Assembly: GCF_964656455.1 (NCBI RefSeq)
Contig: NC_135718.1
Coordinates: forward strand, 150,332,762-150,396,761
Direction: 5' to 3'
Source: Halichoerus grypus
Lineage: Eukaryota; Chordata; Mammalia; Carnivora; Phocidae
DNA length: 64,000 nt
The position numbers and the translations under genes were made by a program. Below, piece by piece: positions 1 to 64,000 of the stretch. How positions within the stretch are numbered: the stretch's first letter is position 1; each line of letters begins with the position of its first letter. The notes beneath the pieces are model-generated. The model did not search any database and had not been told where the DNA came from. It saw only the letters and a list, made by a program, of their open reading frames with translations.

Positions 1-1253
1 GTCGGGGACCTGGGGCGGTGAAGGAACTGAGAAAAAGAGACGACAGTATACGGAGGCACAGAGAGACCCCGACCAAACACCCCGAGGTGCCGAGGTTTAG
101 TTTCCATACTCTTATATACCTTCTACAGCGATATATATCTATAATGATTTACAGCAGGGGCGTAGTAAGGCACATTCCTCCGTGTAAACAGGATTAGTTA
201 AGTGAAGCAGTGGGAGTGGAGAAGGAATAAAGAAATCTGTAACTGGCTGTGATCAATTAATTGTAAACACCATTGTACTCGGACCTTAACACAGGATAAG
301 AGAACAAAGAAGGGAGGGCACAGTGTGCTGTTCACAGCTGGCTTCCTGTCTACAGAACATCTGCTGTGTTTAGAACTTTAGAACAGACCACACACATCCC
401 AAGGGCATTTCACTCTGATCCTTTCGGGTTATTTTTAACCCTGCGATCTTGAGTTTTCTCAGAGATCTCGGAGTCTGAGCGAACATGCGCCAGTGGTCGT
501 TGTGGTGTTCTGTTTCCCACAAAATTGGAGAGAAGTGGAGAAAAAAAGCATAGAAGAGCGGTCCTGTCTTCCAATTCTGGCTTCCCGAACCCACTTCCTG
601 TTTCACTTTCAGTCTGCTGACGTCATCCTTTTTTCCCTGTCTTTGAAGATCTTTGAGATTTCCTCTCATAGGTTTATGGTGCACCTGTATTTCATCTAGT
701 CTGACTGGGTTTCGTTTTCTTGTAATCAACTTTCTTCTCTTGTTGAGGACAGTCAGTAATACCATGGGGAGAATCAGCTTCTCAGGCTGGTAGTTGGTCA
801 CAGGAGACAAAGACCCAGCGCTGGGAATGCACAGCAATGAGGGAGCGGGCCAGTGAGAGGTAGAGGGGGCTCAGGGAAGGAATGGAAGGATGGAAATAAA
901 AAGCGATTAACTTACAATTTTACTGAGGGCTCACCTCATTCCTTTTGATGACTGGATAAGCTATTTTCTTCTTCATGCCCCCCCCACACCAAAATCAGAG
1001 AAAAAGTCAAATTATTTACTCTTCCAGATTTCTGTGCTACAGTCCACCTCCACTATAATTCTCATCACATGTTCTCATCAAAACTCCTCATGGGGCCACA
1101 ATACACTCTCCAGAGCTGTGGGGGCCGGAACAGGTATGTTCTATCACTGATGTGGGGGGCTTGATTCCATTTTCATTGCCTTAACCGTGGAAGGGTCTAC
1201 ACCACCTTAGCCACTACGCCACACAATAAGGAATATGCTTGTTGTTTTTCTTT
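1..1253. other. Left-flank single-copy DNA, no gene recognised
   Basis: Moderately A+T-rich sequence with no tRNA, no recognisable exon and no repeat I can name with confidence. A minus-strand open frame of 155 codons lies at 370-837; its predicted product is basic (many K and R) and matches no family I recognise. The first 350 bases have the look of an LTR edge (GTCGGGG start, a TATATA-containing stretch), so a decayed antisense retroelement is possible but unproven. Repeat masking with a carnivoran library would decide. Confidence 0.4.
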
Positions 1254-1269
1254 AAAATGGGATTGCAAG

Positions 1270-1487
1270 GGGCACCTGGGTGGCTCAGTTGTTAAGCGTC
1301 TGCCTTTGGCTCAGGTCATGATCCCAGGATCCTGGGATGGAGCCCTGCATCATGCTCCCTGCTCTGCAGGAGGTCTGCTTCTCCCTCTCCCACTCCCCCT
1401 GCTTGTGTTCTCTCTCTCTCTCTCTCTCTCTCGCTGTCTCTTTCTCTGTCAAATAAATAAATAAATCTAATAAAATAAAAATAAAAT
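1270..1487 (+). mobile_element. Can-SINE (carnivore tRNA-Lys-derived SINE), full length
   Basis: The head begins GGGCACCTGGGTGGCTCAG and is followed by a tRNA-derived body with a GGTCATGATCCCAGG-type segment. Then come a pyrimidine-rich stretch with a TC microsatellite near 1410-1432 and an A/T-rich tail with AATAAATAAATAAAT. It is bounded by perfect 16-bp target-site duplications at 1254-1269 and 1488-1503 (AAAATGGGATTGCAAG). The perfect duplication and intact ends mark a fairly young insertion. This element is the main evidence that the host is a carnivoran. Confidence 0.93.
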
Positions 1488-1613
1488 AAAATGGGATTGC
1501 AAGATTTTTCAGAAATGCATACATCTGTTCTGCAGAGTATTTGAAGAGGGAAGAGTCAGGGCCTTCTTCGAGACAGATAAAATTAATTTAATAATATATT
1601 TTATTTAACCCAA

Positions 1614-2048
1614 TGTATTAGTTTTCAACGGCTGCCATAACAAAGTACCATGAACCAAGAGGCTTAACCAACATAAATTTATTGTTTCATAGTTTCAGAG
1701 GCCAGAAGTCAGATCAAAGTGTCAGCGGAGCCATGCTCCCTCTGAAGGCACTAGGAAAGGATGTTTCAGGCCTCTTTCCCAGCTTCTGATAGTTCCTTGG
1801 CTTGTGGCAGCATAGCTCTAAACTTTACCTGGTGTTCTTCCCATGTGAGTGTGTCTGTGTCTTTGAATTTCCCCTTTTAATATGGACGCTAGTCCATATT
1901 AGCAGCTCACTCTACTCCAGGATGACCTCATCCTAACTAATTACATAGGAAACAGACATCCTATTGCCAAATAAGCTCACATTCTGAGGTACTGGAAGTT
2001 AGGACTTCAATACATGAATTTTGAGGGGACACAATTCAATCCATAATA
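1614..2048 (-). mobile_element. Solo LTR of MaLR family, MLT1-like, antisense
   Basis: The plus strand reads as the reverse complement of an MLT1 LTR. It starts TGTATTAG and continues with CTGCCATAACAAAGTACCA, AAATTTATTG, a CATTCTGAGGTACTGG segment and a GGGGACACAATTCAAT end. A 5-bp direct repeat CCCAA flanks it (1609-1613 and 2049-2053), as expected for ERVL-MaLR integration. No internal retroviral sequence is attached, so it is a solo LTR. This is an old, shared mammalian family; the subfamily is not certain. Confidence 0.8.
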
Positions 2049-2130
2049 CCCAATATATCCACTATAGTATTATTTCAATACGTAATCAGTATAAAAATAT
2101 AGAGATGTTTTACACTCCTGCTTTCATATT

Positions 2131-2482
2131 AAGTCTTTGAAATTCAGTGTATATTTTACACTTACAGGATTCTTCAATTTGGACAAGCCTCTTTTCAAGT
2201 GCTCAATAGCTACAAAATACAAATACAAAACTTTTTAGAATCACAGAAATTCTATTTTTTAAAATATTTTATTTATTTGGCAGAGAGAGAGAGCACGACC
2301 AGGGGGAGTGGGAGGCAGAGGGAGAGGGAGAAGCAAGCTCCCTGCTGAGCAGGGGGCTCAATGCAGGGCTCGATCCTGATCCCAGGACCCTGGGATGATG
2401 ACCTGAGCTGAAGGCAGATGCTTAACCAACTGAGCCACCCAGGCGCCCCTCACAGACATTGTATTAGACAGCATGCTCTGGA
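2131..2482. mobile_element. Probable hAT/Charlie-type DNA transposon remnant, split by a SINE
   Basis: Before the SINE at 2252-2449 the sequence contains TTTTCAAGTGCTCAATAGC and ends TAGAATCACAGAAATT. After the SINE it resumes with ACATTGTATTAGACAGC. Joined across the SINE this resembles the terminal part of a MER5/Charlie-type non-autonomous hAT element, whose ends read like AGTTCTATTGGACAGC. Family naming is from memory and tentative. Confidence 0.45.
2252..2449 (-). mobile_element. Can-SINE, antisense
   Basis: Reading the minus strand, the head is AGGGGCGCCTGGGTGGCTCA, followed by a tRNA-like body and a tail seen on the plus strand as TTTTAAAATATTTTATTTATT. The flanks are an 11-bp direct repeat with one mismatch (TCACAGAAATT at 2241-2251, TCACAGACATT at 2450-2460). 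It is inserted inside the older hAT-like element. Confidence 0.9.
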
Positions 2483-2695
2483 AAACAAAACTACGCAATG
2501 GTGACAGGAAGCAAATGAACTGTTGCCTGGAAGGGACAAGAAGGAGGTGATTACAGAGGGGCATGAGGAAAAGTTTCGGGTGAGCCTATGTTCATTATTT
2601 TGATGGTAGTGATGGTTCTATATGTTAGAACTTATCAAATAGTGCACTTTAAAGGTGTACATATTATTGTATGTCAGTTATACATCAATAAAGCT
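2483..2695 (+). mobile_element. L1M-type LINE 3' end fragment
   Basis: The segment ends with TTATACATCAATAAAGCTC, preceded by TATTGTATGTCAG and a GTGCACTTTAAAGGTGTACA stretch. This is the characteristic 3'UTR terminus of old mammalian L1 (L1M) elements, including the AATAAA polyadenylation signal. Only the 3' portion is present and no coding part is visible. Confidence 0.6.
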
Positions 2696-2881
2696 CAATT
2701 ATACATCAATTTAAAGAATTACTTGTAAAAACATTCAAATAATACTGTAGGACAAATGACATAAGCCCCTATTCACCATATTACTATGTTTTGAATTTCA
2801 GGAGTTTATATGAAAATGATGATTTATAATTTTTCATAATTTATCATAAATTTATTTTTCATATTATAAGATTTTACTATT
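2696..2881. other. A+T-rich intergenic DNA
   Basis: It starts with a partial duplication of the adjacent TTATACATCAAT motif and then becomes A/T-rich sequence. No gene or named repeat is seen. Confidence 0.5.
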
Positions 2882-2898
2882 CTACAATTTACTTTTTT

Positions 2899-3086
2899 TA
2901 AGACTAATTTATTTGAGAGAGAGAGAGTGTGCATGAGTGCGGGGAGGGGCAGAGAGAGGGAAAGAATCTCAAGCAGACCTCTCCACAGAGCGTGGAGTCC
3001 CACTCTGGGCTTGATCTCACAACCCTGAGACCATGAACTGAGCCTAAAGAGTCAGCCACTTAACTGACTGAGCCACCCAGGTACCC
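2899..3086 (-). mobile_element. Can-SINE, antisense, moderately diverged
   Basis: On the minus strand the head reads GGGTACCTGGGTGGCTCAGT; on the plus strand the GAGAGAGAGAGAG and TTATTTGAGAG tail region comes first. A 17-bp perfect target-site duplication, CTACAATTTACTTTTTT, flanks it at 2882-2898 and 3087-3103. Confidence 0.88.
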
Positions 3087-3154
3087 CTACAATTTACTTT
3101 TTTAACATACTATTTGTATGAGCTATCTTTGGATAAATTATATATTATTATAAA

Positions 3155-3560
3155 CGGAGTCCATGTTATATTACTCCAAAACCTGGCAGCTTAAAACAAG
3201 AAACATTTATTCTGTCACTGTTTCTGGAGTCAGGAAGCCGGCAGCAACTGAGCTTCATGGATCTGATCACGGTCCTTATGAAGTGGCCGTCAAGCTGTCG
3301 ACTGGGCCTGCAGTCACCTGAAGCCTCAACTGGAATGGAGGACCCAATGCAGAGCTCATTGGGGTGGTTGCTCAAATAGCCTTTGTTCCTCTCTCTTTGG
3401 GCCACTCCATAGCCTGTGTGTGCATCATCACACAATGTTAACTGGCTTCCTCCAAAGGTTATGAGAGAAAAAGAGACAGAGAGAGAGAGAGCCCAAGATG
3501 GAAGCCACAGTATTTTCTAACCTAATCTTGGAAGTGACATACTTACATTACGGCTACGTG
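3155..3560 (-). mobile_element. Old LTR-like repeat, probably MaLR/MLT1 group
   Basis: Segments such as GGCAGCTTAAAACAAGAAAC, GGGCCTGCAGTCACCTGAAG, CTCCATAGCC and CCAAGATGGAAGCCACAG follow one another in the order expected for an antisense MLT1-group LTR. The copy is diverged, without clear ends or duplication. A (GA)n run lies near 3476-3491. A 90-codon minus-strand frame here (3166-3435) is treated as chance. Confidence 0.45.
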
Positions 3561-4095
3561 CTGTTATTCACACATACAAACCCCCAGAGTGTGGGGAAAC
3601 ATTGTGGCCAGTTTGGAAACCAGGAGGTGGTGATCGTTAGAAAGGGTCTTAGCAGCTGACACCACAAAAGAAGAACTGACATATGTACTTATTTCCTCAC
3701 TCTTTTAAATAGCTACATCGTGTTATGTGTTTCAGAAACAGGCTCTTAGCTATGATCATGTAAAATATCCCCTACTTTTCAAGAATACAGATAATAAATG
3801 AATCAACATACACTTTTACCCACTAGTGCAAATATTGAGTAAGATAAATTACTACAGTAGAACTGTGGACAGACGATAAACACATTAAAAATTCAGATAG
3901 ATCCGAAGTTTTCTCTGAAAATTTTGATTATCTGATTCCCTAAAATTGAATGATATTGACCATTTCCCCCATCATCACCAATACTACATTCAAATATTGC
4001 AAATATTCACATTCTTCTCTATGTCCCTTTGCCTTGGGAGACAAAGAAGTCCCCTTCCTCCAGAGGTAGAGGGAGGGCGCCTCTCATGGGAGGGT
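3561..4095. other. Intergenic DNA, nothing recognised
   Basis: A+T-rich sequence without an open frame, RNA gene or repeat that I can name. Confidence 0.5.
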
Positions 4096-4256
4096 TTTAT
4101 TTTATTTTAGTTTTTATTTTTTAAACGTATTTCAGAGAGAGAGAGAGCACAAGCACGGGGAGTGAGAGGAAGAAGAGGATACTGGGGTCCATCCCAGGAA
4201 CCTGGGATTATGACTTGAGCTGAAGGCAGACATTTGACTGAGCCATTCAGGTACCA
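4096..4256 (-). mobile_element. Degenerate Can-SINE fragment, antisense
   Basis: Poly-T-rich start, GAGAGAGAGAGAGCACAAGC, CCCAGGAACCTGGGATTATG, GAGCTGAAGGCAGACA and a GACTGAGCCATTCAGGTACC end match an antisense Can-SINE. The middle (the CCTGCTGAGCAGGG segment of full copies) is missing. It is older and more decayed than the other copies. Confidence 0.75.
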
Positions 4257-4482
4257 AAAATATTATCTTTTAAAGTAACATCTATGACCAGGGTGAGGGT
4301 TGAACTCATGAAACTAATATCAAGAGTTGCATGCGATAATGAGCCAAACAGGCATCCATGAAAATACTGATAATATGTCATAAAGAAAAAATATGACAAC
4401 CAAGAAGTATGGTTATATAGAACAACATGTGATGGAAGATATGATAGAAACTTAATTCTAAAACAAGAATGGTAGTTACCCA
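4257..4482. other. Intergenic DNA, nothing recognised
   Basis: A+T-rich sequence between two repeats. A short minus-strand frame (4247-4483) has no recognisable product. Confidence 0.5.
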
Positions 4483-4762
4483 ATTACATTGCTTTCCCCT
4501 GACCGTCATAACAAATTACACATTGAGGGCCATAAAACAAGAAAAATTTATTCTCTCACAGTCTTCAATTAAACCCAAAATAAAGATGACACTAGGGCAC
4601 TGCCCTACTAAAGTTCTAAGAAAAAATCTTTCTTACATCCCACTAGCTTTTCGTTCCTCCCAGGACTCCCTGGATTTTGGCAAAATAAAAATCAAATCTG
4701 CCTTAATACCCAAGTTCCAGACATTCTCTATGTACCTTTTTCACTGTCACCTGCACTTTTCA
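4483..4762 (-). mobile_element. MLT1-like MaLR LTR fragment, antisense, truncated
   Basis: It contains CGTCATAACAAATTACACA, AAAATTTATTCTCTCACAG and a later CACTGTCACCTGCAC segment in the order of an antisense MLT1 LTR, but it stops before the LTR end. The tandem array begins 45 bp downstream, so array formation may have removed the rest. Confidence 0.55.
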
Positions 4763-5634
4763 TAGGAAAACCTCAGCAGTTTCCAAGGAGGAAGCCTGTT
4801 AAAGCACTGGAGAGAGGGCTGGAGTAGATCCTGGCTAGGTGTAGGCTAAGGCGCCAATGGGAAAACCTTACACGGGCAATCTCGGTCGTGGGCCTGCGCG
4901 CTGGCGGTGGGGGCTGGGGGAGGTGGAAGGCGTTCCAGGGAACACGCTCGCCACTTTGCCGTGGGACTCAAGGGATGGGTGATGCGATTTCAAGAACCTG
5001 TTGGCTACAAGTCCACCGTCTGTCTCCGGTGTGCCTCCACCCCCTCCTCCTGCTTGGCTGTTGGGTTTTCCCCACCGGCCTCCCGAATCTTCGTGCTCTC
5101 TCTCCTGCACTGCCCGTCGGTTCTGCTTCCTGCACCCGTCCAGATTCGCTTTCCCGACTCCACCTCCCGGGCGCAACCGTGCCGCTGTCTGCTCGCGGTG
5201 GCCGGGAAGCTGGCCCGAGCGGTGGCTGGCCCGAGCGGTGGCTGGCCCGAGGGCGAGGGAAGGGACCAGGGGCTCCAGCAGGTGACCCGACTCAAAGAGG
5301 TAGATCGCTCACCCTGCCCCGACCTCTTCCCCCACTCCCACCCCCCCCACCCCCCCACCCCCGCTTCCCCGCACCGACACCACTAACTAGCACCCCTTGA
5401 AGGAGCAAGGGGTGGCTTGTCAGGGGTGGCGCGGTTTCTCCTGGCCGCAGCAGTGCCGCCGGAGAGTCCAAGCACCTGCGGTGGCCGGACGTGCGGGCGT
5501 CTGTGGGTGGCCCCGAGTGAGGACAGAGGGTGTCGCGGGTGGCCTCTCGGGTTTGGGGCGGAGGAAGAGGGGGAGCCATGCGAGCGCCCAGGGGAGGCGC
5601 CGATGCGCTGCCGTTGGGCGGCCGGCCCGCTGGC

Positions 5635-5863
5635 GAGGCCAAAAGGTTTCGGCTGGCCGAGGCGACAGGGCAAGGCTTGGGCTAGCCCGGGCGCCTGGCC
5701 TTGTCTGGGCACCGAGGCCGTGGAGCTAGCCGCGGGGCAAGGGAGAAGCGAGGCCAAAAGGTTTGGGCTGGCCGAGGCGACAGGGCAAGGCTTGGGCTAC
5801 CCGGGCGCCTGGCCTTGTCTGGGCACCGAGGCCGTGGAGCTAGCCGCGGGGCAAGGGAGAAGC
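5635..5863. repeat. Two-copy 115-bp tandem duplication, unit 1
   Basis: Copy 1 is 5635-5749 and copy 2 is 5750-5863. Each starts GAGGCCAAAAGGTTT and contains GGCTGGCCGAGGCGACAGGG. Copy 2 differs by GGTTTGGG for GGTTTCGG and lacks one base (GGCTACCCGG for GGCTAGCCCGG). The same differences recur in every unit, so the duplication is older than the array. It lies 72 bp from the 3' end of tRNA-Glu. Confidence 0.95.
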
Positions 5864-5878
5864 CAGCCAGCTTCGGCT

Positions 5879-5882
5879 AAAA
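5879..5882 (-). terminator. Distal T4, first candidate Pol III stop for tRNA-Glu (unit 1)
   Basis: AAAA on the plus strand within GGCTAAAAGGGG, 53 nt past the tRNA-Glu 3' end. Use of this site would give an unusually long trailer of about 53-57 nt. Confidence 0.5.
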
Positions 5883-5935
5883 GGGGTGCGGATGCGCTGG
5901 GGAGAGGTCGGTAGGCCGAGAGGAAGAAGAAAGGC

Positions 5936-6007
5936 TTCCCTGACCGGGAATCGAACCCGGGCCGCGGCGGTGAGAGCGCCGAATCCTAACCACTAGACCA
6001 CCAGGGA
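5936..6007 (-). tRNA. tRNA-Glu (anticodon CTC), unit 1
   Basis: A 72-nt intronless gene whose minus strand starts TCCCTGGTGGTCTAGTGG and ends CCCGGTCAGGGAA. It decodes GAG. The acceptor stem TCCCTGG pairs with TCAGGGA (one G-T), the discriminator is A, and the anticodon loop is CTCTCAC. Internal Pol III promoter: A box at 5990-6000 (TGGTCTAGTGG) and B box at 5947-5957 (GGTTCGATTCC). No CCA is encoded, as normal for eukaryotes. To my recollection it matches the common mammalian tRNA-Glu-CTC. Oddity: there is no T4 within 50 nt downstream; the nearest weak T-rich stretch is CTTTCTTCTTCC (minus strand, 5923-5934) and the first T4 is at 5879-5882, 53 nt past the 3' end. Confidence 0.98.
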
Positions 6008-6277
6008 GCGTCGGGCTCTGCGCCTGGCCCGCGCGCCCTGGGCGCAGCGCCTCCACACCACCCCCTCGCCTCCGCTTTGGCTCCAAGGCCCCTGCCTTGC
6101 CACGGCCAGCCGCCCTCCGGCCCTACCAATCCACCCGCCCTGCTGGCAGCACCCTCAAAACGCTGCGCACCTCCTTCCCTCCCTCACACACGCGCTCGGC
6201 CTCGGGCCACGCTCCGGCTCCGGGCTCTCGGCTCCCGGCTCCCATCGGGCCTGGGCACGACGGCCCTGGAGCCCTGC

Positions 6278-6281
6278 AAAA
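6278..6281 (-). terminator. Pol III T4 terminator of tRNA-Gly(TCC), unit 1
   Basis: AAAA on the plus strand in CTGCAAAAGG; spacing of 11 nt to the gene is kept in all units. Confidence 0.85.
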
Positions 6282-6292
6282 GGTTGGCCAGC

Positions 6293-6364
6293 TGCGTTGG
6301 CCGGGAATCGAACCCGGGTCAACTGCTTGGAAGGCAGCTATGCTCACCACTATACCACCAACGC
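6293..6364 (-). tRNA. tRNA-Gly (anticodon TCC), unit 1
   Basis: A 72-nt intronless gene whose minus strand starts GCGTTGGTGGTATAGTGG and ends CCCGGCCAACGCA. It decodes GGA (and GGG by wobble). The acceptor GCGTTGG pairs fully with CCAACGC, the discriminator is A, and the anticodon loop is CTTCCAA. A box at 6347-6357 (TGGTATAGTGG), B box at 6304-6314 (GGTTCGATTCC). Terminator T4 at 6278-6281, 11 nt past the 3' end. It lies 285 bp upstream of tRNA-Glu on the same strand. The 3' flank (6222-6292) is the main unit-typing region; unit 1 has its own form, with CCCGGCTCCC. Confidence 0.98.
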
Positions 6365-6583
6365 TGCACAGCCCGGGCCCGCCCCGAGACGCCGGCGCAG
6401 GGTTCGCAGAGGCGCCTTCACGCCTTCTCGCCGCCGCCTGGGCTGCCTGGCGCAGCCCTGCCCCGACGTGCCGCCAGTCCGCAGCTCTGCGCTGCCGCAC
6501 GCGCCAGCAGCGGCCGCCCCAGCCCCAACCCCAGCCCCAGCCCCGCCAGCCCGACGCCGCCGTGCGGCTCCGCAGGCCCGACC

Positions 6584-6611
6584 GCCCGCCGCCCGCCGCC
6601 CGCCGCCCGCC
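6584..6611. repeat. GCCCGCC heptamer array, 4 copies, unit 1
   Basis: Perfect 7-bp tandem repeat in the Gly(TCC)-Asp spacer, just before TCTGGGGGGCGC. Copy number differs between units. Confidence 0.95.
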
Positions 6612-7094
6612 TCTGGGGGGCGCTCTGGCCGCCGTGCCGCTCCCCCGGCCCTCGGCTGCCGGCCGGGCATTCCCCGGCCCGCGAGACACGCTTCCCTCCG
6701 GCGACCCGCTCGCCCGGGCCCTTCTCCGCGGACTGCCCGGCGAGGCCACATCCCGCACCCACAGGGGACCCGACCCAGCCGCCGCCCACCCGTCCCCCGC
6801 GCCCACCCCCACCCCCACGCCCAGCCAGCACCGGGCAGCGTCGCGTCACCAAGGAGCCCGTTGCGGCCAGTCACTCGTCAGGCGCCGGGGGCACGACAGG
6901 AGGCCCTGGCTGGGCCGTGGCGACCCCGCACGCGCGCGCCCGGGCTCACGAGGAAGGGAAACGGGTGGGGGCGGTCGACGGTGGGCAGGCCGGGCACCCG
7001 TCGTCGCCCCGCGCCTCTCGCCGGACGCGGGAGGGACGAGAAGAAGGGCCCTGGGGCCAAGCGTTTGGACAGAGCGGCGGTGGCGCCGGCCACC

Positions 7095-7099
7095 AAAAA
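7095..7099 (-). terminator. Pol III T5 terminator of tRNA-Asp, unit 1
   Basis: AAAAA on the plus strand in CCACCAAAAAGGG, 11 nt past the gene; same position in every unit. Confidence 0.9.
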
Positions 7100-7110
7100 G
7101 GGCGTCTTGC

Positions 7111-7182
7111 CTCCCCGTCGGGGAATCGAACCCCGGTCTCCCGCGTGACAGGCGGGGATACTCACCACTATACTAACGAGGA
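7111..7182 (-). tRNA. tRNA-Asp (anticodon GTC), unit 1
   Basis: A 72-nt intronless gene whose minus strand starts TCCTCGTTAGTATAGTGG and ends CCCCGACGGGGAG. It decodes GAC and GAT. The anticodon stem is CCCGC/GCGGG with loop CTGTCAC, and the discriminator is G, as in mammalian tRNA-Asp. A box at 7165-7175, B box at 7122-7132 (GGTTCGATTCC). Terminator T5 at 7095-7099, 11 nt past the 3' end, is the strongest in the unit. It is the first of the three minus-strand genes and faces away from tRNA-Leu across the 617-bp spacer. Confidence 0.98.
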
Positions 7183-7611
7183 CGGCGGCGGCGGCCACCC
7201 GGGCGCCCGACCCCTCTCCGCCTGCCCGCCCACGCCTACCCCTGCCCTCGACGCCCCGCCTTACGCAGGCGCCCGCCACGTGCCACACCCGACCCGACCC
7301 CAAACCAACCGCGCCAGCCCGCAGAGCAGCCCTCCCATCCCGACTCGGAGTGGACCCCAGGCCCGGGCCCCGGACCCGGACGGCGCGGAACACTCCGAGT
7401 GCGCCGGCGCCTAGGGCCTGCCGGGCGCCGATCGCGCAGGGAGAAGAGGCCCGAGCGGGCAAGCAAGGATGCGAGCAGGAGGACGGGCGCCCGGGATGGG
7501 CAGGGGCGGCGGAGGGAGGGCGGCGAGGACCTAGTGGGGGTGGGGGGCGGCGGCGGCGAGACAGGCTGGCCCGACGCCGGTCTCTGGGTGCGGGGCCGCC
7601 ATGTGCGAGGA

Positions 7612-7631
7612 GGCGGGGCGGGGCGGGGCGA
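7612..7631. promoter_or_regulatory. GC-box cluster in the divergent Asp/Leu spacer, unit 1
   Basis: Three overlapping GGGGCGGGG-type boxes (Sp1/KLF-like) lie in the 617-bp spacer between minus-strand tRNA-Asp and plus-strand tRNA-Leu, about 170 bp upstream of tRNA-Leu, next to a GCCGCCATG and CGG-repeat stretch. The spacer is CpG-dense and present unchanged in each unit. A promoter-like CpG island is plausible, but no transcript is shown. Confidence 0.45.
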
Positions 7632-7799
7632 GGCGGCGGCGACGGCGGCGGCGGCGGCGGCGCCAGGCGAGTCGGCTGGCGCTGCTCCTGGTCGGCCGGG
7701 GCGCGCGTCCCGTCCCTTGCGCGCCCACACAGCCGCCAGCCGCCACCAGCGTCCGCGCCGGGTCCCAGCCAGGCGAGCGGCGACGCGCCCAGGCCCGCC

Positions 7800-7882
7800 G
7801 TCAGGATGGCCGAGCGGTCTAAGGCGCTGCGTTCAGGTCGCAGTCTCCCCTGGAGGCGTGGGTTCGAATCCCACTCCTGACA
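7800..7882 (+). tRNA. tRNA-Leu (anticodon CAG), unit 1
   Basis: An 83-nt class II tRNA gene starting GTCAGGATGGCCGAGCGG and ending CCCACTCCTGACA, intronless. It decodes CTG. The long variable arm sits around TCTCCCCTGGAGG, the anticodon lies in TTCAGGT, and the acceptor GTCAGGA pairs with TCCTGAC with discriminator A. A box at 7807-7817 (TGGCCGAGCGG), B box at 7861-7871 (GGTTCGAATCC). Terminator T4 at 7891-7894, 8 nt past the 3' end. The upstream spacer is the GC-box region shared with tRNA-Asp. Confidence 0.98.
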
Positions 7883-7890
7883 CGCCCACC

Positions 7891-7894
7891 TTTT
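7891..7894 (+). terminator. Pol III T4 terminator of tRNA-Leu, unit 1
   Basis: TTTT in CCCACCTTTTGGCCC, 8 nt past the gene. Confidence 0.85.
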
Positions 7895-9483
7895 GGCCCG
7901 CCCGACCAGGGCACCGGACCCCGGCGGGCCTGCACCACGCCCTCTCGCAAGCCCGGTCCTGCCTGACCCGCCGCTCCTGCCTTGCACCCTAGCAGAAGGG
8001 GCCCAGTGCCGAGCCCTGACGCCTCGACGCTCCTGGCCACAGGCTTGGCGCACACACGCCCTCCCCCACCAGTTCCCGCGCCTTTCCCGCCCGATCCCAC
8101 CCCCACCCCCGCAGGCCTGGGGAACTTCGCAGCACGTCTCTCCTCACCTGCTTTCCGGGGGCTGCGTTTTCCTTCCTTCCTCGCTCCCGCTCCCGCTCCC
8201 GCCCACTCCCGCGGCCCCCTGCAGACCAGCCGGCTGCGCAAATGCCCAAAGCCCTCCGCATTCCGTTCTCCAGCAGACCGGTGCCTGGTGAAGAGCGCCT
8301 CGCTCTCAGAGCCGTGCACTCCCGCCACCAGGAGCACACCGTCCCACAGAGAGCCCGTCCTTTCCGCCGGCCCCCATTCCCTTCTCTCCACACCCTGCTC
8401 AGGTGGCCCGAGGTGCCCACGAGGATTTGCCACCTTGATGACGCTTTACCCTGGCCACACCTGCCTGCCTCCCTCCCGGGACACAGGCTGCCCGGCCACC
8501 TGCTCGCCGGCCCACGACAGGGCCCTCCCTTCAGTGGGCCTGGCCCGGGAGTCCAGCCCGGGAAGGTGGCTCCCGTGAGCGCTGAGCCGAAGGAAGCCCT
8601 GAATCCCCAGGCCACCCACCTGGGCGCCCGAGCGCATCTCCGCGCCGGCAGCCGCTGCGCGGCCGGGACCCGAGGACCCCAGCGCGCTCCCTCACCGCGC
8701 TGTCGGCCAGCTAGCCAGCAGCCGCTCGGCCAGAGCGCTCCCGCGAGCCGAGATCGCGCTCCGGCCTCACAACCACCGCCCCCCCCCCCCGCGCCCCGCC
8801 GAGCTGGCCCCCTAGGGAGCGCTGCGCGCCCGAGCTCAGACACGTCGCTTCGCTCTCCTGGCCTGAGCGGCTCCTCGGCGGCGCCGGCGGCGCTACGGGG
8901 CCTCCATCTCCTACACACAACACACGCGCCCGCGGACACCCACACGCCCACACCCACACCCACACACCCCACCCCGCGACAGCCCACCCCACGGCACCGC
9001 ACGTGCGCACACAACCGGAGCTCCGGTCCCCAGCCCCGCCCGCCCTCGCACACTCTGCCCCGGCCACAAAGCCCTCGGCCAAAGGGGCTCTCTGGGTGGC
9101 GGCTGAGAGGAGCCGCTGAAGGCAGCGGCAGGGCTCAGCCGCGCCTGCCACGGGATCCCCCGCGCTGGGTGGGATTCGGGCGCTGGCCAGCCTGGGTCCG
9201 GCTCCCGGCTGCCCCTGGCGACCCCGGCAGGGCAGCGTCTCGCCGCGGCCCTGGACCGAGGACAAAGCGCCGCATGAGCCTAGTCGGCCACCGTGCGTCC
9301 GCGCCGCGCTCGGCCCGCGTGCGCCGCTCCCTAGGGCTCCGGACGTGCCTGGAGCGTCTGGTCCACACCGCCCGTCCGCCTCCTGCTCAAACGAAGCCGA
9401 TGCTCCGAACCGGCCCGGACCCGTGTCTGGCCGCCGCTGGCGAGCGCCGCTGGGGAAGCCGTCTGGGGAGCGGCGCCATCGGT

Positions 9484-9554
9484 GCATGGGTGGTTCAGTG
9501 GTAGAATTCTCGCCTGCCACGCGGGAGGCCCGGGTTCGATTCCCGGCCCATGCA
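9484..9554 (+). tRNA. tRNA-Gly (anticodon GCC), unit 1
   Basis: A 71-nt intronless gene starting GCATGGGTGGTTCAGTGG and ending CCCGGCCCATGCA. It decodes GGC and GGT. The acceptor GCATGGG pairs with CCCATGC, the anticodon loop is CTGCCAC, and the discriminator is A. A box at 9491-9501 (TGGTTCAGTGG), B box at 9533-9543 (GGTTCGATTCC). Terminator T4 at 9568-9571, 13 nt past the 3' end. It is isolated: 1601 bp from tRNA-Leu and several kb from the next tRNA-Glu. Mammalian tRNA-Gly-GCC is a major source of 5' tRNA halves. Confidence 0.98.
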
Positions 9555-9567
9555 GCGCGCCGTCCCC

Positions 9568-9571
9568 TTTT
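9568..9571 (+). terminator. Pol III T4 terminator of tRNA-Gly(GCC), unit 1
   Basis: TTTT in CGTCCCCTTTTGGCC, 13 nt past the gene. Confidence 0.85.
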
Positions 9572-10340
9572 GGCCGGCCCTGCAGCCCCAACGCGCGCGC
9601 GCCCGCGCCCCCGGCTTCCTCTCGCCCACGCTCAAGGCGCCTGGCCTGAACTAGCTCCGCTCCGGACCCAGCCGGAGCCCGCCCCTGCCCTGCCGCCCGT
9701 TCCCTTCCTCTCGGTCCTTCTCGCCCAGGGGACCAACTCCACCCAGCGCCCGAGGCCCCTGGCCCGCCCACACGCCTCCCTTGCCCCTTTTCTCTTCAGG
9801 ACCCTGAGCACCCCGCTTCGCTCACCCGCTTCCCTTCCAGCAATGCTTCCCCGCACCACCACACACCCGCACCGCGCCGCGCCGCACCAGAGCCCACGGG
9901 GCCGCGCCCCACCTCCGCGCCTTTCATCACCGTTCCTCCCTCCCTGTCTCACTCTACCCACACTGCCAGAATCCTCGTCTCTTTGCACAACCAGGGGCAA
10001 CCAAGTTGCCACCCCTAGCCCTGATCCGTCCTATTCTCCTCCAGGGACCCTCACAAACTCACTGGGGTGCACCAGGAAGACCAGATGCATGGCACCACAT
10101 CCTCCCGACGCGCGCCCTATAGTCTCTTGAGGCGCCGCTTGGCCGCAGTAGCCTCCAAACTCCGCCGCTCCTGCAACGCTAGGACCCCCGCCAACACCAG
10201 GTCCACCACCGCCCGCGCCGGCACTAGCACCAGCAGCACCAATCTCCCCATCCGCCGCCGCCGCCGCCGCCACCGCCACAAGTCCACCGTCACCACACCG
10301 CCTCGGGCACCATCGCCCACAACAGTGAAGTCCTCCAACA

Positions 10341-10945
10341 TCCAGCCCACCACCAAGTCCACCACCACCACCACCGCCATCACCAGCAGGACCAAGTCCG
10401 CGACCAGCGCACCAGCAATGACATCATTGCCAACGGTACCCAAGTCCTCCACAATCACCACCACCGCCTCGACCTCCACCACCACCACCACCACCACCAC
10501 CACCAACTCCAGCACCACCACCTCCACCATCACCACCACCACCACCGCCATCACCAGCAGGACCAAGTCCAGCACCAGCGCACCAGCATGGGCATCATTG
10601 CCAACGGTACCCAAGTCCTCCACGATCACCACCACCACCTCTACCACCACCACCACCACCACCACGACCACCACCACCGCCACCTTCACCATCACCACCG
10701 CCGCCGCCGCCGCCGCCATCACCAGCAGGACCAAGGCCACCACCAGCTCACCAGCATGGGCATCATTGCCAACGGTACCGAAGTCCTCCACGATCACCAC
10801 CACCACCACCACCACCACCAGCTCCACCACCACCAGCCCCACCACCGACTCCACCGTCACCACACCGACTCGGGCACCATCGCCAACACTACTGGAGTCC
10901 GTCACCACCACCGCCACCACCGGGACCGTGCACACCATCACCACA
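10341..10945. repeat. ACC/CAC triplet block with ~170-bp higher-order repeat, unit 1
   Basis: Mostly ACC triplets broken by conserved islands such as CATTGCCAACGGTACC and CACCAGCAGGACCAAG. The islands recur at 10381, 10552 and 10720, giving a secondary period of 171 and 168 bp. The block is open in several frames on both strands: plus-strand frames read as runs of Thr or His, the minus-strand frame as runs of Val. One plus frame spans 361 codons (10067-11152). With no splice or promoter evidence and such low complexity I do not call it a gene. Unit 1 and unit 5 carry two more GCC triplets (near 10702) than the other units. Confidence 0.9.
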
Positions 10946-11938
10946 GCAGCCCGCGCGCCGGCACCAACAGCACGAGGTCCACCCCCAGCAGCAGGAGCAG
11001 CAGCAGCAGCAAGTCGTCCTCCGCCAGCAGCACAAGCACCAGCACAGCCCGCACCCCCACCCCCACCCCCACCAGCCCCTCCTGCCCCAACGTCCCCACA
11101 CGGGTCCCCTGCCTGCACGCCCCCTCCTTTCCGAGTCCTCAGTGGTCAATGATCCTGTGTGGCATCTGTCCCTTTGGCCTCTCTGAATCTCAACCCCAGG
11201 ACGACCCCTGACGCGTCACTGGCTGTCCCGATGACAGGTGATGGAAGCCTCGGGGGCGGTGGAATCCCTCGCCCCGTTGGGACGGCTCCTAGACCCGGTC
11301 CCGCCCTCTCTCTGTGTCTCCCTTGCCTGCCTGCCTGCCGGCCTGCTTCCCACCCACGCCCCCCACACCCCACCCCTTGGCCTGACCACCTTGCAGCACA
11401 GCACAGCGGTCTCCCCCCGCGCACCTCCTCCGCCACGGTCCTGTCCCGCCACGGGGGCCTCCAGCTTTCTTGCACCGGGGCCCACTCCCCAGCACTTGCC
11501 GCGTGCAGCTCCTGCCAGCCTCCAGGCTGGACCCCTCCCACCCACCCCCCACCCCTTGTCCCCCACCCCCATCCCTCACATTCTCGGCTGGCAGTCCCGG
11601 CCTCCCACAGGCTCCTCAGGCACACTCGTGCTCTCTCCCCTCCCCTACCTCAGATCTCACCCTCCCGCACAGGTGCTCACGTACGTGCCTGGCATGGCGC
11701 CGGGGAAGGAGCCCTTCCCCCCCCCCCCCACCGAAGCCTCTGCAGACACCCTGCCCGACTGTCCGGCCACACTCTGGACCGGTCCCGCAAGCCCCACACC
11801 TCCCCGCCCCCGGCACCCCACCCACACACCCGGGCTGCCCCCGGCCCTCCCCTCCTTCTGGGATCCTTTTGGCTCTGTGCCCTAACCCCCGTGGCAGGCC
11901 ACCCACGTGAGTAAACACCTTCATCCCGCGGTATCCCC

Positions 11939-12117
11939 CACCACACACACTCCACACACACACACACACACACCACACACGCTCACACACACCCCCCACA
12001 TGCTCACACCCACACCCCCCCACATGCTCACACCCACACACACCCAACTTGCTCACACACGCCCACCCACACACACACACCACACACACACCCAGACACA
12101 CACACATACACACACAG
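11939..12117. repeat. CA-rich block (ACACACC/CACATGCTCA), unit 1
   Basis: About 180 bp of imperfect (CA)n with interspersed CCC and a repeated CACATGCTCACACCCACAC-type element. It lies about 280 bp before the next unit junction. Alternating purine-pyrimidine runs could favour Z-DNA. No gene is seen in the 12118-12398 remainder. Confidence 0.93.
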
Positions 12118-13225
12118 AAGCAATGGCACTGAGGGAACTTCCCGTGGTGACGGTAAGCGCCCGGCCGCCCACAGCGGCTCCTTTCCGCCGCTGGTACGAC
12201 CTTGTCCCAACCCAGCCAGTGTGGTGCTGCGGCAGCTTTGGCCGGTGCACGGGCTGTCCGCTTGGGCTCCTAAAGGAGACAATCTCTGAACAGACAGCAG
12301 ACCCTTGGCGGACAGGGGTGTGCAAGTGTTGGTGGGAAGGAGACTGTGGTCTGCGATTTAGCTGGAGGAGCACCCGGACAAGACGACGGGCACAGGGGTG
12401 GAGAGAGGGCTGGAGTAGATCCTGGCTAGGTGTAGGCTAAGGCGCCAATGGGAAAACCTTACACGGGCAATCTCGGTCGTGGGCCTGCGCGCTGGCGGTG
12501 GGGGCTGGGGGAGGTGGAAGGCGTTCCAGGGAACACGCTCGCCACTTTGCCGTGGGACTCAAGGGATGGGTGATGCGATTTCAAGAACCTGTTGGCTACA
12601 AGTCCACCGTCTGTCTCCGGTGTGCCTCCACCCCCTCCTCCTGCTTGGCTGTTGGGTTTTCCCCACCGGCCTCCCGAATCTTCGTGCTCTCTCTCCTGCA
12701 CTGCCCGTCGGTTCTGCTTCCTGCACCCGTCCAGATTCGCTTTCCCGACTCCACCTCCCGGGCGCAACCGTGCCGCTGTCTGCTCGCGGTGGCCGGGAAG
12801 CTGGCCCGAGCGGTGGCTGGCCCGAGCGGTGGCTGGCCCGAGGGCGAGGGAAGGGACCAGGGGCTCCAGCAGGTGACCCGACTCAAAGAGGTAGATCGCT
12901 CACCCTGCCCCGACCTCTTCCCCCACTCCCACCCCCCCCACCCCCCCACCCCCGCTTCCCCGCACCGACACCACTAACTAGCACCCCTTGAAGGAGCAAG
13001 GGGTGGCTTGTCAGGGGTGGCGCGGTTTCTCCTGGCCGCAGCAGTGCCGCCGGAGAGTCCAAGCACCTGCGGTGGCCGGACGTGCGGGCGTCTGTGGGTG
13101 GCCCCGAGTGAGGACAGAGGGTGTCGCGGGTGGCCTCTCGGGTTTGGGGCGGAGGAAGAGGGGGAGCCATGCGAGCGCCCAGGGGAGGCGCCGATGCGCT
13201 GCCGTTGGGCGGCCGGCCCGCTGGC

Positions 13226-13454
13226 GAGGCCAAAAGGTTTCGGCTGGCCGAGGCGACAGGGCAAGGCTTGGGCTAGCCCGGGCGCCTGGCCTTGTCTGGG
13301 CACCGAGGCCGTGGAGCTAGCCGCGGGGCAAGGGAGAAGCGAGGCCAAAAGGTTTGGGCTGGCCGAGGCGACAGGGCAAGGCTTGGGCTACCCGGGCGCC
13401 TGGCCTTGTCTGGGCACCGAGGCCGTGGAGCTAGCCGCGGGGCAAGGGAGAAGC
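13226..13454. repeat. 115-bp duplication, unit 2
   Basis: Same two-copy structure and same copy-specific differences as in unit 1. Confidence 0.94.
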
Positions 13455-13526
13455 CAGCCAGCTTCGGCTAAAAGGGGTGCGGATGCGCTGGGGAGAGGTC
13501 GGTAGGCCGAGAGGAAGAAGAAAGGC

Positions 13527-13598
13527 TTCCCTGACCGGGAATCGAACCCGGGCCGCGGCGGTGAGAGCGCCGAATCCTAACCACTAGACCACCAGGGA
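13527..13598 (-). tRNA. tRNA-Glu (CTC), unit 2
   Basis: Same 72-nt sequence as the unit 1 gene, intact A and B boxes. Again no proximal T4. The 5' flank has the T variant (GTCGGGCTCTG). Confidence 0.98.
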
Positions 13599-13869
13599 GC
13601 GTCGGGCTCTGCGCCTGGCCCGCGCGCCCTGGGCGCAGCGCCTCCACACCACCCCCTCGCCTCCGCTTTGGCTCCAAGGCCCCTGCCTTGCCACGGCCAG
13701 CCGCCCTCCGGCCCTACCAATCCACCCGCCCTGCTGGCAGCACCCTCAAAACGCTGCGCACCTCCTTCCCTCCCTCACACACGCGCTCGGCCTCGGGCCA
13801 CGCTCCGGCTCCGGGCTCCCATCGGGCCTGGGCACGACGGCCCTGGAGCCGTGCAAAAGGTTGGCCAGC

Positions 13870-13941
13870 TGCGTTGGCCGGGAATCGAACCCGGGTCAAC
13901 TGCTTGGAAGGCAGCTATGCTCACCACTATACCACCAACGC
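13870..13941 (-). tRNA. tRNA-Gly (TCC), unit 2
   Basis: Same gene sequence as unit 1. Terminator T4 at 13855-13858. The 3' flank is the short type A form, with GAGCCGTG beside the terminator. Confidence 0.98.
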
Positions 13942-14159
13942 TGCACAGCCCGGGCCGCCCCGAGACGCCGGCGCAGGGTTCGCAGAGGCGCCTTCACGCC
14001 TTCTCGCCGCCGCCTGGGCTGCCTGGCGCAGCCCTGCCCCGACGTGCCGCCAGTCCGCAGCTCTGCGCTGCCGCACGCGCCAGCAGCGGCCGCCCCAGCC
14101 CCAACCCCAGCCCCAGCCCCGCCAGCCCGACGCCGCCGTGCGGCTCCGCAGGCCCGACC

Positions 14160-14201
14160 GCCCGCCGCCCGCCGCCCGCCGCCCGCCGCCCGCCGCCCGC
14201 C
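14160..14201. repeat. GCCCGCC array, 6 copies, unit 2
   Basis: Counted directly: 42 bp. Confidence 0.95.
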
Positions 14202-14700
14202 TCTGGGGGGCGCTCTGGCCGCCGTGCCGCTCCCCCGGCCCTCGGCTGCCGGCCGGGCATTCCCCGGCCCGCGAGACACGCTTCCCTCCGGCGACCCGCT
14301 CGCCCGGGCCCTTCTCCGCGGACTGCCCGGCGAGGCCACATCCCGCACCCACAGGGGACCCGACCCAGCCGCCGCCCACCCGTCCCCCGCGCCCACCCCC
14401 ACCCCCACGCCCAGCCAGCACCGGGCAGCGTCGCGTCACCAAGGAGCCCGTTGCGGCCAGTCACTCGTCAGGCGCCGGGGGCACGACAGGAGGCCCTGGC
14501 TGGGCCGTGGCGACCCCGCACGCGCGCGCCCGGGCTCACGAGGAAGGGAAACGGGTGGGGGCGGTCGACGGTGGGCAGGCCGGGCACCCGTCGTCGCCCC
14601 GCGCCTCTCGCCGGACGCGGGAGGGACGAGAAGAAGGGCCCTGGGGCCAAGCGTTTGGACAGAGCGGCGGTGGCGCCGGCCACCAAAAAGGGCGTCTTGC

Positions 14701-14772
14701 CTCCCCGTCGGGGAATCGAACCCCGGTCTCCCGCGTGACAGGCGGGGATACTCACCACTATACTAACGAGGA
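14701..14772 (-). tRNA. tRNA-Asp (GTC), unit 2
   Basis: Same gene sequence as unit 1. Terminator T5 at 14685-14689. Confidence 0.98.
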
Positions 14773-15389
14773 CGGCGGCGGCGGCCACCCGGGCGCCCGA
14801 CCCCTCTCCGCCTGCCCGCCCACGCCTACCCCTGCCCTCGACGCCCCGCCTTACGCAGGCGCCCGCCACGTGCCACACCCGACCCGACCCCAAACCAACC
14901 GCGCCAGCCCGCAGAGCAGCCCTCCCATCCCGACTCGGAGTGGACCCCAGGCCCGGGCCCCGGACCCGGACGGCGCGGAACACTCCGAGTGCGCCGGCGC
15001 CTAGGGCCTGCCGGGCGCCGATCGCGCAGGGAGAAGAGGCCCGAGCGGGCAAGCAAGGATGCGAGCAGGAGGACGGGCGCCCGGGATGGGCAGGGGCGGC
15101 GGAGGGAGGGCGGCGAGGACCTAGTGGGGGTGGGGGGCGGCGGCGGCGAGACAGGCTGGCCCGACGCCGGTCTCTGGGTGCGGGGCCGCCATGTGCGAGG
15201 AGGCGGGGCGGGGCGGGGCGAGGCGGCGGCGACGGCGGCGGCGGCGGCGGCGCCAGGCGAGTCGGCTGGCGCTGCTCCTGGTCGGCCGGGGCGCGCGTCC
15301 CGTCCCTTGCGCGCCCACACAGCCGCCAGCCGCCACCAGCGTCCGCGCCGGGTCCCAGCCAGGCGAGCGGCGACGCGCCCAGGCCCGCC

Positions 15390-15472
15390 GTCAGGATGGC
15401 CGAGCGGTCTAAGGCGCTGCGTTCAGGTCGCAGTCTCCCCTGGAGGCGTGGGTTCGAATCCCACTCCTGACA
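15390..15472 (+). tRNA. tRNA-Leu (CAG), unit 2
   Basis: Same gene sequence as unit 1. Terminator T4 at 15481-15484. Confidence 0.98.
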
Positions 15473-17075
15473 CGCCCACCTTTTGGCCCGCCCGACCAGG
15501 GCACCGGACCCCGGCGGGCCTGCACCACGCCCTCTCGCAAGCCCGGTCCTGCCTGACCCGCCGCTCCTGCCTTGCACCCTAGCAGAAGGGGCCCAGTGCC
15601 GAGCCCTGACGCCTCGACGCTCCTGGCCACAGGCTTGGCGCACACACGCCCTCCCCCACCAGTTCCCGCGCCTTTCCCGCCCGATCCCACCCCCACCCCC
15701 GCAGGCCTGGGGAACTTCGCAGCACGTCTCTCCTCACCTGCTTTCCGGGGGCTGCGTTTTCCTTCCTTCCTCGCTCCCGCTCCCGCTCCCGCTCCCGCCC
15801 ACTCCCGCGGCCCCCTGCAGACCAGCCGGCTGCGCAAATGCCCAAAGCCCTCCGCATTCCGTTCTCCAGCAGACCGGTGCCTGGTGAAGAGCGCCTCGCT
15901 CTCAGAGCCGTGCACTCCCGCCACCAGGAGCACACCGTCCCACAGAGAGCCCGTCCTTTCCGCCGGCCCCCATTCCCTTCTCTCCACACCCTGCTCAGGT
16001 GGCCCGAGGTGCCCACGAGGATTTGCCACCTTGATGACGCTTTACCCTGGCCACACCTGCCTGCCTCCCTCCCGGGACACAGGCTGCCCGGCCACCTGCT
16101 CGCCGGCCCACGACAGGGCCCTCCCTTCAGTGGGCCTGGCCCGGGAGTCCAGCCCGGGAAGGTGGCTCCCGTGAGCGCTGAGCCGAAGGAAGCCCTGAAT
16201 CCCCAGGCCACCCACCTGGGCGCCCGAGCGCATCTCCGCGCCGGCAGCCGCTGCCCGGCCGGGACCCGAGGACCCCAGCGCGCTCCCTCACCGCGCTGTC
16301 GGCCAGCTAGCCAGCAGCCGCTCGGCCAGAGCGCTCCCGCGAGCCGAGATCGCGCTCCGGCCTCACAACCACCGCCCCCCCCCCCCCCGCGCCCCGCCGA
16401 GCTGGCCCCCTAGGGAGCGCTGCGCGCCCGAGCTCAGACACGTCGCTTCGCTCTCCTGGCCTGAGCGGCTCCTCGGCGGCGCCGGCGGCGCTACGGGGCC
16501 TCCATCTCCTACACACAACACACGCGCCCGCGGACACCCACACACCCACACCCACACACCCCACCCCGCGACAGCCCACCCCACGGCACCGCACGTGCGC
16601 ACACAACCGGAGCTCCGGTCCCCAGCCCCGCCCGCCCTCGCACACTCTGCCCCGGCCACAAAGCCCTCGGCCAAAGGGGCTCTCTGGGTGGCGGCTGAGA
16701 GGAGCCGCTGAAGGCAGCGGCAGGGCTCAGCCGCGCCTGCCACGGGATCCCCCGCGCTGGGTGGGATTCGGGCGCTGGCCAGCCTGGGTCCGGCTCCCGG
16801 CTGCCCCTGGCGACCCCGGCAGGGCAGCGTCTCGCCGCGGCCCTGGACCGAGGACAAAGCGCCGCATGAGCCTAGTCGGCCACCGTGCGTCCGCGCCGCG
16901 CTCGGCCCGCGTGCGCCGCTCCCTAGGGCTCCGGACGTGCCTGGAGCGTCTGGTCCACACCGCCCGTCCGCCTCCTGCTCAAACGAAGCCGATGCTCCGA
17001 ACCGGCCCGGACCCGTGTCTGGCCGCCGCTGGCGAGCGCCGCTGGGGAAGCCGTCTGGGGAGCGGCGCCATCGGT

Positions 17076-17146
17076 GCATGGGTGGTTCAGTGGTAGAATT
17101 CTCGCCTGCCACGCGGGAGGCCCGGGTTCGATTCCCGGCCCATGCA
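17076..17146 (+). tRNA. tRNA-Gly (GCC), unit 2
   Basis: Same gene sequence as unit 1. Terminator T4 at 17160-17163. Confidence 0.98.
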
Positions 17147-17932
17147 GCGCGCCGTCCCCTTTTGGCCGGCCCTGCAGCCCCAACGCGCGCGCGCCCGCGC
17201 CCCCGGCTTCCTCTCGCCCACGCTCAAGGCGCCTGGCCTGAACTAGCTCCGCTCCGGACCCAGCCGGAGCCCGCCCCTGCCCTGCCGCCCGTTCCCTTCC
17301 TCTCGGTCCTTCTCGCCCAGGGGACCAGCTCCACCCAGCGCCCGAGGCCCCTGGCCCGCCCACACGCCTCCCTTGCCCCTTTTCTCTTCAGGACCCTGAG
17401 CACCCCGCTTCGCTCACCCGCTTCCCTTCCAGCAATGCTTCCCCGCACCACCACACACCCGCACCGCGCCGCGCCGCACCAGAGCCCACGGGGCCGCGCC
17501 CCACCTCCGCGCCTTTCATCACCGTTCCTCCCTCCCTGTCTCACTCTACCCACACTGCCAGAATCCTCGTCTCTTTGCACAACCAGGGGCAACCAAGTTG
17601 CCACCCCTAGCCCTGATCCGTCCTATTCTCCTCCAGGGACCCTCACAAACTCACTGGGGTGCACCAGGAAGACCAGATGCATGGCACCACATCCTCCCGA
17701 CGCGCGCCCTATAGTCTCTTGAGGCGCCGCTTGGCCGCAGTAGCCTCCAAACTCCGCCGCTCCTGCAACGCTAGGACCCCCGCCAACACCAGGTCCACCA
17801 CCGCCCGCGCCGGCACTAGCACCAGCAGCACCAATCTCCCCATCCGCCGCCGCCGCCGCCGCCACCGCCACAAGTCCACCGTCACCACACCGCCTCGGGC
17901 ACCATCGCCCACAACAGTGAAGTCCTCCAACA

Positions 17933-18531
17933 TCCAGCCCACCACCAAGTCCACCACCACCACCACCGCCATCACCAGCAGGACCAAGTCCGCGACCAGC
18001 GCACCAGCAATGACATCATTGCCAACGGTACCCAAGTCCTCCACAATCACCACCACCGCCTCGACCTCCACCACCACCACCACCACCACCACCACCAACT
18101 CCAGCACCACCACCTCCACCATCACCACCACCACCACCGCCATCACCAGCAGGACCAAGTCCAGCACCAGCGCACCAGCATGGGCATCATTGCCAACGGT
18201 ACCCAAGTCCTCCACGATCACCACCACCACCTCTACCACCACCACCACCACCACCACGACCACCACCACCGCCACCTTCACCATCACCACCGCCGCCGCC
18301 GCCATCACCAGCAGGACCAAGGCCACCACCAGCTCACCAGCATGGGCATCATTGCCAACGGTACCGAAGTCCTCCACGATCACCACCACCACCACCACCA
18401 CCACCAGCTCCACCACCACCAGCCCCACCACCGACTCCACCGTCACCACACCGACTCGGGCACCATCGCCAACACTACTGGAGTCCGTCACCACCACCGC
18501 CACCACCGGGACCGTGCACACCATCACCACA
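17933..18531. repeat. ACC triplet block, unit 2
   Basis: Four-GCC form, 6 bp shorter than unit 1. Confidence 0.9.
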
Positions 18532-19525
18532 GCAGCCCGCGCGCCGGCACCAACAGCACGAGGTCCACCCCCAGCAGCAGGAGCAGCAGCAGCAGCAAGT
18601 CGTCCTCCGCCAGCAGCACAAGCACCAGCACAGCCCGCACCCCCACCCCCACCCCCACCAGCCCCTCCTGCCCCAACGTCCCCACACGGGTCCCCTGCCT
18701 GCACGCCCCCTCCTTTCCGAGTCCTCAGTGGTCAATGATCCTGTGTGGCATCTGTCCCTTTGGCCTCTCTGAATCTCAACCCCAGGACGACCCCTGACGC
18801 GTCACTGGCTGTCCCGATGACAGGTGATGGAAGCCTCGGGGGCGGTGGAATCCCTCGCCCCGTTGGGACGGCTCCTAGACCCGGTCCCGCCCTCTCTCTG
18901 TGTCTCCCTTGCCTGCCTGCCTGCCGGCCTGCTTCCCACCCACGCCCCCCACACCCCACCCCTTGGCCTGACCACCTTGCAGCACAGCACAGCGGTCTCC
19001 CCCCGCGCACCTCCTCCGCCACGGTCCTGTCCCGCCACGGGGGCCTCCAGCTTTCTTGCACCGGGGCCCACTCCCCAGCACTTGCCGCGTGCAGCTCCTG
19101 CCAGCCTCCAGGCTGGACCCCTCCCACCCAACCCCCACCCCTTGTCCCCCACCCCCATCCCTCACATTCTCGGCTGGCAGTCCCGGCCTCCCACAGGCTC
19201 CTCAGGCACACTCGTGCTCTCTCCCCTCCCCTACCTCAGATCTCACCCTCCCGCACAGGTGCTCACGTACGTGCCTGGCATGGCGCCGGGGAAGGAGCCC
19301 TTCCCCCCCCCCCCCCACCGAAGCCTCTGCAGACACCCTGCCCGACTGTCCGGCCACACTCTGGACCGGTCCCGCAAGCCCCACACCTCCCCGCCCCCGG
19401 CACCCCACCCACACACCCGGGCTGCCCCCGGCCCTCCCCTCCTTCTGGGATCCTTTTGGCTCTGTGCCCTAACCCCCGTGGCAGGCCACCCACGTGAGTA
19501 AACACCTTCATCCCGCGGTATCCCC

Positions 19526-19704
19526 CACCACACACACTCCACACACACACACACACACACCACACACGCTCACACACACCCCCCACATGCTCACACCCAC
19601 ACCCCCCCACATGCTCACACCCACACACACCCAACTTGCTCACACACGCCCACCCACACACACACACCACACACACACCCAGACACACACACATACACAC
19701 ACAG
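19526..19704. repeat. CA-rich block, unit 2
   Basis: Same length as unit 1. Confidence 0.92.
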
Positions 19705-20812
19705 AAGCAATGGCACTGAGGGAACTTCCCGTGGTGACGGTAAGCGCCCGGCCGCCCACAGCGGCTCCTTTCCGCCGCTGGTACGACCTTGTCCCAACCC
19801 AGCCAGTGTGGTGCTGCGGCAGCTTTGGCCGGTGCACGGGCTGTCCGCTTGGGCTCCTAAAGGAGACAATCTCTGAACAGACAGCAGACCCTTGGCGGAC
19901 AGGGGTGTGCAAGTGTTGGTGGGAAGGAGACTGTGGTCTGCGATTTAGCTGGAGGAGCACCCGGACAAGACGACGGGCACAGGGGTGGAGAGAGGGCTGG
20001 AGTAGATCCTGGCTAGGTGTAGGCTAAGGCGCCAATGGGAAAACCTTACACGGGCAATCTCGGTCGTGGGCCTGCGCGCTGGCGGTGGGGGCTGGGGGAG
20101 GTGGAAGGCGTTCCAGGGAACACGCTCGCCACTTTGCCGTGGGACTCAAGGGATGGGTGATGCGATTTCAAGAACCTGTTGGCTACAAGTCCACCGTCTG
20201 TCTCCGGTGTGCCTCCACCCCCTCCTCCTGCTTGGCTGTTGGGTTTTCCCCACCGGCCTCCCGAATCTTCGTGCTCTCTCTCCTGCACTGCCCGTCGGTT
20301 CTGCTTCCTGCACCCGTCCAGATTCGCTTTCCCGACTCCACCTCCCGGGCGCAACCGTGCCGCTGTCTGCTCGCGGTGGCCGGGAAGCTGGCCCGAGCGG
20401 TGGCTGGCCCGAGCGGTGGCTGGCCCGAGGGCGAGGGAAGGGACCAGGGGCTCCAGCAGGTGACCCGACTCAAAGAGGTAGATCGCTCACCCTGCCCCGA
20501 CCTCTTCCCCCACTCCCACCCCCCCCACCCCCCCACCCCCGCTTCCCCGCACCGACACCACTAACTAGCACCCCTTGAAGGAGCAAGGGGTGGCTTGTCA
20601 GGGGTGGCGCGGTTTCTCCTGGCCGCAGCAGTGCCGCCGGAGAGTCCAAGCACCTGCGGTGGCCGGACGTGCGGGCGTCTGTGGGTGGCCCCGAGTGAGG
20701 ACAGAGGGTGTCGCGGGTGGCCTCTCGGGTTTGGGGCGGAGGAAGAGGGGGAGCCATGCGAGCGCCCAGGGGAGGCGCCGATGCGCTGCCGTTGGGCGGC
20801 CGGCCCGCTGGC

Positions 20813-21041
20813 GAGGCCAAAAGGTTTCGGCTGGCCGAGGCGACAGGGCAAGGCTTGGGCTAGCCCGGGCGCCTGGCCTTGTCTGGGCACCGAGGCCGTG
20901 GAGCTAGCCGCGGGGCAAGGGAGAAGCGAGGCCAAAAGGTTTGGGCTGGCCGAGGCGACAGGGCAAGGCTTGGGCTACCCGGGCGCCTGGCCTTGTCTGG
21001 GCACCGAGGCCGTGGAGCTAGCCGCGGGGCAAGGGAGAAGC
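20813..21041. repeat. 115-bp duplication, unit 3
   Basis: Unit 3 copy, unchanged relative to unit 1 as far as I can see. Confidence 0.94.
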
Positions 21042-21113
21042 CAGCCAGCTTCGGCTAAAAGGGGTGCGGATGCGCTGGGGAGAGGTCGGTAGGCCGAGAG
21101 GAAGAAGAAAGGC

Positions 21114-21185
21114 TTCCCTGACCGGGAATCGAACCCGGGCCGCGGCGGTGAGAGCGCCGAATCCTAACCACTAGACCACCAGGGA
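21114..21185 (-). tRNA. tRNA-Glu (CTC), unit 3
   Basis: Gene body unchanged; no proximal T4. The 5' flank has the C variant (GTCGGGCCCTG). Confidence 0.98.
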
Positions 21186-21470
21186 GCGTCGGGCCCTGCG
21201 CCTGGCCCGCGCGCCCTGGGCGCAGCGCCTCCACACCACCCCCTCGCCTCCGCTTTGGCTCCAAGGCCCCTGCCTTGCCACGGCCAGCCGCCCTCCGGCC
21301 CTACCAATCCACCCGCCCTGCTGGCAGCACCCTCAAAACGCTGCGCACCTCCTTCCCTCCCTCACACACGCGCTCGGCCTCGGGCCACGCTCCGGCTCCG
21401 GGCTCTCGGCTCCGGGCTCCCATCGGGCCTGGGCACGACGGCCCTGGAGCCCTGCAAAAGGTTGGCCAGC

Positions 21471-21542
21471 TGCGTTGGCCGGGAATCGAACCCGGGTCAA
21501 CTGCTTGGAAGGCAGCTATGCTCACCACTATACCACCAACGC
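21471..21542 (-). tRNA. tRNA-Gly (TCC), unit 3
   Basis: Gene body unchanged. Terminator T4 at 21456-21459. Long type B 3' flank. Confidence 0.98.
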
Positions 21543-21761
21543 TGCACAGCCCGGGCCCGCCCCGAGACGCCGGCGCAGGGTTCGCAGAGGCGCCTTCACG
21601 CCTTCTCGCCGCCGCCTGGGCTGCCTGGCGCAGCCCTGCCCCGACGTGCCGCCAGTCCGCAGCTCTGCGCTGCCGCACGCGCCAGCAGCGGCCGCCCCAG
21701 CCCCAACCCCAGCCCCAGCCCCGCCAGCCCGACGCCGCCGTGCGGCTCCGCAGGCCCGACC

Positions 21762-21803
21762 GCCCGCCGCCCGCCGCCCGCCGCCCGCCGCCCGCCGCCC
21801 GCC
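21762..21803. repeat. GCCCGCC array, 6 copies, unit 3
   Basis: Counted directly: 42 bp. Confidence 0.95.
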
Positions 21804-22302
21804 TCTGGGGGGCGCTCTGGCCGCCGTGCCGCTCCCCCGGCCCTCGGCTGCCGGCCGGGCATTCCCCGGCCCGCGAGACACGCTTCCCTCCGGCGACCCG
21901 CTCGCCCGGGCCCTTCTCCGCGGACTGCCCGGCGAGGCCACATCCCGCACCCACAGGGGACCCGACCCAGCCGCCGCCCACCCGTCCCCCGCGCCCACCC
22001 CCACCCCCACGCCCAGCCAGCACCGGGCAGCGTCGCGTCACCAAGGAGCCCGTTGCGGCCAGTCACTCGTCAGGCGCCGGGGGCACGACAGGAGGCCCTG
22101 GCTGGGCCGTGGCGACCCCGCACGCGCGCGCCCGGGCTCACGAGGAAGGGAAACGGGTGGGGGCGGTCGACGGTGGGCAGGCCGGGCACCCGTCGTCGCC
22201 CCGCGCCTCTCGCCGGACGCGGGAGGGACGAGAAGAAGGGCCCTGGGGCCAAGCGTTTGGACAGAGCGGCGGTGGCGCCGGCCACCAAAAAGGGCGTCTT
22301 GC

Positions 22303-22374
22303 CTCCCCGTCGGGGAATCGAACCCCGGTCTCCCGCGTGACAGGCGGGGATACTCACCACTATACTAACGAGGA
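22303..22374 (-). tRNA. tRNA-Asp (GTC), unit 3
   Basis: Gene body unchanged. Terminator T5 at 22287-22291. Confidence 0.98.
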
Positions 22375-22991
22375 CGGCGGCGGCGGCCACCCGGGCGCCC
22401 GACCCCTCTCCGCCTGCCCGCCCACGCCTACCCCTGCCCTCGACGCCCCGCCTTACGCAGGCGCCCGCCACGTGCCACACCCGACCCGACCCCAAACCAA
22501 CCGCGCCAGCCCGCAGAGCAGCCCTCCCATCCCGACTCGGAGTGGACCCCAGGCCCGGGCCCCGGACCCGGACGGCGCGGAACACTCCGAGTGCGCCGGC
22601 GCCTAGGGCCTGCCGGGCGCCGATCGCGCAGGGAGAAGAGGCCCGAGCGGGCAAGCAAGGATGCGAGCAGGAGGACGGGCGCCCGGGATGGGCAGGGGCG
22701 GCGGAGGGAGGGCGGCGAGGACCTAGTGGGGGTGGGGGGCGGCGGCGGCGAGACAGGCTGGCCCGACGCCGGTCTCTGGGTGCGGGGCCGCCATGTGCGA
22801 GGAGGCGGGGCGGGGCGGGGCGAGGCGGCGGCGACGGCGGCGGCGGCGGCGGCGCCAGGCGAGTCGGCTGGCGCTGCTCCTGGTCGGCCGGGGCGCGCGT
22901 CCCGTCCCTTGCGCGCCCACACAGCCGCCAGCCGCCACCAGCGTCCGCGCCGGGTCCCAGCCAGGCGAGCGGCGACGCGCCCAGGCCCGCC

Positions 22992-23074
22992 GTCAGGATG
23001 GCCGAGCGGTCTAAGGCGCTGCGTTCAGGTCGCAGTCTCCCCTGGAGGCGTGGGTTCGAATCCCACTCCTGACA
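22992..23074 (+). tRNA. tRNA-Leu (CAG), unit 3
   Basis: Gene body unchanged. Terminator T4 at 23083-23086. Confidence 0.98.
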
Positions 23075-24677
23075 CGCCCACCTTTTGGCCCGCCCGACCA
23101 GGGCACCGGACCCCGGCGGGCCTGCACCACGCCCTCTCGCAAGCCCGGTCCTGCCTGACCCGCCGCTCCTGCCTTGCACCCTAGCAGAAGGGGCCCAGTG
23201 CCGAGCCCTGACGCCTCGACGCTCCTGGCCACAGGCTTGGCGCACACACGCCCTCCCCCACCAGTTCCCGCGCCTTTCCCGCCCGATCCCACCCCCACCC
23301 CCGCAGGCCTGGGGAACTTCGCAGCACGTCTCTCCTCACCTGCTTTCCGGGGGCTGCGTTTTCCTTCCTTCCTCGCTCCCCCTCCCGCTCCCGCTCCCGC
23401 CCACTCCCGCGGCCCCCTGCAGACCAGCCGGCTGCGCAAATGCCCAAAGCCCTCCGCATTCCGTTCTCCAGCAGACCGGTGCCTGGTGAAGAGCGCCTCG
23501 CTCTCAGAGCCGTGCACTCCCGCCACCAGGAGCACACCGTCCCACAGAGAGCCCGTCCTTTCCGCCGGCCCCCATTCCCTTCTCTCCACACCCTGCTCAG
23601 GTGGCCCGAGGTGCCCACGAGGATTTGCCACCTTGATGACGCTTTACCCTGGCCACACCTGCCTGCCTCCCTCCCGGGACACAGGCTGCCCGGCCACCTG
23701 CTCGCCGGCCCACGACAGGGCCCTCCCTTCAGTGGGCCTGGCCCGGGAGTCCAGCCCGGGAAGGTGGCTCCCGTGAGCGCTGAGCCGAAGGAAGCCCTGA
23801 ATCCCCAGGCCACCCACCTGGGCGCCCGAGCGCATCTCCGCGCCGGCAGCCGCTGCCCGGCCGGGACCCGAGGACCCCAGCGCGCTCCCTCACCGCGCTG
23901 TCGGCCAGCTAGCCAGCAGCCGCTCGGCCAGAGCGCTCCCGCGAGCCGAGATCGCGCTCCGGCCTCACAACCACCGCCCCCCCCCCCCCCGCGCCCCGCC
24001 GAGCTGGCCCCCTAGGGAGCGCTGCGCGCCCGAGCTCAGACACGTCGCTTCGCTCTCCTGGCCTGAGCGGCTCCTCGGCGGCGCCGGCGGCGCTACGGGG
24101 CCTCCATCTCCTACACACAACACACGCGCCCGCGGACACCCACACACCCACACCCACACACCCCACCCCGCGACAGCCCACCCCACGGCACCGCACGTGC
24201 GCACACAACCGGAGCTCCGGTCCCCAGCCCCGCCCGCCCTCGCACACTCTGCCCCGGCCACAAAGCCCTCGGCCAAAGGGGCTCTCTGGGTGGCGGCTGA
24301 GAGGAGCCGCTGAAGGCAGCGGCAGGGCTCAGCCGCGCCTGCCACGGGATCCCCCGCGCTGGGTGGGATTCGGGCGCTGGCCAGCCTGGGTCCGGCTCCC
24401 GGCTGCCCCTGGCGACCCCGGCAGGGCAGCGTCTCGCCGCGGCCCTGGACCGAGGACAAAGCGCCGCATGAGCCTAGTCGGCCACCGTGCGTCCGCGCCG
24501 CGCTCGGCCCGCGTGCGCCGCTCCCTAGGGCTCCGGACGTGCCTGGAGCGTCTGGTCCACACCGCCCGTCCGCCTCCTGCTCAAACGAAGCCGATGCTCC
24601 GAACCGGCCCGGACCCGTGTCTGGCCGCCGCTGGCGAGCGCCGCTGGGGAAGCCGTCTGGGGAGCGGCGCCATCGGT

Positions 24678-24748
24678 GCATGGGTGGTTCAGTGGTAGAA
24701 TTCTCGCCTGCCACGCGGGAGGCCCGGGTTCGATTCCCGGCCCATGCA
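24678..24748 (+). tRNA. tRNA-Gly (GCC), unit 3
   Basis: Gene body unchanged. Terminator T4 at 24762-24765. Confidence 0.98.
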
Positions 24749-25534
24749 GCGCGCCGTCCCCTTTTGGCCGGCCCTGCAGCCCCAACGCGCGCGCGCCCGC
24801 GCCCCCGGCTTCCTCTCGCCCACGCTCAAGGCGCCTGGCCTGAACTAGCTCCGCTCCGGACCCAGCCGGAGCCCGCCCCTGCCCTGCCGCCCGTTCCCTT
24901 CCTCTCGGTCCTTCTCGCCCAGGGGACCAACTCCACCCAGCGCCCGAGGCCCCTGGCCCGCCCACACGCCTCCCTTGCCCCTTTTCTCTTCAGGACCCTG
25001 AGCACCCCGCTTCGCTCACCCGCTTCCCTTCCAGCAATGCTTCCCCGCACCACCACACACCCGCACCGCGCCGCGCCGCACCAGAGCCCACGGGGCCGCG
25101 CCCCACCTCCGCGCCTTTCATCACCGTTCCTCCCTCCCTGTCTCACTCTACCCACACTGCCAGAATCCTCGTCTCTTTGCACAACCAGGGGCAACCAAGT
25201 TGCCACCCCTAGCCCTGATCCGTCCTATTCTCCTCCAGGGACCCTCACAAACTCACTGGGGTGCACCAGGAAGACCAGATGCATGGCACCACATCCTCCC
25301 GACGCGCGCCCTATAGTCTCTTGAGGCGCCGCTTGGCCGCAGTAGCCTCCAAACTCCGCCGCTCCTGCAACGCTAGGACCCCCGCCAACACCAGGTCCAC
25401 CACCGCCCGCGCCGGCACTAGCACCAGCAGCACCAATCTCCCCATCCGCCGCCGCCGCCGCCGCCACCGCCACAAGTCCACCGTCACCACACCGCCTCGG
25501 GCACCATCGCCCACAACAGTGAAGTCCTCCAACA

Positions 25535-26133
25535 TCCAGCCCACCACCAAGTCCACCACCACCACCACCGCCATCACCAGCAGGACCAAGTCCGCGACCA
25601 GCGCACCAGCAATGACATCATTGCCAACGGTACCCAAGTCCTCCACAATCACCACCACCGCCTCGACCTCCACCACCACCACCACCACCACCACCACCAA
25701 CTCCAGCACCACCACCTCCACCATCACCACCACCACCACCGCCATCACCAGCAGGACCAAGTCCAGCACCAGCGCACCAGCATGGGCATCATTGCCAACG
25801 GTACCCAAGTCCTCCACGATCACCACCACCACCTCTACCACCACCACCACCACCACCACGACCACCACCACCGCCACCTTCACCATCACCACCGCCGCCG
25901 CCGCCATCACCAGCAGGACCAAGGCCACCACCAGCTCACCAGCATGGGCATCATTGCCAACGGTACCGAAGTCCTCCACGATCACCACCACCACCACCAC
26001 CACCACCAGCTCCACCACCACCAGCCCCACCACCGACTCCACCGTCACCACACCGACTCGGGCACCATCGCCAACACTACTGGAGTCCGTCACCACCACC
26101 GCCACCACCGGGACCGTGCACACCATCACCACA
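25535..26133. repeat. ACC triplet block, unit 3
   Basis: Four-GCC form. Confidence 0.9.
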
Positions 26134-27128
26134 GCAGCCCGCGCGCCGGCACCAACAGCACGAGGTCCACCCCCAGCAGCAGGAGCAGCAGCAGCAGCAA
26201 GTCGTCCTCCGCCAGCAGCACAAGCACCAGCACAGCCCGCACCCCCACCCCCACCCCCACCAGCCCCTCCTGCCCCAACGTCCCCACACGGGTCCCCTGC
26301 CTGCACGCCCCCTCCTTTCCGAGTCCTCAGTGGTCAATGATCCTGTGTGGCATCTGTCCCTTTGGCCTCTCTGAATCTCAACCCCAGGACGACCCCTGAC
26401 GCGTCACTGGCTGTCCCGATGACAGGTGATGGAAGCCTCGGGGGCGGTGGAATCCCTCGCCCCGTTGGGACGGCTCCTAGACCCGGTCCCGCCCTCTCTC
26501 TGTGTCTCCCTTGCCTGCCTGCCTGCCGGCCTGCTTCCCACCCACGCCCCCCACACCCCACCCCTTGGCCTGACCACCTTGCAGCACAGCACAGCGGTCT
26601 CCCCCCGCGCACCTCCTCCGCCACGGTCCTGTCCCGCCACGGGGGCCTCCAGCTTTCTTGCACCGGGGCCCACTCCCCAGCACTTGCCGCGTGCAGCTCC
26701 TGCCAGCCTCCAGGCTGGACCCCTCCCACCCACCCCCCACCCCTTGTCCCCCACCCCCATCCCTCACATTCTCGGCTGGCAGTCCCGGCCTCCCACAGGC
26801 TCCTCAGGCACACTCGTGCTCTCTCCCCTCCCCTACCTCAGATCTCACCCTCCCGCACAGGTGCTCACGTACGTGCCTGGCATGGCGCCGGGGAAGGAGC
26901 CCTTCCCCCCCCCCCCCCCACCGAAGCCTCTGCAGACACCCTGCCCGACTGTCCGGCCACACTCTGGACCGGTCCCGCAAGCCCCACACCTCCCCGCCCC
27001 CGGCACCCCACCCACACACCCGGGCTGCCCCCGGCCCTCCCCTCCTTCTGGGATCCTTTTGGCTCTGTGCCCTAACCCCCGTGGCAGGCCACCCACGTGA
27101 GTAAACACCTTCATCCCGCGGTATCCCC

Positions 27129-27307
27129 CACCACACACACTCCACACACACACACACACACACCACACACGCTCACACACACCCCCCACATGCTCACACC
27201 CACACCCCCCCACATGCTCACACCCACACACACCCAACTTGCTCACACACGCCCACCCACACACACACACCACACACACACCCAGACACACACACATACA
27301 CACACAG
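27129..27307. repeat. CA-rich block, unit 3
   Basis: Unit 3 copy, same length. Confidence 0.92.
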
Positions 27308-28415
27308 AAGCAATGGCACTGAGGGAACTTCCCGTGGTGACGGTAAGCGCCCGGCCGCCCACAGCGGCTCCTTTCCGCCGCTGGTACGACCTTGTCCCAA
27401 CCCAGCCAGTGTGGTGCTGCGGCAGCTTTGGCCGGTGCACGGGCTGTCCGCTTGGGCTCCTAAAGGAGACAATCTCTGAACAGACAGCAGACCCTTGGCG
27501 GACAGGGGTGTGCAAGTGTTGGTGGGAAGGAGACTGTGGTCTGCGATTTAGCTGGAGGAGCACCCGGACAAGACGACGGGCACAGGGGTGGAGAGAGGGC
27601 TGGAGTAGATCCTGGCTAGGTGTAGGCTAAGGCGCCAATGGGAAAACCTTACACGGGCAATCTCGGTCGTGGGCCTGCGCGCTGGCGGTGGGGGCTGGGG
27701 GAGGTGGAAGGCGTTCCAGGGAACACGCTCGCCACTTTGCCGTGGGACTCAAGGGATGGGTGATGCGATTTCAAGAACCTGTTGGCTACAAGTCCACCGT
27801 CTGTCTCCGGTGTGCCTCCACCCCCTCCTCCTGCTTGGCTGTTGGGTTTTCCCCACCGGCCTCCCGAATCTTCGTGCTCTCTCTCCTGCACTGCCCGTCG
27901 GTTCTGCTTCCTGCACCCGTCCAGATTCGCTTTCCCGACTCCACCTCCCGGGCGCAACCGTGCCGCTGTCTGCTCGCGGTGGCCGGGAAGCTGGCCCGAG
28001 CGGTGGCTGGCCCGAGCGGTGGCTGGCCCGAGGGCGAGGGAAGGGACCAGGGGCTCCAGCAGGTGACCCGACTCAAAGAGGTAGATCGCTCACCCTGCCC
28101 CGACCTCTTCCCCCACTCCCACCCCCCCCACCCCCCCACCCCCGCTTCCCCGCACCGACACCACTAACTAGCACCCCTTGAAGGAGCAAGGGGTGGCTTG
28201 TCAGGGGTGGCGCGGTTTCTCCTGGCCGCAGCAGTGCCGCCGGAGAGTCCAAGCACCTGCGGTGGCCGGACGTGCGGGCGTCTGTGGGTGGCCCCGAGTG
28301 AGGACAGAGGGTGTCGCGGGTGGCCTCTCGGGTTTGGGGCGGAGGAAGAGGGGGAGCCATGCGAGCGCCCAGGGGAGGCGCCGATGCGCTGCCGTTGGGC
28401 GGCCGGCCCGCTGGC

Positions 28416-28644
28416 GAGGCCAAAAGGTTTCGGCTGGCCGAGGCGACAGGGCAAGGCTTGGGCTAGCCCGGGCGCCTGGCCTTGTCTGGGCACCGAGGCC
28501 GTGGAGCTAGCCGCGGGGCAAGGGAGAAGCGAGGCCAAAAGGTTTGGGCTGGCCGAGGCGACAGGGCAAGGCTTGGGCTACCCGGGCGCCTGGCCTTGTC
28601 TGGGCACCGAGGCCGTGGAGCTAGCCGCGGGGCAAGGGAGAAGC
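28416..28644. repeat. 115-bp duplication, unit 4
   Basis: Unit 4 copy. Confidence 0.94.
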
Positions 28645-28716
28645 CAGCCAGCTTCGGCTAAAAGGGGTGCGGATGCGCTGGGGAGAGGTCGGTAGGCCGA
28701 GAGGAAGAAGAAAGGC

Positions 28717-28788
28717 TTCCCTGACCGGGAATCGAACCCGGGCCGCGGCGGTGAGAGCGCCGAATCCTAACCACTAGACCACCAGGGA
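28717..28788 (-). tRNA. tRNA-Glu (CTC), unit 4
   Basis: Gene body unchanged; no proximal T4; C variant in the 5' flank. Confidence 0.98.
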
Positions 28789-29073
28789 GCGTCGGGCCCT
28801 GCGCCTGGCCCGCGCGCCCTGGGCGCAGCGCCTCCACACCACCCCCTCGCCTCCGCTTTGGCTCCAAGGCCCCTGCCTTGCCACGGCCAGCCGCCCTCCG
28901 GCCCTACCAATCCACCCGCCCTGCTGGCAGCACCCTCAAAACGCTGCGCACCTCCTTCCCTCCCTCACACACGCGCTCGGCCTCGGGCCACGCTCCGGCT
29001 CCGGGCTCTCGGCTCCGGGCTCCCATCGGGCCTGGGCACGACGGCCCTGGAGCCCTGCAAAAGGTTGGCCAGC

Positions 29074-29145
29074 TGCGTTGGCCGGGAATCGAACCCGGGT
29101 CAACTGCTTGGAAGGCAGCTATGCTCACCACTATACCACCAACGC
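29074..29145 (-). tRNA. tRNA-Gly (TCC), unit 4
   Basis: Gene body unchanged. Terminator T4 at 29059-29062. Long type B 3' flank. Confidence 0.98.
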
Positions 29146-29364
29146 TGCACAGCCCGGGCCCGCCCCGAGACGCCGGCGCAGGGTTCGCAGAGGCGCCTTC
29201 ACGCCTTCTCGCCGCCGCCTGGGCTGCCTGGCGCAGCCCTGCCCCGACGTGCCGCCAGTCCGCAGCTCTGCGCTGCCGCACGCGCCAGCAGCGGCCGCCC
29301 CAGCCCCAACCCCAGCCCCAGCCCCGCCAGCCCGACGCCGCCGTGCGGCTCCGCAGGCCCGACC

Positions 29365-29392
29365 GCCCGCCGCCCGCCGCCCGCCGCCCGCC
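29365..29392. repeat. GCCCGCC array, 4 copies, unit 4
   Basis: Counted directly: 28 bp. Confidence 0.95.
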
Positions 29393-29891
29393 TCTGGGGG
29401 GCGCTCTGGCCGCCGTGCCGCTCCCCCGGCCCTCGGCTGCCGGCCGGGCATTCCCCGGCCCGCGAGACACGCTTCCCTCCGGCGACCCGCTCGCCCGGGC
29501 CCTTCTCCGCGGACTGCCCGGCGAGGCCACATCCCGCACCCACAGGGGACCCGACCCAGCCGCCGCCCACCCGTCCCCCGCGCCCACCCCCACCCCCACG
29601 CCCAGCCAGCACCGGGCAGCGTCGCGTCACCAAGGAGCCCGTTGCGGCCAGTCACTCGTCAGGCGCCGGGGGCACGACAGGAGGCCCTGGCTGGGCCGTG
29701 GCGACCCCGCACGCGCGCGCCCGGGCTCACGAGGAAGGGAAACGGGTGGGGGCGGTCGACGGTGGGCAGGCCGGGCACCCGTCGTCGCCCCGCGCCTCTC
29801 GCCGGACGCGGGAGGGACGAGAAGAAGGGCCCTGGGGCCAAGCGTTTGGACAGAGCGGCGGTGGCGCCGGCCACCAAAAAGGGCGTCTTGC

Positions 29892-29963
29892 CTCCCCGTC
29901 GGGGAATCGAACCCCGGTCTCCCGCGTGACAGGCGGGGATACTCACCACTATACTAACGAGGA
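29892..29963 (-). tRNA. tRNA-Asp (GTC), unit 4
   Basis: Gene body unchanged. Terminator T5 at 29876-29880. Confidence 0.98.
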
Positions 29964-30580
29964 CGGCGGCGGCGGCCACCCGGGCGCCCGACCCCTCTCC
30001 GCCTGCCCGCCCACGCCTACCCCTGCCCTCGACGCCCCGCCTTACGCAGGCGCCCGCCACGTGCCACACCCGACCCGACCCCAAACCAACCGCGCCAGCC
30101 CGCAGAGCAGCCCTCCCATCCCGACTCGGAGTGGACCCCAGGCCCGGGCCCCGGACCCGGACGGCGCGGAACACTCCGAGTGCGCCGGCGCCTAGGGCCT
30201 GCCGGGCGCCGATCGCGCAGGGAGAAGAGGCCCGAGCGGGCAAGCAAGGATGCGAGCAGGAGGACGGGCGCCCGGGATGGGCAGGGGCGGCGGAGGGAGG
30301 GCGGCGAGGACCTAGTGGGGGTGGGGGGCGGCGGCGGCGAGACAGGCTGGCCCGACGCCGGTCTCTGGGTGCGGGGCCGCCATGTGCGAGGAGGCGGGGC
30401 GGGGCGGGGCGAGGCGGCGGCGACGGCGGCGGCGGCGGCGGCGCCAGGCGAGTCGGCTGGCGCTGCTCCTGGTCGGCCGGGGCGCGCGTCCCGTCCCTTG
30501 CGCGCCCACACAGCCGCCAGCCGCCACCAGCGTCCGCGCCGGGTCCCAGCCAGGCGAGCGGCGACGCGCCCAGGCCCGCC

Positions 30581-30663
30581 GTCAGGATGGCCGAGCGGTC
30601 TAAGGCGCTGCGTTCAGGTCGCAGTCTCCCCTGGAGGCGTGGGTTCGAATCCCACTCCTGACA
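30581..30663 (+). tRNA. tRNA-Leu (CAG), unit 4
   Basis: Gene body unchanged. Terminator T4 at 30672-30675. Confidence 0.98.
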
Positions 30664-32265
30664 CGCCCACCTTTTGGCCCGCCCGACCAGGGCACCGGAC
30701 CCCGGCGGGCCTGCACCACGCCCTCTCGCAAGCCCGGTCCTGCCTGACCCGCCGCTCCTGCCTTGCACCCTAGCAGAAGGGGCCCAGTGCCGAGCCCTGA
30801 CGCCTCGACGCTCCTGGCCACAGGCTTGGCGCACACACGCCCTCCCCCACCAGTTCCCGCGCCTTTCCCGCCCGATCCCACCCCCACCCCCGCAGGCCTG
30901 GGGAACTTCGCAGCACGTCTCTCCTCACCTGCTTTCCGGGGGCTGCGTTTTCCTTCCTTCCTCGCTCCCCCTCCCGCTCCCGCTCCCGCCCACTCCCGCG
31001 GCCCCCTGCAGACCAGCCGGCTGCGCAAATGCCCAAAGCCCTCCGCATTCCGTTCTCCAGCAGACCGGTGCCTGGTGAAGAGCGCCTCGCTCTCAGAGCC
31101 GTGCACTCCCGCCACCAGGAGCACACCGTCCCACAGAGAGCCCGTCCTTTCCGCCGGCCCCCATTCCCTTCTCTCCACACCCTGCTCAGGTGGCCCGAGG
31201 TGCCCACGAGGATTTGCCACCTTGATGACGCTTTACCCTGGCCACACCTGCCTGCCTCCCTCCCGGGACACAGGCTGCCCGGCCACCTGCTCGCCGGCCC
31301 ACGACAGGGCCCTCCCTTCAGTGGGCCTGGCCCGGGAGTCCAGCCCGGGAAGGTGGCTCCCGTGAGCGCTGAGCCGAAGGAAGCCCTGAATCCCCAGGCC
31401 ACCCACCTGGGCGCCCGAGCGCATCTCCGCGCCGGCAGCCGCTGCCCGGCCGGGACCCGAGGACCCCAGCGCGCTCCCTCACCGCGCTGTCGGCCAGCTA
31501 GCCAGCAGCCGCTCGGCCAGAGCGCTCCCGCGAGCCGAGATCGCGCTCCGGCCTCACAACCACCGCCCCCCCCCCCCCGCGCCCCGCCGAGCTGGCCCCC
31601 TAGGGAGCGCTGCGCGCCCGAGCTCAGACACGTCGCTTCGCTCTCCTGGCCTGAGCGGCTCCTCGGCGGCGCCGGCGGCGCTACGGGGCCTCCATCTCCT
31701 ACACACAACACACGCGCCCGCGGACACCCACACACCCACACCCACACACCCCACCCCGCGACAGCCCACCCCACGGCACCGCACGTGCGCACACAACCGG
31801 AGCTCCGGTCCCCAGCCCCGCCCGCCCTCGCACACTCTGCCCCGGCCACAAAGCCCTCGGCCAAAGGGGCTCTCTGGGTGGCGGCTGAGAGGAGCCGCTG
31901 AAGGCAGCGGCAGGGCTCAGCCGCGCCTGCCACGGGATCCCCCGCGCTGGGTGGGATTCGGGCGCTGGCCAGCCTGGGTCCGGCTCCCGGCTGCCCCTGG
32001 CGACCCCGGCAGGGCAGCGTCTCGCCGCGGCCCTGGACCGAGGACAAAGCGCCGCATGAGCCTAGTCGGCCACCGTGCGTCCGCGCCGCGCTCGGCCCGC
32101 GTGCGCCGCTCCCTAGGGCTCCGGACGTGCCTGGAGCGTCTGGTCCACACCGCCCGTCCGCCTCCTGCTCAAACGAAGCCGATGCTCCGAACCGGCCCGG
32201 ACCCGTGTCTGGCCGCCGCTGGCGAGCGCCGCTGGGGAAGCCGTCTGGGGAGCGGCGCCATCGGT

Positions 32266-32336
32266 GCATGGGTGGTTCAGTGGTAGAATTCTCGCCTGCC
32301 ACGCGGGAGGCCCGGGTTCGATTCCCGGCCCATGCA
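32266..32336 (+). tRNA. tRNA-Gly (GCC), unit 4
   Basis: Gene body unchanged. Terminator T4 at 32350-32353. Confidence 0.98.
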
Positions 32337-33122
32337 GCGCGCCGTCCCCTTTTGGCCGGCCCTGCAGCCCCAACGCGCGCGCGCCCGCGCCCCCGGCTTC
32401 CTCTCGCCCACGCTCAAGGCGCCTGGCCTGAACTAGCTCCGCTCCGGACCCAGCCGGAGCCCGCCCCTGCCCTGCCGCCCGTTCCCTTCCTCTCGGTCCT
32501 TCTCGCCCAGGGGACCAACTCCACCCAGCGCCCGAGGCCCCTGGCCCGCCCACACGCCTCCCTTGCCCCTTTTCTCTTCAGGACCCTGAGCACCCCGCTT
32601 CGCTCACCCGCTTCCCTTCCAGCAATGCTTCCCCGCACCACCACACACCCGCACCGCGCCGCGCCGCACCAGAGCCCACGGGGCCGCGCCCCACCTCCGC
32701 GCCTTTCATCACCGTTCCTCCCTCCCTGTCTCACTCTACCCACACTGCCAGAATCCTCGTCTCTTTGCACAACCAGGGGCAACCAAGTTGCCACCCCTAG
32801 CCCTGATCCGTCCTATTCTCCTCCAGGGACCCTCACAAACTCACTGGGGTGCACCAGGAAGACCAGATGCATGGCACCACATCCTCCCGACGCGCGCCCT
32901 ATAGTCTCTTGAGGCGCCGCTTGGCCGCAGTAGCCTCCAAACTCCGCCGCTCCTGCAACGCTAGGACCCCCGCCAACACCAGGTCCACCACCGCCCGCGC
33001 CGGCACTAGCACCAGCAGCACCAATCTCCCCATCCGCCGCCGCCGCCGCCGCCACCGCCACAAGTCCACCGTCACCACACCGCCTCGGGCACCATCGCCC
33101 ACAACAGTGAAGTCCTCCAACA

Positions 33123-33721
33123 TCCAGCCCACCACCAAGTCCACCACCACCACCACCGCCATCACCAGCAGGACCAAGTCCGCGACCAGCGCACCAGCAA
33201 TGACATCATTGCCAACGGTACCCAAGTCCTCCACAATCACCACCACCGCCTCGACCTCCACCACCACCACCACCACCACCACCACCAACTCCAGCACCAC
33301 CACCTCCACCATCACCACCACCACCACCGCCATCACCAGCAGGACCAAGTCCAGCACCAGCGCACCAGCATGGGCATCATTGCCAACGGTACCCAAGTCC
33401 TCCACGATCACCACCACCACCTCTACCACCACCACCACCACCACCACGACCACCACCACCGCCACCTTCACCATCACCACCGCCGCCGCCGCCATCACCA
33501 GCAGGACCAAGGCCACCACCAGCTCACCAGCATGGGCATCATTGCCAACGGTACCGAAGTCCTCCACGATCACCACCACCACCACCACCACCACCAGCTC
33601 CACCACCACCAGCCCCACCACCGACTCCACCGTCACCACACCGACTCGGGCACCATCGCCAACACTACTGGAGTCCGTCACCACCACCGCCACCACCGGG
33701 ACCGTGCACACCATCACCACA
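33123..33721. repeat. ACC triplet block, unit 4
   Basis: Four-GCC form. Confidence 0.9.
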
Positions 33722-34716
33722 GCAGCCCGCGCGCCGGCACCAACAGCACGAGGTCCACCCCCAGCAGCAGGAGCAGCAGCAGCAGCAAGTCGTCCTCCGC
33801 CAGCAGCACAAGCACCAGCACAGCCCGCACCCCCACCCCCACCCCCACCAGCCCCTCCTGCCCCAACGTCCCCACACGGGTCCCCTGCCTGCACGCCCCC
33901 TCCTTTCCGAGTCCTCAGTGGTCAATGATCCTGTGTGGCATCTGTCCCTTTGGCCTCTCTGAATCTCAACCCCAGGACGACCCCTGACGCGTCACTGGCT
34001 GTCCCGATGACAGGTGATGGAAGCCTCGGGGGCGGTGGAATCCCTCGCCCCGTTGGGACGGCTCCTAGACCCGGTCCCGCCCTCTCTCTGTGTCTCCCTT
34101 GCCTGCCTGCCTGCCGGCCTGCTTCCCACCCACGCCCCCCACACCCCACCCCTTGGCCTGACCACCTTGCAGCACAGCACAGCGGTCTCCCCCCGCGCAC
34201 CTCCTCCGCCACGGTCCTGTCCCGCCACGGGGGCCTCCAGCTTTCTTGCACCGGGGCCCACTCCCCAGCACTTGCCGCGTGCAGCTCCTGCCAGCCTCCA
34301 GGCTGGACCCCTCCCACCCACCCCCCACCCCTTGTCCCCCACCCCCATCCCTCACATTCTCGGCTGGCAGTCCCGGCCTCCCACAGGCTCCTCAGGCACA
34401 CTCGTGCTCTCTCCCCTCCCCTACCTCAGATCTCACCCTCCCGCACAGGTGCTCACGTACGTGCCTGGCATGGCGCCGGGGAAGGAGCCCTTCCCCCCCC
34501 CCCCCCCACCGAAGCCTCTGCAGACACCCTGCCCGACTGTCCGGCCACACTCTGGACCGGTCCCGCAAGCCCCACACCTCCCCGCCCCCGGCACCCCACC
34601 CACACACCCGGGCTGCCCCCGGCCCTCCCCTCCTTCTGGGATCCTTTTGGCTCTGTGCCCTAACCCCCGTGGCAGGCCACCCACGTGAGTAAACACCTTC
34701 ATCCCGCGGTATCCCC

Positions 34717-34895
34717 CACCACACACACTCCACACACACACACACACACACCACACACGCTCACACACACCCCCCACATGCTCACACCCACACCCCCCCA
34801 CATGCTCACACCCACACACACCCAACTTGCTCACACACGCCCACCCACACACACACACCACACACACACCCAGACACACACACATACACACACAG
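34717..34895. repeat. CA-rich block, unit 4
   Basis: Unit 4 copy, same length. Confidence 0.92.
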
Positions 34896-36003
34896 AAGCA
34901 ATGGCACTGAGGGAACTTCCCGTGGTGACGGTAAGCGCCCGGCCGCCCACAGCGGCTCCTTTCCGCCGCTGGTACGACCTTGTCCCAACCCAGCCAGTGT
35001 GGTGCTGCGGCAGCTTTGGCCGGTGCACGGGCTGTCCGCTTGGGCTCCTAAAGGAGACAATCTCTGAACAGACAGCAGACCCTTGGCGGACAGGGGTGTG
35101 CAAGTGTTGGTGGGAAGGAGACTGTGGTCTGCGATTTAGCTGGAGGAGCACCCGGACAAGACGACGGGCACAGGGGTGGAGAGAGGGCTGGAGTAGATCC
35201 TGGCTAGGTGTAGGCTAAGGCGCCAATGGGAAAACCTTACACGGGCAATCTCGGTCGTGGGCCTGCGCGCTGGCGGTGGGGGCTGGGGGAGGTGGAAGGC
35301 GTTCCAGGGAACACGCTCGCCACTTTGCCGTGGGACTCAAGGGATGGGTGATGCGATTTCAAGAACCTGTTGGCTACAAGTCCACCGTCTGTCTCCGGTG
35401 TGCCTCCACCCCCTCCTCCTGCTTGGCTGTTGGGTTTTCCCCACCGGCCTCCCGAATCTTCGTGCTCTCTCTCCTGCACTGCCCGTCGGTTCTGCTTCCT
35501 GCACCCGTCCAGATTCGCTTTCCCGACTCCACCTCCCGGGCGCAACCGTGCCGCTGTCTGCTCGCGGTGGCCGGGAAGCTGGCCCGAGCGGTGGCTGGCC
35601 CGAGCGGTGGCTGGCCCGAGGGCGAGGGAAGGGACCAGGGGCTCCAGCAGGTGACCCGACTCAAAGAGGTAGATCGCTCACCCTGCCCCGACCTCTTCCC
35701 CCACTCCCACCCCCCCCACCCCCCCACCCCCGCTTCCCCGCACCGACACCACTAACTAGCACCCCTTGAAGGAGCAAGGGGTGGCTTGTCAGGGGTGGCG
35801 CGGTTTCTCCTGGCCGCAGCAGTGCCGCCGGAGAGTCCAAGCACCTGCGGTGGCCGGACGTGCGGGCGTCTGTGGGTGGCCCCGAGTGAGGACAGAGGGT
35901 GTCGCGGGTGGCCTCTCGGGTTTGGGGCGGAGGAAGAGGGGGAGCCATGCGAGCGCCCAGGGGAGGCGCCGATGCGCTGCCGTTGGGCGGCCGGCCCGCT
36001 GGC

Positions 36004-36232
36004 GAGGCCAAAAGGTTTCGGCTGGCCGAGGCGACAGGGCAAGGCTTGGGCTAGCCCGGGCGCCTGGCCTTGTCTGGGCACCGAGGCCGTGGAGCTAGCC
36101 GCGGGGCAAGGGAGAAGCGAGGCCAAAAGGTTTGGGCTGGCCGAGGCGACAGGGCAAGGCTTGGGCTACCCGGGCGCCTGGCCTTGTCTGGGCACCGAGG
36201 CCGTGGAGCTAGCCGCGGGGCAAGGGAGAAGC
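36004..36232. repeat. 115-bp duplication, unit 5
   Basis: Unit 5 copy. Confidence 0.94.
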
Positions 36233-36304
36233 CAGCCAGCTTCGGCTAAAAGGGGTGCGGATGCGCTGGGGAGAGGTCGGTAGGCCGAGAGGAAGAAGAA
36301 AGGC

Positions 36305-36376
36305 TTCCCTGACCGGGAATCGAACCCGGGCCGCGGCGGTGAGAGCGCCGAATCCTAACCACTAGACCACCAGGGA
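36305..36376 (-). tRNA. tRNA-Glu (CTC), unit 5
   Basis: Gene body unchanged; no proximal T4; C variant in the 5' flank. Confidence 0.98.
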
Positions 36377-36661
36377 GCGTCGGGCCCTGCGCCTGGCCCG
36401 CGCGCCCTGGGCGCAGCGCCTCCACACCACCCCCTCGCCTCCGCTTTGGCTCCAAGGCCCCTGCCTTGCCACGGCCAGCCGCCCTCCGGCCCTACCAATC
36501 CACCCGCCCTGCTGGCAGCACCCTCAAAACGCTGCGCACCTCCTTCCCTCCCTCACACACGCGCTCGGCCTCGGGCCACGCTCCGGCTCCGGGCTCTCGG
36601 CTCCGGGCTCCCATCGGGCCTGGGCACGACGGCCCTGGAGCCCTGCAAAAGGTTGGCCAGC

Positions 36662-36733
36662 TGCGTTGGCCGGGAATCGAACCCGGGTCAACTGCTTGGA
36701 AGGCAGCTATGCTCACCACTATACCACCAACGC
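36662..36733 (-). tRNA. tRNA-Gly (TCC), unit 5
   Basis: Gene body unchanged. Terminator T4 at 36647-36650. Long type B 3' flank. Confidence 0.98.
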
Positions 36734-36952
36734 TGCACAGCCCGGGCCCGCCCCGAGACGCCGGCGCAGGGTTCGCAGAGGCGCCTTCACGCCTTCTCGC
36801 CGCCGCCTGGGCTGCCTGGCGCAGCCCTGCCCCGACGTGCCGCCAGTCCGCAGCTCTGCGCTGCCGCACGCGCCAGCAGCGGCCGCCCCAGCCCCAACCC
36901 CAGCCCCAGCCCCGCCAGCCCGACGCCGCCGTGCGGCTCCGCAGGCCCGACC

Positions 36953-36980
36953 GCCCGCCGCCCGCCGCCCGCCGCCCGCC
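36953..36980. repeat. GCCCGCC array, 4 copies, unit 5
   Basis: Counted directly: 28 bp. Confidence 0.95.
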
Positions 36981-37479
36981 TCTGGGGGGCGCTCTGGCCG
37001 CCGTGCCGCTCCCCCGGCCCTCGGCTGCCGGCCGGGCATTCCCCGGCCCGCGAGACACGCTTCCCTCCGGCGACCCGCTCGCCCGGGCCCTTCTCCGCGG
37101 ACTGCCCGGCGAGGCCACATCCCGCACCCACAGGGGACCCGACCCAGCCGCCGCCCACCCGTCCCCCGCGCCCACCCCCACCCCCACGCCCAGCCAGCAC
37201 CGGGCAGCGTCGCGTCACCAAGGAGCCCGTTGCGGCCAGTCACTCGTCAGGCGCCGGGGGCACGACAGGAGGCCCTGGCTGGGCCGTGGCGACCCCGCAC
37301 GCGCGCGCCCGGGCTCACGAGGAAGGGAAACGGGTGGGGGCGGTCGACGGTGGGCAGGCCGGGCACCCGTCGTCGCCCCGCGCCTCTCGCCGGACGCGGG
37401 AGGGACGAGAAGAAGGGCCCTGGGGCCAAGCGTTTGGACAGAGCGGCGGTGGCGCCGGCCACCAAAAAGGGCGTCTTGC

Positions 37480-37551
37480 CTCCCCGTCGGGGAATCGAAC
37501 CCCGGTCTCCCGCGTGACAGGCGGGGATACTCACCACTATACTAACGAGGA
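37480..37551 (-). tRNA. tRNA-Asp (GTC), unit 5
   Basis: Gene body unchanged. Terminator T5 at 37464-37468. Confidence 0.98.
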
Positions 37552-38168
37552 CGGCGGCGGCGGCCACCCGGGCGCCCGACCCCTCTCCGCCTGCCCGCCC
37601 ACGCCTACCCCTGCCCTCGACGCCCCGCCTTACGCAGGCGCCCGCCACGTGCCACACCCGACCCGACCCCAAACCAACCGCGCCAGCCCGCAGAGCAGCC
37701 CTCCCATCCCGACTCGGAGTGGACCCCAGGCCCGGGCCCCGGACCCGGACGGCGCGGAACACTCCGAGTGCGCCGGCGCCTAGGGCCTGCCGGGCGCCGA
37801 TCGCGCAGGGAGAAGAGGCCCGAGCGGGCAAGCAAGGATGCGAGCAGGAGGACGGGCGCCCGGGATGGGCAGGGGCGGCGGAGGGAGGGCGGCGAGGACC
37901 TAGTGGGGGTGGGGGGCGGCGGCGGCGAGACAGGCTGGCCCGACGCCGGTCTCTGGGTGCGGGGCCGCCATGTGCGAGGAGGCGGGGCGGGGCGGGGCGA
38001 GGCGGCGGCGACGGCGGCGGCGGCGGCGGCGCCAGGCGAGTCGGCTGGCGCTGCTCCTGGTCGGCCGGGGCGCGCGTCCCGTCCCTTGCGCGCCCACACA
38101 GCCGCCAGCCGCCACCAGCGTCCGCGCCGGGTCCCAGCCAGGCGAGCGGCGACGCGCCCAGGCCCGCC

Positions 38169-38251
38169 GTCAGGATGGCCGAGCGGTCTAAGGCGCTGCG
38201 TTCAGGTCGCAGTCTCCCCTGGAGGCGTGGGTTCGAATCCCACTCCTGACA
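38169..38251 (+). tRNA. tRNA-Leu (CAG), unit 5
   Basis: Gene body unchanged. Terminator T4 at 38260-38263. Confidence 0.98.
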
Positions 38252-39853
38252 CGCCCACCTTTTGGCCCGCCCGACCAGGGCACCGGACCCCGGCGGGCCT
38301 GCACCACGCCCTCTCGCAAGCCCGGTCCTGCCTGACCCGCCGCTCCTGCCTTGCACCCTAGCAGAAGGGGCCCAGTGCCGAGCCCTGACGCCTCGACGCT
38401 CCTGGCCACAGGCTTGGCGCACACACGCCCTCCCCCACCAGTTCCCGCGCCTTTCCCGCCCGATCCCACCCCCACCCCCGCAGGCCTGGGGAACTTCGCA
38501 GCACGTCTCTCCTCACCTGCTTTCCGGGGGCTGCGTTTTCCTTCCTTCCTCGCTCCCGCTCCCGCTCCCGCTCCCGCCCACTCCCGCGGCCCCCTGCAGA
38601 CCAGCCGGCTGCGCAAATGCCCAAAGCCCTCCGCATTCCGTTCTCCAGCAGACCGGTGCCTGGTGAAGAGCGCCTCGCTCTCAGAGCCGTGCACTCCCGC
38701 CACCAGGAGCACACCGTCCCACAGAGAGCCCGTCCTTTCCGCCGGCCCCCATTCCCTTCTCTCCACACCCTGCTCAGGTGGCCCGAGGTGCCCACGAGGA
38801 TTTGCCACCTTGATGACGCTTTACCCTGGCCACACCTGCCTGCCTCCCTCCCGGGACACAGGCTGCCCGGCCACCTGCTCGCCGGCCCACGACAGGGCCC
38901 TCCCTTCAGTGGGCCTGGCCCGGGAGTCCAGCCCGGGAAGGTGGCTCCCGTGAGCGCTGAGCCGAAGGAAGCCCTGAATCCCCAGGCCACCCACCTGGGC
39001 GCCCGAGCGCATCTCCGCGCCGGCAGCCGCTGCCCGGCCGGGACCCGAGGACCCCAGCGCGCTCCCTCACCGCGCTGTCGGCCAGCTAGCCAGCAGCCGC
39101 TCGGCCAGAGCGCTCCCGCGAGCCGAGATCGCGCTCCGGCCTCACAACCACCGCCCCCCCCCCCCCGCGCCCCGCCGAGCTGGCCCCCTAGGGAGCGCTG
39201 CGCGCCCGAGCTCAGACACGTCGCTTCGCTCTCCTGGCCTGAGCGGCTCCTCGGCGGCGCCGGCGGCGCTACGGGGCCTCCATCTCCTACACACAACACA
39301 CGCGCCCGCGGACACCCACACACCCACACCCACACACCCCACCCCGCGACAGCCCACCCCACGGCACCGCACGTGCGCACACAACCGGAGCTCCGGTCCC
39401 CAGCCCCGCCCGCCCTCGCACACTCTGCCCCGGCCACAAAGCCCTCGGCCAAAGGGGCTCTCTGGGTGGCGGCTGAGAGGAGCCGCTGAAGGCAGCGGCA
39501 GGGCTCAGCCGCGCCTGCCACGGGATCCCCCGCGCTGGGTGGGATTCGGGCGCTGGCCAGCCTGGGTCCGGCTCCCGGCTGCCCCTGGCGACCCCGGCAG
39601 GGCAGCGTCTCGCCGCGGCCCTGGACCGAGGACAAAGCGCCGCATGAGCCTAGTCGGCCACCGTGCGTCCGCGCCGCGCTCGGCCCGCGTGCGCCGCTCC
39701 CTAGGGCTCCGGACGTGCCTGGAGCGTCTGGTCCACACCGCCCGTCCGCCTCCTGCTCAAACGAAGCCGATGCTCCGAACCGGCCCGGACCCGTGTCTGG
39801 CCGCCGCTGGCGAGCGCCGCTGGGGAAGCCGTCTGGGGAGCGGCGCCATCGGT

Positions 39854-39924
39854 GCATGGGTGGTTCAGTGGTAGAATTCTCGCCTGCCACGCGGGAGGCC
39901 CGGGTTCGATTCCCGGCCCATGCA
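39854..39924 (+). tRNA. tRNA-Gly (GCC), unit 5
   Basis: Gene body unchanged. Terminator T4 at 39938-39941. Confidence 0.98.
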
Positions 39925-40710
39925 GCGCGCCGTCCCCTTTTGGCCGGCCCTGCAGCCCCAACGCGCGCGCGCCCGCGCCCCCGGCTTCCTCTCGCCCACG
40001 CTCAAGGCGCCTGGCCTGAACTAGCTCCGCTCCGGACCCAGCCGGAGCCCGCCCCTGCCCTGCCGCCCGTTCCCTTCCTCTCGGTCCTTCTCGCCCAGGG
40101 GACCAACTCCACCCAGCGCCCGAGGCCCCTGGCCCGCCCACACGCCTCCCTTGCCCCTTTTCTCTTCAGGACCCTGAGCACCCCGCTTCGCTCACCCGCT
40201 TCCCTTCCAGCAATGCTTCCCCGCACCACCACACACCCGCACCGCGCCGCGCCGCACCAGAGCCCACGGGGCCGCGCCCCACCTCCGCGCCTTTCATCAC
40301 CGTTCCTCCCTCCCTGTCTCACTCTACCCACACTGCCAGAATCCTCGTCTCTTTGCACAACCAGGGGCAACCAAGTTGCCACCCCTAGCCCTGATCCGTC
40401 CTATTCTCCTCCAGGGACCCTCACAAACTCACTGGGGTGCACCAGGAAGACCAGATGCATGGCACCACATCCTCCCGACGCGCGCCCTATAGTCTCTTGA
40501 GGCGCCGCTTGGCCGCAGTAGCCTCCAAACTCCGCCGCTCCTGCAACGCTAGGACCCCCGCCAACACCAGGTCCACCACCGCCCGCGCCGGCACTAGCAC
40601 CAGCAGCACCAATCTCCCCATCCGCCGCCGCCGCCGCCGCCACCGCCACAAGTCCACCGTCACCACACCGCCTCGGGCACCATCGCCCACAACAGTGAAG
40701 TCCTCCAACA

Positions 40711-41315
40711 TCCAGCCCACCACCAAGTCCACCACCACCACCACCGCCATCACCAGCAGGACCAAGTCCGCGACCAGCGCACCAGCAATGACATCATTGC
40801 CAACGGTACCCAAGTCCTCCACAATCACCACCACCGCCTCGACCTCCACCACCACCACCACCACCACCACCACCAACTCCAGCACCACCACCTCCACCAT
40901 CACCACCACCACCACCGCCATCACCAGCAGGACCAAGTCCAGCACCAGCGCACCAGCATGGGCATCATTGCCAACGGTACCCAAGTCCTCCACGATCACC
41001 ACCACCACCTCTACCACCACCACCACCACCACCACGACCACCACCACCGCCACCTTCACCATCACCACCGCCGCCGCCGCCGCCGCCATCACCAGCAGGA
41101 CCAAGGCCACCACCAGCTCACCAGCATGGGCATCATTGCCAACGGTACCGAAGTCCTCCACGATCACCACCACCACCACCACCACCACCAGCTCCACCAC
41201 CACCAGCCCCACCACCGACTCCACCGTCACCACACCGACTCGGGCACCATCGCCAACACTACTGGAGTCCGTCACCACCACCGCCACCACCGGGACCGTG
41301 CACACCATCACCACA
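40711..41315. repeat. ACC triplet block, unit 5
   Basis: Long (two extra GCC) form, otherwise seen only in unit 1. Confidence 0.9.
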
Positions 41316-42308
41316 GCAGCCCGCGCGCCGGCACCAACAGCACGAGGTCCACCCCCAGCAGCAGGAGCAGCAGCAGCAGCAAGTCGTCCTCCGCCAGCAG
41401 CACAAGCACCAGCACAGCCCGCACCCCCACCCCCACCCCCACCAGCCCCTCCTGCCCCAACGTCCCCACACGGGTCCCCTGCCTGCACGCCCCCTCCTTT
41501 CCGAGTCCTCAGTGGTCAATGATCCTGTGTGGCATCTGTCCCTTTGGCCTCTCTGAATCTCAACCCCAGGACGACCCCTGACGCGTCACTGGCTGTCCCG
41601 ATGACAGGTGATGGAAGCCTCGGGGGCGGTGGAATCCCTCGCCCCGTTGGGACGGCTCCTAGACCCGGTCCCGCCCTCTCTCTGTGTCTCCCTTGCCTGC
41701 CTGCCTGCCGGCCTGCTTCCCACCCACGCCCCCCACACCCCACCCCTTGGCCTGACCACCTTGCAGCACAGCACAGCGGTCTCCCCCCGCGCACCTCCTC
41801 CGCCACGGTCCTGTCCCGCCACGGGGGCCTCCAGCTTTCTTGCACCGGGGCCCACTCCCCAGCACTTGCCGCGTGCAGCTCCTGCCAGCCTCCAGGCTGG
41901 ACCCCTCCCACCCACCCCCCACCCCTTGTCCCCCACCCCCATCCCTCACATTCTCGGCTGGCAGTCCCGGCCTCCCACAGGCTCCTCAGGCACACTCGTG
42001 CTCTCTCCCCTCCCCTACCTCAGATCTCACCCTCCCGCACAGGTGCTCACGTACGTGCCTGGCATGGCGCCGGGGAAGGAGCCCTTCCCCCCCCCCCCCA
42101 CCGAAGCCTCTGCAGACACCCTGCCCGACTGTCCGGCCACACTCTGGACCGGTCCCGCAAGCCCCACACCTCCCCGCCCCCGGCACCCCACCCACACACC
42201 CGGGCTGCCCCCGGCCCTCCCCTCCTTCTGGGATCCTTTTGGCTCTGTGCCCTAACCCCCGTGGCAGGCCACCCACGTGAGTAAACACCTTCATCCCGCG
42301 GTATCCCC

Positions 42309-42487
42309 CACCACACACACTCCACACACACACACACACACACCACACACGCTCACACACACCCCCCACATGCTCACACCCACACCCCCCCACATGCTCA
42401 CACCCACACACACCCAACTTGCTCACACACGCCCACCCACACACACACACCACACACACACCCAGACACACACACATACACACACAG
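42309..42487. repeat. CA-rich block, unit 5
   Basis: Unit 5 copy, same length. Confidence 0.92.
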
Positions 42488-43595
42488 AAGCAATGGCACT
42501 GAGGGAACTTCCCGTGGTGACGGTAAGCGCCCGGCCGCCCACAGCGGCTCCTTTCCGCCGCTGGTACGACCTTGTCCCAACCCAGCCAGTGTGGTGCTGC
42601 GGCAGCTTTGGCCGGTGCACGGGCTGTCCGCTTGGGCTCCTAAAGGAGACAATCTCTGAACAGACAGCAGACCCTTGGCGGACAGGGGTGTGCAAGTGTT
42701 GGTGGGAAGGAGACTGTGGTCTGCGATTTAGCTGGAGGAGCACCCGGACAAGACGACGGGCACAGGGGTGGAGAGAGGGCTGGAGTAGATCCTGGCTAGG
42801 TGTAGGCTAAGGCGCCAATGGGAAAACCTTACACGGGCAATCTCGGTCGTGGGCCTGCGCGCTGGCGGTGGGGGCTGGGGGAGGTGGAAGGCGTTCCAGG
42901 GAACACGCTCGCCACTTTGCCGTGGGACTCAAGGGATGGGTGATGCGATTTCAAGAACCTGTTGGCTACAAGTCCACCGTCTGTCTCCGGTGTGCCTCCA
43001 CCCCCTCCTCCTGCTTGGCTGTTGGGTTTTCCCCACCGGCCTCCCGAATCTTCGTGCTCTCTCTCCTGCACTGCCCGTCGGTTCTGCTTCCTGCACCCGT
43101 CCAGATTCGCTTTCCCGACTCCACCTCCCGGGCGCAACCGTGCCGCTGTCTGCTCGCGGTGGCCGGGAAGCTGGCCCGAGCGGTGGCTGGCCCGAGCGGT
43201 GGCTGGCCCGAGGGCGAGGGAAGGGACCAGGGGCTCCAGCAGGTGACCCGACTCAAAGAGGTAGATCGCTCACCCTGCCCCGACCTCTTCCCCCACTCCC
43301 ACCCCCCCCACCCCCCCACCCCCGCTTCCCCGCACCGACACCACTAACTAGCACCCCTTGAAGGAGCAAGGGGTGGCTTGTCAGGGGTGGCGCGGTTTCT
43401 CCTGGCCGCAGCAGTGCCGCCGGAGAGTCCAAGCACCTGCGGTGGCCGGACGTGCGGGCGTCTGTGGGTGGCCCCGAGTGAGGACAGAGGGTGTCGCGGG
43501 TGGCCTCTCGGGTTTGGGGCGGAGGAAGAGGGGGAGCCATGCGAGCGCCCAGGGGAGGCGCCGATGCGCTGCCGTTGGGCGGCCGGCCCGCTGGC

Positions 43596-43824
43596 GAGGC
43601 CAAAAGGTTTCGGCTGGCCGAGGCGACAGGGCAAGGCTTGGGCTAGCCCGGGCGCCTGGCCTTGTCTGGGCACCGAGGCCGTGGAGCTAGCCGCGGGGCA
43701 AGGGAGAAGCGAGGCCAAAAGGTTTGGGCTGGCCGAGGCGACAGGGCAAGGCTTGGGCTACCCGGGCGCCTGGCCTTGTCTGGGCACCGAGGCCGTGGAG
43801 CTAGCCGCGGGGCAAGGGAGAAGC
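43596..43824. repeat. 115-bp duplication, unit 6
   Basis: Unit 6 copy. Confidence 0.94.
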
Positions 43825-43896
43825 CAGCCAGCTTCGGCTAAAAGGGGTGCGGATGCGCTGGGGAGAGGTCGGTAGGCCGAGAGGAAGAAGAAAGGC

Positions 43897-43968
43897 TTCC
43901 CTGACCGGGAATCGAACCCGGGCCGCGGCGGTGAGAGCGCCGAATCCTAACCACTAGACCACCAGGGA
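43897..43968 (-). tRNA. tRNA-Glu (CTC), unit 6
   Basis: Gene body unchanged; no proximal T4; T variant in the 5' flank. Confidence 0.98.
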
Positions 43969-44239
43969 GCGTCGGGCTCTGCGCCTGGCCCGCGCGCCCT
44001 GGGCGCAGCGCCTCCACACCACCCCCTCGCCTCCGCTTTGGCTCCAAGGCCCCTGCCTTGCCACGGCCAGCCGCCCTCCGGCCCTACCAATCCACCCGCC
44101 CTGCTGGCAGCACCCTCAAAACGCTGCGCACCTCCTTCCCTCCCTCACACACGCGCTCGGCCTCGGGCCACGCTCCGGCTCCGGGCTCCCATCGGGCCTG
44201 GGCACGACGGCCCTGGAGCCGTGCAAAAGGTTGGCCAGC

Positions 44240-44311
44240 TGCGTTGGCCGGGAATCGAACCCGGGTCAACTGCTTGGAAGGCAGCTATGCTCACCACTAT
44301 ACCACCAACGC
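44240..44311 (-). tRNA. tRNA-Gly (TCC), unit 6
   Basis: Gene body unchanged. Terminator T4 at 44225-44228. Short type A 3' flank. Confidence 0.98.
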
Positions 44312-44529
44312 TGCACAGCCCGGGCCGCCCCGAGACGCCGGCGCAGGGTTCGCAGAGGCGCCTTCACGCCTTCTCGCCGCCGCCTGGGCTGCCTGGCGCA
44401 GCCCTGCCCCGACGTGCCGCCAGTCCGCAGCTCTGCGCTGCCGCACGCGCCAGCAGCGGCCGCCCCAGCCCCAACCCCAGCCCCAGCCCCGCCAGCCCGA
44501 CGCCGCCGTGCGGCTCCGCAGGCCCGACC

Positions 44530-44564
44530 GCCCGCCGCCCGCCGCCCGCCGCCCGCCGCCCGCC
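44530..44564. repeat. GCCCGCC array, 5 copies, unit 6
   Basis: Counted directly: 35 bp; the only five-copy allele. Confidence 0.95.
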
Positions 44565-45063
44565 TCTGGGGGGCGCTCTGGCCGCCGTGCCGCTCCCCCG
44601 GCCCTCGGCTGCCGGCCGGGCATTCCCCGGCCCGCGAGACACGCTTCCCTCCGGCGACCCGCTCGCCCGGGCCCTTCTCCGCGGACTGCCCGGCGAGGCC
44701 ACATCCCGCACCCACAGGGGACCCGACCCAGCCGCCGCCCACCCGTCCCCCGCGCCCACCCCCACCCCCACGCCCAGCCAGCACCGGGCAGCGTCGCGTC
44801 ACCAAGGAGCCCGTTGCGGCCAGTCACTCGTCAGGCGCCGGGGGCACGACAGGAGGCCCTGGCTGGGCCGTGGCGACCCCGCACGCGCGCGCCCGGGCTC
44901 ACGAGGAAGGGAAACGGGTGGGGGCGGTCGACGGTGGGCAGGCCGGGCACCCGTCGTCGCCCCGCGCCTCTCGCCGGACGCGGGAGGGACGAGAAGAAGG
45001 GCCCTGGGGCCAAGCGTTTGGACAGAGCGGCGGTGGCGCCGGCCACCAAAAAGGGCGTCTTGC

Positions 45064-45135
45064 CTCCCCGTCGGGGAATCGAACCCCGGTCTCCCGCGTG
45101 ACAGGCGGGGATACTCACCACTATACTAACGAGGA
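45064..45135 (-). tRNA. tRNA-Asp (GTC), unit 6
   Basis: Gene body unchanged. Terminator T5 at 45048-45052. Confidence 0.98.
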
Positions 45136-45752
45136 CGGCGGCGGCGGCCACCCGGGCGCCCGACCCCTCTCCGCCTGCCCGCCCACGCCTACCCCTGCCC
45201 TCGACGCCCCGCCTTACGCAGGCGCCCGCCACGTGCCACACCCGACCCGACCCCAAACCAACCGCGCCAGCCCGCAGAGCAGCCCTCCCATCCCGACTCG
45301 GAGTGGACCCCAGGCCCGGGCCCCGGACCCGGACGGCGCGGAACACTCCGAGTGCGCCGGCGCCTAGGGCCTGCCGGGCGCCGATCGCGCAGGGAGAAGA
45401 GGCCCGAGCGGGCAAGCAAGGATGCGAGCAGGAGGACGGGCGCCCGGGATGGGCAGGGGCGGCGGAGGGAGGGCGGCGAGGACCTAGTGGGGGTGGGGGG
45501 CGGCGGCGGCGAGACAGGCTGGCCCGACGCCGGTCTCTGGGTGCGGGGCCGCCATGTGCGAGGAGGCGGGGCGGGGCGGGGCGAGGCGGCGGCGACGGCG
45601 GCGGCGGCGGCGGCGCCAGGCGAGTCGGCTGGCGCTGCTCCTGGTCGGCCGGGGCGCGCGTCCCGTCCCTTGCGCGCCCACACAGCCGCCAGCCGCCACC
45701 AGCGTCCGCGCCGGGTCCCAGCCAGGCGAGCGGCGACGCGCCCAGGCCCGCC

Positions 45753-45835
45753 GTCAGGATGGCCGAGCGGTCTAAGGCGCTGCGTTCAGGTCGCAGTCTC
45801 CCCTGGAGGCGTGGGTTCGAATCCCACTCCTGACA
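45753..45835 (+). tRNA. tRNA-Leu (CAG), unit 6
   Basis: Gene body unchanged. Terminator T4 at 45844-45847. Confidence 0.98.
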
Positions 45836-47438
45836 CGCCCACCTTTTGGCCCGCCCGACCAGGGCACCGGACCCCGGCGGGCCTGCACCACGCCCTCTCG
45901 CAAGCCCGGTCCTGCCTGACCCGCCGCTCCTGCCTTGCACCCTAGCAGAAGGGGCCCAGTGCCGAGCCCTGACGCCTCGACGCTCCTGGCCACAGGCTTG
46001 GCGCACACACGCCCTCCCCCACCAGTTCCCGCGCCTTTCCCGCCCGATCCCACCCCCACCCCCGCAGGCCTGGGGAACTTCGCAGCACGTCTCTCCTCAC
46101 CTGCTTTCCGGGGGCTGCGTTTTCCTTCCTTCCTCGCTCCCGCTCCCGCTCCCGCTCCCGCCCACTCCCGCGGCCCCCTGCAGACCAGCCGGCTGCGCAA
46201 ATGCCCAAAGCCCTCCGCATTCCGTTCTCCAGCAGACCGGTGCCTGGTGAAGAGCGCCTCGCTCTCAGAGCCGTGCACTCCCGCCACCAGGAGCACACCG
46301 TCCCACAGAGAGCCCGTCCTTTCCGCCGGCCCCCATTCCCTTCTCTCCACACCCTGCTCAGGTGGCCCGAGGTGCCCACGAGGATTTGCCACCTTGATGA
46401 CGCTTTACCCTGGCCACACCTGCCTGCCTCCCTCCCGGGACACAGGCTGCCCGGCCACCTGCTCGCCGGCCCACGACAGGGCCCTCCCTTCAGTGGGCCT
46501 GGCCCGGGAGTCCAGCCCGGGAAGGTGGCTCCCGTGAGCGCTGAGCCGAAGGAAGCCCTGAATCCCCAGGCCACCCACCTGGGCGCCCGAGCGCATCTCC
46601 GCGCCGGCAGCCGCTGCCCGGCCGGGACCCGAGGACCCCAGCGCGCTCCCTCACCGCGCTGTCGGCCAGCTAGCCAGCAGCCGCTCGGCCAGAGCGCTCC
46701 CGCGAGCCGAGATCGCGCTCCGGCCTCACAACCACCGCCCCCCCCCCCCCCGCGCCCCGCCGAGCTGGCCCCCTAGGGAGCGCTGCGCGCCCGAGCTCAG
46801 ACACGTCGCTTCGCTCTCCTGGCCTGAGCGGCTCCTCGGCGGCGCCGGCGGCGCTACGGGGCCTCCATCTCCTACACACAACACACGCGCCCGCGGACAC
46901 CCACACACCCACACCCACACACCCCACCCCGCGACAGCCCACCCCACGGCACCGCACGTGCGCACACAACCGGAGCTCCGGTCCCCAGCCCCGCCCGCCC
47001 TCGCACACTCTGCCCCGGCCACAAAGCCCTCGGCCAAAGGGGCTCTCTGGGTGGCGGCTGAGAGGAGCCGCTGAAGGCAGCGGCAGGGCTCAGCCGCGCC
47101 TGCCACGGGATCCCCCGCGCTGGGTGGGATTCGGGCGCTGGCCAGCCTGGGTCCGGCTCCCGGCTGCCCCTGGCGACCCCGGCAGGGCAGCGTCTCGCCG
47201 CGGCCCTGGACCGAGGACAAAGCGCCGCATGAGCCTAGTCGGCCACCGTGCGTCCGCGCCGCGCTCGGCCCGCGTGCGCCGCTCCCTAGGGCTCCGGACG
47301 TGCCTGGAGCGTCTGGTCCACACCGCCCGTCCGCCTCCTGCTCAAACGAAGCCGATGCTCCGAACCGGCCCGGACCCGTGTCTGGCCGCCGCTGGCGAGC
47401 GCCGCTGGGGAAGCCGTCTGGGGAGCGGCGCCATCGGT

Positions 47439-47509
47439 GCATGGGTGGTTCAGTGGTAGAATTCTCGCCTGCCACGCGGGAGGCCCGGGTTCGATTCCCG
47501 GCCCATGCA
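47439..47509 (+). tRNA. tRNA-Gly (GCC), unit 6
   Basis: Gene body unchanged. Terminator T4 at 47523-47526. Confidence 0.98.
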
Positions 47510-48295
47510 GCGCGCCGTCCCCTTTTGGCCGGCCCTGCAGCCCCAACGCGCGCGCGCCCGCGCCCCCGGCTTCCTCTCGCCCACGCTCAAGGCGCCTGGC
47601 CTGAACTAGCTCCGCTCCGGACCCAGCCGGAGCCCGCCCCTGCCCTGCCGCCCGTTCCCTTCCTCTCGGTCCTTCTCGCCCAGGGGACCAACTCCACCCA
47701 GCGCCCGAGGCCCCTGGCCCGCCCACACGCCTCCCTTGCCCCTTTTCTCTTCAGGACCCTGAGCACCCCGCTTCGCTCACCCGCTTCCCTTCCAGCAATG
47801 CTTCCCCGCACCACCACACACCCGCACCGCGCCGCGCCGCACCAGAGCCCACGGGGCCGCGCCCCACCTCCGCGCCTTTCATCACCGTTCCTCCCTCCCT
47901 GTCTCACTCTACCCACACTGCCAGAATCCTCGTCTCTTTGCACAACCAGGGGCAACCAAGTTGCCACCCCTAGCCCTGATCCGTCCTATTCTCCTCCAGG
48001 GACCCTCACAAACTCACTGGGGTGCACCAGGAAGACCAGATGCATGGCACCACATCCTCCCGACGCGCGCCCTATAGTCTCTTGAGGCGCCGCTTGGCCG
48101 CAGTAGCCTCCAAACTCCGCCGCTCCTGCAACGCTAGGACCCCCGCCAACACCAGGTCCACCACCGCCCGCGCCGGCACTAGCACCAGCAGCACCAATCT
48201 CCCCATCCGCCGCCGCCGCCGCCGCCACCGCCACAAGTCCACCGTCACCACACCGCCTCGGGCACCATCGCCCACAACAGTGAAGTCCTCCAACA

Positions 48296-48894
48296 TCCAG
48301 CCCACCACCAAGTCCACCACCACCACCACCGCCATCACCAGCAGGACCAAGTCCGCGACCAGCGCACCAGCAATGACATCATTGCCAACGGTACCCAAGT
48401 CCTCCACAATCACCACCACCGCCTCGACCTCCACCACCACCACCACCACCACCACCACCAACTCCAGCACCACCACCTCCACCATCACCACCACCACCAC
48501 CGCCATCACCAGCAGGACCAAGTCCAGCACCAGCGCACCAGCATGGGCATCATTGCCAACGGTACCCAAGTCCTCCACGATCACCACCACCACCTCTACC
48601 ACCACCACCACCACCACCACGACCACCACCACCGCCACCTTCACCATCACCACCGCCGCCGCCGCCATCACCAGCAGGACCAAGGCCACCACCAGCTCAC
48701 CAGCATGGGCATCATTGCCAACGGTACCGAAGTCCTCCACGATCACCACCACCACCACCACCACCACCAGCTCCACCACCACCAGCCCCACCACCGACTC
48801 CACCGTCACCACACCGACTCGGGCACCATCGCCAACACTACTGGAGTCCGTCACCACCACCGCCACCACCGGGACCGTGCACACCATCACCACA
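48296..48894. repeat. ACC triplet block, unit 6
   Basis: Four-GCC form. Confidence 0.9.
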
Positions 48895-49887
48895 GCAGCC
48901 CGCGCGCCGGCACCAACAGCACGAGGTCCACCCCCAGCAGCAGGAGCAGCAGCAGCAGCAAGTCGTCCTCCGCCAGCAGCACAAGCACCAGCACAGCCCG
49001 CACCCCCACCCCCACCCCCACCAGCCCCTCCTGCCCCAACGTCCCCACACGGGTCCCCTGCCTGCACGCCCCCTCCTTTCCGAGTCCTCAGTGGTCAATG
49101 ATCCTGTGTGGCATCTGTCCCTTTGGCCTCTCTGAATCTCAACCCCAGGACGACCCCTGACGCGTCACTGGCTGTCCCGATGACAGGTGATGGAAGCCTC
49201 GGGGGCGGTGGAATCCCTCGCCCCGTTGGGACGGCTCCTAGACCCGGTCCCGCCCTCTCTCTGTGTCTCCCTTGCCTGCCTGCCTGCCGGCCTGCTTCCC
49301 ACCCACGCCCCCCACACCCCACCCCTTGGCCTGACCACCTTGCAGCACAGCACAGCGGTCTCCCCCCGCGCACCTCCTCCGCCACGGTCCTGTCCCGCCA
49401 CGGGGGCCTCCAGCTTTCTTGCACCGGGGCCCACTCCCCAGCACTTGCCGCGTGCAGCTCCTGCCAGCCTCCAGGCTGGACCCCTCCCACCCAACCCCCA
49501 CCCCTTGTCCCCCACCCCCATCCCTCACATTCTCGGCTGGCAGTCCCGGCCTCCCACAGGCTCCTCAGGCACACTCGTGCTCTCTCCCCTCCCCTACCTC
49601 AGATCTCACCCTCCCGCACAGGTGCTCACGTACGTGCCTGGCATGGCGCCGGGGAAGGAGCCCTTCCCCCCCCCCCCCACCGAAGCCTCTGCAGACACCC
49701 TGCCCGACTGTCCGGCCACACTCTGGACCGGTCCCGCAAGCCCCACACCTCCCCGCCCCCGGCACCCCACCCACACACCCGGGCTGCCCCCGGCCCTCCC
49801 CTCCTTCTGGGATCCTTTTGGCTCTGTGCCCTAACCCCCGTGGCAGGCCACCCACGTGAGTAAACACCTTCATCCCGCGGTATCCCC

Positions 49888-50066
49888 CACCACACACACT
49901 CCACACACACACACACACACACCACACACGCTCACACACACCCCCCACATGCTCACACCCACACCCCCCCACATGCTCACACCCACACACACCCAACTTG
50001 CTCACACACGCCCACCCACACACACACACCACACACACACCCAGACACACACACATACACACACAG
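49888..50066. repeat. CA-rich block, unit 6
   Basis: Unit 6 copy, same length. Confidence 0.92.
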
Positions 50067-51174
50067 AAGCAATGGCACTGAGGGAACTTCCCGTGGTGAC
50101 GGTAAGCGCCCGGCCGCCCACAGCGGCTCCTTTCCGCCGCTGGTACGACCTTGTCCCAACCCAGCCAGTGTGGTGCTGCGGCAGCTTTGGCCGGTGCACG
50201 GGCTGTCCGCTTGGGCTCCTAAAGGAGACAATCTCTGAACAGACAGCAGACCCTTGGCGGACAGGGGTGTGCAAGTGTTGGTGGGAAGGAGACTGTGGTC
50301 TGCGATTTAGCTGGAGGAGCACCCGGACAAGACGACGGGCACAGGGGTGGAGAGAGGGCTGGAGTAGATCCTGGCTAGGTGTAGGCTAAGGCGCCAATGG
50401 GAAAACCTTACACGGGCAATCTCGGTCGTGGGCCTGCGCGCTGGCGGTGGGGGCTGGGGGAGGTGGAAGGCGTTCCAGGGAACACGCTCGCCACTTTGCC
50501 GTGGGACTCAAGGGATGGGTGATGCGATTTCAAGAACCTGTTGGCTACAAGTCCACCGTCTGTCTCCGGTGTGCCTCCACCCCCTCCTCCTGCTTGGCTG
50601 TTGGGTTTTCCCCACCGGCCTCCCGAATCTTCGTGCTCTCTCTCCTGCACTGCCCGTCGGTTCTGCTTCCTGCACCCGTCCAGATTCGCTTTCCCGACTC
50701 CACCTCCCGGGCGCAACCGTGCCGCTGTCTGCTCGCGGTGGCCGGGAAGCTGGCCCGAGCGGTGGCTGGCCCGAGCGGTGGCTGGCCCGAGGGCGAGGGA
50801 AGGGACCAGGGGCTCCAGCAGGTGACCCGACTCAAAGAGGTAGATCGCTCACCCTGCCCCGACCTCTTCCCCCACTCCCACCCCCCCCACCCCCCCACCC
50901 CCGCTTCCCCGCACCGACACCACTAACTAGCACCCCTTGAAGGAGCAAGGGGTGGCTTGTCAGGGGTGGCGCGGTTTCTCCTGGCCGCAGCAGTGCCGCC
51001 GGAGAGTCCAAGCACCTGCGGTGGCCGGACGTGCGGGCGTCTGTGGGTGGCCCCGAGTGAGGACAGAGGGTGTCGCGGGTGGCCTCTCGGGTTTGGGGCG
51101 GAGGAAGAGGGGGAGCCATGCGAGCGCCCAGGGGAGGCGCCGATGCGCTGCCGTTGGGCGGCCGGCCCGCTGGC

Positions 51175-51403
51175 GAGGCCAAAAGGTTTCGGCTGGCCGA
51201 GGCGACAGGGCAAGGCTTGGGCTAGCCCGGGCGCCTGGCCTTGTCTGGGCACCGAGGCCGTGGAGCTAGCCGCGGGGCAAGGGAGAAGCGAGGCCAAAAG
51301 GTTTGGGCTGGCCGAGGCGACAGGGCAAGGCTTGGGCTACCCGGGCGCCTGGCCTTGTCTGGGCACCGAGGCCGTGGAGCTAGCCGCGGGGCAAGGGAGA
51401 AGC
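51175..51403. repeat. 115-bp duplication, unit 7
   Basis: Unit 7 copy. Confidence 0.94.
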
Positions 51404-51475
51404 CAGCCAGCTTCGGCTAAAAGGGGTGCGGATGCGCTGGGGAGAGGTCGGTAGGCCGAGAGGAAGAAGAAAGGC

Positions 51476-51547
51476 TTCCCTGACCGGGAATCGAACCCGG
51501 GCCGCGGCGGTGAGAGCGCCGAATCCTAACCACTAGACCACCAGGGA
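51476..51547 (-). tRNA. tRNA-Glu (CTC), unit 7
   Basis: Gene body unchanged; no proximal T4; T variant in the 5' flank. Confidence 0.98.
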
Positions 51548-51818
51548 GCGTCGGGCTCTGCGCCTGGCCCGCGCGCCCTGGGCGCAGCGCCTCCACACCA
51601 CCCCCTCGCCTCCGCTTTGGCTCCAAGGCCCCTGCCTTGCCACGGCCAGCCGCCCTCCGGCCCTACCAATCCACCCGCCCTGCTGGCAGCACCCTCAAAA
51701 CGCTGCGCACCTCCTTCCCTCCCTCACACACGCGCTCGGCCTCGGGCCACGCTCCGGCTCCGGGCTCCCATCGGGCCTGGGCACGACGGCCCTGGAGCCG
51801 TGCAAAAGGTTGGCCAGC

Positions 51819-51890
51819 TGCGTTGGCCGGGAATCGAACCCGGGTCAACTGCTTGGAAGGCAGCTATGCTCACCACTATACCACCAACGC
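51819..51890 (-). tRNA. tRNA-Gly (TCC), unit 7
   Basis: Gene body unchanged. Terminator T4 at 51804-51807. Short type A 3' flank. Confidence 0.98.
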
Positions 51891-52108
51891 TGCACAGCCC
51901 GGGCCGCCCCGAGACGCCGGCGCAGGGTTCGCAGAGGCGCCTTCACGCCTTCTCGCCGCCGCCTGGGCTGCCTGGCGCAGCCCTGCCCCGACGTGCCGCC
52001 AGTCCGCAGCTCTGCGCTGCCGCACGCGCCAGCAGCGGCCGCCCCAGCCCCAACCCCAGCCCCAGCCCCGCCAGCCCGACGCCGCCGTGCGGCTCCGCAG
52101 GCCCGACC

Positions 52109-52150
52109 GCCCGCCGCCCGCCGCCCGCCGCCCGCCGCCCGCCGCCCGCC
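52109..52150. repeat. GCCCGCC array, 6 copies, unit 7
   Basis: Counted directly: 42 bp. Confidence 0.95.
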
Positions 52151-52649
52151 TCTGGGGGGCGCTCTGGCCGCCGTGCCGCTCCCCCGGCCCTCGGCTGCCG
52201 GCCGGGCATTCCCCGGCCCGCGAGACACGCTTCCCTCCGGCGACCCGCTCGCCCGGGCCCTTCTCCGCGGACTGCCCGGCGAGGCCACATCCCGCACCCA
52301 CAGGGGACCCGACCCAGCCGCCGCCCACCCGTCCCCCGCGCCCACCCCCACCCCCACGCCCAGCCAGCACCGGGCAGCGTCGCGTCACCAAGGAGCCCGT
52401 TGCGGCCAGTCACTCGTCAGGCGCCGGGGGCACGACAGGAGGCCCTGGCTGGGCCGTGGCGACCCCGCACGCGCGCGCCCGGGCTCACGAGGAAGGGAAA
52501 CGGGTGGGGGCGGTCGACGGTGGGCAGGCCGGGCACCCGTCGTCGCCCCGCGCCTCTCGCCGGACGCGGGAGGGACGAGAAGAAGGGCCCTGGGGCCAAG
52601 CGTTTGGACAGAGCGGCGGTGGCGCCGGCCACCAAAAAGGGCGTCTTGC

Positions 52650-52721
52650 CTCCCCGTCGGGGAATCGAACCCCGGTCTCCCGCGTGACAGGCGGGGATAC
52701 TCACCACTATACTAACGAGGA
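52650..52721 (-). tRNA. tRNA-Asp (GTC), unit 7
   Basis: Gene body unchanged. Terminator T5 at 52634-52638. Confidence 0.98.
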
Positions 52722-53338
52722 CGGCGGCGGCGGCCACCCGGGCGCCCGACCCCTCTCCGCCTGCCCGCCCACGCCTACCCCTGCCCTCGACGCCCCGCCT
52801 TACGCAGGCGCCCGCCACGTGCCACACCCGACCCGACCCCAAACCAACCGCGCCAGCCCGCAGAGCAGCCCTCCCATCCCGACTCGGAGTGGACCCCAGG
52901 CCCGGGCCCCGGACCCGGACGGCGCGGAACACTCCGAGTGCGCCGGCGCCTAGGGCCTGCCGGGCGCCGATCGCGCAGGGAGAAGAGGCCCGAGCGGGCA
53001 AGCAAGGATGCGAGCAGGAGGACGGGCGCCCGGGATGGGCAGGGGCGGCGGAGGGAGGGCGGCGAGGACCTAGTGGGGGTGGGGGGCGGCGGCGGCGAGA
53101 CAGGCTGGCCCGACGCCGGTCTCTGGGTGCGGGGCCGCCATGTGCGAGGAGGCGGGGCGGGGCGGGGCGAGGCGGCGGCGACGGCGGCGGCGGCGGCGGC
53201 GCCAGGCGAGTCGGCTGGCGCTGCTCCTGGTCGGCCGGGGCGCGCGTCCCGTCCCTTGCGCGCCCACACAGCCGCCAGCCGCCACCAGCGTCCGCGCCGG
53301 GTCCCAGCCAGGCGAGCGGCGACGCGCCCAGGCCCGCC

Positions 53339-53421
53339 GTCAGGATGGCCGAGCGGTCTAAGGCGCTGCGTTCAGGTCGCAGTCTCCCCTGGAGGCGTGG
53401 GTTCGAATCCCACTCCTGACA
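53339..53421 (+). tRNA. tRNA-Leu (CAG), unit 7
   Basis: Gene body unchanged. Terminator T4 at 53430-53433. Confidence 0.98.
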
Positions 53422-55024
53422 CGCCCACCTTTTGGCCCGCCCGACCAGGGCACCGGACCCCGGCGGGCCTGCACCACGCCCTCTCGCAAGCCCGGTCCTG
53501 CCTGACCCGCCGCTCCTGCCTTGCACCCTAGCAGAAGGGGCCCAGTGCCGAGCCCTGACGCCTCGACGCTCCTGGCCACAGGCTTGGCGCACACACGCCC
53601 TCCCCCACCAGTTCCCGCGCCTTTCCCGCCCGATCCCACCCCCACCCCCGCAGGCCTGGGGAACTTCGCAGCACGTCTCTCCTCACCTGCTTTCCGGGGG
53701 CTGCGTTTTCCTTCCTTCCTCGCTCCCGCTCCCGCTCCCGCTCCCGCCCACTCCCGCGGCCCCCTGCAGACCAGCCGGCTGCGCAAATGCCCAAAGCCCT
53801 CCGCATTCCGTTCTCCAGCAGACCGGTGCCTGGTGAAGAGCGCCTCGCTCTCAGAGCCGTGCACTCCCGCCACCAGGAGCACACCGTCCCACAGAGAGCC
53901 CGTCCTTTCCGCCGGCCCCCATTCCCTTCTCTCCACACCCTGCTCAGGTGGCCCGAGGTGCCCACGAGGATTTGCCACCTTGATGACGCTTTACCCTGGC
54001 CACACCTGCCTGCCTCCCTCCCGGGACACAGGCTGCCCGGCCACCTGCTCGCCGGCCCACGACAGGGCCCTCCCTTCAGTGGGCCTGGCCCGGGAGTCCA
54101 GCCCGGGAAGGTGGCTCCCGTGAGCGCTGAGCCGAAGGAAGCCCTGAATCCCCAGGCCACCCACCTGGGCGCCCGAGCGCATCTCCGCGCCGGCAGCCGC
54201 TGCCCGGCCGGGACCCGAGGACCCCAGCGCGCTCCCTCACCGCGCTGTCGGCCAGCTAGCCAGCAGCCGCTCGGCCAGAGCGCTCCCGCGAGCCGAGATC
54301 GCGCTCCGGCCTCACAACCACCGCCCCCCCCCCCCCCGCGCCCCGCCGAGCTGGCCCCCTAGGGAGCGCTGCGCGCCCGAGCTCAGACACGTCGCTTCGC
54401 TCTCCTGGCCTGAGCGGCTCCTCGGCGGCGCCGGCGGCGCTACGGGGCCTCCATCTCCTACACACAACACACGCGCCCGCGGACACCCACACACCCACAC
54501 CCACACACCCCACCCCGCGACAGCCCACCCCACGGCACCGCACGTGCGCACACAACCGGAGCTCCGGTCCCCAGCCCCGCCCGCCCTCGCACACTCTGCC
54601 CCGGCCACAAAGCCCTCGGCCAAAGGGGCTCTCTGGGTGGCGGCTGAGAGGAGCCGCTGAAGGCAGCGGCAGGGCTCAGCCGCGCCTGCCACGGGATCCC
54701 CCGCGCTGGGTGGGATTCGGGCGCTGGCCAGCCTGGGTCCGGCTCCCGGCTGCCCCTGGCGACCCCGGCAGGGCAGCGTCTCGCCGCGGCCCTGGACCGA
54801 GGACAAAGCGCCGCATGAGCCTAGTCGGCCACCGTGCGTCCGCGCCGCGCTCGGCCCGCGTGCGCCGCTCCCTAGGGCTCCGGACGTGCCTGGAGCGTCT
54901 GGTCCACACCGCCCGTCCGCCTCCTGCTCAAACGAAGCCGATGCTCCGAACCGGCCCGGACCCGTGTCTGGCCGCCGCTGGCGAGCGCCGCTGGGGAAGC
55001 CGTCTGGGGAGCGGCGCCATCGGT

Positions 55025-55095
55025 GCATGGGTGGTTCAGTGGTAGAATTCTCGCCTGCCACGCGGGAGGCCCGGGTTCGATTCCCGGCCCATGCA
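55025..55095 (+). tRNA. tRNA-Gly (GCC), unit 7
   Basis: Gene body unchanged. Terminator T4 at 55109-55112. Confidence 0.98.
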
Positions 55096-55881
55096 GCGCG
55101 CCGTCCCCTTTTGGCCGGCCCTGCAGCCCCAACGCGCGCGCGCCCGCGCCCCCGGCTTCCTCTCGCCCACGCTCAAGGCGCCTGGCCTGAACTAGCTCCG
55201 CTCCGGACCCAGCCGGAGCCCGCCCCTGCCCTGCCGCCCGTTCCCTTCCTCTCGGTCCTTCTCGCCCAGGGGACCAACTCCACCCAGCGCCCGAGGCCCC
55301 TGGCCCGCCCACACGCCTCCCTTGCCCCTTTTCTCTTCAGGACCCTGAGCACCCCGCTTCGCTCACCCGCTTCCCTTCCAGCAATGCTTCCCCGCACCAC
55401 CACACACCCGCACCGCGCCGCGCCGCACCAGAGCCCACGGGGCCGCGCCCCACCTCCGCGCCTTTCATCACCGTTCCTCCCTCCCTGTCTCACTCTACCC
55501 ACACTGCCAGAATCCTCGTCTCTTTGCACAACCAGGGGCAACCAAGTTGCCACCCCTAGCCCTGATCCGTCCTATTCTCCTCCAGGGACCCTCACAAACT
55601 CACTGGGGTGCACCAGGAAGACCAGATGCATGGCACCACATCCTCCCGACGCGCGCCCTATAGTCTCTTGAGGCGCCGCTTGGCCGCAGTAGCCTCCAAA
55701 CTCCGCCGCTCCTGCAACGCTAGGACCCCCGCCAACACCAGGTCCACCACCGCCCGCGCCGGCACTAGCACCAGCAGCACCAATCTCCCCATCCGCCGCC
55801 GCCGCCGCCGCCACCGCCACAAGTCCACCGTCACCACACCGCCTCGGGCACCATCGCCCACAACAGTGAAGTCCTCCAACA

Positions 55882-56480
55882 TCCAGCCCACCACCAAGTC
55901 CACCACCACCACCACCGCCATCACCAGCAGGACCAAGTCCGCGACCAGCGCACCAGCAATGACATCATTGCCAACGGTACCCAAGTCCTCCACAATCACC
56001 ACCACCGCCTCGACCTCCACCACCACCACCACCACCACCACCACCAACTCCAGCACCACCACCTCCACCATCACCACCACCACCACCGCCATCACCAGCA
56101 GGACCAAGTCCAGCACCAGCGCACCAGCATGGGCATCATTGCCAACGGTACCCAAGTCCTCCACGATCACCACCACCACCTCTACCACCACCACCACCAC
56201 CACCACGACCACCACCACCGCCACCTTCACCATCACCACCGCCGCCGCCGCCATCACCAGCAGGACCAAGGCCACCACCAGCTCACCAGCATGGGCATCA
56301 TTGCCAACGGTACCGAAGTCCTCCACGATCACCACCACCACCACCACCACCACCAGCTCCACCACCACCAGCCCCACCACCGACTCCACCGTCACCACAC
56401 CGACTCGGGCACCATCGCCAACACTACTGGAGTCCGTCACCACCACCGCCACCACCGGGACCGTGCACACCATCACCACA
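55882..56480. repeat. ACC triplet block, unit 7
   Basis: Four-GCC form. Confidence 0.9.
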
Positions 56481-57473
56481 GCAGCCCGCGCGCCGGCACC
56501 AACAGCACGAGGTCCACCCCCAGCAGCAGGAGCAGCAGCAGCAGCAAGTCGTCCTCCGCCAGCAGCACAAGCACCAGCACAGCCCGCACCCCCACCCCCA
56601 CCCCCACCAGCCCCTCCTGCCCCAACGTCCCCACACGGGTCCCCTGCCTGCACGCCCCCTCCTTTCCGAGTCCTCAGTGGTCAATGATCCTGTGTGGCAT
56701 CTGTCCCTTTGGCCTCTCTGAATCTCAACCCCAGGACGACCCCTGACGCGTCACTGGCTGTCCCGATGACAGGTGATGGAAGCCTCGGGGGCGGTGGAAT
56801 CCCTCGCCCCGTTGGGACGGCTCCTAGACCCGGTCCCGCCCTCTCTCTGTGTCTCCCTTGCCTGCCTGCCTGCCGGCCTGCTTCCCACCCACGCCCCCCA
56901 CACCCCACCCCTTGGCCTGACCACCTTGCAGCACAGCACAGCGGTCTCCCCCCGCGCACCTCCTCCGCCACGGTCCTGTCCCGCCACGGGGGCCTCCAGC
57001 TTTCTTGCACCGGGGCCCACTCCCCAGCACTTGCCGCGTGCAGCTCCTGCCAGCCTCCAGGCTGGACCCCTCCCACCCACCCCCCACCCCTTGTCCCCCA
57101 CCCCCATCCCTCACATTCTCGGCTGGCAGTCCCGGCCTCCCACAGGCTCCTCAGGCACACTCGTGCTCTCTCCCCTCCCCTACCTCAGATCTCACCCTCC
57201 CGCACAGGTGCTCACGTACGTGCCTGGCATGGCGCCGGGGAAGGAGCCCTTCCCCCCCCCCCCCACCGAAGCCTCTGCAGACACCCTGCCCGACTGTCCG
57301 GCCACACTCTGGACCGGTCCCGCAAGCCCCACACCTCCCCGCCCCCGGCACCCCACCCACACACCCGGGCTGCCCCCGGCCCTCCCCTCCTTCTGGGATC
57401 CTTTTGGCTCTGTGCCCTAACCCCCGTGGCAGGCCACCCACGTGAGTAAACACCTTCATCCCGCGGTATCCCC

Positions 57474-57652
57474 CACCACACACACTCCACACACACACAC
57501 ACACACACCACACACGCTCACACACACCCCCCACATGCTCACACCCACACCCCCCCACATGCTCACACCCACACACACCCAACTTGCTCACACACGCCCA
57601 CCCACACACACACACCACACACACACCCAGACACACACACATACACACACAG
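57474..57652. repeat. CA-rich block, unit 7
   Basis: Unit 7 copy, same length. Confidence 0.92.
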
Positions 57653-58760
57653 AAGCAATGGCACTGAGGGAACTTCCCGTGGTGACGGTAAGCGCCCGGC
57701 CGCCCACAGCGGCTCCTTTCCGCCGCTGGTACGACCTTGTCCCAACCCAGCCAGTGTGGTGCTGCGGCAGCTTTGGCCGGTGCACGGGCTGTCCGCTTGG
57801 GCTCCTAAAGGAGACAATCTCTGAACAGACAGCAGACCCTTGGCGGACAGGGGTGTGCAAGTGTTGGTGGGAAGGAGACTGTGGTCTGCGATTTAGCTGG
57901 AGGAGCACCCGGACAAGACGACGGGCACAGGGGTGGAGAGAGGGCTGGAGTAGATCCTGGCTAGGTGTAGGCTAAGGCGCCAATGGGAAAACCTTACACG
58001 GGCAATCTCGGTCGTGGGCCTGCGCGCTGGCGGTGGGGGCTGGGGGAGGTGGAAGGCATTCCAGGGAACACGCTCGCCACTTTGCCGTGGGACTCAAGGG
58101 ATGGGTGATGCGATTTCAAGAACCTGTTGGCTACAAGTCCACCGTCTGTCTCCGGTGTGCCTCCACCCCCTCCTCCTGCTTGGCTGTTGGGTTTTCCCCA
58201 CCGGCCTCCCGAATCTTCGTGCTCTCTCTCCTGCACTGCCCGTCGGTTCTGCTTCCTGCACCCGTCCAGATTCGCTTTCCCGACTCCACCTCCCGGGCGC
58301 AACCGTGCCGCTGTCTGCTCGCGGTGGCCGGGAAGCTGGCCCGAGCGGTGGCTGGCCCGAGCGGTGGCTGGCCCGAGGGCGAGGGAAGGGACCAGGGGCT
58401 CCAGCAGGTGACCCGACTCAAAGAGGTAGATCGCTCACCCTGCCCCGACCTCTTCCCCCACTCCCACCCCCCCCACCCCCCCACCCCCGCTTCCCCGCAC
58501 CGACACCACTAACTAGCACCCCTTGAAGGAGCAAGGGGTGGCTTGTCAGGGGTGGCGCGGTTTCTCCTGGCCGCAGCAGTGCCGCCGGAGAGTCCAAGCA
58601 CCTGCGGTGGCCGGACGTGCGGGCGTCTGTGGGTGGCCCCGAGTGAGGACAGAGGGTGTCGCGGGTGGCCTCTCGGGTTTGGGGCGGAGGAAGAGGGGGA
58701 GCCATGCGAGCGCCCAGGGGAGGCGCCGATGCGCTGCCGTTGGGCGGCCGGCCCGCTGGC

Positions 58761-58989
58761 GAGGCCAAAAGGTTTCGGCTGGCCGAGGCGACAGGGCAAG
58801 GCTTGGGCTAGCCCGGGCGCCTGGCCTTGTCTGGGCACCGAGGCCGTGGAGCTAGCCGCGGGGCAAGGGAGAAGCGAGGCCAAAAGGTTTGGGCTGGCCG
58901 AGGCGACAGGGCAAGGCTTGGGCTACCCGGGCGCCTGGCCTTGTCTGGGCACCGAGGCCGTGGAGCTAGCCGCGGGGCAAGGAAGAAGC
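58761..58989. repeat. 115-bp duplication, unit 8
   Basis: Unit 8 copy; the second repeat carries the private G to A at 58983. Confidence 0.94.
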
Positions 58990-59061
58990 CAGCCAGCTTC
59001 GGCTAAAAGGGGTGCGGATGCGCTGGGGAGAGGTCGGTAGGCCGAGAGGAAGAAGAAAGGC

Positions 59062-59133
59062 TTCCCTGACCGGGAATCGAACCCGGGCCGCGGCGGTGAG
59101 AGCGCCGAATCCTAACCACTAGACCACCAGGGA
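59062..59133 (-). tRNA. tRNA-Glu (CTC), unit 8
   Basis: Gene body unchanged; no proximal T4; C variant in the 5' flank. Confidence 0.98.
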
Positions 59134-59418
59134 GCGTCGGGCCCTGCGCCTGGCCCGCGCGCCCTGGGCGCAGCGCCTCCACACCACCCCCTCGCCTCCG
59201 CTTTGGCTCCAAGGCCCCTGCCTTGCCACGGCCAGCCGCCCTCCGGCCCTACCAATCCACCCGCCCTGCTGGCAGCACCCTCAAAACGCTGCGCACCTCC
59301 TTCCCTCCCTCACACACGCGCTCGGCCTCGGGCCACGCTCCGGCTCCGGGCTCTCGGCTCCGGGCTCCCATCGGGCCTGGGCACGACGGCCCTGGAGCCC
59401 TGCAAAAGGTTGGCCAGC

Positions 59419-59490
59419 TGCGTTGGCCGGGAATCGAACCCGGGTCAACTGCTTGGAAGGCAGCTATGCTCACCACTATACCACCAACGC
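59419..59490 (-). tRNA. tRNA-Gly (TCC), unit 8
   Basis: Gene body unchanged. Terminator T4 at 59404-59407. Long type B 3' flank. Confidence 0.98.
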
Positions 59491-59709
59491 TGCACAGCCC
59501 GGGCCCGCCCCGAGACGCCGGCGCAGGGTTCGCAGAGGCGCCTTCACGCCTTCTCGCCGCCGCCTGGGCTGCCTGGCGCAGCCCTGCCCCGACGTGCCGC
59601 CAGTCCGCAGCTCTGCGCTGCCGCACGCGCCAGCAGCGGCCGCCCCAGCCCCAACCCCAGCCCCAGCCCCGCCAGCCCGACGCCGCCGTGCGGCTCCGCA
59701 GGCCCGACC

Positions 59710-59737
59710 GCCCGCCGCCCGCCGCCCGCCGCCCGCC
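59710..59737. repeat. GCCCGCC array, 4 copies, unit 8
   Basis: Counted directly: 28 bp. Confidence 0.95.
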
Positions 59738-60236
59738 TCTGGGGGGCGCTCTGGCCGCCGTGCCGCTCCCCCGGCCCTCGGCTGCCGGCCGGGCATTCCC
59801 CGGCCCGCGAGACACGCTTCCCTCCGGCGACCCGCTCGCCCGGGCCCTTCTCCGCGGACTGCCCGGCGAGGCCACATCCCGCACCCACAGGGGACCCGAC
59901 CCAGCCGCCGCCCACCCGTCCCCCGCGCCCACCCCCACCCCCACGCCCAGCCAGCACCGGGCAGCGTCGCGTCACCAAGGAGCCCGTTGCGGCCAGTCAC
60001 TCGTCAGGCGCCGGGGGCACGACAGGAGGCCCTGGCTGGGCCGTGGCGACCCCGCACGCGCGCGCCCGGGCTCACGAGGAAGGGAAACGGGTGGGGGCGG
60101 TCGACGGTGGGCAGGCCGGGCACCCGTCGTCGCCCCGCGCCTCTCGCCGGACGCGGGAGGGACGAGAAGAAGGGCCCTGGGGCCAAGCGTTTGGACAGAG
60201 CGGCGGTGGCGCCGGCCACCAAAAAGGGCGTCTTGC

Positions 60237-60308
60237 CTCCCCGTCGGGGAATCGAACCCCGGTCTCCCGCGTGACAGGCGGGGATACTCACCACTATACT
60301 AACGAGGA
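60237..60308 (-). tRNA. tRNA-Asp (GTC), unit 8
   Basis: Gene body unchanged. Terminator T5 at 60221-60225. Confidence 0.98.
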
Positions 60309-60925
60309 CGGCGGCGGCGGCCACCCGGGCGCCCGACCCCTCTCCGCCTGCCCGCCCACGCCTACCCCTGCCCTCGACGCCCCGCCTTACGCAGGCGCCC
60401 GCCACGTGCCACACCCGACCCGACCCCAAACCAACCGCGCCAGCCCGCAGAGCAGCCCTCCCATCCCGACTCGGAGTGGACCCCAGGCCCGGGCCCCGGA
60501 CCCGGACGGCGCGGAACACTCCGAGTGCGCCGGCGCCTAGGGCCTGCCGGGCGCCGATCGCGCAGGGAGAAGAGGCCCGAGCGGGCAAGCAAGGATGCGA
60601 GCAGGAGGACGGGCGCCCGGGATGGGCAGGGGCGGCGGAGGGAGGGCGGCGAGGACCTAGTGGGGGTGGGGGGCGGCGGCGGCGAGACAGGCTGGCCCGA
60701 CGCCGGTCTCTGGGTGCGGGGCCGCCATGTGCGAGGAGGCGGGGCGGGGCGGGGCGAGGCGGCGGCGACGGCGGCGGCGGCGGCGGCGCCAGGCGAGTCG
60801 GCTGGCGCTGCTCCTGGTCGGCCGGGGCGCGCGTCCCGTCCCTTGCGCGCCCACACAGCCGCCAGCCGCCACCAGCGTCCGCGCCGGGTCCCAGCCAGGC
60901 GAGCGGCGACGCGCCCAGGCCCGCC

Positions 60926-61008
60926 GTCAGGATGGCCGAGCGGTCTAAGGCGCTGCGTTCAGGTCGCAGTCTCCCCTGGAGGCGTGGGTTCGAATCCCAC
61001 TCCTGACA
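60926..61008 (+). tRNA. tRNA-Leu (CAG), unit 8
   Basis: Gene body unchanged. Terminator T4 at 61017-61020. Confidence 0.98.
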
Positions 61009-62610
61009 CGCCCACCTTTTGGCCCGCCCGACCAGGGCACCGGACCCCGGCGGGCCTGCACCACGCCCTCTCGCAAGCCCGGTCCTGCCTGACCCGCCGC
61101 TCCTGCCTTGCACCCTAGCAGAAGGGGCCCAGTGCCGAGCCCTGACGCCTCGACGCTCCTGGCCACAGGCTTGGCGCACACACGCCCTCCCCCACCAGTT
61201 CCCGCGCCTTTCCCGCCCGATCCCACCCCCACCCCCGCAGGCCTGGGGAACTTCGCAGCACGTCTCTCCTCACCTGCTTTCCGGGGGCTGCGTTTTCCTT
61301 CCTTCCTCGCTCCCGCTCCCGCTCCCGCTCCCGCCCACTCCCGCGGCCCCCTGCAGACCAGCCGGCTGCGCAAATGCCCAAAGCCCTCCGCATTCCGTTC
61401 TCCAGCAGACCGGTGCCTGGTGAAGAGCGCCTCGCTCTCAGAGCCGTGCACTCCCGCCACCAGGAGCACACCGTCCCACAGAGAGCCCGTCCTTTCCGCC
61501 GGCCCCCATTCCCTTCTCTCCACACCCTGCTCAGGTGGCCCGAGGTGCCCACGAGGATTTGCCACCTTGATGACGCTTTACCCTGGCCACACCTGCCTGC
61601 CTCCCTCCCGGGACACAGGCTGCCCGGCCACCTGCTCGCCGGCCCACGACAGGGCCCTCCCTTCAGTGGGCCTGGCCCGGGAGTCCAGCCCGGGAAGGTG
61701 GCTCCCGTGAGCGCTGAGCCGAAGGAAGCCCTGAATCCCCAGGCCACCCACCTGGGCGCCCGAGCGCATCTCCGCGCCGGCAGCCGCTGCCCGGCCGGGA
61801 CCCGAGGACCCCAGCGCGCTCCCTCACCGCGCTGTCGGCCAGCTAGCCAGCAGCCGCTCGGCCAGAGCGCTCCCGCGAGCCGAGATCGCGCTCCGGCCTC
61901 ACAACCACCGCCCCCCCCCCCCCGCGCCCCGCCGAGCTGGCCCCCTAGGGAGCGCTGCGCGCCCGAGCTCAGACACGTCGCTTCGCTCTCCTGGCCTGAG
62001 CGGCTCCTCGGCGGCGCCGGCGGCGCTACGGGGCCTCCATCTCCTACACACAACACACGCGCCCGCGGACACCCACACACCCACACCCACACACCCCACC
62101 CCGCGACAGCCCACCCCACGGCACCGCACGTGCGCACACAACCGGAGCTCCGGTCCCCAGCCCCGCCCGCCCTCGCACACTCTGCCCCGGCCACAAAGCC
62201 CTCGGCCAAAGGGGCTCTCTGGGTGGCGGCTGAGAGGAGCCGCTGAAGGCAGCGGCAGGGCTCAGCCGCGCCTGCCACGGGATCCCCCGCGCTGGGTGGG
62301 ATTCGGGCGCTGGCCAGCCTGGGTCCGGCTCCCGGCTGCCCCTGGCGACCCCGGCAGGGCAGCGTCTCGCCGCGGCCCTGGACCGAGGACAAAGCGCCGC
62401 ATGAGCCTAGTCGGCCACCGTGCGTCCGCGCCGCGCTCGGCCCGCGTGCGCCGCTCCCTAGGGCTCCGGACGTGCCTGGAGCGTCTGGTCCACACCGCCC
62501 GTCCGCCTCCTGCTCAAACGAAGCCGATGCTCCGAACCGGCCCGGACCCGTGTCTGGCCGCCGCTGGCGAGCGCCGCTGGGGAAGCCGTCTGGGGAGCGG
62601 CGCCATCGGT

Positions 62611-62681
62611 GCATGGGTGGTTCAGTGGTAGAATTCTCGCCTGCCACGCGGGAGGCCCGGGTTCGATTCCCGGCCCATGCA
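62611..62681 (+). tRNA. tRNA-Gly (GCC), unit 8
   Basis: Gene body unchanged. Terminator T4 at 62695-62698. Last complete gene in the window. Confidence 0.98.
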
Positions 62682-63467
62682 GCGCGCCGTCCCCTTTTGG
62701 CCGGCCCTGCAGCCCCAACGCGCGCGCGCCCGCGCCCCCGGCTTCCTCTCGCCCACGCTCAAGGCGCCTGGCCTGAACTAGCTCCGCTCCGGACCCAGCC
62801 GGAGCCCGCCCCTGCCCTGCCGCCCGTTCCCTTCCTCTCGGTCCTTCTCGCCCAGGGGACCAACTCCACCCAGCGCCCGAGGCCCCTGGCCCGCCCACAC
62901 GCCTCCCTTGCCCCTTTTCTCTTCAGGACCCTGAGCACCCCGCTTCGCTCACCCGCTTCCCTTCCAGCAATGCTTCCCCGCACCACCACACACCCGCACC
63001 GCGCCGCGCCGCACCAGAGCCCACGGGGCCGCGCCCCACCTCCGCGCCTTTCATCACCGTTCCTCCCTCCCTGTCTCACTCTACCCACACTGCCAGAATC
63101 CTCGTCTCTTTGCACAACCAGGGGCAACCAAGTTGCCACCCCTAGCCCTGATCCGTCCTATTCTCCTCCAGGGACCCTCACAAACTCACTGGGGTGCACC
63201 AGGAAGACCAGATGCATGGCACCACATCCTCCCGACGCGCGCCCTATAGTCTCTTGAGGCGCCGCTTGGCCGCAGTAGCCTCCAAACTCCGCCGCTCCTG
63301 CAACGCTAGGACCCCCGCCAACACCAGGTCCACCACCGCCCGCGCCGGCACTAGCACCAGCAGCACCAATCTCCCCATCCGCCGCCGCCGCCGCCGCCAC
63401 CGCCACAAGTCCACCGTCACCACACCGCCTCGGGCACCATCGCCCACAACAGTGAAGTCCTCCAACA

Positions 63468-64000
63468 TCCAGCCCACCACCAAGTCCACCACCACCACCA
63501 CCGCCATCACCAGCAGGACCAAGTCCGCGACCAGCGCACCAGCAATGACATCATTGCCAACGGTACCCAAGTCCTCCACAATCACCACCACCGCCTCGAC
63601 CTCCACCACCACCACCACCACCACCACCACCAACTCCAGCACCACCACCTCCACCATCACCACCACCACCACCGCCATCACCAGCAGGACCAAGTCCAGC
63701 ACCAGCGCACCAGCATGGGCATCATTGCCAACGGTACCCAAGTCCTCCACGATCACCACCACCACCTCTACCACCACCACCACCACCACCACGACCACCA
63801 CCACCGCCACCTTCACCATCACCACCGCCGCCGCCGCCATCACCAGCAGGACCAAGGCCACCACCAGCTCACCAGCATGGGCATCATTGCCAACGGTACC
63901 GAAGTCCTCCACGATCACCACCACCACCACCACCACCACCAGCTCCACCACCACCAGCCCCACCACCGACTCCACCGTCACCACACCGACTCGGGCACCA
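63468..64000. repeat. ACC triplet block, unit 8, cut by window end
   Basis: Four-GCC form as far as seen; the window ends inside the block. Confidence 0.9.

What the first reader, a model, noticed from the sequence alone, without database searches (positions are those of the whole stretch)
4808..64000. Macrosatellite made of five-tRNA-gene units (40 tRNA genes in 59 kb)
Seven full and one partial 7.58-7.60 kb head-to-tail units each carry Glu(CTC), Gly(TCC), Asp(GTC), Leu(CAG) and Gly(GCC) genes in one fixed layout. Such long tandem arrays of Pol III genes with large non-coding spacers are rare in mammals. All five isoacceptors must change dosage together when the array expands or contracts. 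The array runs off the right edge, so total copy number is unknown.
Basis: seen in the sequence. Interest (0 to 1): 0.85.

Follow-up and report, generated by a model that had tools for sequence, protein, structure and literature searches.

The report
Carnivore copy of known tRNA array
This looks like the carnivore version of a tandem tRNA-gene array already described next to the SDHC gene in humans, other primates and mice; it is real, and its one new twist is that in this genome assembly the array changes direction near one end.

Summary
From window 4808 to the right edge lie seven full head-to-tail units (7,579-7,603 bp) and one cut unit (6,067 bp), with 40 tRNA genes in one fixed layout.

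It is not a new kind of locus. The same five tRNA genes, on the same two strands, in a GC-rich unit of about 7.4 kb form the human 1q23.3 tDNA VNTR, also reported in primates and mouse (PMC4041453: 9-43 units per human allele, CTCF-bound, boundary candidate).

Orthology rests on position: SDHC, MPZ and NR1I3 exons on one side, an HSP70 fragment on the other. A relative of the human 24-bp CTCF element is in 14 of 14 unit copies. Flanking SINEs suggest a caniform carnivoran (recognised from memory).

Added here: in the held assembly the array spans 99.7 kb, 12 forward unit starts and then about 1.3 inverted units at the SDHC end. The main block has mouse-like, the inverted end human-like orientation (one strand recalled). 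No reads were available, so the inversion could be an assembly effect.

Verdict: orthologue of a known macrosatellite, with one structural variation worth a long-read check.

The parts
4808..64000 (+). tDNA macrosatellite: units starting at 4808, 12399, 19986, 27589, 35177, 42769, 50348 and 57934 (last one cut by the window edge)
4808..12398 (+). first unit, 7591 bp, GC 0.709, 709 CpG, CpG observed/expected 0.78
5936..6007 (-). tRNA-Glu(CTC), first of 8 identical copies (others start at 13527, 21114, 28717, 36305, 43897, 51476, 59062); no run of four T in the 40 bp downstream
6293..6364 (-). tRNA-Gly(TCC), first of 8 identical copies (13870, 21471, 29074, 36662, 44240, 51819, 59419)
7111..7182 (-). 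tRNA-Asp(GTC), first of 8 identical copies (14701, 22303, 29892, 37480, 45064, 52650, 60237)
7800..7883 (+). tRNA-Leu(CAG), first of 8 identical copies (15390, 22992, 30581, 38169, 45753, 53339, 60926)
9483..9556 (+). tRNA-Gly(GCC), first of 8 identical copies (17075, 24677, 32265, 39853, 47438, 55024, 62610); holds the only EcoRI site of each unit
6604..6626 (-). relative of the human 24-bp CTCF element; the same 23 bp starts at 14194, 21796, 29385, 36973, 44557, 52143 and 59730
   Evidence: gapped alignment score 35 against at most 30 in 300 shuffled units; positions
5633..5863 (.). two-copy 114-bp repeat beside the Glu gene, present in each of the 8 units
10347..10855 (.). minisatellite of about three 162-171 bp copies rich in CCA triplets, present in each of the 8 units
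1..4807 (.). left flank, GC 0.41, SINE-rich; no tRNA gene; no similarity to the unit at E 1e-3

Best explanation
The array is the carnivoran orthologue of the human 1q23.3 / mouse 1qH3 tDNA tandem repeat. Each unit is a set of five Pol III genes plus one CTCF-type element in a CpG-rich spacer. Most likely the array supplies tRNA genes in bulk and also serves as a chromatin boundary, through CTCF and Pol III factors, between the HSP70 (FCGR) side and the SDHC-MPZ-NR1I3 side. Unequal exchange and gene conversion keep the units alike and let copy number change. Shown here: the units, intact genes with Pol III promoter boxes, the CTCF-type element, the gene neighbourhood, and the extent of the array in one assembly. 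Inferred: transcription, CTCF binding, boundary activity, exchange between units, and copy-number variation in this species. I put about 0.97 on orthology and about 0.55 on a boundary role in this species; the figure below is for the array being this orthologue and working as a Pol III gene array.
For: 40 intact tRNA genes, each with A-box and B-box matches. Same five genes and the same strand split (Leu and Gly against Glu, Gly and Asp) and a similar unit length as in human (7.38 kb) and mouse (7.6 kb) (PMC4041453). Neighbourhood: five colinear SDHC pieces and four MPZ pieces by tblastn, NR1I3 exon by PDB sequence search (E 2e-28; next gene PXR 1e-12), HSP70 fragment on the other side. CTCF-type element: 0 of 300 shuffled units reach its score; 1 of 1000 shuffled motifs does; found in 14 of 14 units. 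Mosaic sharing of variants among units.
Against: CTCF element: without a gap the human 24-mer has 8 mismatches there and other places fit better (6); the mouse 24-mer is not significant (46 of 300 shuffles reach its score); a general CTCF consensus scan finds 7 sites in a unit against 6.4 in shuffles. The Pfam search for SDHC (PF01127) did not report the SDHC next to the array, only places on C1 and at C7:32.3 Mb. Pfam found no family in the NR1I3 exon. The Glu gene lacks a T4 run within 40 bp downstream. No expression, binding or population data exist here.
Confidence: 0.85

Rival explanations
1. Passive by-product: tRNA genes multiplied by unequal exchange, with no boundary role; the CTCF-type element persists only because exchange keeps all units alike.
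For: Exchange alone makes the whole unit, spacer included, uniform inside this array. PMC4041453 itself leaves a function beyond tRNA supply open (discussion). General CTCF consensus sites are not in excess.
Against: Exchange within a species does not explain likeness of the element between human and this genome. PMC4041453 reports that, apart from tRNA genes, only this element is conserved between human and mouse. I had no human unit to measure how far the spacer here has diverged.
Confidence: 0.3
2. The array is real, but the direction change at L012 near 735 and the exact length are assembly errors.
For: Arrays of nearly identical 7.6-kb units are hard to assemble; no reads could be inspected. 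The join shows no long shared sequence and a few mismatches on both sides.
Against: Each outer edge starts at unit position 1 and points inward, so if both edges are right, at least one direction change must lie between them wherever it is. The units at the change differ most from the rest (F12p 3.8-4.9 and R01p 2.3-4.2 substitutions per kb), which is not expected of a mere mis-joined copy.
Confidence: 0.35
3. The whole array is an assembly artefact made from one or few units.
For: Units F01-F09 differ by only 0-0.79 substitutions per kb, and one pair (F03, F04) by none.
Against: The 7 full window units are 7 different sequences with shared, mosaic variants; later units differ by up to 4.9 per kb; human alleles of 9-43 units are known by Southern blot (PMC4041453).
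Confidence: 0.03

Closest known systems
Human 1q23.3 tDNA VNTR (Darrow and Chadwick 2014, PMC4041453)
   Same: Five tRNA genes with the same strand split, GC-rich CpG-dense unit of similar length, SDHC neighbourhood, a 24-bp CTCF element
   Different: Here the unit is 7.59 kb against 7.38 kb, GC 0.71 against 0.642 for the human region, 709 CpG against 588; window units are more alike than the 98% reported for human; main block in the opposite direction relative to SDHC (human SDHC strand recalled); about 1.3 inverted units at one end
Mouse 1qH3 tDNA repeat (PMC4041453)
   Same: Same five genes, 7.6-kb unit, array inverted relative to flanking genes when compared with human
   Different: Mouse has at least three units and 356 CpG per unit; no inverted end units are mentioned in the text I read; the mouse 24-mer is not detectable here beyond chance
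DXZ4 macrosatellite (as described in PMC4041453)
   Same: GC-rich tandem array with a conserved CTCF site and a proposed architectural role
   Different: X-linked and not made of tRNA genes

Membership tests
1q23.3-type tDNA macrosatellite | Five tRNA genes per unit: Leu and Gly on one strand; Glu, Gly and Asp on the other | tested here: met
   8 of 8 window units
1q23.3-type tDNA macrosatellite | GC-rich head-to-tail unit of about 7.3-7.6 kb | tested here: met
   7,579-7,603 bp, GC 0.709
1q23.3-type tDNA macrosatellite | Syntenic place beside SDHC | tested here: met
   Nearest SDHC piece about 55 kb from the array, then MPZ and NR1I3; HSP70 fragment on the other side. C1orf192 and FCGR genes were not searched for.
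1q23.3-type tDNA macrosatellite | 24-bp CTCF element | tested here: met
   Human element aligns over 23 bp with one inserted base and one substitution; 0 of 300 shuffled units and 1 of 1000 shuffled motifs reach its score; mouse element not significant
1q23.3-type tDNA macrosatellite | CTCF binding, bivalent chromatin in embryonic stem cells | not testable with these tools
   no functional data here
1q23.3-type tDNA macrosatellite | Copy number varies between individuals | not testable with these tools
   one assembly only
1q23.3-type tDNA macrosatellite | LTR/ERV elements flanking the array | tested here: inconclusive
   gag and reverse-transcriptase frames in L029, left of the window; no repeat library was at hand to classify the sequence that touches either edge
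1q23.3-type tDNA macrosatellite | All units in one direction | tested here: not met
   In this assembly 12 forward unit starts, then 2 reverse anchors (about 1.3 units). The paper's text draws units as right-facing arrows but does not make a single direction a criterion, so this is a difference, not an exclusion.

The most novel reading that the evidence does not exclude
One array holds both orientations: a 12-start block in the mouse-like direction and about 1.3 units in the human-like direction at the SDHC end, with both outer edges at almost the same unit position. If real, it is an intermediate showing how this array can flip relative to its neighbours in different mammals without moving a flanking gene: an inversion inside the repeat, then growth of one orientation at the cost of the other.
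Probability: 0.45. Interest if true: 0.5.

Novelty: new member of a known kind. Interest (0 to 1): 0.33.

Why it matters
If the SINE-based assignment to Carnivora is right, the five-gene repeat is now seen in a third mammalian order besides primates and rodents, at the same place. That supports an origin before these lineages split and selection for gene set, unit size and a CTCF element (inference). The direction change offers a test: does boundary behaviour depend on the direction of the CTCF elements or only on their presence?

Tried and rejected
Whole-array artefact: unlikely, see rivals. A five-gene locus unrelated to 1q23.3: rejected by the neighbourhood. SDHC by Pfam PF01127: reported only C1:50.7 Mb and C7:32.3 Mb; the locus beside the array was seen only by tblastn with a recalled protein. 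General CTCF consensus: no excess. Ungapped search for the 24-mers: no close match. Whether the spacer occurs elsewhere in the genome: not completed. NDUFS2 (PF00346): not answered, not asked again. Literature on a carnivore version: searches (101 papers, 20 listed; none; 4 papers) listed no paper whose title or shown abstract describes one; PMC13197249, a 60-mammal copy-number survey with 10 Carnivora, showed none in the passages seen (12 of 13 places). One search listed only an unrelated review. PMC10791582 and PMC2888827 were seen in a listing only. Why the two edges share a unit position is unexplained.
Full report
What is there. The window holds 40 tRNA genes, 40 of 40 confirmed by Rfam at 56.9-66.6 bits, in seven full units and one cut unit that begin at 4808. 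Order within a unit: Glu(CTC)-, Gly(TCC)-, Asp(GTC)-, Leu(CAG)+, Gly(GCC)+. Each gene is letter-identical in 8 of 8 copies and matches A-box and B-box patterns (patterns recalled). Four of five have a run of at least four T within 40 bp downstream; Glu does not. The tRNA genes make up 4.9% of the first unit. That unit has GC 0.709 and CpG observed/expected 0.78, against 0.41 and 0.28 in the left flank.

How alike the units are. The eight window units show 7 isolated single-base columns and 8 short indel sites, combined in mosaic fashion: for example, a 14-bp segment at 6225 is missing from units 2, 6 and 7, while the base at 6017 groups units 1, 2, 6 and 7. This fits unequal exchange and conversion (inference). 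The 7 full units are all different. Human units are reported as 98% identical (PMC4041453).

Beyond the window. The window is C7:150332762-150396761 of a 2.40-Gb assembly of 170 contigs. I fetched 200 kb to the right and 20 kb to the left. The array goes on for 30.7 kb in the same direction, turns round at L012 near 735, and runs about 9.8 kb in the opposite direction to L013:526-532. In all it covers 99,725 bp with 12 forward and 2 reverse unit anchors. Gly(TCC) genes number 8 in the window and 6 outside it. The other genes outside the window were not counted, because parts of the fetched loci read N.

The edges. The left edge starts at unit position 1. The right edge ends at unit position 1, plus six further matching bases, pointing the other way. 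The flanks beyond the two edges are different sequences. I have no firm explanation for the shared position. Among F01-F09 pairs differ by 0-0.79 substitutions per kb. The later units differ more from these: F11 0.69-1.24, R02 1.25-1.53, F10 1.80-2.35, R01p 2.3-4.2, F12p 3.9-4.2; the rise is not steady, and the left-edge unit F01 is not unusual. R02 is closest to F11 (0.69 per kb), which suggests exchange across the direction change (inference from few differences: 10 shared and 42 single-unit substitution columns in all).

Neighbours. To the right, five SDHC pieces in order on the minus strand (L021, L020, L018; nearest about 55 kb from the array) and four MPZ pieces on the plus strand (L022), by tblastn with recalled human proteins. 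Then an NR1I3 exon in L027 (best PDB match NR1I3, E 2e-28), in which Pfam saw no family. To the left, about 16 kb from the array, an HSP70 C-terminal fragment in L030; I call it HSPA6-like because HSPA6 lies here in human (recalled), not because a search separated it from other HSP70s. Between it and the window lie retroviral gag and reverse-transcriptase frames in L029. An RPL32-like frame lies in L015. The Pfam search of the genome for SDHC's family did not list the SDHC beside the array.

Organism. Flank repeats recur through the right-hand loci, and weak tRNA-Lys hits turn up in L016, L019 and L020 (ARAGORN; Rfam 30.3-32.9 bits). From memory I recognise these as Can SINEs of the caniform type. 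PMC9599045 (passages only) says Can SINEs occur in Caniformia and Feliformia and compares them with a lysine tRNA gene. No call names the species.

Comparison with the known locus. PMC4041453 (abstract, introduction, methods, results and discussion read; figures and supplements not seen) describes the human 1q23.3 array: 7.3-kb unit, the same five tRNA genes, 9-43 units per allele, two CTCF peaks, one on a 24-bp element shared with mouse; variable alleles in other primates; [quoted passage not shown] The window agrees in genes, strands, unit size, GC richness and neighbourhood.

The CTCF element. The human 24-mer aligns at 6604-6626 over 23 bp with one inserted base and one substitution (score 35; best of 300 dinucleotide-shuffled units 30). 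One of 1000 shuffled motifs does as well. The 23 bp are exact in 14 of 14 units: 8 in the window, 4 forward and 2 inverted outside it. Against it: without a gap the site has 8 mismatches and other places have 6, the mouse 24-mer is unremarkable (46 of 300 shuffles), and a general CTCF consensus gives 7 sites against 6.4 expected. Binding is untested.

Orientation. SDHC is on the minus strand here while Leu and Gly(GCC) of the main block are on the plus strand, so the two are opposed. In human, Leu and Gly are on the sense strand and SDHC on the plus strand (recalled), so they agree. [quoted passage not shown] Hence the main block is mouse-like and the inverted end human-like, given one recalled strand and a correct assembly.

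Dosage. Copies of the five genes rise and fall together by construction, but Gly(GCC) genes also lie on contigs C15 and C2, so supply need not follow array size. The other four were not searched for elsewhere.

Verdict. Added here: an orthologue in a probable carnivoran, its extent in one assembly, a kept CTCF-type element, and a direction change that deserves long-read confirmation. The searches made for a carnivore version and the broader ones listed no paper, by title or shown abstract, describing one; this covers only the open-licence library and the lists shown.

Noticed in passing
window 185-285: Y RNA match on the minus strand (46.5 bits, gathering score 38), in the left flank, perhaps a retrocopy.
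   Followed up: no
L029:7598-9383: Retroviral gag p24 and reverse-transcriptase reading frames on the minus strand just left of the window: an endogenous retrovirus near the array edge, as reported for human and mouse.
   Followed up: partly
L014:2275-3220: Two tRNA-Glu(TTC) genes on opposite strands in the right flank, 92-94% like the array's Glu gene over the aligned part.
   Followed up: no
window 5896-5935: The Glu gene has no run of four T in the 40 bp downstream, unlike the other four genes.
   Followed up: no
L030:9290-9907: Frame opposite the HSP70 fragment's strand that matches Pfam NAD-GH (E 2.4e-10); probably the antisense of HSP70 coding sequence (recalled as a known source of such matches).
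   Followed up: no
L015:9014-9553: RPL32-like reading frame (Pfam E 1.6e-54), probably a processed copy.
   Followed up: no
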